Shown piece by piece: positions 1-64,000 of a stretch of DNA of 64,000 bases. The position numbers and the translations under genes were made by a program. Below the pieces are notes generated by a model. That model saw nothing but the letters and a program-made list of their open reading frames with translations. It was not told where the DNA came from and searched no databases. Position 1 is the stretch's first letter; every line of letters starts with the position of its first letter. Source of the stretch: Legionella qingyii (GTDB lineage: Bacteria > Pseudomonadota > Gammaproteobacteria > Legionellales > Legionellaceae); assembly GCF_003184185.1 (NCBI RefSeq), contig NZ_QHJG01000004.1, positions 1-64,000 on the forward strand, in the 5' to 3' direction.

Positions 1-78
1 ATGAGGGAGTTTAGATAGACTAAATGACCGAATTAAAAACATTTTTTAACGAAGAGATTGGGATTTTTCGAAGTCCTG
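1..78 (+). repeat. MITE-like palindromic element, copy 1 (cut by window edge)
   Basis: This is the right-hand part of the dispersed element described for 12601-12724. It carries the central segment, the AAAAACATTTTTTAACGAAG arm and the right terminus ending AAGTCCTG, with one base missing in the terminal TTTTCG(T)AAGTCC. The left arm lies outside the window, so its target duplication cannot be tested; the five bases that follow are ATCCT. Confidence 0.85.
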
Positions 79-183
79 ATCCTAATAAAAATTATTGAGT
101 TTTATCATGAAGATAAATAAAAACCAACACATCAACGTATGAGATCCCTCTATAAATGGATACAAAAGAATAATTCTCGTGGA

Positions 184-1560
184 TTATGTCGCATCGATTG
201 CATATGAAGGGGATTCGTCATTGGTAATCCGAAAACTATCATAATCTCGAATGAAGTTTGCTATATGATATGCTAATGAAAAATTAGTATGCTCTCCGAA
301 AATATCATGATAAACACCTCTAGGCGTTTCATCTAATTCAGCGGTACAAGTTTTTAGCAGAATATCTGCATATTTTTTATTTATTTCTCCCCATTTGTCC
401 AATATGGCTTTGCCATTAGCAAGATGAATTTCATCTTTAAAAATACTTAATTTATTGAAATGGTATAAATTACCCATGAGATAAAGGGCAAAAACCCGCG
501 TTTCCATATATTGCATAGGAATAGCATTCAATACCGAGGGAATAAGAAGTTTAAGCATCAGGAATTTGCTATTATCCAAATTGCGAATTACAAACAGTAA
601 ATTCCAGCTAGTGTACAAATGCATCCATTCTTTATACACATAAAATTGACTGACTCTTTTAGGAAGTCGATTAATGATTAAGTTAGGTAACAAGCTGTAT
701 TCGCCCTCCTCTGTTATTGAGCTTTCCTCAGGCAAAACTAAATTTTTAAAAGAATAACCGTGAGAGGGTCTAAGGCATTCTAACAAACGAATAAGCGTAG
801 CCCCTGCAAAAGCATTGTCAGCCGGTTGACCATCCTCCTCATACTTTTCTTCCCAAGTTGCTTCCAAGATATTTAAACTCACATTTTTGACTGAATCATC
901 ATGCATTTCACCTAATGGAGGAGGACAAATCTTGGCATTCCACAGCGCTAATCCATGCTGCTTAATAAACACTTTTGATTTTTTAACAATTTCTTCCTGA
1001 CTAAGTTCCTCATCTCCTAATGCACGAATAAATGCACCTTCAGTAATCACGGGGTCAACAGAAACTAATTTTAGGCTTTTAAAAAGAGAAAAGTTATTTC
1101 TATTCGAACAAAAAAAGAAATTATTGATGGGATTTCCAGGATAATAAGTGTTTCTTTGTTTTGTAGTAAAACTATAGATATCTTCATTCAATGTGAAACT
1201 GTTTACCATAGTCACTGCGAATGCCTCGAATAAACATAATAAATTCAGCTGGATTTGCAGCTGTTCTGACATTTCATTTAACTCTAGATCTGCAATTAAT
1301 TCTTCGTGCTCTATAAAAGCCAGTAACTCGCATATTGGTGGATTGTTTAGCAAACCTTCTTTTACAGACTCAATGAGTCGCTCCAAATCAATAGGTTCTT
1401 CTGTGAGTTTAGCCAAGAAGTTTTTGAACCCTTGATCACGAATTTCAAGTGAATTTAAACTAAAATCATGGAGAGTATTTTTGATAATGGCTGGATTGGA
1501 TTGTTTCTTAAGATATTTCGTTACACGCTCTAAAAATTGTTTTGCTAAAGTCCTTTGCAT
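184..1560 (-). CDS. hypothetical protein, 458 aa
   Basis: I do not recognise this protein. It is a long uninterrupted reading frame opening with ATG at 1560 behind a weak GGA. No signal peptide or clear membrane span is seen; one hydrophobic helix-like stretch lies near residues 105-117. The composition is that of a soluble, mostly helical protein. It ends 70 bp from the stop of the subtilisin-like protease gene start region on the same strand, but nothing links the two functionally. A large orphan soluble protein of this kind in a Legionella-like genome could be a Dot/Icm effector, but no eukaryotic-like domain or clear C-terminal secretion signal was found, so that remains a guess. Confidence 0.75.
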   Translation of the reverse strand: MQRTLAKQFLERVTKYLKKQSNPAIIKNTLHDFSLNSLEIRDQGFKNFLAKLTEEPIDLERLIESVKEGLLNNPPICELLAFIEHEELIADLELNEMSEQLQIQLNLLCLFEAFAVTMVNSFTLNEDIYSFTTKQRNTYYPGNPINNFFFCSNRNNFSLFKSLKLVSVDPVITEGAFIRALGDEELSQEEIVKKSKVFIKQHGLALWNAKICPPPLGEMHDDSVKNVSLNILEATWEEKYEEDGQPADNAFAGATLIRLLECLRPSHGYSFKNLVLPEESSITEEGEYSLLPNLIINRLPKRVSQFYVYKEWMHLYTSWNLLFVIRNLDNSKFLMLKLLIPSVLNAIPMQYMETRVFALYLMGNLYHFNKLSIFKDEIHLANGKAILDKWGEINKKYADILLKTCTAELDETPRGVYHDIFGEHTNFSLAYHIANFIRDYDSFRITNDESPSYAIDAT

Positions 1561-1630
1561 AAAAAATCCATGTATTTGAAAATAACAAAGTATATGTCTT
1601 TAGCAAAAATTTTTAAATAAAAGGGACTCT

Positions 1631-3427
1631 TTAACTATTTTCTCCTTCCTGTGGAGGAACCACAATAGCAAAAGGTTCGCTAGAGCTGCCGTCTATGACT
1701 TTATTTAATAATGTAACTCTTACTAAAACGTTCATTGTTTTACTTTCTGCAGAACATTTTGTTTCATTCGGCTCACGCTTACAGTTTGCAACCTGGTGCA
1801 CTGTATCTATAGGACTGGTATCGATATCAATCACTTTTTGATGTTCCACATCAATAAGGGCTATCTGCAGGTGACTAAGCTTCCATTCGCTCCCTTCTGC
1901 AGTATATCCCACGCGCCGTTCATGAACCAGGGTAACTTTTTGCCCTCTTTTCAATGTAGTTTGGTATTCCCACACTGGCTGTTCTACGGTCAACTCGCTT
2001 TCCACAATATTATTTCTTTGTTGAAATGCTTTTTCCATATTGAGGTAACCCCAACCATACGTTCGATTCCATGCTGAGCCCATAATTTTAGTATGTCCCG
2101 AATTCATTGAACCCGCATCGGTCCAAGTATCCGCACTGTTAATAAGTAACGCCTTGATGGCCATAGGATTCTGAATCCCTGCATCTTGCAATAACAATGC
2201 TGCCGCACCTACATGAGGGGCAGCTGAGCTTGTTCCCCCCATGAGACGATAACCATCTTTATAGTTCATCGCATTAGAATAGACAAAACCATAAATTTTA
2301 GGGTCAGGAGCACACGTCATCGTATCATGGCCAGGGGCAGTTAAATCAGGTTTACGTCTACCAAAAGGTGTAGGACCTCGGCTACTGGTATTCTTTATAT
2401 GATGTTTGGCTCTATCTACAGTTTTTACCGTAGATTCATTTTCAGTGACCAGCGTATTCATATTGGCAATAGTAAGCGCATTATAATTATCACCAGGGAC
2501 TGTTAATGTGGAGGCAAAGGTAAATTGATGCGCTGGCTCTATGTATCCAGCATTCCCTGCTGATTTTACCCAAAGGATTTTTTGAGTATTTACTACATAA
2601 TCCATCACTTTTGCTAGCCCACTCCATTCAGGACAAGCAGGACAATTTAAATCGAGCCGACCATTTCCCATACTGTAATTAATAATGGTAGGTTTCAGTT
2701 CAGCACGATTCAACATCCAATCCAAAGTTTCCATCGTACGCATAATACTTGCAGGATCAGCAGTTTCCTCTCCAGCTAATCCAGATACGATGGCTGAAGC
2801 GCCATAAGCAATCCCTTTATATTTCTCATGATTACTGGCATAAATACAGGCGACGCCTGTTGCATGAGGCTCTTTTACACCATTAATCAGATTAGAATAT
2901 CCAGAACCTACATCTTGGCGCACTACTAATCTTTTACCGGATAAAGCAGAATGCAAAGGATCTACTCCTGTATCGATTATGCCAATAATTCCTTTTTGAC
3001 CAGTATAACCATGGGCCCACCAATTACTCACATTAGGGTAAAAGGATGAGGGTGTCAGTTTTAAAACTTGGGCCGTAACATCCAACTCTGGCATAGCTGC
3101 TGGATGTGAAGAAATTTGTGCTGCTGCATTTAAATTAGCAATGTGATAGAGCAAGGTACGATCTCTGGGAATTTGTATTGCTACTGCAGGCATAAAACCG
3201 AGGTCTTTTACATTTACATTGGGAGTTTTTTTTAACTGTTCAATAAATGGTTCTTTCTCCGAGGCATTATGTAAAAAAACCAGGAGTGATAAAGGAGCAT
3301 GTGAAGAGGATCTGGAATGTTTTAAAGTTTGGAGGACATCAGCATCGATAATGGCTCTTGCCGAAAGAACAGGACTTACAGTAAGTAAAATTATCGCCAG
3401 ATAAGATCTTTTGAATATACGCCACAT
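1631..3427 (-). CDS. secreted subtilisin-like serine protease (peptidase family S8)
   Basis: Residues 1-25 form a signal peptide (basic start, hydrophobic core, cleavage near SARA), so the enzyme is exported. The S8 catalytic triad is visible: Asp152 in GIIDTGVDP, His188 in EPHATGVAC, and Ser400 in GGTSSAAPHV; the oxyanion Asn is N292 in SAGNAG. The His motif is HATGVA rather than the usual HGTHVA, but the His itself is kept. About 125 residues before the catalytic domain could act as a propeptide, and about 130 residues follow it. The ATG at 3427 has GAGGG seven bases upstream. The gene is divergent from a secreted metalloprotease at 3949, so both may contribute to the extracellular proteolysis typical of legionellae. 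Confidence 0.93.
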   Translation of the reverse strand: MWRIFKRSYLAIILLTVSPVLSARAIIDADVLQTLKHSRSSSHAPLSLLVFLHNASEKEPFIEQLKKTPNVNVKDLGFMPAVAIQIPRDRTLLYHIANLNAAAQISSHPAAMPELDVTAQVLKLTPSSFYPNVSNWWAHGYTGQKGIIGIIDTGVDPLHSALSGKRLVVRQDVGSGYSNLINGVKEPHATGVACIYASNHEKYKGIAYGASAIVSGLAGEETADPASIMRTMETLDWMLNRAELKPTIINYSMGNGRLDLNCPACPEWSGLAKVMDYVVNTQKILWVKSAGNAGYIEPAHQFTFASTLTVPGDNYNALTIANMNTLVTENESTVKTVDRAKHHIKNTSSRGPTPFGRRKPDLTAPGHDTMTCAPDPKIYGFVYSNAMNYKDGYRLMGGTSSAAPHVGAAALLLQDAGIQNPMAIKALLINSADTWTDAGSMNSGHTKIMGSAWNRTYGWGYLNMEKAFQQRNNIVESELTVEQPVWEYQTTLKRGQKVTLVHERRVGYTAEGSEWKLSHLQIALIDVEHQKVIDIDTSPIDTVHQVANCKREPNETKCSAESKTMNVLVRVTLLNKVIDGSSSEPFAIVVPPQEGENS

Positions 3428-3653
3428 ACAGCACCCTCATTTTTGAGTTTCAATATAATGGACAAAGCTTACCTTCTCAATTGGTAAATCATTGTTATCA
3501 TCTCAGTAATGAATAGAAGGATTTTAAAGCAAGGAATCGAAAGAAGAAAGCCGTCTTAAGAAAAATATAGTTTATACAATAGGATACTGCTCCTCAGTAA
3601 TAGAGGAACTATCGTGAATTGGTCAGGGCGGGGCCTGGGTATTAGATACCGGT

Positions 3654-3890
3654 ATGTTAAAATTGTTATTGGCTGATTGTGATCAAAATATGAAGATTAT
3701 GGCAGCTCAACAACTGGCAGAACTTGAGAAAAATTGCACGGAACATGGGGCACATTTTGATTTTGCCCCTTTACTCACAGCGTTAAAACAATGCGCTGAC
3801 AATATTGAGGTGTGGAGTGATGAGCAAACCGATAAGTATTGGATTACCACTGCAGGGGGGTGCCAAAAAGCCCTCAAAATTCATTCCTAA
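3654..3890 (+). CDS. small hypothetical protein, possibly a gene remnant, 78 aa
   Basis: A short frame with two Cys-containing helical segments (around ADCDQNM and KQCADNIEVW). There is no convincing ribosome binding site before the ATG, and the frame stays open upstream only to a TGA at 3615, adding a GQGGAW stretch. It may be the tail of a decayed larger gene rather than a functional small protein. No family recognised. Confidence 0.35.
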   Translation: MLKLLLADCDQNMKIMAAQQLAELEKNCTEHGAHFDFAPLLTALKQCADNIEVWSDEQTDKYWITTAGGCQKALKIHS

Positions 3891-3948
3891 TTTGAATACT
3901 GTTCATTCTAATGATACATTTTGTCTCTCAACTACTTAGAGATAAATA

Positions 3949-6162
3949 ATGACAAGGACGCTTTTTTCTTCAGCACTCATACTGTTTTGTTCCATTGCTT
4001 TTGCACAAGATCAAGTGATTGAGGATTTTTTTAAAGATGTGAATCCATCAGCAATATCCACCAAGACGGAAAATAATATACAAGCGAGTCATTTTCGCCT
4101 TGTTGAAATTGACCTCAGCCAACTGTATGCGGAACTGGAAAACGTACCCCATCGAGATGAGTTAAAATCAGGAACTGCATCACAAATTGCCCTTCCTTTG
4201 CCCGATGGAACTACTAAGCTGTATCAAGTTGTCGAAAACAGTACATTACATCCGGAACTCAGTGCAAAATTCCCCACAATTAAAACCTATGATGCTTATG
4301 GGGTTACTGATCCAGGCGATTTCGTCAAACTGGATCTTACTCCGCAGGGATTCCATGCGATGATTCTCAGACCAGGAAAAAGTCCGGTTTTTATTGATCC
4401 CTTAAGAAAAAAAAATACTCAATATTATATTGTTTATAATAAAAAGGACTTTATAACCTCCAAGCACTTGAAATGCGGCGTCCAAAGTCAAAATCAATTT
4501 GCAACCTCGCCTGTTAGTTCAAAACATTTCGCTCGTTTTAATCCTTGCCAACTCAAAAAATACCGCCTAGCCATGGCAGCAACAGCAGAATACACTCAAT
4601 TTCAAGGCGGAACAGTAAACGATGCATTGGGGGCAGAGGCAACCACGATAAACAGAGTGAATGGTGTTTATGAAATTGATATGGCCATTACAATGCAAAT
4701 TATTGCTAATAATAATCTTATTATCTATACAGATCCTAATAATCAGCCCTATACACACGGTGTTCCCGAAAAGATGATCAATGAGAATCAAGAGAATGTG
4801 AATCAAGTTATTGGTGCACCTAATTATGATATAGGCCATGTTGTAGATTCAGCAGGAAGCGGTTATGCCGGGCTAGCCTGTGTTTGTAATGATGAACGTA
4901 AAGCAAGAGGGGTTACTGGTCAAGCCAAGCCTGTAGGAGACCCTTTCGACATTGACTATGTAGCACACGAAATGGGACATCAATTTGGCGCAAATCACGT
5001 ACAAAACAATAGCTGTCAAAGGAATGGACCCACAGCCGTAGAACCTGGAAGTGGTAGCTCCATTATGGGCTATGCTGGAATTTGCGCCCCTAATGTTCAA
5101 AAAAATTCAGATGCTTATTTTAATGGCATTAATCTTCAAGAAATGGGCACTTTTGTCTCCAGTCCCTCGCATACCTGCCCTGTTACAACAGACATTCCTG
5201 ATGCTCCTGTAATTACTAGTGTTAATGCAGGAGTTACAATTCCTGCGCAAACCCCTTTTGCTTTGACTGCATCAGCGACTAAAAGTGGCGGCACTGAAGT
5301 ATTAACCTATACCTGGGAACAAATGAATAATGAAGTCTCTCCCCAGCCTCCAGTCAGCACAGCAACAGGGGGACCCAATTTTAGAAGTTTCTCACCACAA
5401 CCGACAGGCACACGTTTCGTCCCTAATCTCAACGCGCTCAGTAACGGAGGTCCTTTTACATGGGAAGTTTTACCTTCAGTTTCTCGTATTATGAAATTCA
5501 GAGTTTCAGTACGTCGGAATACTCCGGGAGGCTCTTGCAATGCATATACTGATACAACTGTAACAACAACCACTAATGCGGGTCCTTTTATCGTGACCTC
5601 CCCTACTAGCAAAGGCATCAACTGGATAGGTTTATCGCCACAAACAATTACTTGGGATGTTGCCAATACCAATTTTACTCCGGTTAATGCCCAAAATGTA
5701 AACATCCTTTTATCTACTGATGGCGGAAAAACATTTCCCTATACCCTTTTATCCAACATAACAAATAATGGGCACGAAGAAATCTGCGCCCCTAATTTAA
5801 ACACAACTACAGCCCGTATTATGGTGCAGGCGAGCAATGGAACCTTCTTTAATATTTCAAAAAATAATTTCTCAATCATTGCAGCTCCAGCTAAAGCACC
5901 GGTATTGACAGCAGCCGAGCGTAATCCAATGAACACCAGTAAAGCATTTGTCTCATATGCTGAGTGTATTCCCATATCCAATGATGTCTATACAGTGAAT
6001 GGTTTACCTGGAGCAACCGTGAAATTGGATATCAAGAATCATCGCTTCGTCATTGAAAACATCCTGACGCCAAAAAGAATCCCTAAGGTCACGATAACTG
6101 CGACGAATGAAAGCCGCATGAGTCAAACCTCAAACCCAATTACTATTCCCAGTATTTTATAG
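3949..6162 (+). CDS. secreted zinc metalloprotease, reprolysin-like (M12B type metzincin)
   Basis: The protein has an N-terminal signal peptide (about residues 1-19, ending AFAQ), a long propeptide-like region, and a catalytic domain with the metzincin zinc motif HEMGHQFGANH (His340, Glu341, His344, His350) followed by the Met-turn SIMGY (Met373). The C-terminal half (from about residue 420) is rich in Thr, Pro and Asn and looks like two or three immunoglobulin/fibronectin-type beta domains, including a segment with STDGGKTFPY typical of such bacterial metalloproteases. It is predicted to act outside the cell. The outer-membrane barrel gene begins 12 bp after its stop, so the two are probably co-transcribed. 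The exact substrate cannot be told from sequence. Confidence 0.92.
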   Translation: MTRTLFSSALILFCSIAFAQDQVIEDFFKDVNPSAISTKTENNIQASHFRLVEIDLSQLYAELENVPHRDELKSGTASQIALPLPDGTTKLYQVVENSTLHPELSAKFPTIKTYDAYGVTDPGDFVKLDLTPQGFHAMILRPGKSPVFIDPLRKKNTQYYIVYNKKDFITSKHLKCGVQSQNQFATSPVSSKHFARFNPCQLKKYRLAMAATAEYTQFQGGTVNDALGAEATTINRVNGVYEIDMAITMQIIANNNLIIYTDPNNQPYTHGVPEKMINENQENVNQVIGAPNYDIGHVVDSAGSGYAGLACVCNDERKARGVTGQAKPVGDPFDIDYVAHEMGHQFGANHVQNNSCQRNGPTAVEPGSGSSIMGYAGICAPNVQKNSDAYFNGINLQEMGTFVSSPSHTCPVTTDIPDAPVITSVNAGVTIPAQTPFALTASATKSGGTEVLTYTWEQMNNEVSPQPPVSTATGGPNFRSFSPQPTGTRFVPNLNALSNGGPFTWEVLPSVSRIMKFRVSVRRNTPGGSCNAYTDTTVTTTTNAGPFIVTSPTSKGINWIGLSPQTITWDVANTNFTPVNAQNVNILLSTDGGKTFPYTLLSNITNNGHEEICAPNLNTTTARIMVQASNGTFFNISKNNFSIIAAPAKAPVLTAAERNPMNTSKAFVSYAECIPISNDVYTVNGLPGATVKLDIKNHRFVIENILTPKRIPKVTITATNESRMSQTSNPITIPSIL

Positions 6163-6174
6163 AAAAGGCTTAAT

Positions 6175-6876
6175 ATGAATAAACATTCAATATCAACAAT
6201 CATCGCTTGTATCCTCTCATGTAATGCATATACAGGCGTATATTCCGGTCTTAATTTAGGTATTAATACAGTTACTGTTCACAAAGATTTGAGCTATCCT
6301 CTTGAAGAAGGTTTGCCCACTTCTTCCAGTTTTAACAACGCATATACTAATTTTCACGGACAAATTTTAGCAGGATATGAATTGCCATTGAGCACAAAAT
6401 TCTCTACTGCTTTAGAAGCAGATGCGGATCTGTTTATTGGAAAATCACGGTATAAAATTAACGAATGGTTCTTTAATGAAGACGTTGATGCAGAAGAGAA
6501 ATTAGAATATGGATTCTCCCTCTTTTTACTGCCCGCATACCAATATAATGAGTCAGCTCGTTTTTTTGTAGGACCAGGAATTTCAGGCAGCCGTTTTGCA
6601 GTTAACATGGACAATACGGCTGGGAATGTTGGAGTCAGCGCGAATTTCAAGAAATGGTTAATCGGCGGTGGTTTAAAAGCAGGAGCAATCACCAAACTCA
6701 ATCATAACCTGGATCTACTCTTAACGTATCAGTTCACTCAGTACAACAGTACGGAACGAACTCAAATTGAACCGTTATCTGATGAAACATTACGAGGACG
6801 TTACAGGCCGAATGTAAATACTGTATTAATCGGTCTTAGAGTCAATATGCCAGAATCAGTTATTGTAACTAAATGA
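6175..6876 (+). CDS. outer-membrane beta-barrel protein, 233 aa
   Basis: A short signal sequence (about residues 1-18) is followed by GVYSGLNLGINT, the first strand typical of small opacity/OmpA-like barrels, then alternating amphipathic strands and a terminal strand VLIGLRVNM close to the C-terminus. The size (about 230 residues) fits an eight-stranded barrel. The gene lies 12 bp downstream of the metalloprotease gene with an AAGG ribosome site, suggesting an operon. It may be an adhesin-like or structural surface protein; no specific function is supported. Confidence 0.8.
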   Translation: MNKHSISTIIACILSCNAYTGVYSGLNLGINTVTVHKDLSYPLEEGLPTSSSFNNAYTNFHGQILAGYELPLSTKFSTALEADADLFIGKSRYKINEWFFNEDVDAEEKLEYGFSLFLLPAYQYNESARFFVGPGISGSRFAVNMDNTAGNVGVSANFKKWLIGGGLKAGAITKLNHNLDLLLTYQFTQYNSTERTQIEPLSDETLRGRYRPNVNTVLIGLRVNMPESVIVTK

Positions 6877-6886
6877 TGTATCTTAA

Positions 6887-6936
6887 TAGTGAGTGCAGGT
6901 CGTATATATTGGACCTACCCCAACCGGCACTCACTA
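6887..6936 (+). terminator. inverted repeat downstream of the metalloprotease/barrel operon
   Basis: TAGTGAGTGC at 6887-6896 pairs perfectly with GCACTCACTA at 6927-6936, with a second small hairpin (AGGTC/GACCT) inside the loop. There is no T tract after it, so it may be a structure protecting the 3' end rather than a classical terminator. Confidence 0.45.
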
Positions 6937-7039
6937 CCACAAATTTTATGATCACTGATCTCAAAACTATAGTACCTGCTTTATAATTATTAATGCCATC
7001 TTGATAAACGTAATCTATTTGACTTAATTTTCAAAAATA

Positions 7040-7163
7040 GAGGACTTATGAAAAAACCCAATCTCTTCGTTAAAAAATTTTTTTAATTCGGTCATTTAGT
7101 CTATCTAAACTCCCTCATTAAAAACATTTTTTACCTAAGCCTTGGGGTTTTTCGTAAGTCCTG
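7040..7163 (-). repeat. MITE-like palindromic element, copy 2
   Basis: A complete 124-bp copy in the opposite orientation to the others. Ends are AGGACTTATGAAAAAACCCA and GGGGTTTTTCGTAAGTCCTG. The first base is G instead of C. The bases AAATA directly precede (7035-7039) and directly follow (7164-7168) the element, a perfect 5-bp target duplication. The rest of the gap 6877-7230 holds only the inverted repeat above and AT-rich sequence. Confidence 0.92.
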
Positions 7164-7230
7164 AAATAGTGCTTCACCAACAAGACAGACTCGACTTAAA
7201 TCGAGCCTGTTTGCCGATTAATAAATTGCT

Positions 7231-7803
7231 TCATTTTGAAGGTTTGCTTACTGAAAAAGAAGAGTCTTCCTGTTCCTCTTGGGGGTTGGTAAGTTTTCCA
7301 GTGTTTGAGTTAAATTTAAATATATAACGATGTTGGGGGCCTCTTGATTTTGTACGTTGATGATATTGGGTTACATTTCCTGTTTTAACATCCAGACGAA
7401 ACATATTTTGATCTGTGGAAACTGTGTTATCTTCTTTATTTTTTTCCTCAATATCATCCTGATTCGTCTTTATATCAAGGTCAATTTTAAACATATATTT
7501 TTTCATCTGCTTATTTTGTTCAGACCCAAAGAAATTTTTTCTCTTTTTCAAAGAGGGTTTACTACCGTCTTCTGGTATTTGCAAGGATTTATTTTTGTTT
7601 AAAGGTTCCGCTGGCACCGCATCTTGTGACTTTTTACTATAAAAAGCTTGCTCCAATTCACTAAGATCTTCGTTATTTAATTCTAATTCAAGAAGGTGAT
7701 TATCCATTTCTTGTGGCTTTTTGCCATAAAAAGCATCTTTCAGTTGCTTAATGTCAGCATCATTTAATTCTAATTTCAGAAAATGATTGTAGGGATTAGG
7801 CAT
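7231..7803 (-). CDS. hypothetical protein with internal repeats, candidate Dot/Icm substrate, 190 aa
   Basis: I do not recognise a family. The N-terminus holds two copies of a roughly 28-residue unit: residues 6-33 (NHFLKLELNDADIKQL...) and 35-62 (NHLLELELNNEDLSEL...), each ending in AFYxKKxQ. The middle is Lys-rich, and the C-terminal half has three loosely related short segments (FKIDLDIKT, MFRLDVKTGN, IFKFNSNTGK). The last 20 residues are acidic then polar (EEQED followed by SSFSVSKPSK), which fits the E-block type of C-terminal Dot/Icm secretion signal. There is no signal peptide or membrane span. AGGAG precedes the ATG at 7803. Effector status is inference only. Confidence 0.72.
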   Translation of the reverse strand: MPNPYNHFLKLELNDADIKQLKDAFYGKKPQEMDNHLLELELNNEDLSELEQAFYSKKSQDAVPAEPLNKNKSLQIPEDGSKPSLKKRKNFFGSEQNKQMKKYMFKIDLDIKTNQDDIEEKNKEDNTVSTDQNMFRLDVKTGNVTQYHQRTKSRGPQHRYIFKFNSNTGKLTNPQEEQEDSSFSVSKPSK

Positions 7804-8326
7804 GCAAACTCCTATTTAAGAATAAATAGTCGCGCATACTATCAACCGGACTTATTTGATGTCAATGTGATTTAAAAATGCCATAAAAAGCGGCTGAAGC
7901 TTTAGCCCCTAGTAAAGAGAGAATGCGAACAAAAAATACACTTCCTTCTAATGTCTGTTGACATTTCATTTTATTTCTTTTGCTCAAAGACAATCTTCGA
8001 CAAATTGAAAATAGCGTTCTATAAAAATTAAATTGACACAGCGAAGGCCAATTTGCTATGTTAACCCAATAATAGATAAAATTTTACCAAACTGCTATCA
8101 ATATGAATCACCGCGATACGAACAAAAGCAATAAGTACCCTGCAGTGTTCACTGCAAAGGTATCGCCATGCCATGATTCATTACCAACAACAATCTCTTC
8201 AGTAGACATTATTATTATTTTGCCCTCTTTACCCTAGAGCGGTTGGCTATTTCTTATTCCCGAACCTCTCTAGGGAGGAACTTTCGGGTAATTGGAATTA
8301 TTGCTTTATTAATACTGGAGGGTATC
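7804..8326. other. 523-bp intergenic region between divergent genes
   Basis: This gap holds the promoter candidate at 8033-8062 and a leader of about 260 bp before the MFS gene. An in-frame TTG at 8243 would add 28 residues to the transporter, but it lacks a ribosome site. No RNA gene or repeat was recognised. Confidence 0.5.
8033..8062 (+). promoter_or_regulatory. sigma-70-like promoter candidate for the MFS gene
   Basis: A perfect TTGACA (8033-8038) is followed, 18 bp later, by TATGTT (8057-8062). It lies about 265 bp upstream of the MFS start codon and would give a long leader. Found by eye only. Confidence 0.4.
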
Positions 8327-9619
8327 GTGACTCAAACTAACTATTTAAATTTAAAAAACAATTACTTGCCCTTTATCATGTGGTTTTTTCCACTTTCATT
8401 TTTTGCACTTCAATTTATTTTGCGTCTTTGGCCAGGATTGATGATGCACCAAATAATGAACCAATTTTCAATAGATGCAGCCAGTTTTGGTCTCTTAGCT
8501 GCTTTTTATTATTATGGGTATGCCGGAATGCAAATTCCCATGGCGATATTGCTCGAAAAATTTGGTGCCAAAAGAGTGGTTTTTATCTTTACTCTACTTT
8601 GTGGATTAGGTGCCTTACTCTTTACCTCAACCAATAATTTTTATCTAGCCTTATTGAGTAGATTTTTAATCGGAGCCAGTTCTGCTGTTGGTTTTTTAGG
8701 AGTATCCAAAGTTATTTCTGAATGGTTCAATAGCAATCAATACTCTCAAATGGTTGGATTTTCTTTTAGTGTTGGGTTATTAGGAGCAGTCTATGGAGGT
8801 AAGCCAGTAACGCAATTGATCGCAACTTACGGTGGTCAACATGTAGGACAGGTACTTGCACTCTGTTCTATCACCATAGGACTTTTGGCATATTTAGTCC
8901 TACGTACTCCAAAGAATATTGAAACCACAAAATCGAATGAAATAAATCTATCTTATTTATCTGTTTTATTCACCTCAAGAATATTATGGACTCTGGCCCT
9001 GGCAAATTTACTCATGGTTGGCGCACTAGAAGGTTTTGCGGATGTTTGGGGGGTATCCTATTTAACTACTGCCTATGGTTTTGCAAAATCTGATGCCGCC
9101 CTGCTCGTATCATTTATCTTTGTTGGTATGTTATTTGGTGGACCAATACTTGCATTTTTGAGCAAAAAATTAGGGAATTATACAGTAATAGGCATTTGCG
9201 GAATTGGGTTGACCTTAGCATTTCTCGTGCTTCTCTCAGATCGCGTGAGTAATTGGTGGATGCTTAGTATTCTATTCTTCGCAATTGGGCTCATGTGCTG
9301 CTATCAAGTCATTGTCTTTGCGGCAGGATCCAGACTGGTTTCCCCAAAACATTTAGGAATAACCATAGCTTTTTTAAATTGTATCAATATGTTTGGTGGC
9401 TCATTTTTTCATACTTTAATTGGCAACTTAATGGATTATTACTGGGAGGGAAGTTTCACTGCAGATGGTATGAGGCAATACAGTATTCAATCCTATCATC
9501 ATGCATTAGTAGTTATACCTTTGGGAGCTCTTTTGGGAACAGTATTGGTTTATTGGGTTCACAAAAATGCCAAGAATCAAGTACCTACGGCATCTGTTGA
9601 ACAGACTACAACTTCTTAA
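8327..9619 (+). CDS. major facilitator superfamily transporter, 430 aa
   Basis: The protein has about twelve hydrophobic spans and the MFS loop signature between spans 2 and 3 (LLEKFGAKRVVF), which places it in the inner membrane as a secondary transporter. The frame is open back to a TTG at 8243, but a GTG at 8327 is preceded at the right distance by GGAGGG (8317-8322) and yields a normal MFS N-terminus, so I use it. Substrate cannot be assigned; related Legionella proteins have been annotated as sugar-phosphate or metabolite/H+ carriers. It converges on the next gene with a 22-bp gap and is not in an obvious operon. Confidence 0.9.
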   Translation: MTQTNYLNLKNNYLPFIMWFFPLSFFALQFILRLWPGLMMHQIMNQFSIDAASFGLLAAFYYYGYAGMQIPMAILLEKFGAKRVVFIFTLLCGLGALLFTSTNNFYLALLSRFLIGASSAVGFLGVSKVISEWFNSNQYSQMVGFSFSVGLLGAVYGGKPVTQLIATYGGQHVGQVLALCSITIGLLAYLVLRTPKNIETTKSNEINLSYLSVLFTSRILWTLALANLLMVGALEGFADVWGVSYLTTAYGFAKSDAALLVSFIFVGMLFGGPILAFLSKKLGNYTVIGICGIGLTLAFLVLLSDRVSNWWMLSILFFAIGLMCCYQVIVFAAGSRLVSPKHLGITIAFLNCINMFGGSFFHTLIGNLMDYYWEGSFTADGMRQYSIQSYHHALVVIPLGALLGTVLVYWVHKNAKNQVPTASVEQTTTS

Positions 9620-9641
9620 AGCTTCATTGAATTAATAAGTA

Positions 9642-10046
9642 TCAATTTATTGATTTAAGCTGCATTATAAACTCTTCGTCGATTTTATAATGCAGGCAAT
9701 TATTTTGTATTTTTTCAATATAACCTAATTCCTCCAATCTATTTAAAGCCGGGAGGATATCTGGAGACAATTCATATCGAAATCGAGGTATTGAAGAATT
9801 CAATATTGCTTCCTTATCGACTACAAAAAACTCTTTTATATGCTTGCAACCAGGATTAGTAACATCATTTTTAATGACACTCATAAAATGAGGATAATCA
9901 TTAAAAAGCCTATCGAAATCTAATATTTTCTTCTTCTTTATATTTTCCGAATTTTTTCTATTATTCACGAATTTTTGTACTTGCCATCCACCTAGGGCTG
10001 TAGTCAAACAACCGCTTAAAAAGCCAAATATAAATGAAGTATCCAT
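9642..10046 (-). CDS. small membrane-anchored hypothetical protein, 134 aa
   Basis: An N-terminal hydrophobic segment (about residues 4-24, FIFGFLSGCLTTALGGW) is followed by a basic patch (NNRKNSENIKKKK), indicating an inner-membrane anchor with the body in the cytoplasm. The C-terminal 45 residues (from LSPDILPALNRLEELGYI) look like a winged-helix fold, where LNRLEELGYI would be the recognition part. No family recognised, and a DNA-binding role is only a suggestion. The ribosome binding site is weak. Confidence 0.65.
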   Translation of the reverse strand: MDTSFIFGFLSGCLTTALGGWQVQKFVNNRKNSENIKKKKILDFDRLFNDYPHFMSVIKNDVTNPGCKHIKEFFVVDKEAILNSSIPRFRYELSPDILPALNRLEELGYIEKIQNNCLHYKIDEEFIMQLKSIN

Positions 10047-10307
10047 GTTGTTTTAAATTAAGATGTTGATAATGCGTAGCATGATCATTGCACGATTAAA
10101 AGTTGGCTAATTATATATCAAAGTATCAATAAAAGTAACGATACTTTATTTTAAGATCTTGAGTCTTTTTAGGTAAGATACCTGCTTGCTTTTTCAACTA
10201 GGCATTACTAAACTACGGCTGGCTTGTTCTGTTTGAAACTCATCTGCATTTTATATGGCCACAATACCAAACTATTTGCTTCACATAACTCATCAAAAGA
10301 GGATAAT

Positions 10308-10721
10308 ATGCTTAAAAAATTCTTCATCTTTTCTATTTTGGTTTTAGCTGGCATGTTGACTGCCTGTGGTCCTATCTATAATACCGAGTACAGTTTTGTT
10401 CCGCCGAAATCAGATATAGCAAAAATGTGTACTGCCCAGTGTATTCAAGGTAAAAATGATTGCGAACAGAGTTGTCGGGTAGACAATGAAAATTGCCGCA
10501 TGAGAGCCCAACAAAATGCGATGTTTGAATACAAGCAATATAAAGAGGACCAAAAAAGAATGGGGCTACCAATTAGTAAATCTGTGACTGATTTTGATCG
10601 AAGCAGCAGTTGTAGCAACTCCTGTCATTGTGAGTCGACCTATAGGTCCTGTTATTCAGCCTGCGGCGGCGAGGTCAGAGAGCATAAAGTATGCGTCGCT
10701 TTTTGTGACAAACAGCCATAA
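10308..10721 (+). CDS. cysteine-rich lipoprotein, 137 aa
   Basis: The start chosen is ATG 10308, with AGAGGA just upstream; an earlier in-frame start at 10224 would put 28 residues before the signal and is unlikely. The signal peptide ends in the lipobox LTAC (Cys20), so the mature protein is predicted to be lipid-anchored. The mature part is rich in cysteines arranged in CxxxC pairs (CTAQC, CEQSC, CSNSC, CYSAC, CVAFC), implying several disulfides in the periplasm or on the outer membrane. Residue +2 is Gly, not Asp, which favours outer-membrane sorting by the Lol rule. No family recognised. A clear terminator follows. Confidence 0.82.
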   Translation: MLKKFFIFSILVLAGMLTACGPIYNTEYSFVPPKSDIAKMCTAQCIQGKNDCEQSCRVDNENCRMRAQQNAMFEYKQYKEDQKRMGLPISKSVTDFDRSSSCSNSCHCESTYRSCYSACGGEVREHKVCVAFCDKQP

Positions 10722-10762
10722 TAAGATAAAAATTTTTTACCTTTTTGACATATAATCAAAGC

Positions 10763-10807
10763 AAACCAGCAATTTATTGTATCAAATTGCTGGTTTTTCT
10801 TTTTTTA
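10763..10807 (+). terminator. rho-independent terminator after the lipoprotein gene
   Basis: AAACCAGCAATTT (10763-10775) pairs with AAATTGCTGGTTT (10784-10796) around an 8-base loop, followed by TTCTTTTTTTA. Confidence 0.85.
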
Positions 10808-10837
10808 CTTTTATCAGCCTACTAATAGTCAAATTAT

Positions 10838-10959
10838 CAGAACTTACGAACCCCCCCAAGATCGAGGCAAAAAATGTTTTTAATGAGGGAGTTTAGATAT
10901 ACTAAATGACCGAATTAAAAACATTTTTTAACGAAGAGATTGGGTTTTCGTAAGTCCTG
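10838..10959 (+). repeat. MITE-like palindromic element, copy 3
   Basis: A complete 122-bp copy with ends CAGAACTTACGAA and TTCGTAAGTCCTG. The pentamer ATTAT directly precedes (10833-10837) and follows (10960-10964) it, a perfect target duplication. It lies 67 bp upstream of the DUF4349 gene, so it may sit in or near that gene's promoter. Confidence 0.93.
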
Positions 10960-11026
10960 ATTATTTTACAATTCAAGAAACCTTTGCCACACTTTAGTTG
11001 ATCCATTGTAAAGAGTGGAAATAATA

Positions 11027-11938
11027 ATGAAGAAAATTATCCTTTATTTTTTAGCCTTCATTGGGACTCTGGCTATATTATTTTTTATCTCCCAATGGTT
11101 TGGTAGAGCTGGAACGACAATGTATAGGGGAAGTCCTTTGCCAATGCAAGCGGCAGTTGGAAAACCTGATTACGCCGTTAGCTCTGTAGCAATGCGTATT
11201 ACAAGCCAGTCTTCTGGAAATCAACCCTCAGAAAATGTGAAGCGGGGTATGATTATTCGTAATGCGAATATTTCCTTGCAAGTTAATAACATTAATTCAG
11301 CAATGGAAAAAATCTTTCAATTAGCGGAAAACTCAGGGGGTTATGTTGTAAGCTCCAACTTAACTCAAGATAATGATGAAGCCAATAATACTACTGCAAA
11401 TATGAGCATAAGAGTACCTGCCCAAGGCTTAAATAATGCGCTAACTGCCTTGAAGTCACTCGCAACCCAAGTCATGCAAGAATCAATAACTGGTGAAGAC
11501 ATCACACAACAATTTGTCGATTTACAAAGCCAGCTCAGTAATTTACAAAAAGCAAAAGAACAGCTATCCAAAATTATGGCTAGCGCGAATAATACATCCG
11601 ATGTTCTTAGTGTATTTAAGCAACTAAGCGACACCCAAGGACAAATTGATGTAATCCAGGGACAAATTAAATATTTCAAAGAGTCAGTAGCTTATTCATT
11701 GATAAATATTAACTTAAGCATGAACCCAATTATTCAAACGGAACAACAAAAACAGTGGAAAATAACTGAAACATTTATTGACTCCTATCATGCATTGATC
11801 GATCAATTACATCATTTTACCTATGGTTTGATCACATTTTTTGTGTACGTTTTACCATTACTATTATTATGGATTTGTATCTTTTTGATTATTTTTTGGA
11901 TAGGGAAAAAAATTTGGAATAAATTCAAAAAGAGTTAA
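11027..11938 (+). CDS. DUF4349 domain membrane protein, 303 aa
   Basis: The protein has an N-terminal membrane span (about residues 4-22), an extracytoplasmic domain, and a second strong span near the C-terminus (FFVYVLPLLLLWICIFLIIF) followed by a basic tail. The middle matches the DUF4349 pattern: MIIRNANISLQV, then SGGYVVSSNL, SIRVPAQ, GEDITQQFVDLQSQLSNL and a long amphipathic coiled coil. The family is widespread but of unknown function; it is probably an envelope protein. ATG 11027 with AAGAGTGG upstream is preferred to the in-frame GTG at 11015. An unusual feature is the transposon-like element just upstream. Confidence 0.88.
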   Translation: MKKIILYFLAFIGTLAILFFISQWFGRAGTTMYRGSPLPMQAAVGKPDYAVSSVAMRITSQSSGNQPSENVKRGMIIRNANISLQVNNINSAMEKIFQLAENSGGYVVSSNLTQDNDEANNTTANMSIRVPAQGLNNALTALKSLATQVMQESITGEDITQQFVDLQSQLSNLQKAKEQLSKIMASANNTSDVLSVFKQLSDTQGQIDVIQGQIKYFKESVAYSLININLSMNPIIQTEQQKQWKITETFIDSYHALIDQLHHFTYGLITFFVYVLPLLLLWICIFLIIFWIGKKIWNKFKKS

Positions 11939-12030
11939 TCTCACGAAATAGAAACTGTTTTAAGAAAATCTGTCTATATTGATTGGGCTTTTATTCTAAA
12001 TACATGAAATAAAACTGACGGGAGTATTTT

Positions 12031-12441
12031 GTGTTACGTCATTTTAAGTCAAAACAGTTCATTACCTTCATAGTGGCAGGAGCAATTGCAGTTACGGTAA
12101 ATTTCTGCAGCAGAATTTTCTATAGCTATGAGTTCAGTTTTTCACTATCAATTATCTTAGCCTATATTACAGGCATGATTGCATCGTTTATTCTGGGTAA
12201 ATTATTTGTATTCAAGAACAGTCAGCAAACCTTTTTACGATCAATTCTGTTTTTTATCCTCATTAATTTAATTGGTATGCTGCAAACCTGGCTTGTTAGT
12301 TTATTTCTTGCCTATCATATCTTGCCTGCTTTGGGTATTAAATCATTCACTTTAGAAATAGCACACGCAATTGGGCTTGTTTTCCCCACTTTTACTACGT
12401 ATCTGGGACATAAATTTTTTACTTTTCGAGAACACATTTAA
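12031..12441 (+). CDS. GtrA family membrane protein, 136 aa
   Basis: Four hydrophobic spans with the GtrA pattern: FITFIVAGAIAVTVNF at the start, ILGKLFVFKN in the middle and LGHKFFTFRE at the end. GtrA proteins are thought to flip polyprenyl-phosphate-linked sugars across the inner membrane for modification of O-antigen or other glycans. The start is GTG behind GACGGGAG. It stands alone here; a second GtrA domain is fused to a glycosyltransferase at 44584-45768. Confidence 0.9.
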   Translation: MLRHFKSKQFITFIVAGAIAVTVNFCSRIFYSYEFSFSLSIILAYITGMIASFILGKLFVFKNSQQTFLRSILFFILINLIGMLQTWLVSLFLAYHILPALGIKSFTLEIAHAIGLVFPTFTTYLGHKFFTFREHI

Positions 12442-12600
12442 TGTGCTCAGCGAAACTTTGCAAACGATTTTAAAAATTCAGTAAGTCGTTCAAGGTCTTT
12501 AAACTCATGGCATTATAAATCTTTTAATTATAGGAAATAATCAATTTATTTCTTGGTTTTCCCGCCCCTAAGATTTTGAAGTGTGCGAAGATAATATATT

Positions 12601-12724
12601 CAGGACTTACGAAAAACCCCAAGGTCGAAGCAAAAAATGTTTTTAATGCGGGAGTTTAGATAGACTAAATAACCGAATTAAAAACATTTTTTAACGAAGA
12701 GATTGGAGTTTTTCGTAAGTCCTG
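12601..12724 (+). repeat. MITE-like palindromic element, copy 4 (reference copy)
   Basis: A complete 124-bp copy. The two arms, each about 47 bp, begin with CAGGACTTACGAAAAACCCC on the left and its near complement on the right, and both run inward to an ATTAAAAACATTTTTT segment. The centre contains TTTAGATAGACTAAA, itself a palindrome. The element has no coding capacity. ATATT directly precedes (12596-12600) and follows (12725-12729) it. The stop codon of the pilV-type gene lies one base beyond the right duplication. Confidence 0.95.
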
Positions 12725-12730
12725 ATATTT

Positions 12731-13669
12731 TTAGAGAGACTGCAATAAGAAGGGATTACTGGAAGGACAGTTTCTATTTGATTTAATAATCAGGTAATCT
12801 TGATTATTCAATGAAGTAAGCAGATTGATATAAGGTTGCTGATTACTGGTACACACGTTGACATCACTCACTCCTCCCAACAAAACACGGCCACTCCAAC
12901 TGGAAGCCATTATGCAATTAAAGGCTGCTGAAGATCCAACGTAAAAACAGGTTGCCACTTGAGAGTTGGACGAATCAACGGATATAGTGACATTAGACAG
13001 ATCAACCGTTTTAGGAGGTGCGTTACCTCCTGTACCCAGAGCAATCGTTCCTGAAAGAGTTACAGCATGCTCATTATTGATTAATGTGACATTATTACTT
13101 GAATCATAGGTGAGCACAATATTCGTATTAGGAACTGTGACGGTATAGGTAGTTCCGGATGGGACAGAAGGAGGATTGGGGTTTGGATTTGCATTAGGAA
13201 CTCCTGAACCTATAGCTGGTAAGCTAGTACTGGTGAAAGTAGAATTAAACAATTGGCCACTGAGGGCTGGATCATTTTGGCTAATATAACTTGCGGATAC
13301 CAAAGATAAATTTTCATTATTAGAATTGATCCAGGTCACCAGATGATCTACTTTTTTATATTTAGAATTATTGGTAATCGTCCAGGTGCGGTAAAAGGTG
13401 GAATCGAACTCGGTAGTAATATCAGAACCCGTTGTAATCGCATTATACCCAGCAATCGTGGAATAATTACGCAACTGCTCCATTTTTTGATTAAACAATT
13501 GCGTGGACAGATAATCTTGATTGGTATTTGCTTTGGCTTTGATAAGGTGCACTTCCGTCTTGCTGCCAGCAACCATCCCAAAAATTAATAACGAGGTAAC
13601 AACCATGGCTTCAACCAATCCCAAGCCGTTCTGTTTGCTAGGGGTTGAGTTGAATTGATGAGTGCTCAT
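12731..13669 (-). CDS. pilV: type IV minor pilin, PilV-like, 312 aa
   Basis: The N-terminus carries a class III (prepilin) signal: cleavage after Gly15 in NG/LGLVE, with Glu20 at position +5 and a hydrophobic helix after it. Minor pilins of this type prime assembly of type IV pili in the inner membrane and periplasm. ATG 13669 is preceded by GAGGAGAG and is preferred to a TTG five codons earlier. It is the last gene of a four-gene minus-strand pilin operon, 25 bp after the pilX-type gene. At 312 residues it is longer than a usual PilV; the C-terminal half includes a Pro/Asn-rich linker (NANPNPNPPSVPSG). The symbol is by position and N-terminus only. Confidence 0.75.
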   Translation of the reverse strand: MSTHQFNSTPSKQNGLGLVEAMVVTSLLIFGMVAGSKTEVHLIKAKANTNQDYLSTQLFNQKMEQLRNYSTIAGYNAITTGSDITTEFDSTFYRTWTITNNSKYKKVDHLVTWINSNNENLSLVSASYISQNDPALSGQLFNSTFTSTSLPAIGSGVPNANPNPNPPSVPSGTTYTVTVPNTNIVLTYDSSNNVTLINNEHAVTLSGTIALGTGGNAPPKTVDLSNVTISVDSSNSQVATCFYVGSSAAFNCIMASSWSGRVLLGGVSDVNVCTSNQQPYINLLTSLNNQDYLIIKSNRNCPSSNPFLLQSL

Positions 13670-13694
13670 CGTCTCTCTCCTCAACTATAAATCC

Positions 13695-14783
13695 TTAAAA
13701 ATCTCGCCAAGATCCTGGGACCTTGACAAAAGACCCTACTTTGTTCAATTGATTCAGGACCGTTGTGCTATAAGTAATATTGGGTGAACCAGTAGATGTT
13801 ATAGAACCTTCTACTACGGCACCACCGATTATATCCAATGTTCCTCCCCCGCTATTATTCCAATCTCCTATTATATAAACCATACCATAAATCGTAGTGC
13901 TGCCATTAGCTTGCAAAGAACCATTAACTACCAAGACAACCGGATTCGTAGGAGAACCTATCGTGGCACTACCCGAGAAGCTGGCAGAACTTCCTCCTGT
14001 TTGGTTAATCCAAATCGATTGACCAACAACTCCATTTAAAAGACCACTGTAATTTGTAGTACTATTATTAGTATAGGTAATATCCGCCGATTGTTGTGCT
14101 AAAGTTTTTGTAGTAGCAAAAAAGTCACTAAAAAATTGATCCGAGCTCAAACTACTTATACTTGAATCGTTGTGTACCACATCAGTCTGAAGACCAGCAC
14201 TATTGGAGCCAGAACTTGTATTTGAGGCTGTGCTTGCTGAACCGCTTAAAATCGTATCCCCCCCACTCCAAATGGTTGTCCCAGTTGTCGTATTGGTAAT
14301 AGTCAGGGAACCACTCAAGTTCACATTATTTTTTACAAGAAGAGGCACTGGTGTAGGTGCAGGTACAAAGGGATAAATCTGCATAATTTGAACTATAGTG
14401 GTTGAAGAGCTGTTATTATCAGCCGTTCCCTTTGAAGTTACTGTAATGCGGTTGAAATTAGTGAAAACCGGGTTGCTATAAGTGATGGTATAGGTGGTAT
14501 TATTACTAAAAGGTACATTGGTTATTTGCGCGTTGGTGTAGGTATCTATAAAACCATCATTGTTCGTATCAACAAGAATGGCTGTTTTATTGGCTTCCAG
14601 ATAGGCCAATCCATACTCCAAACCGGCTTCAGCCGCCATAAAAGATTGCGATGTTCGATAAAAATTATTTTCTATTTTTTGATCAAAATCGACTGTTTTA
14701 ATGGTTAATAGTGCAGTTATTGCAATTCCCAGTAGAATCATCATTGATGTAGCAAGCAAAACATAGCCGCGTTGATGTTTCAT
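13695..14783 (-). CDS. pilX: type IV pilus minor pilin-like protein, PilX type, 362 aa
   Basis: The start MKHQRGYVLLATSMMILLG has the PilX pattern: a very short basic leader ending in Gly6, then a hydrophobic helix that lacks Glu at +5 (Ala instead), as is common in PilX. FMAAEAGLEYGL further along is also characteristic. From about residue 150 the protein becomes rich in Ser, Thr, Gly and Asn with beta-strand-like repeats, and at 362 residues it is larger than most PilX proteins. It sits between the pilW- and pilV-type genes in the same operon and probably enters the pilus-tip or priming complex. Confidence 0.8.
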   Translation of the reverse strand: MKHQRGYVLLATSMMILLGIAITALLTIKTVDFDQKIENNFYRTSQSFMAAEAGLEYGLAYLEANKTAILVDTNNDGFIDTYTNAQITNVPFSNNTTYTITYSNPVFTNFNRITVTSKGTADNNSSSTTIVQIMQIYPFVPAPTPVPLLVKNNVNLSGSLTITNTTTGTTIWSGGDTILSGSASTASNTSSGSNSAGLQTDVVHNDSSISSLSSDQFFSDFFATTKTLAQQSADITYTNNSTTNYSGLLNGVVGQSIWINQTGGSSASFSGSATIGSPTNPVVLVVNGSLQANGSTTIYGMVYIIGDWNNSGGGTLDIIGGAVVEGSITSTGSPNITYSTTVLNQLNKVGSFVKVPGSWRDF

Positions 14784-14806
14784 AGCAATAACCCTCCTCC
14801 TATAAT

Positions 14807-15472
14807 TCAGGGCTGAAATTTATCGTTACGTACTCGTATTACTTGGGTAAAAGTGCGGCTCACTGAATTATCTGAAATCAAACTACCTGTTAAATTAACA
14901 GTAACATTTCGTATCGTAAGCGTGCTTATTCCATTACTTAATGTGATAACCGTAGGTGTCAGATTAAAAGATAAATTAGTCACCTGGATCTGATTGGGAT
15001 CAGTTAAATTGATCCAATTGCCGTTGTTACAATCAAAAAATGAGTCTGTTGCTGCTCTTGCTTGTAAGACATTATTCGAGAGCCTAAATCCAAAGCGTTT
15101 GTCATAACCCGCGGAATTTAATGAAGGCATAGTGCCATTTGAATCTGTGTCATAGGTGAATAAGATACAGCTGCTAACAGGAACAGTAATATCATTAGCA
15201 GATGCCATAAAGGGATTAGTAATAGTCCCAGAACCTATATCATTAGCAGCGTTTGCGGAATAGCCCGCTCGTCGTATTTCGATGACCATCATATTCATTG
15301 CGGAACGTAATTGTTGATCCAATCTGTTAACTGCCATGACACTGTAAAAAGAACGCATTAAGGAAATATAAATCGCAATACTGCCTGCTAACAAGAATAA
15401 GCCAATGGCAATTCCTATTAGTATCTCGAGCAGGGTATAACCCCTGTGTTTTTTAATCGTTATTAAGGACAT
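14807..15472 (-). CDS. pilW: type IV minor pilin, PilW-like, 221 aa
   Basis: A prepilin signal is visible, with Gly11 in HRG/YTLLE and Glu16 at +5, followed by the hydrophobic helix ILIGIAIGLFLLAGSIAIY. The region MMVIEIRRAGYSA is typical of PilW. I chose the ATG at 15472, which overlaps the stop of the fimT-type gene by 10 bases and suggests translational coupling; a start ten codons earlier would lie deeper in that gene. Two Cys residues in the C-terminal domain (SCILF and FFDCNNG) may form a disulfide. Confidence 0.85.
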   Translation of the reverse strand: MSLITIKKHRGYTLLEILIGIAIGLFLLAGSIAIYISLMRSFYSVMAVNRLDQQLRSAMNMMVIEIRRAGYSANAANDIGSGTITNPFMASANDITVPVSSCILFTYDTDSNGTMPSLNSAGYDKRFGFRLSNNVLQARAATDSFFDCNNGNWINLTDPNQIQVTNLSFNLTPTVITLSNGISTLTIRNVTVNLTGSLISDNSVSRTFTQVIRVRNDKFQP

Positions 15473-16008
15473 GTCTGATATCCTGAAACAGTATTGGAAC
15501 AAACAGTAACTAGCCCCATGCTGTTGGCATTAATCGTTGCTGATTTATCTGACAGACTAACATTTATAGAACCTCCAGATGTAATTGTTCCATGAAATCC
15601 GTCAAAAATAATGTAAGGGGCAGAAGCTGAGCCTGAAAATCCAGTTATAGAAAGGGCAACAGGATTACCTGAGTAGTCACTGCTTTGTACTATGGTTTGA
15701 ATGCCATTAACCAAACAACTGTTTACTACGGTGCAATCACACGGAGCGGTATCACTAAGTCCATAACACCAGGTTGTTGGCCTGAAACTAAGATAAAGAG
15801 TATTCTTTGTAGTAAGAGCCTCTGATTGTGCGATTTTAATATAATTATACAATTCCTCCGTCCCTGTCCTTACGCGCTTTTGATTCATAAAATTTGTGTA
15901 GGAAGGAAAAGCAATCCCCATAAGGATTACGAGTATCGCGATGGTGATCATTATCTCGAGAAAGCTAAAGCCCCTCAGTTTATTTGTGCCAATCCTTTGA
16001 ACGGCCAT
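15463..16008 (-). CDS. fimT: type IV pilus minor pseudopilin, FimT/GspH family, 181 aa
   Basis: First gene of the minus-strand pilin operon. Its signal is cleaved after Gly13 in LRG/FSFLE, with Glu18 at +5, and the helix MITIAILVILMGIAFPSY follows, ending with the FimT-like segment SEALTTKNTLYLSF. ATG 16008 has AAGGGAA upstream and is preferred to an in-frame start ten codons earlier. FimT in related bacteria binds DNA during pilus-mediated uptake. The gene is divergent from a pilE-type gene. Confidence 0.85.
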   Translation of the reverse strand: MAVQRIGTNKLRGFSFLEIMITIAILVILMGIAFPSYTNFMNQKRVRTGTEELYNYIKIAQSEALTTKNTLYLSFRPTTWCYGLSDTAPCDCTVVNSCLVNGIQTIVQSSDYSGNPVALSITGFSGSASAPYIIFDGFHGTITSGGSINVSLSDKSATINANSMGLVTVCSNTVSGYQTCP

Positions 16009-16103
16009 AAGGAATTCCCTTTTCTTAAGCAATCTCAAAATGAGTAATGTATATTATTAGTTTAGTCTAAGATTAAAGAGAGTAATTATGGAGAATTCTT
16101 AAA

Positions 16104-16523
16104 ATGGATAATTTCAAGAATAAAAAAGAGGGATTTTCATTGATTGAATTAGTAATCGCCCTGGCTATTATTGCTATTCTTGTTTTGATAAGTATGCCAA
16201 GTTACTTTAATTATGTTATGCATTCTAGACGAACAGAAGGGATTAACGCCCTAAACAGCATCCAACTTGAAGAAGAAAAATACCGTGGTCAAAATACGGC
16301 TTATGGTACCTTGGCAGATGTTTGGGGGGGAGTGACTACCACAGAAAATGGATATTACACCTTATCAGCCACTAATAATACAGCAACAGGTTATACCCTT
16401 ACTGCAACCGCCCAAGGCTCCCAGGCAAATGATACACAGAATGGCGTTTCATGTAGCACTTTAACCTTGACTGTTAATGGACTCAATACCACCAGAGCGC
16501 CACAGGCTTGTTGGTCACAATAA
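16104..16523 (+). CDS. pilE: type IV pilin-like protein, PilE family, 139 aa
   Basis: A short basic leader ends at Gly10 (KEG/FSLIE; Glu15 at +5), followed by the canonical pilin helix and SMPSYFNYVMHSRRTEG. The C-terminal domain carries two Cys residues (GVSCSTL and APQACWSQ) that would close the pilin D-loop. At 139 residues it is the size of a PilE-type minor pilin. It is transcribed divergently from the fimT operon across a 95-bp gap, so the two may share control. In L. pneumophila a pilE gene lies at the other end of a similar cluster beyond pilY1; here pilY1 is absent. Confidence 0.88.
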   Translation: MDNFKNKKEGFSLIELVIALAIIAILVLISMPSYFNYVMHSRRTEGINALNSIQLEEEKYRGQNTAYGTLADVWGGVTTTENGYYTLSATNNTATGYTLTATAQGSQANDTQNGVSCSTLTLTVNGLNTTRAPQACWSQ

Positions 16524-16685
16524 AACTCTAATGAGTCAATAGACATCTTTCATTTCTGAGAGTGAATTAGGTGAAATGCAATGGAAACTCGAAATTTATC
16601 CGAAGCAGCTTTACCCATTACATGCGATTTATTTCATGTCCTATACTTATTGAATAACACCAGCCAACCTGTGTGAGATTTAAAA

Positions 16686-19600
16686 ATGGAACGCTCATGG
16701 AAAGATCAGTTGCATCAAAAGCTAATAAAACAATTAGGTATGAAAAAGGGGAAAAAATTTGCTGAAAAATATCTTCCGGCATTATCAATGAGTTATTGTG
16801 AACAACACACCATTGAAGAGGCAATAGAAGATCTCTCGCAAATTGATAATCTGTCACTACAAAACCCATTAACGATTGTTTTTTTTGAATCACCACGTGG
16901 CGAACATCCATTACACATTAAAGTCTATCGATATGGCAGTTCTATTCCGTTATCGGATATCTTACCCATGATTGAGAATATGGGATTACGAACTTATACT
17001 GAAAGACCCTATAAAATTTCGATAGAACCCAACCAGTTTATATGGATTGGTGATTTTAATGTATCTTATTCCTCCCCCAATTTACTCACCCTGGATCAAG
17101 TAAAAAACAATTTTAACGAAGCCTTGATAAAAATAAATGTGGGGCTTTGTGAGAATGATGGGTTTAACAGATTGGTTTTAGGTGCGGGATTATCCTGGCG
17201 TGAAATAGTGATCATTCGTGCTTATGCCAAATATATGCAACAAATTGGATTTCGCTTTAGCCAACAGTATATTGAGAAAACCATTTCCAACTATGCACCC
17301 ATTGTCAAAAAATTAATTGAACTCTTTTGTTTAAAATTTAGCCTGAAACAGAATGCTAAAAATAAAAATAAACGGGTTGAATTGGAGCAAGAAATTCGAG
17401 CCGATATTGATGCCATTACCATCCTGGATGAAGATCATATCATCCGTTTTTTCTGGTCTCTAATCACAGCAACACTTCGTACAAATTTTTACCAGCTAGA
17501 CGCTGATGGTAACCCCAAAGACTATTTATCATTTAAACTCAATTCAGCCAAAGTACCTGATTTACCGCCCGGACAACCCATGTATGAAATTTTTGTCTAT
17601 TCCACGCGATTTGAGGGCATACATTTGCGCAGCGCAAAAGTTGCTCGTGGTGGTATTCGGTGGTCCGATCGCCCCGAGGACTTTCGTACAGAAGTTCTTG
17701 GTCTTATGAAAGCTCAAAAAGTAAAAAACTCAGTGATTGTACCTTCTGGAGCCAAAGGAGGTTTTATCTTAAAAAAAGCAACTAATATGCTTGATCGAGA
17801 GCAGATAAAACATGAGGTAATTGCGTGTTATCAATCATTCATCAGAGGGTTGCTTGATCTTACAGACAATTTTGAAAATGACCATGTTGTTTCACCCCTG
17901 AATACCATTTGCTATGATGATGCCGACCCCTACCTTGTTGTCGCAGCAGATAAAGGAACTGCCACATTTTCAGATATTGCAAATGACATTGCCAAAGAAT
18001 ACAAATTCTGGCTTGGAGATGCCTTTGCTTCAGGTGGCTCTGCGGGCTATGACCATAAAAAAATGGGGATTACAGCGCGTGGCGCATGGGAGTCCATTAA
18101 ACGGCATTTTCGTGAAATCGATATTAACATTGAGAAACAAGATTTTACGGTTGTTGGCATTGGAGACATGAGTGGGGACGTATTTGGTAATGGTCTAACC
18201 TATACCCACCATTCTCTTTTGATTGCAGCCTTTGATCATCGCCATATATTTCTTGATCCCAATCCTGACGGGTGTAAATCTTTTGAAGAGCGCCAACGCT
18301 TATTTAATTTACCCACTTCATCATGGGAAGATTTCAATCCTCGATTAATTTCCAAAGGTGGTGGTATTTACAAACGTTCAAGCAAGTCCATTACCATTAC
18401 CCCCGAAGTAAAAAAAGTACTTGATATTAATGCAGATTCATTAACGCCCAATGAATTGATTCGAGAAATCTTAAAAGCCCCTGTTGATCTGTTGTTCAAT
18501 GGCGGTATTGGTACTTATGTAAAAGCATCAACTGAATCGAATGCCGATGTAGGTGACAAAACAAATGAATTTTGCCGTGTTAATGGTAATGAGTTGCGCT
18601 GCAAAATTGCGGGCGAAGGCGGTAATCTTGGCTTTACTCAACTTGGAAGAGTCGAATTTGCACTTACAGGTGGTTTGATCAATACCGATTCAATTGATAA
18701 TTCAGCAGGAGTAAATTGCTCAGACCATGAGGTGAATATTAAAATTCTACTCAATAAGGAAATGAATCAAGGAAAACTTACTGAGAAAAAACGCAACCAA
18801 TTGCTTACCAAAATGACGGAGCAAGTAGCCCGACTCGTTTTACAAGATAATTACAATCAAGCGTTGGTTTTAAGTTTTTCTGCGATTAATGCACTCGCTT
18901 ATAGCGGTTTATATCAAGCATACATTAAAGAATTGGAAGGATTGGTGCATTTAGATAGAAACGTGGAATTTCTTCCTGATGATAAACATCTTTTGGAACG
19001 TAAAGCCGCTGGCCAAGGCCTAACGCGCCCTGAATTGTCAATTCTTATGGCTTATACAAAAATTTATATTACGGGTGAATTATTAAAATCTGATTTACCC
19101 GATGACCCCTATTTTGCAACCATACTGGAAACAGGCTTCCCTTCAATGTTGATGAAATCCTATGCCAAATCAATGCAAACCCATCGTTTGCGTCGTGAAA
19201 TTATTGCTACGCAACTCAGTAATCAAATTGTTAATAGCATGGGTATTACCTTTATGTACCGCTTACAAATGGAAACTGGACAATCAGTAGCAGACATTGC
19301 CCGTGCTTATATTATTGCTTCCAAGGCTTATGGGATAGATGAATTACACCAATTAATTGATTCGCTTAATTATAAAGTAACAGTACAAACTCAATATGAA
19401 TTACTTCACCACGTAAGACAATTAATGAATTTGGCATCTCGATGGTTCTTGCACCATAAACGTCTTGCAGGCGGAATTAGCAATAATATTGCCCATTACA
19501 GTCAATCTATAGCCAAACTTGAAGAATCAATTCCTAATTTGATGGCAGGGGTTACGAAAGAATATCTTGATAAAACCGTTATTCAGTTTGTAGACATCGG

Positions 19601-20045
19601 TTTACCCAAAGAGGCTGCAAAAAAGATCGCTGCTACACGTGCTATGTACACCGTGTTAAACGTAGTGGAAGTTGCGACACAAAATAAATTTGACTTGGGA
19701 AGAACTGCCGAAGTTTATTTTAAAGTAGGCAGCAAGTTTAGTCTGGTTTGGTTCCGTGATCAAATTGGTAATGATTCTCGTGAAGGCCATTGGAATAGTC
19801 TGGCACGCTTATCTTTGCGTGATGAATTGGACAATTTGCAACGTCGCCTTACCATTGTCATTGTGATGAACAATCAAAAAGGACTTAATTCGGAGGAACT
19901 GATTACTTATTGGTTCTCAAAAAACCCTTTTATTCAACAGCGATGGGAAAAATTGCTGGAAATGTTACTCGGCAGTTCAAGCATTGATTACACGATTTTC
20001 TTTGTTGCACTACGCGAATTATCAACCCTAATTGCAGTAGAGTAA
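16686..20045 (+). CDS. gdhB: NAD-specific glutamate dehydrogenase, lacking the usual N-terminal region, 1119 aa
   Basis: The enzyme oxidatively deaminates glutamate to 2-oxoglutarate with NAD. The catalytic core is complete: VPSGAKGGF with the conserved Lys357, the nucleotide-binding GIGDMSGDVFGNG, NGGIGTYVK and GEGGNLGFTQ. The bacterial 180-kDa type is about 1600 residues and begins with ACT-like regulatory domains; this protein begins at the segment that normally follows them (ERSWKDQL...). The frame is closed by a TGA 10 bases before the ATG, and only 162 bp separate it from pilE, so the N-terminal third is not simply mis-called. The ribosome site is weak. It may be a truncated or an unregulated form. 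Confidence 0.9.
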   Translation: MERSWKDQLHQKLIKQLGMKKGKKFAEKYLPALSMSYCEQHTIEEAIEDLSQIDNLSLQNPLTIVFFESPRGEHPLHIKVYRYGSSIPLSDILPMIENMGLRTYTERPYKISIEPNQFIWIGDFNVSYSSPNLLTLDQVKNNFNEALIKINVGLCENDGFNRLVLGAGLSWREIVIIRAYAKYMQQIGFRFSQQYIEKTISNYAPIVKKLIELFCLKFSLKQNAKNKNKRVELEQEIRADIDAITILDEDHIIRFFWSLITATLRTNFYQLDADGNPKDYLSFKLNSAKVPDLPPGQPMYEIFVYSTRFEGIHLRSAKVARGGIRWSDRPEDFRTEVLGLMKAQKVKNSVIVPSGAKGGFILKKATNMLDREQIKHEVIACYQSFIRGLLDLTDNFENDHVVSPLNTICYDDADPYLVVAADKGTATFSDIANDIAKEYKFWLGDAFASGGSAGYDHKKMGITARGAWESIKRHFREIDINIEKQDFTVVGIGDMSGDVFGNGLTYTHHSLLIAAFDHRHIFLDPNPDGCKSFEERQRLFNLPTSSWEDFNPRLISKGGGIYKRSSKSITITPEVKKVLDINADSLTPNELIREILKAPVDLLFNGGIGTYVKASTESNADVGDKTNEFCRVNGNELRCKIAGEGGNLGFTQLGRVEFALTGGLINTDSIDNSAGVNCSDHEVNIKILLNKEMNQGKLTEKKRNQLLTKMTEQVARLVLQDNYNQALVLSFSAINALAYSGLYQAYIKELEGLVHLDRNVEFLPDDKHLLERKAAGQGLTRPELSILMAYTKIYITGELLKSDLPDDPYFATILETGFPSMLMKSYAKSMQTHRLRREIIATQLSNQIVNSMGITFMYRLQMETGQSVADIARAYIIASKAYGIDELHQLIDSLNYKVTVQTQYELLHHVRQLMNLASRWFLHHKRLAGGISNNIAHYSQSIAKLEESIPNLMAGVTKEYLDKTVIQFVDIGLPKEAAKKIAATRAMYTVLNVVEVATQNKFDLGRTAEVYFKVGSKFSLVWFRDQIGNDSREGHWNSLARLSLRDELDNLQRRLTIVIVMNNQKGLNSEELITYWFSKNPFIQQRWEKLLEMLLGSSSIDYTIFFVALRELSTLIAVE

Positions 20046-20337
20046 TATAAAATCGTTACAGAAATCATCGCTTGAATATGCGAAGCATCACTGCATTGAG
20101 TTAAGAAAAACTGTAATTCCACTGTAAAAATTAGATTCTCGCCTTCGCGGGAATGGTCTAAATCCTTAATTTAATGGCAGTAGCGTATAGTTAAGTCCAG
20201 GAATCTTTTGCAAGAAAGCCCAATCCACACTGCTCCCCCCTTTTTCGCATGGAAGGTGATTCCCATTGTATTTTTGTATCCGTTGATGATACTTTGTTTG
20301 TGAATTAATTTAATGTTAATGCTTTCAGGAGGTCTTT

Positions 20338-21426
20338 ATGGATGAAGAATATAGAAAACAAGCTAAGTTAAAAATTACAAATGCCAAATATCTGGATCGT
20401 GAAGTTATTACAAAAAAAACTGTAATTGATAAATACCTACAAGGGATTAATTTATTTTTACTCATTGTTAATAAAACATTAAACGATTTTCATGAACTTT
20501 CCGATGCTTATCATGATCTGGCTATCGTTTATTTTAATAGCTCCGAATATGAAAAATCAGCTCAATGTTATCTGGATGCTATTAAACAACTTCTGCAAAC
20601 TCCTCTCAATGATAAAAGTTATAGAAAATTAACCGAGTTGTATATTGATTTAGCCGATGCGTGTTATGAATCGTTAAATCAACCCGCAGGGGATGAGGCA
20701 ATGGCTAATGCCATAAAAGCATTCGGCTGTATTAAAGAAAAAACCTTTGAGGAACAAAATATCGGTGACCCAGTTGTTAATTTCAAGCAATTTCATAGTC
20801 ATTATGAAAAGAAACTCTCAACTGCTTCATATATTGCTTCATCCAGATTTGCTAATCATGAACATCTACTGGGTGAAGGACAATTTGCAAAACAAGAACA
20901 AGCCCTTTTCGAACAGTTTGAAACAATATCAATTCATGAAGTTCAACAAATTGATCACAGTATAGAAAGCATGTTAAGCCAACTCTCCTTATCAGCTGAT
21001 AAACACCCATTTAGCCCAGTTTTAATCAATGAAACACCTGGTGATGGTGCTTATCGTAATATGGCAATGCAGCTTTTAGCACTCGCTAAATCCCAGGTTC
21101 AAAATCAACGTGTAAGAGATACCATTGCAACATATAAACAAGCCATTAAAACATTACAAATGATCAAAGCCCCCCAACAAAGTGATCATCAAATAATTCA
21201 ACATTTGGAAGAACAAATACACTATTTATCGAAGAAACCCATTACCACAAAAACACAATTCCCTGCAACTTCCCCCTCTATACCTCAAGAGAATCAAAGT
21301 TCTATTTTGGTAAGCCAGTCTGGGGCAAGTTTTTTTTATCAATCGTTACCTCAAGAAACAAAAGAAGAATGTTTTGAGAGTTATGATCAAGATGTTGAAA
21401 TGGATAACAACAGAATGAGTATGTAA
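20338..21426 (+). CDS. TPR-like hypothetical protein, 362 aa
   Basis: The start is well defined, with AGGAGG seven bases before the ATG. The sequence is helical and soluble. Segments near residues 55-85 (AYHDLAIVYFNSSEYEKSAQCYLDAI), 100-115 (YIDLADACYESL) and 235-270 resemble tetratricopeptide repeats, which usually mediate protein contacts. The C-terminal 60 residues are Ser/Gln-rich and end in an acidic stretch (EECFESYDQDVEMD), so a Dot/Icm substrate is possible. No family or partner was recognised. The gap before it (20046-20337) holds only AT-rich sequence and one half of a short GC-rich repeat (ATTCTCGCCTTCGCGGGAAT). Confidence 0.75.
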   Translation: MDEEYRKQAKLKITNAKYLDREVITKKTVIDKYLQGINLFLLIVNKTLNDFHELSDAYHDLAIVYFNSSEYEKSAQCYLDAIKQLLQTPLNDKSYRKLTELYIDLADACYESLNQPAGDEAMANAIKAFGCIKEKTFEEQNIGDPVVNFKQFHSHYEKKLSTASYIASSRFANHEHLLGEGQFAKQEQALFEQFETISIHEVQQIDHSIESMLSQLSLSADKHPFSPVLINETPGDGAYRNMAMQLLALAKSQVQNQRVRDTIATYKQAIKTLQMIKAPQQSDHQIIQHLEEQIHYLSKKPITTKTQFPATSPSIPQENQSSILVSQSGASFFYQSLPQETKEECFESYDQDVEMDNNRMSM

Positions 21427-21496
21427 AGAGAATGCTACCTTAACGTTTTGTTATTCTGTGTGCTTATGCCTCATCAGTTGAAGGAGGTCCAATCTT

Positions 21497-21571
21497 TTGC
21501 AACTTATGGATATTCTAAATTTCCTACAGAACTCCCAAAACAGTGTTATGGGAGTTCCTAATTTAAAATGA
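21497..21571 (+). CDS. possible 24-codon small peptide gene
   Basis: A perfect AAGGAGG (21481-21487) lies 9 bases before TTG at 21497, which opens a 24-codon frame ending TGA at 21569 (MQLMDILNFLQNSQNS... then VMGVPNLK); ATG 21506 is in the same frame. A hairpin, GAACTCCCA (21529-21537) with TGGGAGTTC (21549-21557), lies inside it. A leader peptide or chance are both possible. The rest of 21427-21736 is AT-rich with nothing recognised. Confidence 0.3.
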   Translation: MQLMDILNFLQNSQNSVMGVPNLK

Positions 21572-21736
21572 CTTTTTATAGATTGTTATCAAGCATAAAA
21601 ATCATTTAAATTTAGGATAAATCTAAAAAATCCATTTTAGATCAGTCTATAATTTTAAGAGTACAAAATACTATAAAAACAATTTAGTTAGAAACTAAAG
21701 GTATCTCAACAAATCAGGTATAGGAGCTATTCTATT

Positions 21737-22843
21737 ATGAATCAGTATCAGCCTATTCCAGTTCATTGGTTTTTTGATCCATCGATCTATCAACTTGAAA
21801 AAGAATATATTTTTAAGCAAAGCCCCCAATATGTTGGACATCAGCTTATGGTTCCTAACTTAAATGATTATTATGTTTTGAAACGAAGTAATAATACTGA
21901 GATGCTGATTCATCACCAAGATGGGATTAGCCTGCTCTCTAATATTTGTCGGCATCGACAGGCGCTTCTGTTATCCGATTCAGGAAATATAAAAAGAATT
22001 CGCTGCCCAATTCATAGTTGGTCATACAATATCCAGGGTGAATTAATTCATGCACCACAATTTGAACAAATACCCTGTCTTAATTTAAAAAAAGACTACG
22101 TAAGTGAGTGGAATGGACTTCTGTTTAGAGGAAACAATAAAATAGAAGGAGATACAATCGACACTAAAGCATATACCGTATTGGATTTCTCTGATTATGT
22201 ATTCGCTCAATCAAGACATCAATGCCATTCCTTTAACTGGAAAATATTCATGGAAGTATTTTTAGATGATTACCATATACCTTTTTTCCATAATGGATTG
22301 AGAAAATTAGTCGACGTACGAGAACTTGAATGGACGCTTGATGATACCTACTCCATCCAGTATGTAGGTATCCAATCTGATTTAACCAAATCAGGTTCTG
22401 CCAATTTTAAAACCTACCAATACGAATTATTGGCGCAAGCAAAAAACGAGCTACCCAGGTATGGAGCTGTATGGATGGCCTATTACCCAAACATCATGAT
22501 TGAATATTATCCCTATATGTTAGTCATAAGTACTGTTTCTCCAATAAGTATTGAACAATGCATCAATATTGTAGAGTTTTTTCATCCGAAAGATATTTGG
22601 CTTTCTAATCCAAGCTTGTGCGCAGCAGCACAAGCGGCTTATTTAGAAACTGCGCAAGAAGATGAAGAAATATGCCTCAAAATTCATCAAGGTCGCAAAG
22701 GACTTCATGAGCAAGGAGAAGACCAATCAGGCCCCTACCAACCCGTATTGGAAGCAGCACTGCCCACATTTTACAATTTCCTCTTAGAAAAAATAAAAAA
22801 GAAAAATAACGAGGGGCTGTTGACAATCCACCGCGGCACCTAA
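21737..22843 (+). CDS. Rieske non-heme iron oxygenase, alpha-subunit type, 368 aa
   Basis: The N-terminal Rieske domain has the 2Fe-2S ligands Cys71, His73, Cys90 and His93 (CRH ... CPIH). The C-terminal catalytic domain has the mononuclear iron motif DDYHIPFFH (Asp177, His180, His185), and a later acidic residue in ETAQEDEE probably supplies the carboxylate ligand. Enzymes of this type hydroxylate or demethylate aromatic or quaternary-amine substrates in the cytoplasm using electrons from a separate reductase. No ferredoxin or reductase gene lies nearby, so the electron donor must be encoded elsewhere. The substrate is unknown. Confidence 0.9.
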   Translation: MNQYQPIPVHWFFDPSIYQLEKEYIFKQSPQYVGHQLMVPNLNDYYVLKRSNNTEMLIHHQDGISLLSNICRHRQALLLSDSGNIKRIRCPIHSWSYNIQGELIHAPQFEQIPCLNLKKDYVSEWNGLLFRGNNKIEGDTIDTKAYTVLDFSDYVFAQSRHQCHSFNWKIFMEVFLDDYHIPFFHNGLRKLVDVRELEWTLDDTYSIQYVGIQSDLTKSGSANFKTYQYELLAQAKNELPRYGAVWMAYYPNIMIEYYPYMLVISTVSPISIEQCINIVEFFHPKDIWLSNPSLCAAAQAAYLETAQEDEEICLKIHQGRKGLHEQGEDQSGPYQPVLEAALPTFYNFLLEKIKKKNNEGLLTIHRGT

Positions 22844-22880
22844 GCGGGCAAAGAGAATTGTCAACAGCCTCTAATATTTT
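22815..22880 (+). terminator. terminator overlapping the end of the Rieske gene
   Basis: GGCTGTTGACAAT (22815-22827) pairs with ATTGTCAACAGCC (22857-22869), followed by TCTAATATTTT. The upstream arm lies inside the last codons of the gene and the stop codon lies in the loop. An inner CCGC/GCGG pairing may extend the structure. Confidence 0.65.
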
Positions 22881-23139
22881 CCTCAGTTCAATACCTCTGC
22901 TTCATGCACCAAAGCCCTAATTAATTCTTTAACACTAGTGCTCCTGCACAATGGAACAGATTGTCCTGCCACATTGACATAAAATCAGAGTTAATACCCG
23001 AAAAACTTATCAAATGGCTATCTGTTGCTGGAAAATGTTCTGTGATTTTCTTAGAATGTTATTTTGGATTAATGAAGATAGATTTTTGCTCTCTTCAATT
23101 TTTAATAAAACGCCTGGTGCATCAAGTTAGGAGGACGCT

Positions 23140-24132
23140 ATGAAAGCACAAGCTATATCATCTTTTGGTGACCCTTCAGTCTTTGAAATGATTGAGCACC
23201 CCAATCCCCAAATTAAACCCGGCTATGTGCTGATTCGAGTTGTGGCAACTAGCGTAAATCCTGTAGACTGTAAAGTTCGCTCTGGAAAAAACAGCCATAT
23301 TTCCCCTCCTTTTCCTGCAATTTTACATAGTGATGTAGCTGGTATCGTTGAACAAGTTGGTGAAGACGTTACTGAGTTTGCTGTCGGTGATGAAGTCTAT
23401 GGATGTGCTGGTGGTTTTCTTAATGAATCAGGTGCGTTAGCTGAATTTATGCTTGCTGATGCCCAGTTAATTGCGAAAAAACCCCATACCTTGAGTATGG
23501 TTGAAGCCGCTGCCTTACCTCTAGTATCAATCACAGCCTGGGAAGCATTATTTGAAAAAGTTAAAATTAATTCTGGACAAAAAGTATTAATTCATGCTGG
23601 TACAGGAGGAGTTGGACATATTGCGATTCAGCTCGCCAAATGGGCTGGCGCTGAAGTATACACCACTGTATCTTCTTCAGATAAAGCAGATATAGCGAAA
23701 TCACTTGGAGCCAAAGAGACAATTAATTATCGGGTTGAATCAGTTGAAGATTATGTCAACCGACTAACCAATGGTAAGGGTTTTGACATAGTATTTGATA
23801 CCATCGGTGGAGAAAATCTCGACAAATCATTAGCTGCTGTTGCCATGTATGGAAACGTAATCAGCATTCAGGCAGCCTCCAACCATGATCTTTCACCTTT
23901 ACATACTAAATCGGCCAGTTTACATGCAGTGTTTATGCTATTGCCATTATTACGTAACATACAACGTGAACGGCATGGCAAGATTCTAAAAGAGATCGCG
24001 ATGCTAGCAGATGAAGGTTATTTAAAACCGCTCATTGACCCGCATCTTTTTTATTTCGAGAACATTGATAAAGCTCATACATTATTAGAATCAGGAAAAG
24101 CGGTAGGAAAAATTGTAGTTCAGGCTTATTAA
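23140..24132 (+). CDS. NADPH:quinone oxidoreductase-like, medium-chain dehydrogenase/reductase, 330 aa
   Basis: The GroES-like N-terminal domain (VLIRVVATSVNPVDCK) and the Rossmann fold with GTGGVG at residues 154-159 mark this as a zinc-independent quinone oxidoreductase of the MDR superfamily. The GVGHIAIQLAKWAGAEVY segment and the later FDIVFDTIGGE are typical. It would reduce quinones or activated enones with NADPH in the cytoplasm. ATG 23140 is preceded by AGGAGG. The gene stands alone after the Rieske gene, with no evidence that the two act together. The gap before it holds only the terminator. Confidence 0.9.
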   Translation: MKAQAISSFGDPSVFEMIEHPNPQIKPGYVLIRVVATSVNPVDCKVRSGKNSHISPPFPAILHSDVAGIVEQVGEDVTEFAVGDEVYGCAGGFLNESGALAEFMLADAQLIAKKPHTLSMVEAAALPLVSITAWEALFEKVKINSGQKVLIHAGTGGVGHIAIQLAKWAGAEVYTTVSSSDKADIAKSLGAKETINYRVESVEDYVNRLTNGKGFDIVFDTIGGENLDKSLAAVAMYGNVISIQAASNHDLSPLHTKSASLHAVFMLLPLLRNIQRERHGKILKEIAMLADEGYLKPLIDPHLFYFENIDKAHTLLESGKAVGKIVVQAY

Positions 24133-24147
24133 TTCTGTCTTATTAAC

Positions 24148-24216
24148 GCCATAACCCGGGAATCCAACTGATTACACCCGGGTTTCGCTGTGCTACGCCC
24201 AGGCTAGGATTTTGGA
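24148..24216. repeat. REP-like GC-rich intergenic repeat
   Basis: Contains AACCCGGGAATCC, ACACCCGGGTTTCGCTGTGC and GCCCAGGCTA. It shares the GGGTT-CGCTGCGC and CCCAGGCTA words with the repeats at 39050 and 48308. It lies between the 3' ends of convergent genes. Confidence 0.6.
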
Positions 24217-24234
24217 GGTTGAAGCAAATTTTTA

Positions 24235-24358
24235 CAGGACTTACGCCCCTAAAAAAATCGAAGCAAAAAATGTTTTTAATGAGAGAGTTTAGATAAACTA
24301 AATGATCGAATTAAAAACATTTTTTAACGAAGAGATTGAGTTTTTTTCGTAAGTCCTG
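24235..24358 (+). repeat. MITE-like palindromic element, copy 5, overlapping a coding end
   Basis: A complete 124-bp copy with ends CAGGACTTACG and CGTAAGTCCTG. TTTTA directly precedes (24230-24234) and follows (24359-24363) it. Its right arm, read on the minus strand, forms the last codons and the stop of the CysZ-like gene. Confidence 0.95.
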
Positions 24359-25070
24359 TTTTATTGCGTTCACAGTAGAGAATGGTGCTTGCTATCACCG
24401 CTGCAGGCATGGCCAATATATTTAAGATGGGGATAAAACTGGCTAGATTTATAGAAAAACCCAATCCAAGTGAACACATTTTATTACGAGCAATTTTTCT
24501 ACGCATTTCTTTGAAGCTAACAAGGTTATTGTCCATAGCAAAATCTTGGTATTGAATACTTAGAATCCAAGCATTAAAAATAAACCACAAAAAAGGATAA
24601 ACAGGCTGTAGAAATGGTACAAAAAATAAAATACCTATAATTAAAAAGCGTGGTAAGAAATAGCCAAGAAATTCACATTGACGTTTTACACTACGAACTA
24701 TGACTTCATAAAATGTTGAAGGGGGAATGATGCTTCCAAAAAGCAGATTTTGTGTTTTTTCTGCTAGCAGGCCATTTAGAGGTGCTGCAATTAAATTGAA
24801 AAAAACCGTAAATAAAGATAGAAACATTAAGAAAAAACTGAGAATAAATATAACAAAAAAAATACTGCTAAAAAAACTTAACCAGGAAGGTAACTTATCA
24901 AGATAATGGTAAACATAGGGCAACAAATAGTGGTAGATAAGATAAAACAAGCCGGAAAACATAATAAAATTAATTGCTAAAGGCAATAGGATAAAACGTC
25001 TTAATCCATGAGTAGAAAGATGACGAATACCTCGTAGCATATAACCCATACCATGAAAAAAATCCCTCAT
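24324..25070 (-). CDS. cysZ: CysZ/EI24 family integral membrane protein, 248 aa
   Basis: Several long hydrophobic segments, and motifs of the CysZ (EI24) family: the start FFHGMGYMLRGIRHLSTHGLRR, NLIAAPLNGLLAEK, and SIQYQDFAMDN. CysZ is an inner-membrane sulfate permease feeding cysteine synthesis; the assignment is by family resemblance. The last 11 residues (TGLTKKTQSLR) and the stop codon are encoded by the inserted MITE-like element at 24235-24358, so the native C-terminus has been replaced. Whether the altered tail matters is unknown; the membrane core is intact. Confidence 0.85.
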   Translation of the reverse strand: MRDFFHGMGYMLRGIRHLSTHGLRRFILLPLAINFIMFSGLFYLIYHYLLPYVYHYLDKLPSWLSFFSSIFFVIFILSFFLMFLSLFTVFFNLIAAPLNGLLAEKTQNLLFGSIIPPSTFYEVIVRSVKRQCEFLGYFLPRFLIIGILFFVPFLQPVYPFLWFIFNAWILSIQYQDFAMDNNLVSFKEMRRKIARNKMCSLGLGFSINLASFIPILNILAMPAAVIASTILYCERNKTGLTKKTQSLR

Positions 25071-25247
25071 TTATCCCTCAATCCACATCATGCGCGTTGC
25101 AATATACAAAATCTAATAATACACATTAATCGTATTAGGTTAAGTAATTTTGTCAAAAAACATCATATCTTTTAATATCTTTGTACAAAGAAATGATAGA
25201 ATAACTTATTAATATATAATTATATTTTCTGAAAATAAGGTTTAATA

Positions 25248-25787
25248 ATGCCAAGAATAGTGCAACAAATACCCAAACTAGCCACCCTGGCAGCAAAGGA
25301 AATTGAGAAATCAAATCCTCATCTTTTTTTTACTTTATATAAAAATACAACGTTACCCCTAGATCTAGAAAATCAGTATATTAATCCCTTAGTACAGGAT
25401 CTCGTGAATAAACATGGGAAAATTTATTTGGCCAACATAAAAAAACGAAAAAAGCTGATTGATGAACGCTCCTCCGCCATTGAAGAGGATTGTTGTTATA
25501 AAAAAGCCATCACTCTCGCGATGGTGGCTTTAGGCACTGGAGTACATTTTGGTATTTATTTCATTCTACGGGCAAGTGGAGTACCCCATTCAACAACTCT
25601 AACGTTTCTTGCTACAATACCAGTCACTGTGATAGTCATGGGATGTTTTAGTCCTTGCGCCTCTATTTTACTATCAAAATTAATAGCACGAGGTACCGTG
25701 CCTGATATTCCGAGTGAGGTAGTTGATTTAACTGAAGTAGTTGAAGATATTGAATCACAAAAAAACAAAAGCCATCTAACTGTCTGA
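25248..25787 (+). CDS. hypothetical membrane protein, 179 aa
   Basis: An N-terminal soluble part of about 80 residues is followed by two hydrophobic spans (about 88-108, ITLAMVALGTGVHFGIYFIL, and 117-145), then an acidic tail ending EDIESQKNKSHLTV. Two cysteines (EEDCCYKK) precede the first span. No family recognised. The topology, with soluble ends and a hairpin of two spans, is common among Legionella effectors that insert into host membranes, but nothing more specific is visible. Confidence 0.65.
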   Translation: MPRIVQQIPKLATLAAKEIEKSNPHLFFTLYKNTTLPLDLENQYINPLVQDLVNKHGKIYLANIKKRKKLIDERSSAIEEDCCYKKAITLAMVALGTGVHFGIYFILRASGVPHSTTLTFLATIPVTVIVMGCFSPCASILLSKLIARGTVPDIPSEVVDLTEVVEDIESQKNKSHLTV

Positions 25788-25801
25788 AAAGATTTATAAC
25801 C

Positions 25802-25875
25802 AAAGTAGCTTACAGGCAGCGCAGCGGAACCCTGCAACTATACTGGCTATACCGCTCTGCACCAGGCTATTTTAC
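25802..25875. repeat. REP-like GC-rich intergenic repeat (diverged)
   Basis: Contains AGGCAGCGCAGCGGAACCCTG and CTGCACCAGGCTAT separated by about 25 bases. It is a diverged member of the family at 39050 and 48308, and lies downstream of the preceding stop codon. Confidence 0.5.
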
Positions 25876-25989
25876 TTATGCTCCTTTTGTAACAACTTTG
25901 TTACAATTACAGAACATCTTGTTATATCCCTGTTACATTTATTATTTAGACTAGTCATCAGATAACAATTAAAGAGGGGAATATAAGAA

Positions 25990-26217
25990 ATGATGATCAA
26001 AAAATTATTGCTGTGCGGGATGTTAGGCGCGGCTACTTTATTTTCCACTACGTCCTTCGCTTTTTATCATACACATGATTATTATCCACGATTCAAGAAT
26101 TTCCGCCATCACCATCATCATTCAAGATGGAGAAATACTCATCGTTGGACGCCGCCAAGAGATTATATTGTAGTGGAAAACGGTGCACCCTACCCACGAT
26201 ACCATCAACACTATTGA
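25990..26217 (+). CDS. small secreted histidine-rich protein, 75 aa
   Basis: A clean signal peptide (residues 1-24, ending TSFA) is followed by a 51-residue mature part packed with His, Tyr, Arg and Pro, including five consecutive His (FRHHHHHSRW). GAGGGG lies upstream of the ATG; a second ATG one codon on is also possible. The mature protein is basic and probably binds metal ions in the periplasm or outside the cell, but that is inferred from composition only. A small hairpin follows it. Confidence 0.75.
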   Translation: MMIKKLLLCGMLGAATLFSTTSFAFYHTHDYYPRFKNFRHHHHHSRWRNTHRWTPPRDYIVVENGAPYPRYHQHY

Positions 26218-26240
26218 TTATTAAATAATTTTCTTAAGAT

Positions 26241-26260
26241 TGGGCCAAAATTGGCCCATT
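26241..26260 (+). terminator. small terminator-like hairpin after the His-rich gene
   Basis: TGGGCCAA (26241-26248) pairs with TTGGCCCA (26251-26258) and is followed by TTTA. The loop is very short, so part of the stem must open. Confidence 0.45.
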
Positions 26261-26376
26261 TACAGAATTGTGCTATACAATTTTCACCTACAGCATGTTC
26301 ATTTTGTTCCGCCTTCATAAAATGATCTGATAAAATTTTCTCGCATAAAAATAACATCAATTATTTAGAGAACTTC

Positions 26377-26970
26377 ATGAAATTTTTCAGGCGAACATGT
26401 TTTTTTTTCTTGATCACAGCTATTGCTCTTTATTCTTTTGTGGCGATGTATGTTACAAAAAATGCCGAAAAAGACGAAAAAAGGCAGGCCGATGTTATTT
26501 TAGTACTTGGAGCCAAAGCCTATCGCAATAATTCGTACAACCTTTGCCTCGTGGCTCGCGTAAAACATGCAGTTGATTTATATAAGGCTAACCTTGCCCC
26601 AAAACTTCTTTTCTCAGGTGGTACAGATATTGAAGATGGCGCAAATGAAGCGCGAACTATGAAAAAAATTGCTTTATCTTTAGGTGTACCTACCGAAGAC
26701 ATCCTGCTTGAGCCCGAATCAACTTCCACTTATGAAAATCTTCTTTTTTCTAAAAGGTTATTGCAAGCGAAGCAATTAAAATCCATTATTTTAGTAACTG
26801 AACCTTTTCATGCACCCAGAGCCATTCTAGTGGCTCAAAAATTGGGGCTTAAGGTATTCTGTTCCCCTGCAGTAGAAAGCGCATGCTGGAAAAAAAATAA
26901 ATATCTATCGCGTTACTTTCTCAAAGAACCGCTTGCTATAATTTTTTACAAAATGAGAAATCAGTTATGA
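26377..26970 (+). CDS. YdcF/SanA family (DUF218) membrane-anchored protein, 197 aa
   Basis: One N-terminal membrane span (about residues 9-27) is followed by the DUF218 fold: DVILVLGAKAY, PKLLFSGGTD, NEARTMKKIALSLGV, EPESTSTYEN and ILVTEPFHAPRAILVAQKLG. In E. coli, SanA and ElyC of this family affect the envelope barrier and peptidoglycan or lipid-carrier metabolism. The domain is expected on the periplasmic side. A bidirectional terminator separates it from the convergent genes that follow. Confidence 0.9.
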   Translation: MKFFRRTCFFFLITAIALYSFVAMYVTKNAEKDEKRQADVILVLGAKAYRNNSYNLCLVARVKHAVDLYKANLAPKLLFSGGTDIEDGANEARTMKKIALSLGVPTEDILLEPESTSTYENLLFSKRLLQAKQLKSIILVTEPFHAPRAILVAQKLGLKVFCSPAVESACWKKNKYLSRYFLKEPLAIIFYKMRNQL

Positions 26971-26999
26971 GCAGAATTAATTGAGAAATTTATTAATGA

Positions 27000-27026
27000 A
27001 AAGGGCTACACTCAAGGTAGCCCTTT
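27000..27026. terminator. bidirectional terminator between convergent genes
   Basis: AAAGGGCTAC (27000-27009) pairs with GTAGCCCTTT (27017-27026). A T-rich run follows on both strands, so it can serve the YdcF-type gene and the minus-strand gene at 27045. Confidence 0.8.
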
Positions 27027-27044
27027 ATGCTTTTAGATTATTAA

Positions 27045-27518
27045 TTATTTACTTTTAGTACAAGTCTCTGATCCAAGTTGATTGTCTGATTGTAAAACCC
27101 AGTTGGATTGTAACGAACCATCTGGTTTAATTTCTATCATTTGAATACCAATCACTTCCGGTTTTCTTGGATCCCAAAATGAGGAAGCAACAACATTAGT
27201 TTGATTTGGATGCATAACGCCTGTACCGTAAAGAACTGGCTCTCCATTACTATTATCCCATTCTAAAGTATAGGTATCGCCAGTTTTGGATACTGTAAGA
27301 GGATAAGCAACAGTATTATTGGCAGAATCAACACGTTGGCATTGATAATCCCCTATAAAAGAAGAAGTACTAGCCTTACTTGTTGAAGTATCACTACTGT
27401 TCGAAGCAGGAGAAGTTGAAGTACCAGCAGCACTTGTACTCGAGTCATCTGCATAAGCTGTTAGAGTAGGTAGGGATAATGCGGCGACTAAATAAATACT
27501 TTTAATTACAGTTTTCAT
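27045..27518 (-). CDS. secreted hypothetical protein, paralogue A, 157 aa
   Basis: A signal peptide (about residues 1-23, ending AYA) is followed by a Ser/Thr/Ala-rich linker (about 24-53) and a globular domain. That domain is homologous to the next gene: YQCQRV, FWDPRKPEVIGIQM, IEIKPDGSL and the C-terminal GSETCTKSK align with it. Two Cys residues (YQC and ETC) probably form a disulfide. No family recognised; the protein should be periplasmic or extracellular. Confidence 0.8.
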   Translation of the reverse strand: MKTVIKSIYLVAALSLPTLTAYADDSSTSAAGTSTSPASNSSDTSTSKASTSSFIGDYQCQRVDSANNTVAYPLTVSKTGDTYTLEWDNSNGEPVLYGTGVMHPNQTNVVASSFWDPRKPEVIGIQMIEIKPDGSLQSNWVLQSDNQLGSETCTKSK

Positions 27519-27556
27519 AATAAATTCCTTTTCTCACCTTTATGCGAATAAATCTA

Positions 27557-27970
27557 CTATTGGACTGATTTAGTACATGTTTCAGTACCACCTTTATCCT
27601 TATTACTTTCTGCAAAAACACCATCCAAAGAACCATCAGGCTTAATTGTGAAAATTTGAATTGTGGTTACAGTTGGTGATTTTGGTTGCCAAAATATGTA
27701 GCCAATCGCATTATTGACATTTTTATTAAATATGCCTTTACCAATGTAATATGGAAATACACTTCCTGTAGGGATTCCTGAAATTTTATACACATCTCCA
27801 TTTTTTTTGAACACTACGGTTTCAGTACCGTCATTGGGAGTAGTGAACGGATCATGGTACGAGCATTTATATGAGCCAGAAATATCGGGTGTATCTGCAG
27901 AGTAGATACTGGGTGACACGGCTAAAATACCTAGCATTGTTGCTAGGGAAAATTTATTGATGACACGCAT
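27557..27970 (-). CDS. secreted hypothetical protein, paralogue B, 137 aa
   Basis: A signal peptide (about residues 1-24, ending YSA) leads directly into the domain shared with the downstream gene: YKCSYH, FWQPKSPTVTTIQI, FTIKPDGSL and GGTETCTKS. It lacks the Ser/Thr-rich linker. The two genes are 38 bp apart on the same strand and look like a tandem duplication that has diverged well beyond recent copying. AGGAG precedes the ATG. Confidence 0.8.
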   Translation of the reverse strand: MRVINKFSLATMLGILAVSPSIYSADTPDISGSYKCSYHDPFTTPNDGTETVVFKKNGDVYKISGIPTGSVFPYYIGKGIFNKNVNNAIGYIFWQPKSPTVTTIQIFTIKPDGSLDGVFAESNKDKGGTETCTKSVQ

Positions 27971-28110
27971 AAGAACTCCTTTTCTTAATAACTTAAAATT
28001 GATTTTAAGATACCTAAGCTAATACTAAATATATGTTACGCAATTTGGAAAAGCAAATTTCAACTGGAATAATTTTTATATAAAACAGATGTATTAAATG
28101 AACATGGAAG

Positions 28111-29382
28111 TTATTTAGATAGGTAAGAAGTATATTCTTCCGAATCTAAAGCTTGATTGTCGTCAAGAAAATCAACTACTTTTTTCAACTGCCCTTGATT
28201 TATGGCCAGGCTTTCAAAAAAACCGAACTTAACGGGTTTGCCAAGAATCGCTAACTTTCTTTTTTCAGCTGCTTGACATCTTGTCTCTGCGGAAAACGAC
28301 CATAAAGAATATTTGTCACGAGAATCCTTTTGACGATTTTTTTTATATTCCTCCAAACAAAATAAACAAGTTGCTAAATAAACTACGCTTGCTTCCTGGC
28401 TTGTTAATATTCGTGCTTGTCTGTTTACTTCGGAAGCAAAACTTAAACCCGCTGCAAGGGATTTCTCTTTTCGAGTTGCAAAATCCAGTTCTAATAAATG
28501 AAATGTCTTTTCTATTAGCTCATCTTCTGTATCGCCAGGATTAAACCTGACTTGCTGAATAAAGGGATAAATCCAACGACTTTGGTCCGTAGCGCTTAGA
28601 AAATCGACGCGTAGAGTAGGAATTAAATGAGTTACCTTCCGCAAATCCTCAAGGAACTTAATTGAGCGGGTATCAATGTATTGATTATGTGTATTGAAAA
28701 ATTTGATGCATTCATCTGTATTTTGGGTTAACCAATTAAAAATTGCCAACTCAGAACGTCGCTCTTCATCTGTTGTATGGGAGCGAAAATGAATCAGAAA
28801 CGGGATTAAAGTAAGTTGCTCCACAGTGCAATATTTATAAATTAAATAATAAAGTGTTCTCAGCAAAAACAGTACATCTTTCATTTTTACGATCACTTGT
28901 GGTTTTTCTGAAGTTGTCCCTGCATTCAGTCTTAGGAGAGGATAGTCATTTTCTGAGCGCTCTTTATAACCTAACATTCGACTCGCACGAATAAATAAAG
29001 GCATAAGCTCGGTTATCATTAATCGATTTCCAGCCAAATGATCAAAATTATTTTTTAATTCTTCATACAAAATAGAATGATGGAAATCAGCTTCTAACAC
29101 ATTTGCTTTCACCAATGACTGTTGAAAAAAAAGCCAAGGCCTAACATCAGCACCATTGTTCCATTCGTCATAAGGTACATTACCAACAACCCAGTGCCAA
29201 AATTGATTAATGAGTTCTTTTACAGGAAGCATTATGCCAGGATGAACATCTCCCTCATCCTCGAGTAACGCGACCATCTCAGTTCGTCTTGAGACGAATT
29301 CAATAATTTCTTTGGGATATTTTAATAATTCAATATTACTTTTAAGTTCGCCAATCCGTAGTTTTAACTCGCAGACTTTCAT
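28111..29382 (-). CDS. hypothetical protein, 423 aa
   Basis: No family recognised. A soluble, mostly helical protein without signal peptide or membrane span, rich in Leu, Phe and charged residues. The last 20 residues (DDNQALDSEEYTSYLSK) are acidic then polar and resemble an E-block-type C-terminal secretion signal, so it is a weak Dot/Icm effector candidate. It stands alone between two AT-rich gaps and is divergent from the nicotinate phosphoribosyltransferase gene. Confidence 0.7.
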   Translation of the reverse strand: MKVCELKLRIGELKSNIELLKYPKEIIEFVSRRTEMVALLEDEGDVHPGIMLPVKELINQFWHWVVGNVPYDEWNNGADVRPWLFFQQSLVKANVLEADFHHSILYEELKNNFDHLAGNRLMITELMPLFIRASRMLGYKERSENDYPLLRLNAGTTSEKPQVIVKMKDVLFLLRTLYYLIYKYCTVEQLTLIPFLIHFRSHTTDEERRSELAIFNWLTQNTDECIKFFNTHNQYIDTRSIKFLEDLRKVTHLIPTLRVDFLSATDQSRWIYPFIQQVRFNPGDTEDELIEKTFHLLELDFATRKEKSLAAGLSFASEVNRQARILTSQEASVVYLATCLFCLEEYKKNRQKDSRDKYSLWSFSAETRCQAAEKRKLAILGKPVKFGFFESLAINQGQLKKVVDFLDDNQALDSEEYTSYLSK

Positions 29383-29737
29383 TCTTTTACTCCATGTCTT
29401 TTATTGAGTAATGATTAAGAGACTACTTAATAAGTGTAGAAAAAAGCTGTACTAAACCAACAAGTATCTCAAATTATTGACATTTTAATTAAATATATAA
29501 CAAAATATTTATTTTAGATCTATAGCAATATGACGTTTTTTATTACAGAGCTTTTTAAGGATATACTTCAAAAAAATTCAGCTTATTCCTAAGTCTTGTC
29601 AATAATTCCCTAAACTTATTGCGACAAATTGCTAATTATTCTCAATCAATAATTCCTGGAAGGATATTATTATGGCAATATAATCAGCTTCTACCATTAC
29701 ATAGACTTTATTGCGGCAAGAAGGATACTTATTCAAA
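29383..29737. other. 355-bp divergent intergenic region
   Basis: Very AT-rich. It must hold the promoters of the two divergent genes. A TTGACA occurs at 29477, but no -10 box lies at a proper distance. No RNA gene, repeat or clear operator was recognised. Confidence 0.4.
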
Positions 29738-31147
29738 ATGTTTGATTTTACCGGAAGTTATACCGATCTATATCAACTGACCATGGCTCAAGTTTATTTT
29801 TTAAAAGGTCACAAAAATAATACGACCATCTTTGATTATTTTTTCAGAAAACTTCCTTTCGGCTCGGGATATGCCATCTTCGCAGGCCTAGCAGATTTAT
29901 TGGAAATATTAGAAAACTATCATTTCAGTGAACAAGATATCGATTTTTTACGAAATAAAGGAATGCATCCGAAGTTTCTTGAGTATTTGAACAATTTTCG
30001 TTTCAATGGAACTGTTTATGCTCCCTCTGAAGGTGATTTGGTGTTCCCTACTTGTCCTGTAGTCACCATTGAAGCCAATATGATTGAAGCACAACTGATT
30101 GAAACCATTCTATTGAACTTACTTAATTTTCAAACACTTATTGCCACAAAAGCGAGCAGAATCCGCCATGTCGCTGGTGATTGTACCCTTGTGGATTTTG
30201 GATTACGCAGAGCCCAAGGGCCAGGGGGATATTATGCTAGCCGTGCAGCGATTGTTGGAGGATTTGATGCCACAAGCAATGTATGTGCCGGACGTGATTA
30301 TCATATCCCTATTTCGGGAACTATGGCTCATTCATTTATCCAAAGTTATGACAATGAATTAACGGCTTTTCGTGATTTTGCCGAAATATGGCCTGATAAC
30401 TGTACCCTTCTCGTAGATACATACAGTACATTGGAAAGTGGGGTACCCAATGCAATTCGCATAGGTAAAGAGATGGAGCAACGCGGCCATCGGTTGCAAG
30501 CAATCCGCTTGGATAGTGGGGATTTAGGCGAGTTGGCAAAAAAATCACGTCAAATGCTGGATGACGCTGGTCTGCATTACGTGAAGATTATTGCCTCCAA
30601 TCAATTAGATGAAATCAGAATAAAAATGCTACGTGAACAAAAAGCGCCAATTGACATTTTTGGTGTGGGAACCAATTTAGTTATTGGCGCCCCTGATGCT
30701 GCTTTAGATGGAGTATATAAACTGGCTTTTGCAGAGGGAAAACCGAGACTTAAACTTTCTGAGTCAACAAGTAAAATCACCCTGCCTTATAAAAAACAAG
30801 TGTTCAGATTGTTACACCAAAATACTTTTTTAGGCGCCGATGTTATCGGGCTTATGGATGAGAAGAATTTAGATGGGGTTTATGCTCCTTTTGCATCTGA
30901 AAAACTATTGCCTATCACTCCAGATCAGCAAGAACCATTGCTGCAAAAAGTCATGGAGCATGGCAAACAATTAATCCCATCGAAAACACTGAACGAAATT
31001 GCAGAATTCAGTAGAATGCGCTTAAGTCAACTTCCTGATGAATACAAGCGGCTTGATAAGCCCAATATCTATCAGGTTGGATTAAGCAACCAGCTTAAGA
31101 CAAAACGCAACGCATTAATTAATGATATAAAAACAAATCCTATCTGA
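29738..31147 (+). CDS. pncB: nicotinate phosphoribosyltransferase, 469 aa
   Basis: The enzyme joins nicotinate to phosphoribosyl pyrophosphate to make nicotinate mononucleotide in NAD salvage. Family motifs are clear: FTGSYTDLYQLTMAQVYF at the start, VDFGLRRAQGPGG, HSFIQSYDNE, LLVDTYST, RLDSGDLGELAKKSRQML and FGVGTNLVIG. ATG 29738 gives the normal N-terminus; the open frame reaches back to a TTG at 29711. Its stop overlaps the start of pncA by one base (TGATG), so the two are translationally coupled. Confidence 0.95.
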   Translation: MFDFTGSYTDLYQLTMAQVYFLKGHKNNTTIFDYFFRKLPFGSGYAIFAGLADLLEILENYHFSEQDIDFLRNKGMHPKFLEYLNNFRFNGTVYAPSEGDLVFPTCPVVTIEANMIEAQLIETILLNLLNFQTLIATKASRIRHVAGDCTLVDFGLRRAQGPGGYYASRAAIVGGFDATSNVCAGRDYHIPISGTMAHSFIQSYDNELTAFRDFAEIWPDNCTLLVDTYSTLESGVPNAIRIGKEMEQRGHRLQAIRLDSGDLGELAKKSRQMLDDAGLHYVKIIASNQLDEIRIKMLREQKAPIDIFGVGTNLVIGAPDAALDGVYKLAFAEGKPRLKLSESTSKITLPYKKQVFRLLHQNTFLGADVIGLMDEKNLDGVYAPFASEKLLPITPDQQEPLLQKVMEHGKQLIPSKTLNEIAEFSRMRLSQLPDEYKRLDKPNIYQVGLSNQLKTKRNALINDIKTNPI

Positions 31148-31758
31148 TGAAGACATTAATTATTATCGATGTACAAAATGATTTTATGCCAGGAGGCTCC
31201 TTAGCGGTGCCTCAAGGAGATTCTATTGTCCCCATCATTAATCAAATTACCCCCAAATTTGATTTAATTGTTGCTACTCAAGATTGGCATCCAAAAAAAC
31301 ATAAAAGTTTTGCATCCAACCATCCTGGAAAAAAGCCTTTTGAAAAAATTATGCTGCATGGAATAGAACAAATACTATGGCCAGACCATTGTGTTCAGGG
31401 AACCTGGGGCGCAGAATTTTATCCCCAGCTTGAAACAAGGCCTATAGCAGCTATTTTTCGCAAGGCGATGGATCCTGACATCGACAGTTATAGCGCCTTT
31501 TATGATAGCGCTCATAAAACAAACATCGGCTTAGCGGGTTATCTCCAGGCAAAAGGGGCCAAAGAACTCTATTTCTGTGGTTTATGTGCCGATATTTGTG
31601 TGTATTTCTCTATAAAAGATGCACTTCAAGAAGGATTCAAATGTTATTTAATTGAAGATGCTACCCTACCCCTAAATGAAAAGGCTTTTAAAAAAATCAA
31701 AGAGGAACTCTTGGAACATGGCGTCGAATTCGTACGCAGCAGTAATATTAAGTCTTGA
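31147..31758 (+). CDS. pncA: nicotinamidase/pyrazinamidase, 203 aa
   Basis: It hydrolyses nicotinamide to nicotinate, the substrate of the upstream enzyme. The catalytic triad of the family is present: Asp8 (IIDVQNDF), Lys105 (FRKAMDPDIDSYSAF) and Cys150 (GLCADICV). Metal ligands are Asp46 and His48 (TQDWHP) and His80 (WPDHCVQ). It starts in the TGATG overlap with pncB, making a two-gene operon that turns nicotinamide into nicotinate mononucleotide. A REP-like repeat follows the stop. Confidence 0.95.
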   Translation: MKTLIIIDVQNDFMPGGSLAVPQGDSIVPIINQITPKFDLIVATQDWHPKKHKSFASNHPGKKPFEKIMLHGIEQILWPDHCVQGTWGAEFYPQLETRPIAAIFRKAMDPDIDSYSAFYDSAHKTNIGLAGYLQAKGAKELYFCGLCADICVYFSIKDALQEGFKCYLIEDATLPLNEKAFKKIKEELLEHGVEFVRSSNIKS

Positions 31759-31767
31759 AACGTTTCT

Positions 31768-31856
31768 GTAAACCCTCACCCCTGCTCCTCTCCCTAAAGA
31801 AGGAAAATTTTTATATCCCTTCTCCCCCAAGGGGAGAAGCTGCCGGTTAGGGGGAT
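31768..31856. repeat. intergenic repeat with GGGAGA/TCTCCC arms
   Basis: CCCTCACCCCTGCTCCTCTCCCT at the left is partly complementary to the GGGGAGAAGCTGCCGGTTAGGGGG at the right. This type of CCCTCACC...CTCTCCC repeat is common between genes in many gammaproteobacteria. It lies between convergent pncA and lhr stops. Confidence 0.6.
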
Positions 31857-31858
31857 AT

Positions 31859-34800
31859 CTACACCGGTGAAGAAACTTGACCCGAAACTAACTGTATCTC
31901 TGATTTTATCGCTGCAGAAACCCGCTCACCTGGCAACACAATTCCTATTAAATTCAGAGGATCCACAGATGAGATAGTTTGTGGTACCTCATCAAGTTCC
32001 TCATTTCGCATAGCCCGTAAGGAATCCACAGCATAAGGTAATGCAAATTGTTCACCTAAAAATCCGTCAACAAAACGACCTCCGCGCACCTCACCACGTA
32101 ATTCAAGGCGTCGAAAAAAAATCAATAAATCGCGCCAACGAGGAATATTTTTCTCGCGCACGAGCAAATCACGGAATACTACGCCATAGCGTTTCAACAG
32201 CATCCAACATGCTGCTTCCACACGCTTTTCATAATCAGCTTGTGCATGAACATGCAACAAAGACCAACGCCCAGTACTAAGTGGAAATAGTGGTCTTCGT
32301 CGATGTCGGCCACTATATTTGCGTTTTGTACTAATAAGAGTACGTACATTATCAAAACTATCCGCCGTGACCATACCTACTGCAACTAACTCCCATAGGC
32401 CATTTTCTACTTCAACTTTTAGATTCCCCGTACCGCGAACAATGTCTGCATAGAATGAGGCACCATATTTTTTTAGGAATTGATAAATATTACGAGCAGG
32501 ATGACTTAAACTATCCACCTCTTCAATATTATCCACAAGTTCATGAGGTGGAATCCAATCGGCTTCTTCTCGGACAAAAAATGTAATTGGTGCATTTCGC
32601 GTGGGTGCTAAACGCCTTGATTTTGTTGTTTCTTCTTCACTAACAGCTACAGAAGGATGAGGAGACATACGTCCCCAACCTACAAGGCCACTCATACACA
32701 GCTTATCGAGCATCAACAGATCATAGTCGTGTACGCGTGCAGGGAAGATCTCAGACTCCCATGCATTTGCAGCGAGCTCAAAACCCTGTAGTTGTCTAAT
32801 AACCTCCAGAAGCCCACTCTCACCGCGCAGCTGATTCCCTTTTGCCACATGTTGCCATTTAAGTAACCAGGCCATAAATTGCGCCCGGGTAACCGGTTTG
32901 ATCTGTTTGCGCAAGGATTCTGTAGTATAGCGATGGATACGTGCCAGTAAACGACGTTCACACCACTCGACTTCACCGGTATGCTCTGCACGAAAACTCC
33001 CGCGCAATACATACCCACTGGCTTCCAATTTTAATAAAGCATGCGTCACATCCAAAGAGGAAAGTTGTAAACAGTCACTGAGTACTTTTTGGGTGATTGG
33101 ACCTGTATGTAAAAGCCAACCACGTAGGGCGTTCAGGATGCTCTCATCTTGTGATCCTGGTTCATCCTCAATATCAGCAAGTTCGTTGGCAAATGTTGCT
33201 TGCGGGAAAATGCAATGAAATGTCTTCTTCTTTTCAGCTGGCACATAATAATTTTTGCCTACAACTGAAGCTAATGTGGCCCTTCCTTCCTGCTGTAACT
33301 CAACAAAATAGTGTTTCCATGCAGGCAAAGTAGATTGATACTCAGACAATTGAATTGTTTCCGGAAAAACAATCACCGTTTGCAAAACATCGTGTAATTC
33401 ATCTGCAGAGCGAATATCTGGCCAAGCGTGTTCTTGCACCTCTGTAATTGCTTTAGGATCCAGTTTACCCACCTCCTCCAAAAGTGCTTCCGGGAGTACA
33501 CGCCGCATTTCAACTGCGCGAGAGCGTCGCTCCTCTAAAGGAGCATCATCTAAAAATGCATAGGGATTAGCATTTAAAATTTCATGGGAAAATACGGAAG
33601 GAACCGGAGTATCGACTGCAAGACATGTAATATTCTTGGATTCAATTGCCTGGATCACTTGGGCAAATCCCTCAATATCTAGAGCCTCCATTAGAATATC
33701 TTTCATAGTCTCTTCAATGAGTGGATGTTCGGGCAAGATGACATCACGTCCACCCAAATTATCCTGACATGCCGCCGCATCTGGAAAAACCGCAGCCAAT
33801 AAATCATCTGCCAACATACGCTGAATATTGGGAGGAATTTTTTTACCGCCACGAAAACGTAATAAGGATAAGGAGCGTGAGGCTACTGCGCGAAATCGCA
33901 CACCGAGTAAAGGGGATTGCAATACTGCTTGCGTCACAACCTCTTTTAGTGTGTTGGTATGCAAAAAGTGAAACACATCAGATAAAGGAAAACTATGTTG
34001 TTCTGCCAAAGAAATATTTAACCCATTATCGGTTGCTGCAGCTTGTAATTCAAAATTAAATGATCGACAAAACTTCTTGCGAAGAGCCAATCCCCATGCT
34101 TTATTGATACGCGCACCAAAAGGTGCATGAATAATCAGTTGCATCCCGCCACTTTCATCAAAGAAACGCTCTGCAATCACTGTTTTTTGCGTCGGGACGG
34201 CTCCCAAAATTTGTCGACCTAATCGAACATATTCCAGCAACTGCTCTGCAGCAGAACCATCCAGTCCACAATGATTGATTAACCATTCAATCGCGGCCTT
34301 TATTTCAGGATAGTGTTTTATATCAACAAGTTGTGGACTTTTTTCTGGCAACAATTCACTTATTTTTTCGCGCATCAGCGAAACCTGTAGTGATAACTCA
34401 ATGCTACGTGCCGGTGCTTCTCCTAGCCAAAAAGGTACGCTTGGCGGCGCACCATGTGCATCTTCCACAAGTACGCGTCCATTTTCAATGCGAAGTATTT
34501 TCCAGGAGTTGGTTCCTAGTAAAAAAATGTCACCTCGATTGCTTTCTACCGCAAAATCTTCATCCAAAGTTCCTACCATGGCATTATCGGGCATCGCAAT
34601 AACGGTAAATAATCCATTGTCTGGAATAGCGCCACCACTGGTAATTGCTGCAAGACGGCTGCCACGCCGTGCTTTGATCATATGATTTACCTGATCTCTA
34701 TGAATATAGGCACCGTAGCGTCCTCGTGTACCGGCGATTCCTTCGGATAACATCCTAAGAATTTCATCAAACTTGTCCCATGTTAAATGATGATAAGGAT

Positions 34801-36121
34801 AAGCGTTTTTAAAATAGTTAAAGAGCGATTTCTCTTCCCAATCCTGAGTAGCACATGCAGCCACAATTTGTTGTGCCAAAATATCAAGCGGCTCATGGGG
34901 AATAATTAACTGATCCAAATCCCCTTGGCGTATTGCATAGACCAGTGCCGCACACTCTAATAACTCATCGCGGGTAGTTGCAAAAATACGTCCCTTGGAA
35001 ATCGCAGCATGCCAGTGCCCAGCTCTCCCTATTCGTTGTAATGCGGTGGCAATAGCGCGTGGCGAACCAATTTGGCAAACCAGATCAATACTTCCTATAT
35101 CGATACCTAACTCCAAAGAAGCTGTAGCGACTAATACTTGTAGCGCGCCATTTTTTAATTTTGTTTCTGCTTCGAGTCTTAATTTTCGCGATAAACTGCC
35201 ATGATGAGCTAAAACTTTATGCTCCCCTAAACGTTGCTCTAAATGATGGGCAACCCGTTCCGCCAATTTTCGGGTATTAACAAATACCAAAGTAGAACGA
35301 TGCTCTCGGGCATAAATAGCAATTTTTTCGTAGATTTCATCCCACATCTCATTGGAAGCAACGGCAGATAATTCACTTTCTGGCACCACAACCTGCAAAT
35401 CCAATTGGCGTTCATGTCCTATATTGACCAATTTCACTCTGGTTTTCTTAGCACCCGTTAAAAAATGCGCTACCTTTTCCAAAGGTTTTTGTGTCGCAGA
35501 TAATCCAATGCGAATAAATGGTTTTAGAGTGAGTGCTTCTAAACGTTCCAAAGATAAAGCCAGATGCGAACCTCGTTTGTTGTTTGCCAGGGCATGAATT
35601 TCATCAACAATCACTGTATGGATTCTTGCTAAATTGATACGGCTTTTTCCAGCAGTTAATAAAATATAAAAAGACTCAGGAGTGGTGATTAGAATATGTG
35701 GTGGTTGCTTGAGCATCTTTTGTCGCTCACTGGCGGGTGTGTCCCCTGTTCTCACCGCGATGCGAATTTCTGGCAGGTATATACCGCGTTCTTTAGCTAA
35801 TTCAGTAATTTCCAGCAATGGTATGAGTAAATTTTTTTGCACATCATTGCTGAGTGCTTTGAGCGGTGAAACATACAAGACTTCAGTCATATCCTGTAAA
35901 TTTCCCGATATGGCTTTCCGCACCAAACCATCCAAACACGCTAAAAATGCAGCAAGGGTTTTTCCTGAGCCAGTCGGCGAGGAAATGAGGGTATCATTTC
36001 CTGCCAAAATGAATGGCCATCCTTGCTCTTGTGGTTCAGTGGGCTTTCCCACTTTCTGGATAAACCAATCCTGAACGAGCTGATGGGCCCAAACAAGGCT
36101 CTGATAGTTTGGTAAGTTCAT
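31859..36121 (-). CDS. lhr: ATP-dependent helicase Lhr, long form, 1420 aa
   Basis: A superfamily 2 helicase. Motif I is SPTGSGKT (Lys54), motif II DEIH (173-176), motif III GLSAT (about 207-211), and motif VI QRIGRAGHW. The Lhr core (about 1-860) is followed by the long C-terminal extension seen in E. coli Lhr (1538 residues). Long-form Lhr is a 3'-5' translocase that prefers RNA-DNA hybrids and forms oligomers; it is thought to act in DNA repair. The gene is single and no obvious partner lies next to it. No strong ribosome site precedes the ATG. Confidence 0.95.
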   Translation of the reverse strand: MNLPNYQSLVWAHQLVQDWFIQKVGKPTEPQEQGWPFILAGNDTLISSPTGSGKTLAAFLACLDGLVRKAISGNLQDMTEVLYVSPLKALSNDVQKNLLIPLLEITELAKERGIYLPEIRIAVRTGDTPASERQKMLKQPPHILITTPESFYILLTAGKSRINLARIHTVIVDEIHALANNKRGSHLALSLERLEALTLKPFIRIGLSATQKPLEKVAHFLTGAKKTRVKLVNIGHERQLDLQVVVPESELSAVASNEMWDEIYEKIAIYAREHRSTLVFVNTRKLAERVAHHLEQRLGEHKVLAHHGSLSRKLRLEAETKLKNGALQVLVATASLELGIDIGSIDLVCQIGSPRAIATALQRIGRAGHWHAAISKGRIFATTRDELLECAALVYAIRQGDLDQLIIPHEPLDILAQQIVAACATQDWEEKSLFNYFKNAYPYHHLTWDKFDEILRMLSEGIAGTRGRYGAYIHRDQVNHMIKARRGSRLAAITSGGAIPDNGLFTVIAMPDNAMVGTLDEDFAVESNRGDIFLLGTNSWKILRIENGRVLVEDAHGAPPSVPFWLGEAPARSIELSLQVSLMREKISELLPEKSPQLVDIKHYPEIKAAIEWLINHCGLDGSAAEQLLEYVRLGRQILGAVPTQKTVIAERFFDESGGMQLIIHAPFGARINKAWGLALRKKFCRSFNFELQAAATDNGLNISLAEQHSFPLSDVFHFLHTNTLKEVVTQAVLQSPLLGVRFRAVASRSLSLLRFRGGKKIPPNIQRMLADDLLAAVFPDAAACQDNLGGRDVILPEHPLIEETMKDILMEALDIEGFAQVIQAIESKNITCLAVDTPVPSVFSHEILNANPYAFLDDAPLEERRSRAVEMRRVLPEALLEEVGKLDPKAITEVQEHAWPDIRSADELHDVLQTVIVFPETIQLSEYQSTLPAWKHYFVELQQEGRATLASVVGKNYYVPAEKKKTFHCIFPQATFANELADIEDEPGSQDESILNALRGWLLHTGPITQKVLSDCLQLSSLDVTHALLKLEASGYVLRGSFRAEHTGEVEWCERRLLARIHRYTTESLRKQIKPVTRAQFMAWLLKWQHVAKGNQLRGESGLLEVIRQLQGFELAANAWESEIFPARVHDYDLLMLDKLCMSGLVGWGRMSPHPSVAVSEEETTKSRRLAPTRNAPITFFVREEADWIPPHELVDNIEEVDSLSHPARNIYQFLKKYGASFYADIVRGTGNLKVEVENGLWELVAVGMVTADSFDNVRTLISTKRKYSGRHRRRPLFPLSTGRWSLLHVHAQADYEKRVEAACWMLLKRYGVVFRDLLVREKNIPRWRDLLIFFRRLELRGEVRGGRFVDGFLGEQFALPYAVDSLRAMRNEELDEVPQTISSVDPLNLIGIVLPGERVSAAIKSEIQLVSGQVSSPV

Positions 36122-36220
36122 AAGATTAATGGTAAATGAACAAATTCAATACATAGTATAGGCGATATTACTGGAATATAAGACTTCCTCAAATTTTACT
36201 TTTCTATCGATTGATACTTA

Positions 36221-36493
36221 TTATTCAGCATCTATAAGAATTTGCTCAATTTCTTTATTTTTAAAAACTACATATTGGTGTAACCCTGTAGCAACTACTG
36301 CTGGGGCTAACTCTTTCATTGTCCTAACTGCTTCTTGTTTTTGTATATCTGTACTGTTTTGTTTTTCAAGAATCTCTGCATTTGCTAAAAAAGCAGCAAT
36401 TGTACCTTTTCTTACGATTTTGCCATTGATGGATGCATTATCAACGCCATCAGGTAATATATTTTCAGGTCGAATTGAGCTATTATTTGACAT
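36221..36493 (-). CDS. small hypothetical protein, 90 aa
   Basis: Soluble, with a Ser/Asn-rich start and helical C-terminal half (DIQKQEAVRTMKELAPAVV...). An AAGGAGA site precedes the ATG. It lies 47 bp after the next gene upstream and is probably cotranscribed with it. No family recognised; the acidic end (NKEIEQILIDAE) does not decide anything. Confidence 0.65.
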   Translation of the reverse strand: MSNNSSIRPENILPDGVDNASINGKIVRKGTIAAFLANAEILEKQNSTDIQKQEAVRTMKELAPAVVATGLHQYVVFKNKEIEQILIDAE

Positions 36494-36540
36494 ATCGTTC
36501 TCCTTATATATGATGATAACCCATCATTTTTATCAAAAAT

Positions 36541-36831
36541 TCAAATTAAGCGCGGCATTTCAATTTCATCTGATTTAGATTGTTCTACGACCGTAGATTG
36601 CCTTAAATCCTGCATTAATTTTGTTTGCTTGTCAGCCCATAATGAAGATGCTTTATGAATTCCTGTGTACTCAGAAATAATGTTCTGAACCTTTTTTTTC
36701 ATTTGTTGCGCTACATCAGGAGCAGAATGTTTTCCCTCTGCATCTGCCTGTTCTACCAATTCTGCTGCTGCATTTAATGTCTCTTGAGTCCTTTGAAAAT
36801 TAATCCCCTTTCGTAAATATTCTTTTAACAT
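36541..36831 (-). CDS. small helical hypothetical protein, 96 aa
   Basis: A soluble, strongly helical protein (LNAAAELVEQADAEGK, then a Gln/Lys-rich helix). ATG 36831 is preceded by AGAGTGG and is preferred to an ATG 14 codons earlier that would add a Cys- and Val-rich stretch. It is the first gene of a probable two-gene unit with the 90-residue protein. No family recognised. Confidence 0.6.
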   Translation of the reverse strand: MLKEYLRKGINFQRTQETLNAAAELVEQADAEGKHSAPDVAQQMKKKVQNIISEYTGIHKASSLWADKQTKLMQDLRQSTVVEQSKSDEIEMPRLI

Positions 36832-36884
36832 TAAGACCACTCTGTTTATTAAATGACAAACGAACTTTAGCATTGTTTGCGTAA

Positions 36885-37022
36885 AAATTAAAACTCGCAG
36901 AGCAAGGCATCAATATTGTTGTTGATTCGTTTATTACAACCATGGATGAATTTAATCGCTACAAAGAAGAATTAGAACAGTATGGAATTTTATTTGTTTA
37001 TCGTTATGCTTCTGAACACTAA
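36885..37022 (+). pseudogene. possible gene remnant (P-loop kinase-like fragment)
   Basis: A frame open from 36885 to a TAA at 37020 reads LKLAEQGINIVVDSFITT, then MDEFNRYKEELEQYGILFVY. It has no start codon of its own before the ATG at 36942. The strand-turn pattern GINIVVDSF...FVY resembles the part of small P-loop kinases (chloramphenicol phosphotransferase-like) after the nucleotide site, but the Walker A region is missing. Probably decayed coding sequence. The rest of 36832-37205 holds the direct repeats at 37087-37125. Confidence 0.3.
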
Positions 37023-37086
37023 TCGAGCAAAATGAGGAAGCCAGAGGCGATCGATTAAATATTTTACATAGACAAAATAATACCAA

Positions 37087-37139
37087 TATGATCTATTTAT
37101 GATCTTCGCTATTATTTTATGATCTAGTTGTGCTAAGAT
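37087..37139 (+). promoter_or_regulatory. three TATGATCT direct repeats upstream of a hypothetical gene
   Basis: TATGATCT occurs at 37087, 37098 and 37118, so the copies are 11 and 20 bases apart, close to one and two turns of the helix. A TAAGAT that could be a -10 box lies at 37134-37139, about 65 bp before the gene at 37206. Phased direct repeats over a promoter suggest a regulator binding site; no known consensus was matched. Confidence 0.4.
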
Positions 37140-37205
37140 GCGCTTGCCTTCTCTACTTTTTAGAGAAAGCTTGAATTTTTATAATGAGAGCGAGGTTGAA
37201 ATAAA

Positions 37206-37730
37206 ATGGCGTTTGTGAAGTTTTTTAAAGATACAGCAGCTGATCTTGGAGAGGTGGTTAAACAAAGACCCCCAATTTATACTTCAGTTAAAAAGTTAAT
37301 TAATCAGTTAGACTATGAAGCAAAAGAAGGTAAAAAAACGCTTCCTAACGATGTTCTCAATGCGGTTCAACAACTTAAAGCTCAATTACAGTCAACACTA
37401 GATAAATTTGACAGTGATCTTGAGAAAGGGATACGAATTCTAGCATATAAAAATCGGGTTAAAGAAATGGCCGAGGAATGTCGCTCAGCTATCTATAGTT
37501 GGGAACCAACCTTAATGGCACAAACTGGAGCATTCAATAAGCTCAAAGCATACATTAACGCGTTTCTGGAAGAGTATTTTGGGATTGAGTCATATTTTAC
37601 AATAGAGAAAAACGAACTTGGCTTGAAACAGGGTATGAGTTCCAATTGGGTTAACACAAAAGGTGCTCTCACCGAAGAAGTTATTCAAAGTCCTGAAGAT
37701 CTTCCATGCGGCTGTATCCTAAGTTGCTAA
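37206..37730 (+). CDS. hypothetical protein with cysteine-rich C-terminus, 174 aa
   Basis: Soluble and helical (long Lys/Gln/Leu-rich stretch at about 25-75). The protein ends in PCGCILSC. This is close to, but does not match, a CaaX prenylation box, because the cysteines are at -6, -8 and -1 rather than -4; other lipidation or metal binding at this tail cannot be excluded. No family recognised. The gene has its own upstream region with phased direct repeats and a terminator after it, so it is a single-gene unit. Confidence 0.7.
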   Translation: MAFVKFFKDTAADLGEVVKQRPPIYTSVKKLINQLDYEAKEGKKTLPNDVLNAVQQLKAQLQSTLDKFDSDLEKGIRILAYKNRVKEMAEECRSAIYSWEPTLMAQTGAFNKLKAYINAFLEEYFGIESYFTIEKNELGLKQGMSSNWVNTKGALTEEVIQSPEDLPCGCILSC

Positions 37731-37745
37731 AATAAGGAATTTCTT

Positions 37746-37774
37746 ATAACCTGGGAGAACCCATCCCAGGTTAT
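37746..37774 (+). terminator. terminator-like hairpin after the 174-aa gene
   Basis: ATAACCTGGGA (37746-37756) pairs perfectly with TCCCAGGTTAT (37764-37774) around a 7-base loop. The tail is only weakly T-rich. Confidence 0.6.
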
Positions 37775-37966
37775 ATTCCATGTAGCTTACTCACAAATAA
37801 ACTCCAAATTCATTTCCAAAAAATAAATTCTATCCTGTTAGTTTTTCAATTCTTCTCCTAATCAATCAATGCTAATATTATTGATATGAATCAAAAAGTT
37901 CAAAAGGAAGTGTATTATGCTCCAAGGCTTATCTGCTCAGCCAACTCATTGCTTAGGAGTTAGCCT

Positions 37967-39046
37967 ATGAATCGCACCATTCTATTTACATCCGGATTAA
38001 TTATCATATGGATAGTTGGTTACTTTCTGGTAATAGGAAGCCATGTGTTGATTCCTTTGGTGATTGCGGTTTTTATTTGGTTTCTTCTTAATACGATAAG
38101 TAACATTATTCAACGCATACCAGCGATACCTAATTGGCTCAGCATGATTTGTGCCTTTGCAATACTTGGAGTATCTCTTTTAATTTTTATAAATATCATT
38201 ACCAATAATGTCACTAATGTCATCGCTGCATCCAATCGCTATCAAGAAAACTTATTAACAATTTTTAGCAATATTGATCAAAAATTTCACATTCAAATAT
38301 TAGCGAGTATGAATAACATGCTCAAAGGTCTCAATTTTCAAACGATTTTCACGAGCGTTTATGGGGTATTCACAACGCTTACTAGTTCAACTGTACTTAT
38401 TTTATTGTATGTTGCCTTTTTATTTGTCGAACAACATTTTTTTCTAAAAAAAATTGATGCGCTTTTTCCCTCTTTGGAAAGCCGTCTTTTAGTTAACAAC
38501 ATCATTAGTCATATCGCAAACAATATGCAGACTTATCTGGGAATTAAATCCATTTTAAGTATTATTACTGCTCTTTCCAGCTGGATAATTATGAAATGGG
38601 TGAAATTGGATTTTGCAGAATTTTGGGCACTTCTTATCTTTTTTCTCAATTTTATTCCCAATATTGGCGCCATTATTGCGATTGCTTTTCCAGCCACTTT
38701 GGCCTTGGTTCAATTTGCCAGTTGGATTCCTTTTACTGAAATCATTCTGGGTTTAGGAATCATACAATTTATAGTAGGAAATTTGATTGAACCACGTTTC
38801 TTAAGTAATTCATTGAATTTAAGCCCATTAGTTATCTTAATTGCCTTAGCAGTTTGGGGTGCAATATGGGGAGTATTAGGGATGTTCCTCTCCGTACCCA
38901 TCACCGTCATGATGATGATTATCTTTGCCCATTTTGAAAAAACAAGACCTATAGCCATTCTTTTATCTCAAGACGGAGATGTCTTCAAAACTTATGAACT
39001 ATTGCCTGCAAATAACTTACCTGAGCAAGATTGGACTCAATTTTAA
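37967..39046 (+). CDS. AI-2E family transporter (PerM/YdiK-like), 359 aa
   Basis: An inner-membrane protein with about seven or eight spans. The family hallmarks are VLIPLVIAVFIWFLLN at the start, LLYVAFLFVEQHFFLKKI, the FFLNFIPNIGAIIAIAFPATLAL segment, and GNLIEPRFLSNSLNLSP with GMFLSVPITVMMMII. Members include TqsA and the sodium/proton exchanger-like PerM; the actual substrate here is unknown. It is single-gene, followed by a REP-like repeat. Confidence 0.9.
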   Translation: MNRTILFTSGLIIIWIVGYFLVIGSHVLIPLVIAVFIWFLLNTISNIIQRIPAIPNWLSMICAFAILGVSLLIFINIITNNVTNVIAASNRYQENLLTIFSNIDQKFHIQILASMNNMLKGLNFQTIFTSVYGVFTTLTSSTVLILLYVAFLFVEQHFFLKKIDALFPSLESRLLVNNIISHIANNMQTYLGIKSILSIITALSSWIIMKWVKLDFAEFWALLIFFLNFIPNIGAIIAIAFPATLALVQFASWIPFTEIILGLGIIQFIVGNLIEPRFLSNSLNLSPLVILIALAVWGAIWGVLGMFLSVPITVMMMIIFAHFEKTRPIAILLSQDGDVFKTYELLPANNLPEQDWTQF

Positions 39047-39049
39047 AAA

Positions 39050-39137
39050 ATGTAGCCTAGGTGCGGCGCAGCAGAACTGGGCTTGATGATATATAACATC
39101 CCCTGACTTTCGCTGCGCTGTCCACCCCAGGCTACGC
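39050..39137. repeat. REP-like GC-rich intergenic repeat
   Basis: Starts GTAGCCTAGGTGCGGCGCAG and ends CGCTGCGCTGTCCACCCCAGG then CTAC. The arms are imperfect complements. It lies between the convergent ends of the AI-2E and VOC genes, where it can act as a bidirectional 3' structure. Confidence 0.7.
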
Positions 39138-39151
39138 ATCAATGAAATCGT

Positions 39152-39535
39152 TTATTTTGGTTCCCAGAATGCAATATGAGCTCCAGTAGGATCTTTAATA
39201 ATCGCAAAAAGTCCCATATCTCCAGCAGGAGTAACTCCTTTAATTTCTTCAGCTCCATTTTGTTTGGCTTTTGCTAATGTATCTGCAACATGACTCACCA
39301 AAATATAAGCCATCCAATGAGGTGAAATTTCATTTTGTTGATTTGCAGGAATCTGCCAGATACCTGCAAATTCTTTATCGTTGGCTTGAATAAGAGTGTA
39401 TGTCATTTCACCAGAGTGTATTTCTTTAAATTGCCACCCTAGTACTTTGCTATAAAACTCTTTCGCTTTGCTCACATCCGCAGTAGCTAATTCATTCCAG
39501 CAGAATTGACCCATAGAATTTTGTGACATATTCAT
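39152..39535 (-). CDS. VOC (glyoxalase/bleomycin-resistance) family protein, 127 aa
   Basis: A single vicinal-oxygen-chelate domain. It shows the two beta-alpha-beta modules of the fold: FCWNELATADVSKAKEFYSK with VLGWQF, and MAYILVSHVADTLAKAKQNG with FAIIKDPTGAHIAFWEP. Residues such as the Glu in CWNELAT and the C-terminal Glu in FWEPK sit where metal ligands occur in this family. The reaction is unknown, since VOC proteins range from metal enzymes to drug-binding proteins. Confidence 0.88.
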   Translation of the reverse strand: MNMSQNSMGQFCWNELATADVSKAKEFYSKVLGWQFKEIHSGEMTYTLIQANDKEFAGIWQIPANQQNEISPHWMAYILVSHVADTLAKAKQNGAEEIKGVTPAGDMGLFAIIKDPTGAHIAFWEPK

Positions 39536-39622
39536 TTCCTTATTTTATTAGCAGTGTTTGAATGATAGTCCATAATTGCAAAAGATGTTAAAAAACATGG
39601 TCTGGAAATAAGACTATTCTTA

Positions 39623-40984
39623 TCAAGCTGCCGAAGCAGCTTTAGCGGCTTCGCTTAACTCATTCTGGAATTTCTCCAGATCAGGAAAAAGATTCTTGCG
39701 AAATTCAAAAAGGTTTCTTTCTATTGATGAAGCAAAAAATCCGGGTTTATACGGTTTTTCTTCTTTATAATATGCCTCATACAGAGGAGCAAGAATGTGT
39801 TTATCTATCCACGCCATAAATTGGTTAAGGCGCTTATTTGAAGAAAATTTAGGGAGGTTTTCATTAAACTCCTCACGGAGATCTTTAATTAAATCACCTG
39901 CTTTATCGTGATTAGCAGTTGCAAATTTTTTTAATTGTTCTTTTGAATCACTCAGGTTATCCAGGCATAAATCATTTCTAGCAGTGCCAATTTTTGCTAC
40001 TAATTGCGTCACTTCGGCATCATGCCGTGTAAATGCTTGCAATAACCCTTTCAAGATAGTAACTTCTTCTGAATCCTTTGAAACGTCCCCCAAGCTTTCA
40101 AGTTTAATTTTATCGATAATTTCCTGTACTATTCTTTTTCTCTTATTCACAAGATCACTTTGTTTTTCAAGCAACTTCGTTAATTTGCCAAATTCCTCAA
40201 TTTGGTCAAAAGGTTTTACTTTTTGTTGCAACTTATTAAATAATTTTTTAATAGATTCTATGTCCAGAGTACTATTCTCACCCTTAAAAGCCTGCTCCAG
40301 TTCTCCATAAGCTTGATTATATTCTTGAATTTGCTTTGCAATCGCAGCATTTAGAGGATAGGTTTTCTCTTTATACACCAGAGAATTCCCTTCGTAAGTT
40401 AAAGTAAGAGGGGAAAAGGCTGCAAACCTGTTTCTTAAATCGTCTAGCTCTCTTTGCTTTTCAACAAAACTCTTAATTTCGTTTTGACTTTCTATTAGTT
40501 GGATGAACTGTTTTGTTATCTTCTGTAAGAGTTCTGCATTTATCATTAACGGGTTTGAAGTCGAAGAATAGTTTTTAAAGAACTTAGTTAAACGTTCATA
40601 TAAGTAATTATATCTCTCAACCATATGTTGGGTAGAATAATTCAGAGTATAATTAGCTCCCTCAAAAGATAGAGCTTTTTCCTTTGAAGTAGTGTTCGTT
40701 AAGACAAACGGAGTGTGATTTTTAAACTTTTCTTTGAAATCTAAAAACTCTTTCCTATTTTTTCTTTGCTCTTCAAGAAAAGCAATAATCTGTATTTGAT
40801 TTCTTTGTAATGCAGCAAACTGTTCTTTTTTATTCTTAAATAAAATAGGATCTACTGGAAATTCGTTATCACTCAATGCCTCAAATAATTGTTTATGAGC
40901 GAGATTATATTGCTCAACCAATATTTGAGTTGGAAAATCCAAGACATATGTTTCTCCTTGATATTCTAAAGAATCATTCTGCAA
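39623..40984 (-). CDS. repeat-containing coiled-coil protein, 3' part of a split gene, 453 aa
   Basis: The frame opens with a TTG at 40984, one base beyond the stop of the upstream frame, and has no ribosome site. The sequence contains three copies of a unit that begins YQGETYVLDF (about residue 6), FEGANYTLNY (about 105) and YKEKTYPLNA (about 202), each followed by a YN..Y segment and an Ile/Glu-rich helix; the period is 97-99 residues. A fourth copy lies at the end of the upstream frame, and the phase and spacing fit perfectly if one base is removed near 41005-41024. I therefore read this as the second half of an interrupted gene of about 1007 codons. No family recognised. Confidence 0.75.
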   Translation of the reverse strand: MQNDSLEYQGETYVLDFPTQILVEQYNLAHKQLFEALSDNEFPVDPILFKNKKEQFAALQRNQIQIIAFLEEQRKNRKEFLDFKEKFKNHTPFVLTNTTSKEKALSFEGANYTLNYSTQHMVERYNYLYERLTKFFKNYSSTSNPLMINAELLQKITKQFIQLIESQNEIKSFVEKQRELDDLRNRFAAFSPLTLTYEGNSLVYKEKTYPLNAAIAKQIQEYNQAYGELEQAFKGENSTLDIESIKKLFNKLQQKVKPFDQIEEFGKLTKLLEKQSDLVNKRKRIVQEIIDKIKLESLGDVSKDSEEVTILKGLLQAFTRHDAEVTQLVAKIGTARNDLCLDNLSDSKEQLKKFATANHDKAGDLIKDLREEFNENLPKFSSNKRLNQFMAWIDKHILAPLYEAYYKEEKPYKPGFFASSIERNLFEFRKNLFPDLEKFQNELSEAAKAASAA

Positions 40985-40985
40985 A

Positions 40986-42647
40986 TTAAATTTCAGAAGT
41001 GATTTTGAAAGTTTTCCTTTTTATATCTAAAAGATCCAGTCTATTGATTTTTAGCTCTTCTTCATATGCAATAATATACTGCTCAATTTCAGTTTTACTT
41101 TCTCTAATAAGTTGTAATTCATGATGAAAATCAACATACTCGCTCGACTTATTGTCATCCTTAAACGCATCACTTATTTTTGCTCGTGCTGAAGTATAAT
41201 TCTCTAAATTTTTTCTAATGGAATCAGAGATAAAATAAGATTTACCATTGTAATTAAAAAATTCGCTTTTAACTGTTAACAGAGGAAAATCTTTTTCAAA
41301 TTGCACTTTTAATTTCTTGAGATCACTGCCTACATTTCTCACATGGCGAACAATAACACAGTTATCAGGAACATCGGTTGAGAAACCCAAAGTATAAGTT
41401 AAGAGTCTATGTAAATACCATTGTGCCTGCTGATTATCTATTCCTTTGTCAAAGTCATATTCCAGTGCTTTTTGATAATTATTAAAATTTTGGTAAAAAT
41501 CATGAGGGGCATTTGTAAATGCCTCATAGAGGCAAGCTCTTTTGACACAAAAATCTAAATCTTTTCCAATTAAACCTTTAATGACTTGCTGATGACTAAC
41601 AATGACACTTATAACTTGAGCAATATATTTTTTTTTCTCACCTAGTTGAGCAAGTAAATTTTTTCGCTCTTTTATAATTTCCTGTCTAGTAGTCAGATCA
41701 TCGTCCCATTGCATGGAGGATATAAGTAGTTTTGCCTCATAATCAGTTGTATTAAAACTAAAATCAACTGATTTTAATTGTGTTGCTAAATCAACCGGAC
41801 CTCTATTCGTCCTATAATAGGCCGTATCTATAATACCCTTTACAGTAGACAACCTCTCATGGAGAGCCTCAAGCTCTTCGACCTGTTGCTTAATTTCCGC
41901 ATCCAGTTTTGATATTTCAAGTTTGTCTTCAATTAATTTACAAACTTGTTCGAAATCAAATTTTTTCTTATTAATCTCATAGACCTCATTGGCCATCGCG
42001 GCATATAAATCGGGTGGAATTCGTCCTCCTTTTAAACGTTCATAGATTTCGCCTGTTTTCTGTGTAATTGACTCGATTTCATCAAGAAATTTTTTCAACA
42101 GCTCCAGATCGGACTGAATTGAGTCACGTAATATGGGATCAATTCGCCCCAATTTAAATTGAATATTGAAAGTATGTTGTTTTAATCGGGCATAAAGTTG
42201 GGCAACCGCGTTTTTATTTCTCGAAAAAACTTCGCCATGTTCTTTGGGGTCAAGTTTAGGGTATAAATCCTCTTCAATAACGGAAAGATCGGTTTCAATC
42301 TGCCCTATGTTTGCAATGGCAGTCTTCAGCAGTTTATTGCGATTCTCAAGTAAGAGAATGCACGCGCTTCTGGGCATGGGCTCTTGTAGACGTTCCTCTA
42401 TCGCCTGAATTTGTTCCTGTAAATGAGCGGTGATGGCATCGCGTTTTTTTAATAAAGCTTTTGCATCATTATTGATTGCCACACAGCGATAGATTTTTTT
42501 CTGAGTTTTTGCCGTGTCAGCCAATGCGTAACCTTCCTCCCTTAAAAATTTTTCTCTTTCATGATCGGCATTAGGTGAAAACGCTTCGATTATAGCAACC
42601 CGGTCTCTTCCTTGCTTTTGCTTATGCTTTATTTTGCCATCTTTCAT
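40986..42647 (-). CDS. repeat-containing coiled-coil protein, 5' part of a split gene, 553 aa
   Basis: A long, charged, helical protein with many coiled-coil-like stretches (for example around residues 180-280) and no signal peptide or span. The last 90 residues hold a copy of the 97-99-residue unit found in the next frame: FFNYNGKSYFISD at about 463, then YTSARAKISDAF. It ends at a TAA directly before the following TTG. A run of five A's on the coding strand (41018-41022) near the end is a likely site for a one-base insertion. Whether the gene is disrupted, recoded or mis-sequenced cannot be told here. No family recognised. Confidence 0.72.
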   Translation of the reverse strand: MKDGKIKHKQKQGRDRVAIIEAFSPNADHEREKFLREEGYALADTAKTQKKIYRCVAINNDAKALLKKRDAITAHLQEQIQAIEERLQEPMPRSACILLLENRNKLLKTAIANIGQIETDLSVIEEDLYPKLDPKEHGEVFSRNKNAVAQLYARLKQHTFNIQFKLGRIDPILRDSIQSDLELLKKFLDEIESITQKTGEIYERLKGGRIPPDLYAAMANEVYEINKKKFDFEQVCKLIEDKLEISKLDAEIKQQVEELEALHERLSTVKGIIDTAYYRTNRGPVDLATQLKSVDFSFNTTDYEAKLLISSMQWDDDLTTRQEIIKERKNLLAQLGEKKKYIAQVISVIVSHQQVIKGLIGKDLDFCVKRACLYEAFTNAPHDFYQNFNNYQKALEYDFDKGIDNQQAQWYLHRLLTYTLGFSTDVPDNCVIVRHVRNVGSDLKKLKVQFEKDFPLLTVKSEFFNYNGKSYFISDSIRKNLENYTSARAKISDAFKDDNKSSEYVDFHHELQLIRESKTEIEQYIIAYEEELKINRLDLLDIKRKTFKITSEI

Positions 42648-42829
42648 ATAAGATACTCTTATTGGTTTACCCCCAGCATCATATGATTATAAATCGCACA
42701 CATTAAGCAATTATTAAATATTTGAGTGAATTTTTAGTAATTTTGTCTATAAATTTATAAATAAGAGATTAAGCAAAAAAGCTATCTAAAATTAGTCAGG
42801 ATGCATGATAAGAAACTGAAGGAGTCGAA

Positions 42830-44392
42830 TTAATTATAGGCAAACTGTAAACAGACTCCCTCTGATTGCTCCGAATCGAGTTCTAAAAGACGATAGATAT
42901 CTTGAACAGCTTCCTCTTTAGGATTAAGTTGTTTTTGATAGGTATCATTTAATCGATACCCCACATAGATTAGCGTTACACCCAAGGCAATTGGCCAAGA
43001 AGCAACGGCCGCAGTAATAAGAAATGCAATTCCCCCCACATTAAAGGCCATGTTGTTCCAAAATTCGAGGTAATTTTTGCTGCATTCATCGTTGAGATTT
43101 TTTAAGAGTTGGCGATGATGATCATCGTCCAGGATTTTACCATTTGCCAATTCACGTCGTACCGCAATAGATGATTTTTGGTATTTTTTATATTCTTCCG
43201 CGGTGTTATACAATGCATTACCAAGCATACTAAATAATGCAATTCCGGCTAAAGCAAGTGGACCGGTACATACCATACTGATTGCAAAACAGGTGGCAAT
43301 TAGGTTTGCTCCTACTATGTTAATTGCAAAATAGGTGCATTGAGCTTCCCATTCATCATTTAGTACATCAATCTGGCGCTGAATGACGGCTTGTTCGAAG
43401 GTTGTTGCATCATTTAATTGTGTCTGTAATTCCTGGACATGATCCTGATATTGGCCGGCTTCAAAAAGCCACTGTGCTAACAACAATAATGTGTCGAAAG
43501 TAAGGCTAGCAACAATAATTAGTGGAACAGCAGAGCCAGCAATATGAAAAAAATTATTATAAGTAGTTAACAAACCTACTCCAGCCCAAACCAAATCACT
43601 AGCCATGATAAAACCACGTTTTTCCATTTCTTGTTTCAGTACTTTCTTTGACGATAATTCTTCACTTATTGCGGACTGGAGAATATGTTTGAGCACTAAG
43701 ATTAAATTAATCACAAAACGGAATGTATAGAGGAAAATACCCAGATCAGTAATGGCTTTGCGTGAGTTATTCAGAAAATTAATGCCATCGATAAAACTGT
43801 ATTGATTACCAAGAACCGTATTAACTTCTTGAATCAATTCAGAAACAGAACTCTTCTGAAGATAAATAATTACATAATTTGCTAGACTGCGGCTGTGGGT
43901 GAATTGAGAACGCCAGGTGTTTAAAGCACCGACATTTTGGCGTAATTTGGAAATACTAATAAATGATGTCAGATGATCTAGAATGCTTGTTTGCAATCCC
44001 TCTATCATGAACTCCGAGAAATTATCAATTGATTTTCGCTTTTCTTGTGCAAGGTCTATTTTATAAAATGCCTCTAATTTTTTGCGAAATTGTTTTAATT
44101 TTTTCAAATCAGAATCAACAAAATCAAGTTGATAATAAGAAATTAGCGAATCACACAAGAAATACAAATAATGCACAGTAACGCTTTCTTGTGTCCAACA
44201 TGATTTATTCGATATAAATACTTGATGAAACGATAAAAATTCATCATTTAATCGATCTAAATGAAACTCATCCTCTTTAAAGGAAAGATTATTTTTTTTC
44301 AATGAATTATTAAAAAAAGCATGCTTTATGAGACCAATTTTTGATTTTCCCATAAAAGAACTCTTTGAGATGAATTGTGAAGAATTGCTCAA
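42830..44392 (-). CDS. multi-pass membrane hypothetical protein, 520 aa
   Basis: The first 200 residues are soluble and helical. They are followed by several hydrophobic segments: around 222-245 (LYTFRFVINLILVLKHIL), 262-305, 350-395 (a Gly/Ala-rich pair) and 452-485 (NVGGIAFLITAAVASWPIAL). The protein ends in an acidic tail. No family recognised. The split coiled-coil gene follows on the same strand after 182 bp. A soluble head with paired hydrophobic hairpins fits Legionella effectors that insert into host membranes, but that is inference. Confidence 0.7.
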   Translation of the reverse strand: MSNSSQFISKSSFMGKSKIGLIKHAFFNNSLKKNNLSFKEDEFHLDRLNDEFLSFHQVFISNKSCWTQESVTVHYLYFLCDSLISYYQLDFVDSDLKKLKQFRKKLEAFYKIDLAQEKRKSIDNFSEFMIEGLQTSILDHLTSFISISKLRQNVGALNTWRSQFTHSRSLANYVIIYLQKSSVSELIQEVNTVLGNQYSFIDGINFLNNSRKAITDLGIFLYTFRFVINLILVLKHILQSAISEELSSKKVLKQEMEKRGFIMASDLVWAGVGLLTTYNNFFHIAGSAVPLIIVASLTFDTLLLLAQWLFEAGQYQDHVQELQTQLNDATTFEQAVIQRQIDVLNDEWEAQCTYFAINIVGANLIATCFAISMVCTGPLALAGIALFSMLGNALYNTAEEYKKYQKSSIAVRRELANGKILDDDHHRQLLKNLNDECSKNYLEFWNNMAFNVGGIAFLITAAVASWPIALGVTLIYVGYRLNDTYQKQLNPKEEAVQDIYRLLELDSEQSEGVCLQFAYN

Positions 44393-44583
44393 TTGTACTA
44401 TGGGTATTTAGAAACAGATTAAAACAATAGTGTTAATTTTCTGCAAAAAAATAGTTAAAAAAAAAGTAAATGATCAAAATCAAAATTAAGAGAATGATTT
44501 AAGTACAAAAGCACCCTCTTTTTTTTCTAAAAACTAATTGATAAACTCTCTCCCCAAATAATCCATAATCCCGAGATATAAAG

Positions 44584-45768
44584 TTGACTCTTGATGCAAA
44601 TAATTCCTCTGATTCTATTGAAGAAAATTCTTTAGAAAAAGAGAAAGTGGTTATTATTATTCCAACGCACAATGAAGCGCTGGTCATTCAATCAACAATA
44701 GAACAAGTATTTGCATCAGTAGAACAAATTGAGCAATATGATATTCATATTTTAATTTTTGATAGCGCCTCTACAGATAACACAAAACAAATTGTTACTT
44801 CATTACAGAGCAATTATCCAAAATTACATTTACAAAATGAGCCCACTAAATCCGGACTTGGTTCTGCTTATTTGCAAGCCATGAATTATGCGTTAACTGC
44901 TCTAAATGCAGATATTATTTTTGAATTTGATGCGGATCTATCTCACCAACCCAAGTATATTCGCCCTATCTTAGATATGTTGCAAAATTGTGATTGTGTG
45001 CTGGGAAGCCGTTATGTAGAAGGTGGAAGTATTCCGAGTAATTGGGAATTACATCGAAAATTATTCTCCATTTTAGGCAATTACATTGCTCGAGCAGTAC
45101 TCACACCAAAATATAAGGATTTTACCAGTGGTTTTCGTGCTACTCGCAGGCAACAACTTATAAAAATTCTGCCTCATCAATTTCTTACAAATCATTATGC
45201 ATATAAAATGCAGTTGTTGTGGCTTTTACATAAAAATAAAGCAAAAATTCGTGAGTATCCCATTGATTTTATCGATCGAAATCAAGGGTACAGCAAATTA
45301 CCTAAAAACAGTGTTGTTGATTCACTGCGAGTCGTTTTTACTTTACGATATCATGAAATCAAGCGCTATTTGAAAATGTGTCTTGTTGGCTCCTTGGGTA
45401 TTTTTGTACAGTTTATTACCTACAATGTATTGCGTGAATACTTTCAATTCTCGCCTTTTGAGGCCTCACAAATTGCAGTATGTGCAGCGATCATTAATAA
45501 TTTCTTTTTAAATAGCAAAATTACATTTAGCGCCAAGAATAAATTACCCTGGTCCTTAAAAATAAAGCGGCTGTTGATTTTTACTATTTATTCAGTATTT
45601 ATTATTAACTTACAAAGTTATTGGTTACGCTTAGGAATTTTTTGTTTTGGCGTCGGACCTTTACGTGAAAATATAATCATGGGTATCGGCATTGGATTAA
45701 TGTCTCTTTTAAATTACTACACTTATTCTCGTCATATATGGGCAGATAAATATGTACTTAGTAATTAA
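44584..45768 (+). CDS. GT2 polyprenyl-phosphate sugar transferase fused to a GtrA domain, 394 aa
   Basis: The N-terminal half (about 20-255) is a glycosyltransferase 2 domain of the dolichyl-phosphate mannose synthase type: VVIIIPTHNEA, FEFDADLSH (the metal-binding DxD, about 118-121), GSRYVEGG and the DFTSGFRA segment. The C-terminal part (about 260-385) is a four-span GtrA domain (CLVGSLGIFVQFITYN, IINNFFLNSKITFS). The fusion would both make a polyprenyl-phosphate sugar and help to flip it. The start is a TTG; no better in-frame ATG exists. The GT39 gene follows 20 bp later, and the pair resembles a GtrB-GtrA-GtrC type glycan modification system. Confidence 0.92.
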   Translation: MTLDANNSSDSIEENSLEKEKVVIIIPTHNEALVIQSTIEQVFASVEQIEQYDIHILIFDSASTDNTKQIVTSLQSNYPKLHLQNEPTKSGLGSAYLQAMNYALTALNADIIFEFDADLSHQPKYIRPILDMLQNCDCVLGSRYVEGGSIPSNWELHRKLFSILGNYIARAVLTPKYKDFTSGFRATRRQQLIKILPHQFLTNHYAYKMQLLWLLHKNKAKIREYPIDFIDRNQGYSKLPKNSVVDSLRVVFTLRYHEIKRYLKMCLVGSLGIFVQFITYNVLREYFQFSPFEASQIAVCAAIINNFFLNSKITFSAKNKLPWSLKIKRLLIFTIYSVFIINLQSYWLRLGIFCFGVGPLRENIIMGIGIGLMSLLNYYTYSRHIWADKYVLSN

Positions 45769-45788
45769 AGATAACTATTGTCATAAAA

Positions 45789-47288
45789 ATGGAGCGACAA
45801 AAAATAATTTCACCCATGAATATTCTACCGGGAAATGGATATCCATCAGAGAAACAAGCAAATAATGGGATTATTTTGTGGGCTTTTTTAAGCTCGCGAA
45901 GTGTTTACCTGTTTTTAACTCTGTATTTTATCATTTTACTCTTCTTAGCACCTATAAATATATTATCTCTTGATACGTACTATTATTGGGATTGGAGCCG
46001 ACACCTGGCATTATCCTATTATGACGGCTCCCCAATGATTGCATATTTTATTAGGCTTGCAACTTTATTGTTCGGAGATAACCTATTTGCCTTGAGTTTT
46101 ATAGGCATCACCTGCATTGCCATCTCGAGTGGGATTATTTATAAAAGTGCTCGATTTTTTTTATCCCCTGAAGCAAGCTGTATTACTATGTTATCCTGGC
46201 TATTTTCCCCACTAGTCACCTTAGATATTTTAAAACAAACGACCTATGATACGCCCCTTGCATTATTTTGGTCATTAACCCTGTATTACACTATAAAATT
46301 TATTCAAACCAATAGAATAAGAGACCTGTACTTAATTGGTATAAGCTCCGGATTGATGATGTTATCCAAATATAGTGGCATCGTTTTAATCCTTTCCCTG
46401 CTGATTTTTTTAATTTTTAGTACCTATCGTTCAATTTTCAAATCAAGACATTTTTATTTTGCTACGATTCTAGCCATTATTATTTTTAGTCCAGTAATTT
46501 TCTGGAATTATCAAAATCATTGGCAATCATTTATCTATCAGTTAACCACTCATAAACTTAATCCTGGAGTAAACCCTTTTTATCATGCTGTAAAAACATT
46601 GTTTACCTCATTCATCCCGTCACTAAATATTATGCTTCTTCCTCCATTTTTAGTACGAAACCAAAAACTGGATGAAAAAAGTGCATCGGTTGTGACATTG
46701 TGCCGTACCATTTGTATTACTTTTCTTTGTTTTTACTTATATACCGCAAGCCAAGCAGGGATTAGGGAGTTTTGGCTGACTCCGTACATAATTAGCAGTG
46801 CGATTTTATTTGGATATTGGTTTACAACATTTAATTATCGTAAATTCGCCATTTTATTGCTCATACTTTATGCAATAATTAGTCTCTGCATTCTAATAGA
46901 TAACACCTCCAAATTTAATTTTATCAAATCAAAAAAACTTATCTCCTATCATTTAATCCAAAAATTTAATGCGAGTCATACAGAGTTACCCGATACAGTC
47001 TTTACTTCAGGCTGGTTTACAGCACGCATGCTCTTTTTCCTCAAAAACAAGCCGATTATTTATACTTTAGGTTGTGGCACTGCTCAAAACCAATATGCTT
47101 TATGGAATGTTGACATCAATCAAAAAATTGCAGATAAGACTTTGAAAGAAATATTGTATATTGATCGGCATGACCGCCAGAGTTGCTTGAAACAATATTT
47201 TGATCAATGTCAAAAAATACCTACTCATGTACATCCATTTAGACATAAGGAATATGCACTGAATGTGTATAAATGCCGAAATTTTTAA
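45789..47288 (+). CDS. glycosyltransferase family 39-type membrane transferase, 499 aa
   Basis: An inner-membrane protein with about ten spans. The early periplasmic loop DTYYYWDWSRHLALSYYD, followed by GSPMIAYF, carries the acidic residue and GxP pattern of GT39 (ArnT/PMT-like) enzymes, which use polyprenyl-phosphate sugars as donors on the outer face of the membrane. It follows the GT2-GtrA fusion by 20 bp and ends in a strong terminator, so the two form an operon: one makes and flips the donor, the other transfers the sugar to an envelope acceptor such as LPS. The acceptor is unknown. Confidence 0.9.
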   Translation: MERQKIISPMNILPGNGYPSEKQANNGIILWAFLSSRSVYLFLTLYFIILLFLAPINILSLDTYYYWDWSRHLALSYYDGSPMIAYFIRLATLLFGDNLFALSFIGITCIAISSGIIYKSARFFLSPEASCITMLSWLFSPLVTLDILKQTTYDTPLALFWSLTLYYTIKFIQTNRIRDLYLIGISSGLMMLSKYSGIVLILSLLIFLIFSTYRSIFKSRHFYFATILAIIIFSPVIFWNYQNHWQSFIYQLTTHKLNPGVNPFYHAVKTLFTSFIPSLNIMLLPPFLVRNQKLDEKSASVVTLCRTICITFLCFYLYTASQAGIREFWLTPYIISSAILFGYWFTTFNYRKFAILLLILYAIISLCILIDNTSKFNFIKSKKLISYHLIQKFNASHTELPDTVFTSGWFTARMLFFLKNKPIIYTLGCGTAQNQYALWNVDINQKIADKTLKEILYIDRHDRQSCLKQYFDQCQKIPTHVHPFRHKEYALNVYKCRNF

Positions 47289-47330
47289 GAACTCATCATG
47301 AAAATATCCATAAAATATAGCGTTAGTGAC

Positions 47331-47362
47331 AGGCCAGCTTGATAGCTGGCCAATCTTTTTTT
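47331..47362 (+). terminator. rho-independent terminator of the glycosyltransferase operon
   Basis: GGCCAGCT (47332-47339) pairs with AGCTGGCC (47344-47351) around TGAT, followed by AATCTTTTTTT. Confidence 0.9.
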
Positions 47363-47420
47363 AACGTATTCATCGAATTATGTTACCATCCACTTTATTA
47401 GATTTTGATAAGGACCATCG

Positions 47421-48290
47421 ATGCTTAAATTACTCTTTCTCTTTATTACATTATTTTCTTCAATATGTTTTGCTGATGAAAAAGAAATAGCAATTACTAT
47501 GGATGATTTGCCTCTTGTTGCCTCAAGAATGGATACCCCCGGAAATCGACAACGATCAACCGAACGCTTTACCCAAATTGTACAAACATTCCAAAAATAT
47601 AAAGTTCCAGTCACGGGTTTTGTGATTGCAGGAGCGATAGAAAAAGGTCAATGGGATTTCCTTGAGCAATTTCGTCAGGCAGGCTTTATGTTAGGTAATC
47701 ATACTTACTCACATTATAATCTGAATCAGATCAACACTGAAAAATATATTGCAGATGTAGATCGTGCCGATAAAATTCTTACGCCAATAATGACTCAACC
47801 CAAATATTTTCGCTATCCCTATCTAGCGGAAGGAAATAAAGCCAAAAAACAAGAAGTATATGCTTATCTAAAGAAACATAATTACACTATTGCCCCTGTA
47901 ACCATTGATAGTAAAGATTTTGACTTTAATGAAATGCTTTATAAAGTTCCATATCGTTCACGAGTAAATTATATTCAAAAGTTAAAACCACGTTATTTGG
48001 CTTATATATGGAAGCAAACACTAAGAGCCGAGAAAAACTCTAAGGGCGGAAATACCAAGCAAATATTATTAATTCATGCGAACCTTCTTAATAGCTATGT
48101 ATTAGGGGATATTTTGGAAATGTATCAAAAAAATGGATATAAATTTATTAGTTTGACTGAGGCACTGAAAAATCCTGCCCCAATCATTAATTTTTCTCCT
48201 GCTATGAAAAAGGATACTTTAGGAGCACAATTGAAAAATGAATTCATCAATATTCCCAAGTCAAAAGAAAATTATGTAACACCTGAGTAA
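47421..48290 (+). CDS. secreted polysaccharide deacetylase (CE4/NodB fold), 289 aa
   Basis: The signal peptide (residues 1-18, ending CFA) is followed by the carbohydrate esterase 4 motifs: ITMDD (catalytic base and metal Asp), NHTYSH (metal His residues), FRYPYL, and LLIHAN near the end. Enzymes of this family remove N- or O-acetyl groups from peptidoglycan, chitin or exopolysaccharide in the periplasm or outside the cell. It is a separate unit behind the terminator at 47331, although its position next to glycan-modifying genes is suggestive. A REP-like repeat follows. Confidence 0.92.
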   Translation: MLKLLFLFITLFSSICFADEKEIAITMDDLPLVASRMDTPGNRQRSTERFTQIVQTFQKYKVPVTGFVIAGAIEKGQWDFLEQFRQAGFMLGNHTYSHYNLNQINTEKYIADVDRADKILTPIMTQPKYFRYPYLAEGNKAKKQEVYAYLKKHNYTIAPVTIDSKDFDFNEMLYKVPYRSRVNYIQKLKPRYLAYIWKQTLRAEKNSKGGNTKQILLIHANLLNSYVLGDILEMYQKNGYKFISLTEALKNPAPIINFSPAMKKDTLGAQLKNEFINIPKSKENYVTPE

Positions 48291-48307
48291 ATTTCAATCG
48301 TCTTTTC

Positions 48308-48384
48308 AACCTGGGTGCGGCGAAGCGGAACCCAGATAGTTCTATATCAACTCCCGGGTTCCGCTTCGCTGCACCCAGGTTACA
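48308..48384. repeat. REP-like palindromic repeat
   Basis: CCTGGGTGCGGCGAAGCGGA on the left is almost the exact complement of TCCGCTTCGCTGCACCCAGG on the right, joined by about 20 AT-rich bases. This is the best-paired copy of the GC-rich family. Confidence 0.85.
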
Positions 48385-48416
48385 ATGTGATTAAACAAAT
48401 CAGTACTGGAGGTTAA

Positions 48417-48764
48417 ATGTTAATACTTGCTATTCTTTTATTTCTTGCTGCAGTAGTTTGTGGTCTCTTTCTTTTGACAGCAATACTACAAGACAGGCCG
48501 ATTAATATAACGGTGAGAAATCTTCATGCAGTTTTTGCAGCATTGGGGTTGCTCATAATCATCGCTCATATGCTTGCATTTGCGACAGGTAAATCGACAC
48601 TTCTTGCCGTAAGTTTAATCTTTTTGATCGTTGCTGCATTAGGTGGATTGAGCATGGTTGCACTTGCTAAGAAAGGTAAAGCACTTCCCAAAAAGGCAGT
48701 ACTTGTTCATCCAATAATTGCCCTTGCCGGATTAATTGCTTTAGTAATCTATGTATTACCCTGA
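48417..48764 (+). CDS. small integral membrane protein, 115 aa
   Basis: Nearly all hydrophobic, with four spans, short loops and one basic loop (AKKGKALPKK). The start is sure: GGAGG lies just before the ATG. His residues in the second and fourth spans (LHAVFAALG, VHPIIALAG) might bind a cofactor, but no family was recognised. Its stop abuts the stop of the convergent DJ-1/PfpI gene with no gap. Confidence 0.75.
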   Translation: MLILAILLFLAAVVCGLFLLTAILQDRPINITVRNLHAVFAALGLLIIIAHMLAFATGKSTLLAVSLIFLIVAALGGLSMVALAKKGKALPKKAVLVHPIIALAGLIALVIYVLP

Positions 48765-49415
48765 TTATTCGGGTTCAAACCTGTGTTTCAATCGTTCACG
48801 AAGCGATTGAACTAATATCGGTGGTGCCTTATCTGGTGATCCTGAGTCAAACGGTGGTTCGGGATCATATTCCAAACCAAGTTGTAAACTTTGCGCCACA
48901 TTTTCATTAATAAGTTTTGCAGCAAGATATAAGGCCATATCAATACCAGCAGAAACTCCAGCTGCAGTAATAATTTTACCATCCGTTACAAATCGTTTAT
49001 GTGTCGGTATGGCTCCCCATTTTTCCAATCGATTCATTACTGCCCAATGAGTTGTTGCTTTAACTCCAGATAAAATTCCTGCTGCTCCCAGGATCAAACT
49101 TCCAGTACAGACTGAAGTAGTCCATAAAGTATGTTCATGAATTGTTTGAATCCATGTAAGAATTTCAGGACATTCACGTAATGCAGTTGCATTACCAGCA
49201 CCTGGAATCAACACAATATCAGTTTGAGAAATTTCATTTAATGCATGCTCAGCAATTAATGTGAGTCCGGAACAAGTACGTACCTGTCCCTTATTTAATG
49301 CAACCCGCTGCACGATAACTTCTGGCAAACGACTCAGTACCTCATAGGGACCAATTGCGTCGAGAGCCGTCATTCCTTCATAAAATAAAAAAGTAACGTG
49401 CAGTGGTTTAGACAT
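48765..49415 (-). CDS. DJ-1/PfpI family protein, 216 aa
   Basis: A class I glutamine-amidotransferase-like fold with the nucleophile elbow SVCTGSLILGAAGIL (the Cys is about residue 103) and the preceding segment IVLIPGAGNATALR. The region TTHWAVMNRLEKWG is typical of isonitrile-hydratase-like members. Last gene of a probable four-gene unit (DUF167, YjbQ, PhnA, this gene), starting six bases after the PhnA-type stop. Cytoplasmic; the substrate is unknown. Confidence 0.92.
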   Translation of the reverse strand: MSKPLHVTFLFYEGMTALDAIGPYEVLSRLPEVIVQRVALNKGQVRTCSGLTLIAEHALNEISQTDIVLIPGAGNATALRECPEILTWIQTIHEHTLWTTSVCTGSLILGAAGILSGVKATTHWAVMNRLEKWGAIPTHKRFVTDGKIITAAGVSAGIDMALYLAAKLINENVAQSLQLGLEYDPEPPFDSGSPDKAPPILVQSLRERLKHRFEPE

Positions 49416-49421
49416 GCTTTT

Positions 49422-49766
49422 CTAACCCTTTTTAACAAACTGAGATTTTAATTTCATGGCACCAATTCCCTCAATTTTACAATCAATGTCATGATCTCCA
49501 TCTACCAAGCGAATATTTTTTACTTTGGTACCAACTTTTACTACTTGCGATGATCCTTTTATTTTGAGATCTTTAATTACAGTAACCGTATCCCCATCTT
49601 GCAGAATTTGACCGTGGGCATCTTTAATAATGCGTTGATCGTCATGGCTCTGTTCTTCGACACCATCTTTTGCCCATTCATAGGAACATTCCGGGCAAAT
49701 TAGTTGATTACCATCTTCATAAGTATATTCTGAATTACATTTAGGGCATTGGGGTAAAGAAGACAT
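49422..49766 (-). CDS. PhnA/YjdM zinc-ribbon protein, 114 aa
   Basis: The N-terminal zinc ribbon has Cys7, Cys10, Cys24 and Cys27 (CPKC ... CPEC), followed by the conserved PhnA domain ([35 protein letters not shown]). Despite the name, this family is not tied to phosphonate breakdown, and its function is unknown. It is followed six bases later by the DJ-1/PfpI gene, so the two are almost certainly cotranscribed. Confidence 0.95.
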
Positions 49767-49813
49767 ATTTTTTTCCAGTTAAAAAAGAGATTCATAGTAT
49801 AGCAAAAACTCAA

Positions 49814-50233
49814 TTAGTCTCCTACAACACTAATAAGCAGATGACGTTCTTGTGATTGATAACGATGCTCATAGAGATAGATACCTTGCCACGTACCTAA
49901 AACCAATGTTCCATTTTGTATAGGAATGGTTAAACTGATTTGAGTTAATACAGTACGAATATGTGCAGGCATATCATCCGGGCCTTCAATTAAATGTTTA
50001 AAAAGTGGATCCCCATCCGGAATTAATCGAACCAAAAAATGTTCTAGATCCTTGCGAACCTGAGGATCATAATTTTCACAAAGCATCAAAGAAGCACTAG
50101 TATGTTTGAGAAATAAATGACATAAGCCTTGTTGTATCGTGGTTTTTGATAAGAGCGCTTTCACATCAGCAGTAATATCCTGCGTACCTCGACCAGAAGT
50201 GTTAAACGTGATGGAGAATTGTTCAATTTTCAT
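49814..50233 (-). CDS. yjbQ: YjbQ/UPF0047 family protein, 139 aa
   Basis: The family motifs are all present: LFLKHTSASLMLCEN, DGDPLFKHL, EGPDDMPAHIRTVL and GTWQGIYLYEHR. Members show weak thiamine-phosphate synthase activity and form a trimer with conserved His residues; the physiological role is not settled. The full length is normal for the family. It lies in the same-strand series with PhnA/YjdM and DUF167. Confidence 0.95.
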   Translation of the reverse strand: MKIEQFSITFNTSGRGTQDITADVKALLSKTTIQQGLCHLFLKHTSASLMLCENYDPQVRKDLEHFLVRLIPDGDPLFKHLIEGPDDMPAHIRTVLTQISLTIPIQNGTLVLGTWQGIYLYEHRYQSQERHLLISVVGD

Positions 50234-50289
50234 AAGATTAATGATTCGGTTATTGGTTCATTTGTACTATCGCAAAATTACGTCACGAT

Positions 50290-50565
50290 TCAAAGTAAAT
50301 CATCGGGCTCTACCATAGAACCAATAATTGTCAGTACTTTATGTCTGGACTTATCTCCTCGTTGCAAGGTAATTTGTCTTGCTGGTACTTTAAATATCTG
50401 TGCAATATACTTCAAAAGTGCTTTATTAGCGCGACCTTCAAGTGGTGGGGTATTTAAGCGTATTTTAAGCTCCCCCTCATGAAGACCTACAATCTCTGTT
50501 TTTTTTGCACCCGGCTGAACATATAAACGAAGGGTTAATCCTTCAGCATCACGTTGATACCACAT
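50290..50565 (-). CDS. DUF167 (YggU) family protein, 91 aa
   Basis: A small conserved protein: LRLYVQPGAKKTEIVG, ELKIRLNTPPLEGRANKAL and QITLQRGDKSRHKVLTI are characteristic. I place the start at ATG 50565 (MWYQRDAEGL), the usual N-terminus of the family, with AGGGG upstream; the frame is open to a TTG 11 codons earlier. Function is unknown. First gene of the minus-strand series. Confidence 0.92.
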   Translation of the reverse strand: MWYQRDAEGLTLRLYVQPGAKKTEIVGLHEGELKIRLNTPPLEGRANKALLKYIAQIFKVPARQITLQRGDKSRHKVLTIIGSMVEPDDLL

Positions 50566-50694
50566 TGATACCATCACCCCTGGAGTTTTTAAAACCAAAT
50601 TAAATCATTTATTAATGAGTTACAAGATAAATCAGAGTAAAGAAGATCAGATCCTGGGCTACAGCTGCGCATTCACCCAGATGATCCAATTGAT

Positions 50695-51462
50695 TTAGTT
50701 AGTAAGACTAAGAGAAGATACTACGTGTTCCATTTGTGTCATGGTACTGTCATAAGTTTTATCAAATAATTTGATATTACTCTCCAACATGCGTCGATTT
50801 ACTTCCTCCATCTCCTTTTCTATTTCCTGCATTTTATAAGTATGAGAAAAGAACGAATCGACATGATTTGCAATGCTTGCCCCATTTTTTCCAACTTGAG
50901 ATTGAAACCATAATTTCACATTAGGAGCAGGACATTCTTTAGTAATAAGACGCGCAGGAAACTTGCCATCACTTAATGGTTGAGCCAGGTTGTCCCCTTC
51001 TTTTTCTAATCGCTCCAGTAAAGAAGGATCATCCGTCATAATTGCTTGGCGTATGGTCGCATCGCGAACGATTGTCAGCATTTTTGTGTATTTTTCAATC
51101 TTCTCGCTTGCCACACTTCCTACGTATTTCTTTGCTGTTGCATAAGCCAAGTTCTCACCATCAAAAATAATGCGTGGATCGTTTGCAAATAGTTCTAAAA
51201 TTTCTGGACGACCAGTGGATAAAATGACACTCATGGTCGTTTTAGTCGCCTTAGCGCTTTCAAAGCTGAGATCAGGTTGTTTTGCAATAAACTCAATCAA
51301 ATCTAATGGTGGTGTTAAGAGAAGAACGACTCGCATCAGAAGGGTTCTTCCATTTGTGTTTACTGCATTGACTAATTCAGGATAATCAGTAATCAGCGTT
51401 TTAACTTTTTCGTATTCTTTTTTAGTTATAGCTTGCCATAATGCTTCTTCTTGTGGCGTCAT
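50695..51462 (-). CDS. ankyrin-like hypothetical protein, 255 aa
   Basis: ATG 51462 is preceded by GGGAGA; an in-frame ATG 24 codons earlier lacks a site. Residues 1-110 resemble degenerate ankyrin repeats (LWQAITKKEYEKVKTLI, then VNTNGRTLLMRVVLLL). The rest is helical, with a coiled coil near the C-terminus (MQEIEKEMEEVNRRMLES). Ankyrin-like proteins are common among Legionella effectors, and the Ser/Thr-rich tail (STMTQMEHVVSSLSL) would suit a secretion signal, but neither is proven. Confidence 0.7.
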   Translation of the reverse strand: MTPQEEALWQAITKKEYEKVKTLITDYPELVNAVNTNGRTLLMRVVLLLTPPLDLIEFIAKQPDLSFESAKATKTTMSVILSTGRPEILELFANDPRIIFDGENLAYATAKKYVGSVASEKIEKYTKMLTIVRDATIRQAIMTDDPSLLERLEKEGDNLAQPLSDGKFPARLITKECPAPNVKLWFQSQVGKNGASIANHVDSFFSHTYKMQEIEKEMEEVNRRMLESNIKLFDKTYDSTMTQMEHVVSSLSLTN

Positions 51463-51552
51463 TATTTTCTCCCTTTTATAAAAAATTGGACATATTATAA
51501 CAAAAAAGAGGCATGATGTGGTATAAAATTTCAATTATAATACAAAAATCAT

Positions 51553-53850
51553 TTACATCCCCACACTATTTTGTGGCTTATCATTGAACTGAAACATAGA
51601 GGCAAGGCTATCTTTTACATGATTTAAAGGATCATAATCAATGCCCAAATTACATGCTTCACAAATTTTTTGAATGTGAGACGGGCTTGCTTTATCAAAG
51701 CCAATTGATTTTACATCTTCAATAAGATTTTCGATTTTTGCTATTTTTTCTGCAATTTCTGGTTCGGCATCTTCATTTAATTCACTTAAAACAGTGGATA
51801 ATTCTTCGATCATTGATTCATAATGGTGCTGTTTTTCAGGATCAAACTCAATAAACTCAGTCCTATCCCTCATAGAACTCATATAAAATCGATATCGTTG
51901 AGCAGACAATGAGTTTTGAGGTTCTTCACTAGGTGCAACTTCAGATTCTTCTTCTTTAGGCCTTGAAAATTCAATCACAGGGTCAATTGGTTCCGCATCA
52001 ATAATGCGCTCTTCAGCAACAGGAGCAATTTGAGCTTTTTCATCATGAGTAACTTTAGACTGATACTGTTCTCCGCTCATCAGCTCATCAGCAGAGCTAC
52101 TAAATTTCAGGTCAACGCCTCGCTCCACCGACACAGAGGAAATGGAAGTATTTCCATTAAGAACTGTAGAATCATGGTGTTCTTCGCTCTCAGCCTCAAC
52201 AACAGAAATATTTGGGTTCAACTCAACGTCATGTTTTGCAGACCCCGCGGGAATGGAAATATTTTCACTAAGTACTTTAGAATCAAGCTGTTCTTCGTCC
52301 GCAGCATTAACATCAGAAGTACTTGAGTTCAATTCAACGCTATGCATTGCAGGCACCGCGGGAATGGGGGCATTGTCATTAAGTACTTTAGAGTCATGCT
52401 GTTCCTTATTCTCTGCCTCAACAACAAGTGTGCTTGATTTAAAACCAACATTTTGCTCTTCAGGTATAAGATCAGCAAGCCTTGGAGCAAGGGTTTTAGA
52501 ATCCACATCAAGCACTTCTTGTATTAGAGAAGAACTTTTTGGAGTTTGCAATAACTGCTCTACGCGAGGTTGAGGCAGAATAAACACTTTTTTTATCAGG
52601 TTTACACTGATATCAAAACGTTTTTTTGATTCTTCTGACAATATTGGTTGAACAATACTCACTATGTTTTCCAATTCTTTATTACATTTATTTAATAAAA
52701 TTTGAGTGGCATCATATTTCTCAACTGTTTTTAACTCTTCTTTATATTTTTTTAATTGCATCAGTGCCATATCCAGTTTATTGATTTGTTCTTTATCCAA
52801 TTCATCAGCAGGACATTTTATTAATTCATCTATAATAATACTCAAACTACTGTCTACATCTTCTAAAGCATGAGCACGTGCTTTCTCATAATGAACAGAA
52901 ATCGCCTCCATCTCCTTTTTCCATTCGCTTTGAATCGCTTGGATTTCCTTTTGAAAACTCATAGTAATTGCTTGATGTTTTTCATAAGCTTTTTGTAATT
53001 GTGGTGACTCATGACGAACTTCTTCAAAAAATGCTTCCAGAGCTCCTTGGGCTTCTTTAAATTTTTCTTTTTTAATTTGGTGGTGTTTTTCAATGGCTTC
53101 TATCTCTAATGGAGTTTCTCCAACCACTGGAGTTATCTCTGTACTTCTCGCATCCATTTCCTCTTTTATTACTACTAATTTTTTATAAAGTATTATCGCT
53201 TTTTGTTTTGTTTCTTCGCGAATGTTATCGTCTTGGTTAATGACATCTAATGTCTCTCGCATTAGGGTAAGATGTTGCACATAAGTTGTGTCGATTTGTT
53301 TTATTTGCTTCATATGGTAGAGATGAGTAATTCGTTGCATTTCATCTTCATAATATCGAAATAAATCCATATTAGTTAAGCCATAAAGCGATTTTTCCCA
53401 TTCAGATGCAGGCGCGGCTAACGATTTATGTTCTTCAGGTTGTTGTAATGATGGCTCTTTTTTTCTGGGAACAAACACAAAATCCTGTAAATTGGCGGCT
53501 GCAGCCTGAGCTTGCTCTTTTTCGATTTCTTCAAGCAATGCAATTTCTTTTGCCAATAGATCTTTATCTTCAAAAAGAGATCGAATTACATCAAACTGAC
53601 CAGTAACCGTTAGAAAAAAGAGCAAATTGTGCTCGCACAAATGAATAAATTCACTAAGAAATTGTTCATTTTGATGAATCACGTCATTTTTATTTTGGAT
53701 AGAATTGAGCCTTCTAAGCCATCCTAAATAGGAAACCAAAAGAGGATAGGTTGCTTCAGATAACTCACGTTGTTTTAAGATTGCATCACTGGGATCACCC
53801 ATTACCCGTTTTAAATGCTCATCTGGTGATATATGAAGAATTCCCATCAC
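51553..53850 (-). CDS. large coiled-coil protein with four 37-residue tandem repeats, 765 aa
   Basis: Residues 1-460 are charged and helical with long coiled coils. Residues 468-615 (52006-52449) consist of four head-to-tail units of exactly 37 residues; aligned positions include the pattern VELN...V.A..EEQ.DSKVLN.N..I. The later units diverge. The C-terminal 150 residues are again helical. The repeat zone is acidic and probably flexible. No family recognised. It lies among other unknown large proteins (50.7-63 kb), a typical effector-like neighbourhood. The upstream gene start is 138 bp away. Confidence 0.75.
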   Translation of the reverse strand: MMGILHISPDEHLKRVMGDPSDAILKQRELSEATYPLLVSYLGWLRRLNSIQNKNDVIHQNEQFLSEFIHLCEHNLLFFLTVTGQFDVIRSLFEDKDLLAKEIALLEEIEKEQAQAAAANLQDFVFVPRKKEPSLQQPEEHKSLAAPASEWEKSLYGLTNMDLFRYYEDEMQRITHLYHMKQIKQIDTTYVQHLTLMRETLDVINQDDNIREETKQKAIILYKKLVVIKEEMDARSTEITPVVGETPLEIEAIEKHHQIKKEKFKEAQGALEAFFEEVRHESPQLQKAYEKHQAITMSFQKEIQAIQSEWKKEMEAISVHYEKARAHALEDVDSSLSIIIDELIKCPADELDKEQINKLDMALMQLKKYKEELKTVEKYDATQILLNKCNKELENIVSIVQPILSEESKKRFDISVNLIKKVFILPQPRVEQLLQTPKSSSLIQEVLDVDSKTLAPRLADLIPEEQNVGFKSSTLVVEAENKEQHDSKVLNDNAPIPAVPAMHSVELNSSTSDVNAADEEQLDSKVLSENISIPAGSAKHDVELNPNISVVEAESEEHHDSTVLNGNTSISSVSVERGVDLKFSSSADELMSGEQYQSKVTHDEKAQIAPVAEERIIDAEPIDPVIEFSRPKEEESEVAPSEEPQNSLSAQRYRFYMSSMRDRTEFIEFDPEKQHHYESMIEELSTVLSELNEDAEPEIAEKIAKIENLIEDVKSIGFDKASPSHIQKICEACNLGIDYDPLNHVKDSLASMFQFNDKPQNSVGM
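52006..52449 (-). repeat. four tandem 111-bp coding repeats
   Basis: Four in-frame copies of a 111-bp (37-codon) unit within the 765-residue coiled-coil gene, starting at V468. The first three share SKVLN/STVLN and E-x-E-E-Q/H; the fourth is degenerate. Confidence 0.8.
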
Positions 53851-53987
53851 TCATTACCCATTTATTGCTCACATTTTCCTTAAGTATAGTATTTTTTATT
53901 CCATGCGATTTAATAATGAACAGTGAATGAGTCGTTTTTAATGTAACAACAGGAATGAGTCGAGTGATTGCAAGCAATGTACTGCGT

Positions 53988-54665
53988 TCAATGCCGTACA
54001 TTTTTAGGGAGATAATTCATTACGCAGTAACTCAAACATTTTGCGTTAGTAATCTCAAGATCACGAAAATAGGTTATTTCCTTTAAATAAAAATCAAATG
54101 TCTCCTGAATTGCTTCAAAATAACCTTTAATGACAACCGAATAACGCATTTTCTCTGTATAGTGCATTTCGAGTAGTTTGGAATATAAAAAAGTGACTTC
54201 ATCAGCACATTGTGTGTGCGCCATAAGCGCAACATCAAAACAATTCGCTTCAAGCAATTTAGTGTTCAGCTTGTATATATTGGCAAGTATGTTGGAAATG
54301 TAAAAATTAATTTTTCCTATTTTTTCTTTATACACATCACCTAACACGTCAGGAATTGAATGAACCATATCACGCAAGAAATTTAAATCAGCAATATAAT
54401 TTCCCAACACATGATCTTTCTTCATTTCTATAAATCGAGCTTGCCATTCTACCAAGAGCATCACGATACGCTTATATGCAATTAGTTCTTTTTCTTTAGA
54501 ATAATCTAGTGTAGGAAATTGGTTGCTGGTTTTTATATGTTCCATTTTTCCCATCACCATAAAACATGCATTTTTTATATCTTCAAAAGTTAATGACTCA
54601 AAATTACTAGTTCCAATTTTTTCACTAATAGTATCAATAACTTTGACTACATCAGGAGATAACAT
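53988..54665 (-). CDS. helical hypothetical protein, 225 aa
   Basis: Soluble and almost entirely helical, with a Met/Tyr/Ile-rich composition and no signal or span. I choose ATG 54665, because it follows GGA at a good distance and leaves room for the TATAAT at 54699-54704 to serve as promoter; the ATG seven codons earlier (54686) would give a leader of only a few bases. Just upstream is a C10T7 tract. No family recognised. The giant gene at 54819 is next upstream on the same strand. Confidence 0.68.
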   Translation of the reverse strand: MLSPDVVKVIDTISEKIGTSNFESLTFEDIKNACFMVMGKMEHIKTSNQFPTLDYSKEKELIAYKRIVMLLVEWQARFIEMKKDHVLGNYIADLNFLRDMVHSIPDVLGDVYKEKIGKINFYISNILANIYKLNTKLLEANCFDVALMAHTQCADEVTFLYSKLLEMHYTEKMRYSVVIKGYFEAIQETFDFYLKEITYFRDLEITNAKCLSYCVMNYLPKNVRH

Positions 54666-54698
54666 TGCGATTCCAAATTTCAACATCGTCTAAATTTG

Positions 54699-54736
54699 AT
54701 TATAGTTCAATATTTAAACAAAAAAAGGGGGGGGGG
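54699..54736 (-). promoter_or_regulatory. promoter with a C10T7 homopolymer tract at the -35 position
   Basis: On the minus strand the order is C10 (54736-54727), T7 (54726-54720), 15 bases, then a perfect TATAAT (54704-54699), then the 225-residue gene. With 17-bp spacing the -35 hexamer would fall on the C/T junction (about 54727-54722). Such tracts often vary in length by slippage. Confidence 0.5.
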
Positions 54737-54789
54737 TCGTTTGGAAGATTGATGATACTTAATGCATGATTGAACATCTTTATAACTAG

Positions 54790-54812
54790 GTAGCGCTGGT
54801 ACCCAGCGCTAC
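54790..54812 (-). terminator. perfect palindrome after the giant gene
   Basis: GTAGCGCTGG (54790-54799) pairs with CCAGCGCTAC (54803-54812) around a 3-base loop, 7 bases after the stop of the giant gene. No T tract on the coding strand. Confidence 0.5.
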
Positions 54813-54818
54813 ATATGA

Positions 54819-57800
54819 TTACAAAATCAGTGCTGATTGAATTACTGTTTCAGTGCTATCAATAGATACCCCTGATGCTTTAGTAGATTTTCGATTCTCA
54901 TCGAGAGATGGATTCGCTTTTTGTTGCGATTTAACCTTCATTATCTCTTTTTCAAATTTAGAAAGCTCAGCCACATTGCTAATTCTCATGGCATAAATCC
55001 CTTCTTTTTTCTCTTCTTCATCAATTTTCTCATTGAGGAATGCAATTTGTTGTTGCATCGATTCGGCCTGCCCTACTATTTGTTGATGTAATTGCTCAAG
55101 TTGGCCAGCTAATATATTCTGCTTTTTTTGAATATCAGAACGAAACGCATTGTTTAAATTTCTCGTAGGTCTTTTAGTTAAGTCCTGAAATTCCTGGCGC
55201 CAATCTTCCATATTTTCGGGGGTAAATACGTAGCTTGACATATAGGAAGTAAAATTACCCCATAAATTTTTGGGCTTCGTTCCCTCAACGATCCGCTCCT
55301 GCAAGTCCCTAAAATCGATTTTTAACACTATATCTTGAATTTGTTCAATTTCTTCTGCCTCTAAATTAGGAAAATCAAATGTTTTGAGCAACTCTCGGTC
55401 AAGAAAATGCTTGCGAACTGATTCTGGAAATGAATCTAAATTATCAGGTACTTGATCGGCGATTAATTCTTTTAAACCCAGAATTTCATTAACCTGATCC
55501 TGAAATTGTTCAGGAAATTTTGACACATTCGCCTTCCTTTTTTCTTCCAATTTAAGTAGAGGTACTTCTTCTCCTATCAATTGATCTAAAGTATTTATCT
55601 GTTCTATGGCTTGCCTTAGGCTTTCTTCTAGAGCAGATCTTTGGTTTATTAAATCCTGGGTGCGTGAATTATAGTGCATAAAATGTTGCAATAAGGGATG
55701 AGAGCCAGTGCCTTCAATCACTAAATCAAAATAATTGCTAAAGCCATTATTGCCCTCCTTGAGCTGAACCTCTTTGACTTTAAATCCGTTTAGTCCATTA
55801 AGTTTTTCCTTGAGATTTTCAGCCTTAGATCTCAGATATTTACTTGTATTAAATAACTCTTTATGTTCTTGGCTCAATGATTCACAAATACGTCGCACCT
55901 CTCCTCGTAGTCGAGCTACAGGTCCTTGTAATTTAGAATTTTTTCGTGCAAGTTCTTCCATTTTATTCGAGAGAACATCGTACATTTCATGAAAAGCATA
56001 AACAGAGTTGCTCTCGGTTTGTATTACATTTAATGTATACTTAATCGCATTCCATTCTCTGTTTTTCTGTAAACCTATTTCCGTCTCTTCCATAGTATGG
56101 ATCGCAGAATCCAGTTTTCTTTTCGTTACTGCACAAAGAGATTCTTCTTTACAATCATGGATAAAATCAGCATCCAGTTTATTTTTATTTGAACCAATAG
56201 CCGTTAATCCATCAAGTGTAGCCAAAGTTTCTTTAATTAAGGTACGCGTATTCTTGTGTCCCAAAGAGAATATCCATAAACCTTCCAGTTGCGCTTCATG
56301 CTCTGCCAATACTCGATATAAACTCCTAATAGCACTTTGTTGTGCAGAAAGTTTATCAGCTCCTTTTAGTTTGTCGGCCTCTCCTAATACATGCACAGCA
56401 TTCAATATGTCTCTAGCCGCATCAGTAACAGCTGTTCGTTCGAGCAAATAACCTAAGCCACGATGTTCTTGTTTAGCCCAGGATAGGCTGGTTTCCAATT
56501 CATCTACAAGCTCTGTAATTACTCTATCAAAATAAACTGCTTTTAATTCTTTTAGATCGCTTGTTTCTACAAGGCCTACTTCTTTATATACCCGCAACAA
56601 CTCTTGAATTACAGGTTGCATGGCATATTTTTCAGTATATCGATCTTCGGGCAAATCTTTATTGGCATAATCAAGTAAAAAATCAATGAGATTATCTAAA
56701 TTTGTTGCAGCCATAACTTGTTGAACCAATATGGATCGCACAATTTTCTTTAAATGAGGATTATTTTCTATAATGCAGCTAATGTCCTTTGCTAATAATT
56801 TTACTTGGCTTTTAGCAAAAGCTTCACGATAGCTTTCTACATCGCCGTCAGCAAATCGTAGCATCGCTCCGTTTACTTCTAATCCGGATTCAACATATCG
56901 ACGCGTTTTTTTCTTCTCAGCAAGCTGTTCTTTCTTGCTTGTACGCGCAGCCAACTGATTAAATTTTAATTGCTCATTTAAAGATACTTCATCCAGATAA
57001 TGACAACGTAACGCATTAACTGAACCTTCTTCTATGAAATCCTCAACTTTTTCTTTAAGCAGCGCCCGGTGTTGATCCCAAACTGAGCCTACAGCAATTT
57101 CATAAGCGGTTATTGCTTTATTCAATGCGATAGTTTGAAACTTCTTATTTTCAGTACGGCGTATATAAGGATTAGGATGTTCTTTTTGTGGCGCATTATA
57201 TTCAAGGCATTCGTCCCAATGTTCACTCAAAGAACGACTCAAATCCTCTCTTTGTATTAACAACGCTGCATCCAGTGTATTCCATTCTGATTTTGGATAA
57301 ACAAGATGTAACAATTCTTTCCACTCTTGGAATTGTTCCAGAACAACTTGTTGTATATTGGATACTTTTTGCATGTAATGACGCATAACAGCAGCTTCTT
57401 CATTTTGTTGACTTTGCAGTTCTGCCAAAGAAGCAAGTATTTTCTTCTGTTTACTTTGGGTCTGATAGAACCCGGATTGTAAAACGAATGCTCCTTGAGT
57501 TTCATAGATAGCAACGTACTTAGCAGGCCTACCTTCCTTGCCAACACAGCTTGTTACTCGCCGCGCAGCCCGGGCATCCAAATAAGTTTGAATCGCTAAA
57601 AATCCCTTCGGATGTTGTGTCGCAAAATCAGCGTTTTGTGCAAGTGCTGTAGTAGTAATCGTTATTGTATTTTGCTTACCAGACTGATTGTTAATCCATT
57701 TTTTTCGTTCTGCCACAGATTCAGTGCCTGTAAATGCAGTTATATTGCTTTTACGGAACTGTGTTTTTAGTTTATCTGCAAGAAGCTTTACCTCGTTAAC

Positions 57801-60800
57801 ATCTTTCGCAAATAGGACAATAGGTTGTCCTGCTTGTGCTTGATTAATGGCTTCTTTTACAGCGCGTACATAAGCTGTTTGATTTGCTATCACTCGTGTA
57901 GCCAGTTTGACACATCTATTTTTTTGATGAGATGGTATTTTACACGCGATATCCATACCGAACTTGTTACATTGTTCGACTATTCTCTCTTTTCGACCTA
58001 AAGTGTTCGAGATGCTAATAATGCGTCCCTGTTTTTTATAGTGATCAATCAAGTCCTTGGTTGATACAGAATCAATACAACGCATTTCAGGCTCAATAAC
58101 GAATTCCCAATCAGGGTATTTCTTTTGCAGCCGAGCATGCAGAAATTGATGCGTCATAAAAGTTAAATCATCTTGAGAAGCTTTTTGATTTAAGGGAATA
58201 GCAACATGTCGTGCCGTTTTAGAAGGTGGAATAATAAAATCTTCCCCCTCAACAAAACGCTGTGCTTCAATAGCAGCATTGATCCATAAATTAAATTTTT
58301 TATCAGGTAATGAGTTTAACGACGCTTTATGCCGACTAGTAGGTGCATGTCTGTCGAGGAATTCTCTTAACTGGATTATATCTTGATCCTCGCTCCAGCC
58401 TTTATCGAGAATTTTAAATTGTTTCTGATTAATAAATTCATTAATTAAAGGATAAACCCATGTATAAGAATAATCTTCTTCATTCCCCTCGCTCTTAAGA
58501 GCAAGATTAAATATAGTCTTTTCATCTAATTCAGAGAAATCAGAACCAAAAAGAATTAAATGACTCGCTACAGGATGACCATCCTTATAACACGACATGT
58601 CTTCATTTTCGACTACAGCCCGAGCACGATATGAAGCCAGATCACCTATAGTAGAGTAATTTATCCCACCAACCTGATACGTTCCTTTGGGAGAACTCAC
58701 CTCAACACGACCGAAAGCGATACCTAAAGAAGCAAAAAAATCTTTGTCATTTTTATAATTCTGAACCATCAAGCCTCGGTTGACGGCACACGCATCAATA
58801 GTCCCTCCATCCGCTTCAACCCACTGCATTACAGAAAGTAATGCATTAGCAACACAATTGCCCTCTTCAGTATCTAGTTCCATCAGCATATTGTTTTGCT
58901 GGTTTTTTAATGCCATTAAAATGGCAATAAGCTGCGGGGTATCAACAAATATTCCAGTAGACCGAAAGTACTGTTCACGTAACACAGCAAGCAATCTCAA
59001 CTGAGCTTTTAGTTTCTCATGAGCCTCTAAATGCGGTGTTCTTATTACAGCAATCAGTGTATCTGATAATTCACGTAACTCTGTGCGACTGACTTTTGTC
59101 AAATCCTGGTATGCTTTAATTTGATACGTTGTTGAGTTATTTCCTACAACCAAAGTTAAAGGTTTGTCTCTTCCTATCGCATTGATGTAGATAATTTGTT
59201 GCGCTAAATCATGTTGCTCCTGTCTACTTAACGCGGTTCCTTCTACAATATTTCTAATATCAGCAATAACTCGCGCAACTTTAGAGGTATCAAATTGCTC
59301 ATCAAGAACTTGCTCTGTATCTTTTAAAATAAAACCAAATCCATTTTTTTGTGGTGCACGTCCTGATTTAGGATCCCTGTCAAATTCATCAGCATAAGCT
59401 CTTAGATCTTTAACATCTCCATTTAACACATTGATAAACGGTTCCATCTCAGGATAAGGTGGATAATCAAATAATTGTGCAAGATCCGGTAGACTCAGTG
59501 GATCAAATTCAAGACCTGCTTGAACATCCAACAAGCGATGAATATTTGCATCAGTTGCATGCTCACCAAGCACAATTAATATTTTTGCCCAATTATTTAA
59601 ATCAAAATCCGCTGTATTTTCTAATCTACAGACTAAGTTATAATAACGATTTAACTCATCTTTATCGCATTTTGTACATGCTTTCATTAATAAAGTAAGC
59701 AACGGCACCAGTGAATCTACTTCTACTTTCGCCTGAATAACCGATAGGGTTTTATTAACCACATTGATAATTAATTTCTCATCAACATTCGAACCTGCTT
59801 TTTTTATTCCATTGATTAGAGCATCAAACAAATCTTCAGAATGCTGGTCATCCACGTCTGCTAATGATTTCAATTCCATCAGGTTTTTTAATGGGAATAA
59901 GGATTCCTGAGTTAAATTATGACTGAATGAACAACGCAACAGGATTTCATATGCTTCTTCCCCAAGGATTTCTCGGTATTTTGTTAGATAAATAACCTCG
60001 CTCAAAGCAATTTTTAGCTGCCCTGTTGAGTGATGTGGTGTTTCTTTTAGTATCTTGCATAAAATTGCTAAGGGAGATGCAACTGCAGAAGTTTTTCCTT
60101 CGCTTAATACATCCAGTAAATTCCTTATCTGGGCTACTGTATCAGAATTTTTTCCAAATACTGTGGACTTAATTACATCTGTTAATAATGAAATAGAACG
60201 GAGAAACTCAATGTTGTTTTGGTTTTTAATACGAATTAATGAACTGATTAATCCATTCAATGCACTTAATTGTTGCTCCAATTTCAATAGGGCTTCATCG
60301 ATAGGTAGAGCGGTGTCTAGTTCCTTAATTTGCTTTAATAGAAAACGGTCAAAATCTTTGTTTGATGTTTGTAATGCATTGATAGCGGCCCTTAAATTAG
60401 ATTTGCAAGCGGCATCTATTCTGGGTCTTAGTACTGCACTGAAGGATTTCTGGGTAAAAAATTCACTACCCAAAACGCGATCCATTTGTTTTCTCTCTTC
60501 TGGAAATCCAGATAAAGCCCAAAAAAACCACCTACTGTTTAACAAATTCTTTGCTTCTTGTTCTTCCTCGGCCAAAACCTCGAAAGCTCTTTGAGCATCA
60601 ACGGGGCGTTGCCTCAAATGCCACATTACAACTTGATGAGAAGTTATCCAGGACTCCAAATATCCTGTTAGTTTTTCTGGCAAACCTTCAAATTCAGTTT
60701 GGAGTTGCCAATCCTCATATATCTGTTCTATCAAGCTAAAAAGGTTAATTACTGGCTCGTTAACTGCATCTTTTCCTATTTTTATCTCAGGCAATTCAGT

Positions 60801-63089
60801 ACGAACAATTGCAAAAACATCAGCACTTTGACGTTCGGTCACTGAGTTAACGATTTTTATCAGCTGCTCAAGGGAAGGCAAACGAAAAGAAGCTTCTATA
60901 TTAATGTCAGTGAGAATTGCAAATAACTGCCCTCTACGCTCAGCCTGCATATCGTGCAGATCTTTTGCCAATATTTTTATTTTTGCTTCAAACTCACTAT
61001 CTTCTTCGCCATCTTGTGTCATTTCCGGTACTTCATCACTTAATAAAGAGAAGAGTATGACAAACTGAGGCAATGAGTCAGGTTGATCGTGAAAAAGCTC
61101 AGATAAAAATATATTTAATTTAGAAGGGGTAGTTAAATGCTGAAGCAGAGCAGAAAAAGAAAATTTTTGGATTGGGGCATTATGAGCCTGTTCTATACTC
61201 AAACGCCGTTCATAATTATTGACAACAGATGAGGCTGCGTCACCATATTCCTTCATAAGCTTCAAAGCAAGGACACTTGCTTCATAAAAATCATGCCGTG
61301 CTTGTTCTGATATTAAGTCTTCAGTTTTTAACGTGAGTGATAAGATATCAATGAGCCTATTCAACTCATCAGCGGCAGGCATTGACTCCCAACTGTAATT
61401 CTCTAGTTCCCCTAAAAAAACAGGAAGTACCATTGATAATTGACCACTCATATCCTCATTAAAGTGATTGGCTATTGCCGTAAATTTGTCAAGCAAACTT
61501 TTAAAGCTAGTATAAGGGTCTATTGTTTTAGTACACGCCCGCTGCCCCGTAGTCATCAATGCAGCGATACTAAGTAATAATACTTTATTCTGAACACTCA
61601 GATTTTGATTGTTACTAATTTCCTGTTCAATCTTTTGATAAACATCCAGACTAAATGCCCACTCCTGCACACCAATAAAACGATAAAAACAAGTTACAAT
61701 CTCCTCATATGGGCGGTCCAAACGGCTTAACCAGGCACTTACATCCTTCGGCATTGCAGGGGTTGAATAATCAAGGACATCTTCATCGATATTGGATCTT
61801 AAATTCATTTGCCTTGATACCAGCTTATAATTGTTATTACGACTGGCATGGTAGGCTCCATTAAGATCTAACCCATCTAAACAAGTAAGTTGCTCCTCAG
61901 GATCACTGCTGTTATTTATGATGAACAGTAAGCGATCTAATGTGGGTTTCATAGAGCCTATATTTTCTAAAGTACAGGAAAAAGGTAACTTCAGGTCTTT
62001 TTCCTCCAGCCTATTTAGAAAATAATCATAAGCTTCAAATAAATCATTAAATTCAGTACGAGCACCTGTTGCTTTATGTTGAGAAACTAAATTAACCCAC
62101 CATATTTTTTGTTCGCTGCTTAATTCACTCAACTTTTGAAGATTGGCCAAACCTTGGCGTGACATTAACGCAAGATAGTTTTCAGGTTTATCCAGAAATA
62201 ACTCATTAAAGTCTTTAAAAAATTCCTTATCATGTAATACCTTCAGTTGTTGCAATAAGAGTAAAACACCATCAGCTCCAGTATGAATTAACACTCGAGC
62301 CAGACCTTTATAATTAAGATCACCTAAAGGTATCGCCTGGAGTAATCTATTTATCCTCTCCAATTTTGGTGCATTATCTTCTGTTACGACAGACAAGAAT
62401 AAAATAAAAGCCGCTTGGCGTTGTTCCGGCGAGCTATTTTCACTCCATAAATTTTTAAACTCTTTCCTGTAACGATCTCTGTTTTTAGAACCATTGTTTA
62501 AGAGACTGAATTGGCGGTAAGAACCAACAATATTGCGCGCATTTTCTTCAGCAAGCTCAGGAATTTGCGTCAAAGGAGTGCCTTGTTGCGGGTGTTGATA
62601 TGGTGGTTCTACATTGTTTTTGCGCTTTCGCTGAGTTGCTTTAATTTGTTGATGATGCGCTTCATGTTTCGTTGGAATTTGATATTGAAGCTGTAAACCC
62701 ATACTGGGACTTTTTATATTCTCAACCCAATTCTTTTTAGTTTTTCGTATTCTAGCGGCATGAGGATGAAAAAAAATTGCTGTCTTAGAGAGCTCGGCTA
62801 CTTGTTGTTGGAATTCGAAAGAAAACTTTTGTCGTTTATTGATTAGATATACATTATCAAAGGCTAATTGATACTTCTTAGGAGTAATTTCAAATTTGTA
62901 ACGTCTCGTTCGCTCTGGTTTTGAAAGAAAATCAACCAATTTATTAAAGTCTTCTTGGGTAAATTGATCACACGTCAAAGGTAAATTGACTTCGCCCAAA
63001 ACCGATTTATCTTGTTCGTAAGTGGTTTCTAAATAGGCAGTAAAATTCTCGATAGTATTAAAGCTATGTTCGCCTACAGTGATACTCAT
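54819..63089 (-). CDS. giant protein with a degenerate SecA-like motor, 2756 aa
   Basis: No signal peptide or span. Residues 1-130 are unassigned; 130-170 are basic and His-rich; about 180-1300 is helical. About 1390-1870 follows the layout of the SecA motor: QLIAILMAL, a P-loop-like LDTEEGNC (Asn1411 where SecA has Lys in TGEGKT), INYSTIGDLASYRARA (SecA: ITYGTNNEFGFDYLRD), LILFGSDFSELD (around Asp1517; SecA: LVDEVDSILID), TITTTALAQNADF (about 1817) and VTSCVGKEGRP (about 1850; SecA: LRGRSGRQGDP). The catalytic residues are mostly replaced, so ATP hydrolysis is doubtful. The C-terminal 850 residues are long coiled coils. Legionella genomes carry several giant SecA-like proteins of unknown function, and the present member seems to be an inactivated one. 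Confidence 0.8.
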   Translation of the reverse strand: MSITVGEHSFNTIENFTAYLETTYEQDKSVLGEVNLPLTCDQFTQEDFNKLVDFLSKPERTRRYKFEITPKKYQLAFDNVYLINKRQKFSFEFQQQVAELSKTAIFFHPHAARIRKTKKNWVENIKSPSMGLQLQYQIPTKHEAHHQQIKATQRKRKNNVEPPYQHPQQGTPLTQIPELAEENARNIVGSYRQFSLLNNGSKNRDRYRKEFKNLWSENSSPEQRQAAFILFLSVVTEDNAPKLERINRLLQAIPLGDLNYKGLARVLIHTGADGVLLLLQQLKVLHDKEFFKDFNELFLDKPENYLALMSRQGLANLQKLSELSSEQKIWWVNLVSQHKATGARTEFNDLFEAYDYFLNRLEEKDLKLPFSCTLENIGSMKPTLDRLLFIINNSSDPEEQLTCLDGLDLNGAYHASRNNNYKLVSRQMNLRSNIDEDVLDYSTPAMPKDVSAWLSRLDRPYEEIVTCFYRFIGVQEWAFSLDVYQKIEQEISNNQNLSVQNKVLLLSIAALMTTGQRACTKTIDPYTSFKSLLDKFTAIANHFNEDMSGQLSMVLPVFLGELENYSWESMPAADELNRLIDILSLTLKTEDLISEQARHDFYEASVLALKLMKEYGDAASSVVNNYERRLSIEQAHNAPIQKFSFSALLQHLTTPSKLNIFLSELFHDQPDSLPQFVILFSLLSDEVPEMTQDGEEDSEFEAKIKILAKDLHDMQAERRGQLFAILTDINIEASFRLPSLEQLIKIVNSVTERQSADVFAIVRTELPEIKIGKDAVNEPVINLFSLIEQIYEDWQLQTEFEGLPEKLTGYLESWITSHQVVMWHLRQRPVDAQRAFEVLAEEEQEAKNLLNSRWFFWALSGFPEERKQMDRVLGSEFFTQKSFSAVLRPRIDAACKSNLRAAINALQTSNKDFDRFLLKQIKELDTALPIDEALLKLEQQLSALNGLISSLIRIKNQNNIEFLRSISLLTDVIKSTVFGKNSDTVAQIRNLLDVLSEGKTSAVASPLAILCKILKETPHHSTGQLKIALSEVIYLTKYREILGEEAYEILLRCSFSHNLTQESLFPLKNLMELKSLADVDDQHSEDLFDALINGIKKAGSNVDEKLIINVVNKTLSVIQAKVEVDSLVPLLTLLMKACTKCDKDELNRYYNLVCRLENTADFDLNNWAKILIVLGEHATDANIHRLLDVQAGLEFDPLSLPDLAQLFDYPPYPEMEPFINVLNGDVKDLRAYADEFDRDPKSGRAPQKNGFGFILKDTEQVLDEQFDTSKVARVIADIRNIVEGTALSRQEQHDLAQQIIYINAIGRDKPLTLVVGNNSTTYQIKAYQDLTKVSRTELRELSDTLIAVIRTPHLEAHEKLKAQLRLLAVLREQYFRSTGIFVDTPQLIAILMALKNQQNNMLMELDTEEGNCVANALLSVMQWVEADGGTIDACAVNRGLMVQNYKNDKDFFASLGIAFGRVEVSSPKGTYQVGGINYSTIGDLASYRARAVVENEDMSCYKDGHPVASHLILFGSDFSELDEKTIFNLALKSEGNEEDYSYTWVYPLINEFINQKQFKILDKGWSEDQDIIQLREFLDRHAPTSRHKASLNSLPDKKFNLWINAAIEAQRFVEGEDFIIPPSKTARHVAIPLNQKASQDDLTFMTHQFLHARLQKKYPDWEFVIEPEMRCIDSVSTKDLIDHYKKQGRIISISNTLGRKERIVEQCNKFGMDIACKIPSHQKNRCVKLATRVIANQTAYVRAVKEAINQAQAGQPIVLFAKDVNEVKLLADKLKTQFRKSNITAFTGTESVAERKKWINNQSGKQNTITITTTALAQNADFATQHPKGFLAIQTYLDARAARRVTSCVGKEGRPAKYVAIYETQGAFVLQSGFYQTQSKQKKILASLAELQSQQNEEAAVMRHYMQKVSNIQQVVLEQFQEWKELLHLVYPKSEWNTLDAALLIQREDLSRSLSEHWDECLEYNAPQKEHPNPYIRRTENKKFQTIALNKAITAYEIAVGSVWDQHRALLKEKVEDFIEEGSVNALRCHYLDEVSLNEQLKFNQLAARTSKKEQLAEKKKTRRYVESGLEVNGAMLRFADGDVESYREAFAKSQVKLLAKDISCIIENNPHLKKIVRSILVQQVMAATNLDNLIDFLLDYANKDLPEDRYTEKYAMQPVIQELLRVYKEVGLVETSDLKELKAVYFDRVITELVDELETSLSWAKQEHRGLGYLLERTAVTDAARDILNAVHVLGEADKLKGADKLSAQQSAIRSLYRVLAEHEAQLEGLWIFSLGHKNTRTLIKETLATLDGLTAIGSNKNKLDADFIHDCKEESLCAVTKRKLDSAIHTMEETEIGLQKNREWNAIKYTLNVIQTESNSVYAFHEMYDVLSNKMEELARKNSKLQGPVARLRGEVRRICESLSQEHKELFNTSKYLRSKAENLKEKLNGLNGFKVKEVQLKEGNNGFSNYFDLVIEGTGSHPLLQHFMHYNSRTQDLINQRSALEESLRQAIEQINTLDQLIGEEVPLLKLEEKRKANVSKFPEQFQDQVNEILGLKELIADQVPDNLDSFPESVRKHFLDRELLKTFDFPNLEAEEIEQIQDIVLKIDFRDLQERIVEGTKPKNLWGNFTSYMSSYVFTPENMEDWRQEFQDLTKRPTRNLNNAFRSDIQKKQNILAGQLEQLHQQIVGQAESMQQQIAFLNEKIDEEEKKEGIYAMRISNVAELSKFEKEIMKVKSQQKANPSLDENRKSTKASGVSIDSTETVIQSALIL

Positions 63090-63207
63090 GCAACCATGTC
63101 CCCCAAATAATAGATACTAAGACATTATTATCCATATAGTGCGCAAATATATCACATTTTTAACCAATAAAATATGAAAGAAGAAGAGTTTCGATTTACC
63201 AATATGG

Positions 63208-64000
63208 CTAAATAACATCCAGCACAGCATTCAAAAGCTGTTGCGTATACGCTTCTTTAGGACATTTAAAAAGGGATTCACAACTCCCAAACTCGACGCC
63301 GACTCCATTTTTCATAACTAAGACTTCATCAGCGATATAAGAAACCACACCCATATTATGGGTAATAAATAAATAAGAAATGCCTGTTTCTTGTTGTAAC
63401 TCCTTTAATAAATTGAGGATTTGTGCCTGCACAGAAACATCCAAAGCACTGGTTGGTTCATCACAAATCAAGATATCTGGTCCTGTAGCTAAAGCTCGAG
63501 CAATACAAATTCGCTGTCTTTGCCCACCAGAAAATTGATGTGGGTAACGCTGTAAGCAATTGCTAGGCAAATTAACCTGGTTCAGTAGTTCTTTTAGCCG
63601 TGTACTTATTACCGAATGCTTCATTCCTTGGGCATGCATTCCTTCAGCGATTATTTCACTTACCGTCATGCGCGGATTCATAGAAGAAAAAGGATCCTGG
63701 AAAATAATTTGTACTTTTTTTCGGTATTCTCTTAATGAGCGCCCTTTTAATGCCCGCACATCCTGTTCTTTATAGTGTATCTCCCCCCCACAAATGGGTA
63801 ATAAACGCAATAAGGCACGACTGGCCGTGGTTTTACCACATCCTGATTCACCCACTAAAGCCAATGTTTTTCCTTGCAATAAACGAAATGACAGACCATC
63901 TACTGCTTTAAATGAAACTCTATGACGACTGAATAAACCTTTTTTCTGGATAAAGCCAACGGATAAATCATTCACCGTGAGTATTGTTTTTTCCTCCGTA
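63208..64000 (-). CDS. peptide-type ABC transporter ATP-binding protein, 5' end beyond the window
   Basis: An oligopeptide-type ABC ATPase: Walker A GESGCGKTT, the Q-loop FQDPFSSMNPRM, signature FSGGQRQRI, Walker B ILICDEPTSALD and the switch His (FITHNMG). The only in-frame start visible is GTG 63975, but the frame remains open to the right edge (reading EEKTILT before VNDLS), so the real start probably lies outside. The segment VGFIQKKGLFSRHR followed by VSFKAVDGLSFRL matches the second ATPase half of YejF-type double-domain proteins; the missing part may therefore be a first ABC domain. The YejABEF system imports peptides. Confidence 0.9.
   Translation of the reverse strand, partial: TEEKTILTVNDLSVGFIQKKGLFSRHRVSFKAVDGLSFRLLQGKTLALVGESGCGKTTASRALLRLLPICGGEIHYKEQDVRALKGRSLREYRKKVQIIFQDPFSSMNPRMTVSEIIAEGMHAQGMKHSVISTRLKELLNQVNLPSNCLQRYPHQFSGGQRQRICIARALATGPDILICDEPTSALDVSVQAQILNLLKELQQETGISYLFITHNMGVVSYIADEVLVMKNGVGVEFGSCESLFKCPKEAYTQQLLNAVLDVI

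What the first reader, a model, noticed from the sequence alone, without database searches (positions are those of the whole stretch)
1..24363. A MITE-like element with 5-bp A/T-only target duplications in five copies
A 122-124-bp near-palindromic sequence recurs at 1-78 (cut), 7040-7163, 10838-10959, 12601-12724 and 24235-24358. The arms end in CAGGACTTACGAAAAACCCC and its complement. Each of the four complete copies is flanked by a perfect 5-bp direct repeat made only of A and T: AAATA, ATTAT, ATATT and TTTTA. Four independent matches cannot reasonably be chance, so the copies were inserted by a transposase supplied in trans. It has no coding capacity. All copies lie in the first 24.4 kb; I saw none in the other 39 kb. 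I could not assign the parental insertion sequence.
Basis: seen in the sequence. Interest (0 to 1): 0.78.

Follow-up and report, generated by a model that had tools for sequence, protein, structure and literature searches.

The report
Miniature transposon with a shared hairpin core
The repeat is a real miniature transposon, very likely moved by a borrowed IS701-type enzyme, and its middle is a conserved hairpin that other bacteria carry between the ends of quite different transposons.

Summary
Observation confirmed. Four complete 122-124-bp near-palindromes (7040, 10838, 12601, 24235) and one cut copy (1-78); each complete copy has a perfect 5-bp duplication, and no further copy was found. All four sites have unoccupied counterparts in relatives. 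Across Legionellales loci 47 of 82 copies have an exact 5-bp repeat, against 0-2 for other lengths. A/T-only is not a rule (14 of 47).

Parent assigned: 1157-1181-bp insertion sequences with the same CAGGACTTACG ends (exact 5-bp repeats at 2 of 6 sites) encode an IS701-family (NF049921) transposase. Homologues in Planktothrix, Moraxella and Paraburkholderia share ends and 5-bp repeats.

Unexpected: the interior is a conserved hairpin core with covarying stems and invariant unpaired motifs. Other Pseudomonadota carry that core between unrelated terminal repeats with other duplication lengths (3, 4, 5, 8 bp); one genome has two kinds of tip on nearly identical insides. I read it as a MITE superfamily: one core, exchangeable tips. 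Core-less MITEs with the same ends also exist. The element matched no Rfam family at curated score, and limited literature searches found no description.

The parts
1..78 (+). cut MITE copy (right part, ending CGAAGTCCTG at 78)
   Evidence: the orthologous place in G011 lacks it
7040..7163 (-). complete MITE copy, 124 bp, TSD AAATA
   Evidence: unoccupied site in G011, left flank only weakly similar
7035..7039 (.). target duplication AAATA (other copy 7164-7168)
10838..10959 (+). complete MITE copy, 122 bp, TSD ATTAT
   Evidence: unoccupied in G011 (clean), G046, G037 and G026
10833..10837 (.). target duplication ATTAT (other copy 10960-10964)
12601..12724 (+). complete MITE copy, 124 bp, TSD ATATT; reference copy for searches
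   Evidence: unoccupied in G011 and G046
12596..12600 (.). target duplication ATATT (other copy 12725-12729)
12601..12622 (+). left terminal arm; its first 11 nt CAGGACTTACG match the ends of the IS701-type parent
12703..12724 (-). right terminal arm, ending CGTAAGTCCTG
12623..12631 (+). left conserved unpaired motif GGTCGAAGC (family: RAGGC)
12632..12647 (+). 5' side of covarying stem 2
   Evidence: 15 of 16 pairs have both-side changes, 93.1% of cells paired
12650..12676 (+). apical part GGGAGTTTA...TAAATAACCGA (family: GGAGTTTAC...GTAAATGA)
12677..12692 (+). 3' side of covarying stem 2
12693..12702 (+). right conserved unpaired motif AACGAAGAGA (family: AACGNNG)
24235..24358 (+). complete MITE copy, 124 bp, TSD TTTTA; the same insertion is present in G011
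   Evidence: (L048); unoccupied in G046 and G026
24230..24234 (.). target duplication TTTTA (other copy 24359-24363)
24324..25070 (-). CysZ/EI24-family gene whose last codons and stop lie inside the 24235 copy

Best explanation
The repeat is a non-autonomous transposon (MITE). Its ends (CAGGACTTACG) are recognised by an IS701-family transposase of the NF049921 type, supplied in trans by a ~1.18-kb insertion sequence. That enzyme inserts it at A/T-rich sites with a weakly palindromic preference (T.A.WNNNW.T.A) and makes 5-bp duplications (shown: ends, duplications, unoccupied sites, an IS with the same ends; inferred: the catalysis itself). Between the tips lies a conserved hairpin core: covarying stem 2 and apical hairpin, with invariant unpaired RAGGC / AACGNNG and GGAG / TGA motifs. 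The core was not found in the parent IS, and it occurs in other Pseudomonadota between unrelated tips. So the element works as a module: exchangeable tips select the transposase, and a conserved hairpin core is carried along and kept under selection (inferred), most likely as folded DNA.
For: Window copies and duplications. Unoccupied sites in relatives at all four complete sites. 47 of 82 copies with an exact 5-bp repeat, at most 2 for 3, 4, 6, 7 or 8 bp. Target preference. IS with the same ends in G015, G016, G017, G022, G023, G058 and G081, all over the NF049921 cut-off. Five-bp repeats at IS copies L098/L099 (one site) and L100 and at homologues L149, L152 and L153. Covariation: 145 both-side-changed cells against 35.9 in shuffles; cross-coat core 141 against 41.0, 96.1% of cells paired. 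A sequence-only model of Legionellales copies hits 21 of 53 other-coat loci at E<0.001, all within model positions 13-112 of 124, so without the 11-nt tips. No match of the structure model in 13 IS loci. Coat-specific duplication lengths: 4 bp in 6 of 6, 5 bp in 5 of 5, 8 bp in the 152-bp form. Two tips in one genome. A second IS with a core-MITE's ends: IS5 family, 5-bp repeat.
Against: 35 of 82 copies lack a perfect 5-bp repeat, and 4 of 6 distinct IS sites lack one. Seven MITE-rich genomes (G001, G002, G004, G011, G038, G111, G113) have no NF049921 match at E<=1e-20, except degenerate ones in G004; the one checked lacks these ends (L118). So no mobiliser was found beside them, though drafts may miss repeats. 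Similarity to the IS is limited to about the outer 20 bp. In G361 MITEs with CAGGACTTACG ends but an unrelated middle sit beside core-bearing ones (L207-L209 against L173, L206), so the core is not needed for these ends to spread. The other-coat loci were found through the core, so their core similarity is partly selected. By an ungapped criterion 13 of 56 core copies show no outer palindrome, and in 8 of 30 pattern-found loci the arms are not above the 99% shuffle score. For the GGGCGCCTCT tip a flanking repeat is seen in only 1 of 3 copies (L257).
Confidence: 0.87

Rival explanations
1. Ordinary type-I MITE: an internally deleted IS701 element. The core is leftover IS sequence kept palindromic by arm-to-arm template switching, without function.
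For: In Legionellales, G-T and A-C mismatches are equally common in stem 2 (11 against 12) and in the inner arms (20 against 22), as expected for DNA-level symmetry repair rather than RNA selection. Internal deletion of a parent is one of two recognised MITE origins (PMC6382973 passages).
Against: The structure model finds no match in the IS loci. The same core occurs with unrelated ends. The asymmetric unpaired motifs are nearly invariant, whereas symmetry repair should erase them.
Confidence: 0.15
2. The core is a functional structured RNA (for example a processed hairpin, terminator or sRNA) that hitch-hikes on several MITE families.
For: Covariation with invariant internal loops is RNA-like. 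Outside Legionellales G-T exceeds A-C, 17 against 6, one-sided p 0.017 on related rows. Convergent gene contexts are 15 of 71 intergenic copies against 13% expected. QMITE families of Coxiella give sRNAs (PMC5896051 passages).
Against: No strand preference in Legionellales, 11 against 12. Gene context roughly follows the available intergenic space: tandem 33, divergent 23, convergent 15, in an ORF 9, edge 2 of 82. No Rfam family at gathering score at the element.
Confidence: 0.2
3. The core is itself a small mobile hairpin (REP/RAYT-like or similar) that inserted into several unrelated MITEs.
For: One core in many coats. G361 holds core-less and core-bearing MITEs with the same ends. REPs and inverted repeats of tyrosine transposases can be adjoined (PMC3733652 passages).
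Against: The core-less G361 elements differ from the core-bearing ones throughout the middle, not by a clean insertion. In G653 the exchange is at the outermost ~10 bp, not at the core border.
Confidence: 0.12
4. Site-specific or recombination-spread repeat, not a transposon.
For: G113 has a tandem array of copies.
Against: Perfect 5-bp duplications, different at each window site, and unoccupied sites.
Confidence: 0.01

Closest known systems
IS701 family, NF049921 / ISPlag1-type
   Same: Ends YAGGACTTACG and 5-bp duplications; the transposase scores over the NF049921 cut-off
   Different: The MITE has no transposase. IS701 was described with 4-bp duplications, 1400-1550 bp and ends ---YACT-Y (PMC2266710 passages); this clade is shorter and makes 5 bp
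ISAba11
   Same: 5-bp direct repeats TATAG and ATTTA (PMC7885321 passages); an Acinetobacter transposase is 44.3% identical to ours
   Different: Whether that homologue is ISAba11 was not tested; ISAba11's signature motif is recalled, not checked
QMITE1 / QMITE2 of Coxiella burnetii
   Same: MITEs of the same order (order recalled) with hairpin form (PMC5896051 passages)
   Different: Larger (300-400 and 150-190 bp); duplications 2-3 and 7-11 nt as against 5; no sequence comparison made here
MITEPsy1 of Pseudomonas syringae
   Same: 100 nt, 18-nt inverted repeats, 4-nt duplication CTAG or YTAA, moves in vivo, relatives in several bacteria (PMC3189936 passages); the core-bearing CAGGCYGTTG coat also makes 4-bp YTAR repeats
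   Different: Its sequence is not in the passages I saw, so sharing of the core is untested
MITEAba12
   Same: 113-bp MITE whose TIRs match several related IS (PMC6382973 passages)
   Different: 9-bp duplications; no core shared between unrelated TIR families is reported in the passages seen

Membership tests
MITE | terminal inverted repeats | tested here: met
MITE | short (about 50-600 bp) and non-coding | tested here: met
   122-124 bp
MITE | target-site duplications | tested here: met
   4 of 4 complete window copies; 47 of 82 overall
MITE | dispersed insertions with unoccupied counterparts | tested here: met
MITE | shares ends with an autonomous element | tested here: met
MITE | movement shown experimentally | not testable with these tools
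   no bench work
IS701 family (parent transposase) | family profile above curated cut-off | tested here: met
   355.5 and 373.9 bits, cut-off 250; seven genomes with these ends over cut-off
IS701 family (parent transposase) | 4-bp duplication of classical IS701 | tested here: not met
   5 bp in L098/L099, L100, L149, L152 and L153; a 4-bp match in the Acinetobacter homologue L150; 4-bp definition from PMC2266710 passages. The parent is filed with the NF049921 clade, not with classical IS701
IS701 family (parent transposase) | conserved acidic residues and C-terminal E...K region | tested here: met
   invariant D58, D59, D145, E252 and K259 in 8 sequences; catalytic roles inferred
ISAba11 group | signature motif of its transposase | not tested
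   motif recalled only
REP/RAYT elements | GTAG or CGTC tag and tyrosine transposase | not tested
   the 5-bp duplications speak for a DDE enzyme (inference)
Rfam RNA families | match at gathering score | tested here: not met
   0 matches in the window; sub-threshold hairpin hits only at the element; the one hit over gathering is a tRNA outside the element

The most novel reading that the evidence does not exclude
The window's MITE is the Legionellales branch of a 'one core, many coats' superfamily. A conserved, selected ~70-nt hairpin core changes its terminal ~10-20 bp to match whichever insertion sequence is available, and so switches between transposase families (IS701-type, IS5-type and others) with different duplication lengths. 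Because the element is a palindrome, a new tip gained at one end could be copied to the other by arm-to-arm templating, which would also explain the strand-neutral covariation. The invariant asymmetric loops point to a host or transposition factor that reads the folded core.
Probability: 0.5. Interest if true: 0.82.

Novelty: new variant of a known kind. Interest (0 to 1): 0.66.

Why it matters
MITEs are usually treated as remnants of one IS. A conserved core that trades its ends between transposase families would make them lineages of their own. It would explain how orphan MITEs survive loss of their partner and give a testable system for how transposon ends are exchanged. It also means that small hairpin repeats taken as unrelated in different genera may be one family.

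Tried and rejected
Parent sought first as a pair of CAGGACTTACG ends ~1.7 kb apart in G003; the frames in that stretch (L071) do not look like a transposase to me (no profile search made), rejected. A 20-mer scan of genome contigs gave 12 stretches; those in Shewanella (3), Lachnospiraceae, Parcubacteria and WB5_3A_111 align to the MITE only over the 20-mer and are chance. In one search, 22 of the 30 NF049921 loci gave no paired CAGGACTTACG-like ends and were not taken as parents; L102 (G069, 26% identity) has TAGGACTTACG ends and a 5-bp repeat. Degenerate NF049921 copies in G004, G018 and G100 are described only by the stop counts. Tandem insertion with 5-bp spacing in G113 looked like serial transposition, but the units lack the right tip, so tandem amplification. 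A/T-only duplications rejected as a rule. Phage collection: no match. E. coli genomes: no match with a P. syringae core. Plasmids with the GTAACTACTCAG coat: no match. Alignment A4 (41 rows) was redone without one row with wrong coordinates and five short-stem rows (A5, 35 rows). My core regex matched in 28 of 58 class-search loci (L192 doubtful). I looked again at the other 30: the sequence-only model matches 29 at E<0.001, and by reading 27 carry a variant core and 3 (L207-L209) do not. Dropped before counts: 46 of 128 Legionellales matches had fewer than 18 of 22 terminal matches; 39 of 82 were redundant (43 kept), three more were left out of A2 (40 rows). First-look caps (2-40 candidates scored per genome) make genome counts lower bounds.
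Full report
THE OBSERVATION. The arm pattern occurs 6 times with up to 3 mismatches and in none of 100 shuffles. A covariance model searched without filters adds no convincing copy elsewhere in the window. No whole genome is held for the window. The closest relative reached is G011, 89-93% identical in the long aligned blocks of the first 26 kb, with one block at 77%. L. adelaidensis, L. waltersii and two MAGs are named carriers. That the window itself is Legionella is inferred from this.

INSERTION. I aligned the window flanks, joined with one copy of the target, to relatives. Site 10838 is unoccupied in G011 (clean; the target differs by one base), and in G046, G037 and G026 with further small indels on the left or a shorter match. 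Site 12601 is unoccupied in G011 (left flank weakly similar) and in G046, where 6 bp beside the target are also missing. Site 24235 is unoccupied in G046 and G026 and occupied in G011 with the same TTTTA flanks. Site 7040 is unoccupied in G011, with a weak left flank; G046 and G037 are not informative there. The cut copy at 1-78 is absent from G011. So three complete copies entered after the split from G011 or were lost there, and one is older. Among 82 non-redundant Legionellales copies with at least 18 of 22 terminal positions conserved (46 of 128 matches were dropped), 47 have an exact 5-bp repeat, against 0, 2, 0, 1 and 0 for 3, 4, 6, 7 and 8 bp. Of the 47 repeats 14 are A/T only; overall A+T in the repeats is 80%. 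Around the repeat the site tends to T.A.WNNNW.T.A, symmetrical about its centre (chi-square 35.0 at +4 against an assumed 72% A+T background).

PARENT. Some genomes gave perfect 21-bp end matches. Of 14 stretches fetched on such leads, four (G015, G016, G022, G081) proved to be 1180-1181-bp elements with CAGGACTTACG...CGTAAGTCCTG ends and one transposase frame. NCBIfam calls the enzyme IS701 family, NF049921, at 355.5 and 373.9 bits for a cut-off of 250. Elements with these ends (1157-1181 bp) occur in G015, G016, G017, G022, G023, G058 and G081. Of their 6 distinct sites, 2 (L098/L099 and L100) have exact 5-bp repeats, one (L097) matches at 4 of 5 positions, and three do not match. Homologues in Planktothrix (annotated ISPlag1), Paraburkholderia and Moraxella have YAGGACTTACG ends and 5-bp repeats TTCAA, ACCTC and GAATA; the Acinetobacter homologue has the ends and a 4-bp match; Nodularia has the ends but no repeat. 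IS701 was originally described with 4 bp (PMC2266710 passages), and ISAba11 with 5 bp (PMC7885321 passages). In 189 relatives the family search gave 41 genomes with an NF049921 match at E<=1e-20, 30 over the cut-off; the MITE search gave 47 with any match, short end matches and IS ends included. G017 and G058 are the two I see with both a full-length MITE match and an IS of this type. Seven MITE-rich genomes showed no such IS (degenerate copies in G004). The MITE looks mostly orphan today, with the caveat that draft assemblies lose repeats.

STRUCTURE. In 40 diverse Legionellales copies (A2, 40 of 43 after redundancy removal) a 45-pair hairpin has 89.7% of cells paired; 145 cells are changed on both sides against 35.9 in shuffles, and sliding the partners destroys this. 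Stem 2 changes on both sides in 15 of 16 pairs. The flanking unpaired motifs are better conserved (mean majority 0.89 and 0.91) than the middle of stem 2 (0.69). G-T and A-C mismatches are equally frequent (11 and 12 in stem 2; 20 and 22 in the inner arms), so nothing marks one RNA strand.

THE CORE ELSEWHERE. The model hits 60 of 369 genomes of the class, Legionellales included. Of 20 hits first read, 4 have YAGGACTTACG-like ends, 1 a related GAGGGCTGACG end, and 15 unrelated outer arms. They share RAGGC, stem, an apex like GGAGTTTAC-loop-GTAAATGA, stem', AACGNNG. In all, 58 loci from this search were looked at. A strict core regex matches in 28 (L192 doubtful). Of the other 30, the sequence-only model matches 29 at E<0.001, and by reading 27 carry a variant core such as GCGCAGTTTAC. 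Three (L207-L209, G361) have CAGGACTTACG ends and an unrelated middle, beside core-bearing copies with such ends in the same genome (L173, L206): a core-less MITE with the same coat. A pattern of the apex occurs in 14 of 398 Pseudomonadota genomes, 161 times in one 2-Mb genome (G580); the reversed control is 0 in every genome listed. In a MAFFT alignment of 35 cores (8 Legionellales, 27 others) 96.1% of cells pair, 141 are changed on both sides against 41.0 in shuffles, and the GGAG, TGA, AAC and final G positions are 97-100% constant. A sequence-only model of the Legionellales copies finds 31 matches (E up to 1) in 53 other-coat loci, 22 of them below 0.001 in 21 loci, all within model positions 13-112 of 124. 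Those loci had been found through the core, so this is support, not proof.

COATS. In G314 core-bearing MITEs end in GAGACCTTTGCACGA and all 5 counted have 5-bp repeats. The same genome holds a 1204-bp IS with these ends, a 5-bp repeat, and an IS5-family transposase (NF033581, 267.5 bits, cut-off 140); of 8 elements with these ends, 7 have the 5-bp repeat. In G653 and G276 the CAGGCYGTTG coat gives 4-bp repeats in 9 of 10 elements examined (30 of 86 matching places had loci), 6 of 6 in the stricter core count. By reading, all ten carry the core or a variant, three of them broken up by extra sequence (L329, L332, L338) and one with an altered left motif (L296). The GTRRCTRYTCAG coat gives 8-bp repeats in its 152-bp form (L187 and L190; L190 and L252) and none in 9 of 11 pairings counted. 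A GAGGGTGT..ACAAA coat gives 3 bp in the one case counted and resembles the ends of ISPsy19, an IS5-family element with 3-nt repeats (PMC3189936 passages). In G653, L237, L257 and L295 end in GGGCGCCTCT and L250 and L297 in CAGGCCGTTG, yet from about the tenth base inwards arms and cores are nearly identical: two kinds of tip on one element in one genome. For the GGGCGCCTCT tip only L257 shows a flanking repeat, so its mobility is not shown. The structure model finds nothing in 13 IS loci. By an ungapped criterion 13 of 56 core copies show no outer palindrome; by local alignment 22 of 30 pattern-found loci exceed the 99% shuffle level and 8 do not.

HOW IT WORKS. Shown: insertion with duplications, an IS with the same ends, a conserved covarying core, coat diversity. 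Inferred: the transposase acts in trans; the core is selected; palindromic templating lets a tip gained at one end be copied to the other. The last fits the strand-neutral covariation; selection is suggested because asymmetric loops survive where symmetry repair should erase them. Core-less MITEs with the same ends show that the core is not required to spread, so its benefit, if any, is quantitative or of another kind. An RNA role is not excluded, since outside Legionellales G-T exceeds A-C (17 to 6, related rows).

NOVELTY. MITEs and IS701 elements are known. I found no report of this repeat in Legionella (nine papers listed; passages of the Coxiella MITE paper read), no relevant paper text with the end motif (four listed, none on bacteria by title), no IS701 MITE paper on it (listing of three), none with the core strings (listing of two), and none on a core shared between unrelated TIRs (passages of PMC3733652 and PMC10969869). 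Only openly licensed PMC papers were searched. MITEPsy1 and its relatives may belong to the family, untested.

Noticed in passing
window 24324-25070 and 24235-24358: The 24235 MITE rewrites the C-terminus of a CysZ/EI24-family protein: about the last 10-11 codons and the stop are inside the element, while G046 and G026 keep other, slightly shorter tails.
   Followed up: partly
L207-L209 (G361): 101-bp MITEs with CAGGACTTACG ends but an unrelated middle (GGCGGTTAGAGTATTTTTTGGCG...), in a genome that also has core-bearing ones.
   Followed up: partly
L073 (G113:C18:50500-52800): Tandem array of about five 120-bp MITE units in which all but the last lack the right tip: tandem amplification of a MITE.
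   Followed up: partly
L005 around 7760-7882: Right half of the MITE fused directly to a GC-rich terminator-like hairpin; the left half is missing.
   Followed up: no
G580 (L242, L251, L258, L309-L314): A 2.0-Mb genome with 161 exact matches to the core apex; the nine copies read have arms of the GTAACTACTCAG type or close to it, some cut by contig ends.
   Followed up: partly
G003 (L026, L029, L032, L038, L075): IS701-coat subfamily with a different apical loop (like CCGATAGTATA...TAATAC.CGAGG) but the same flanking loop motifs.
   Followed up: partly
L278 and L285 (G314): Two core subtypes (one Legionella-like) under the same GAGACCTTTGCACGA ends in one genome.
   Followed up: no
L086 (G107) 1788-1859: 72-bp mini-version with CAGGACTTACG ends that has lost most of the core.
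   Followed up: no
window 12520-12600 against G011/G046: Relatives carry about 1 kb of extra DNA just upstream of the 12601 site that the window lacks.
   Followed up: no
window 3949-6162 and 1631-3427: Reprolysin-like metallopeptidase and subtilase-family genes near the first copies.
   Followed up: no
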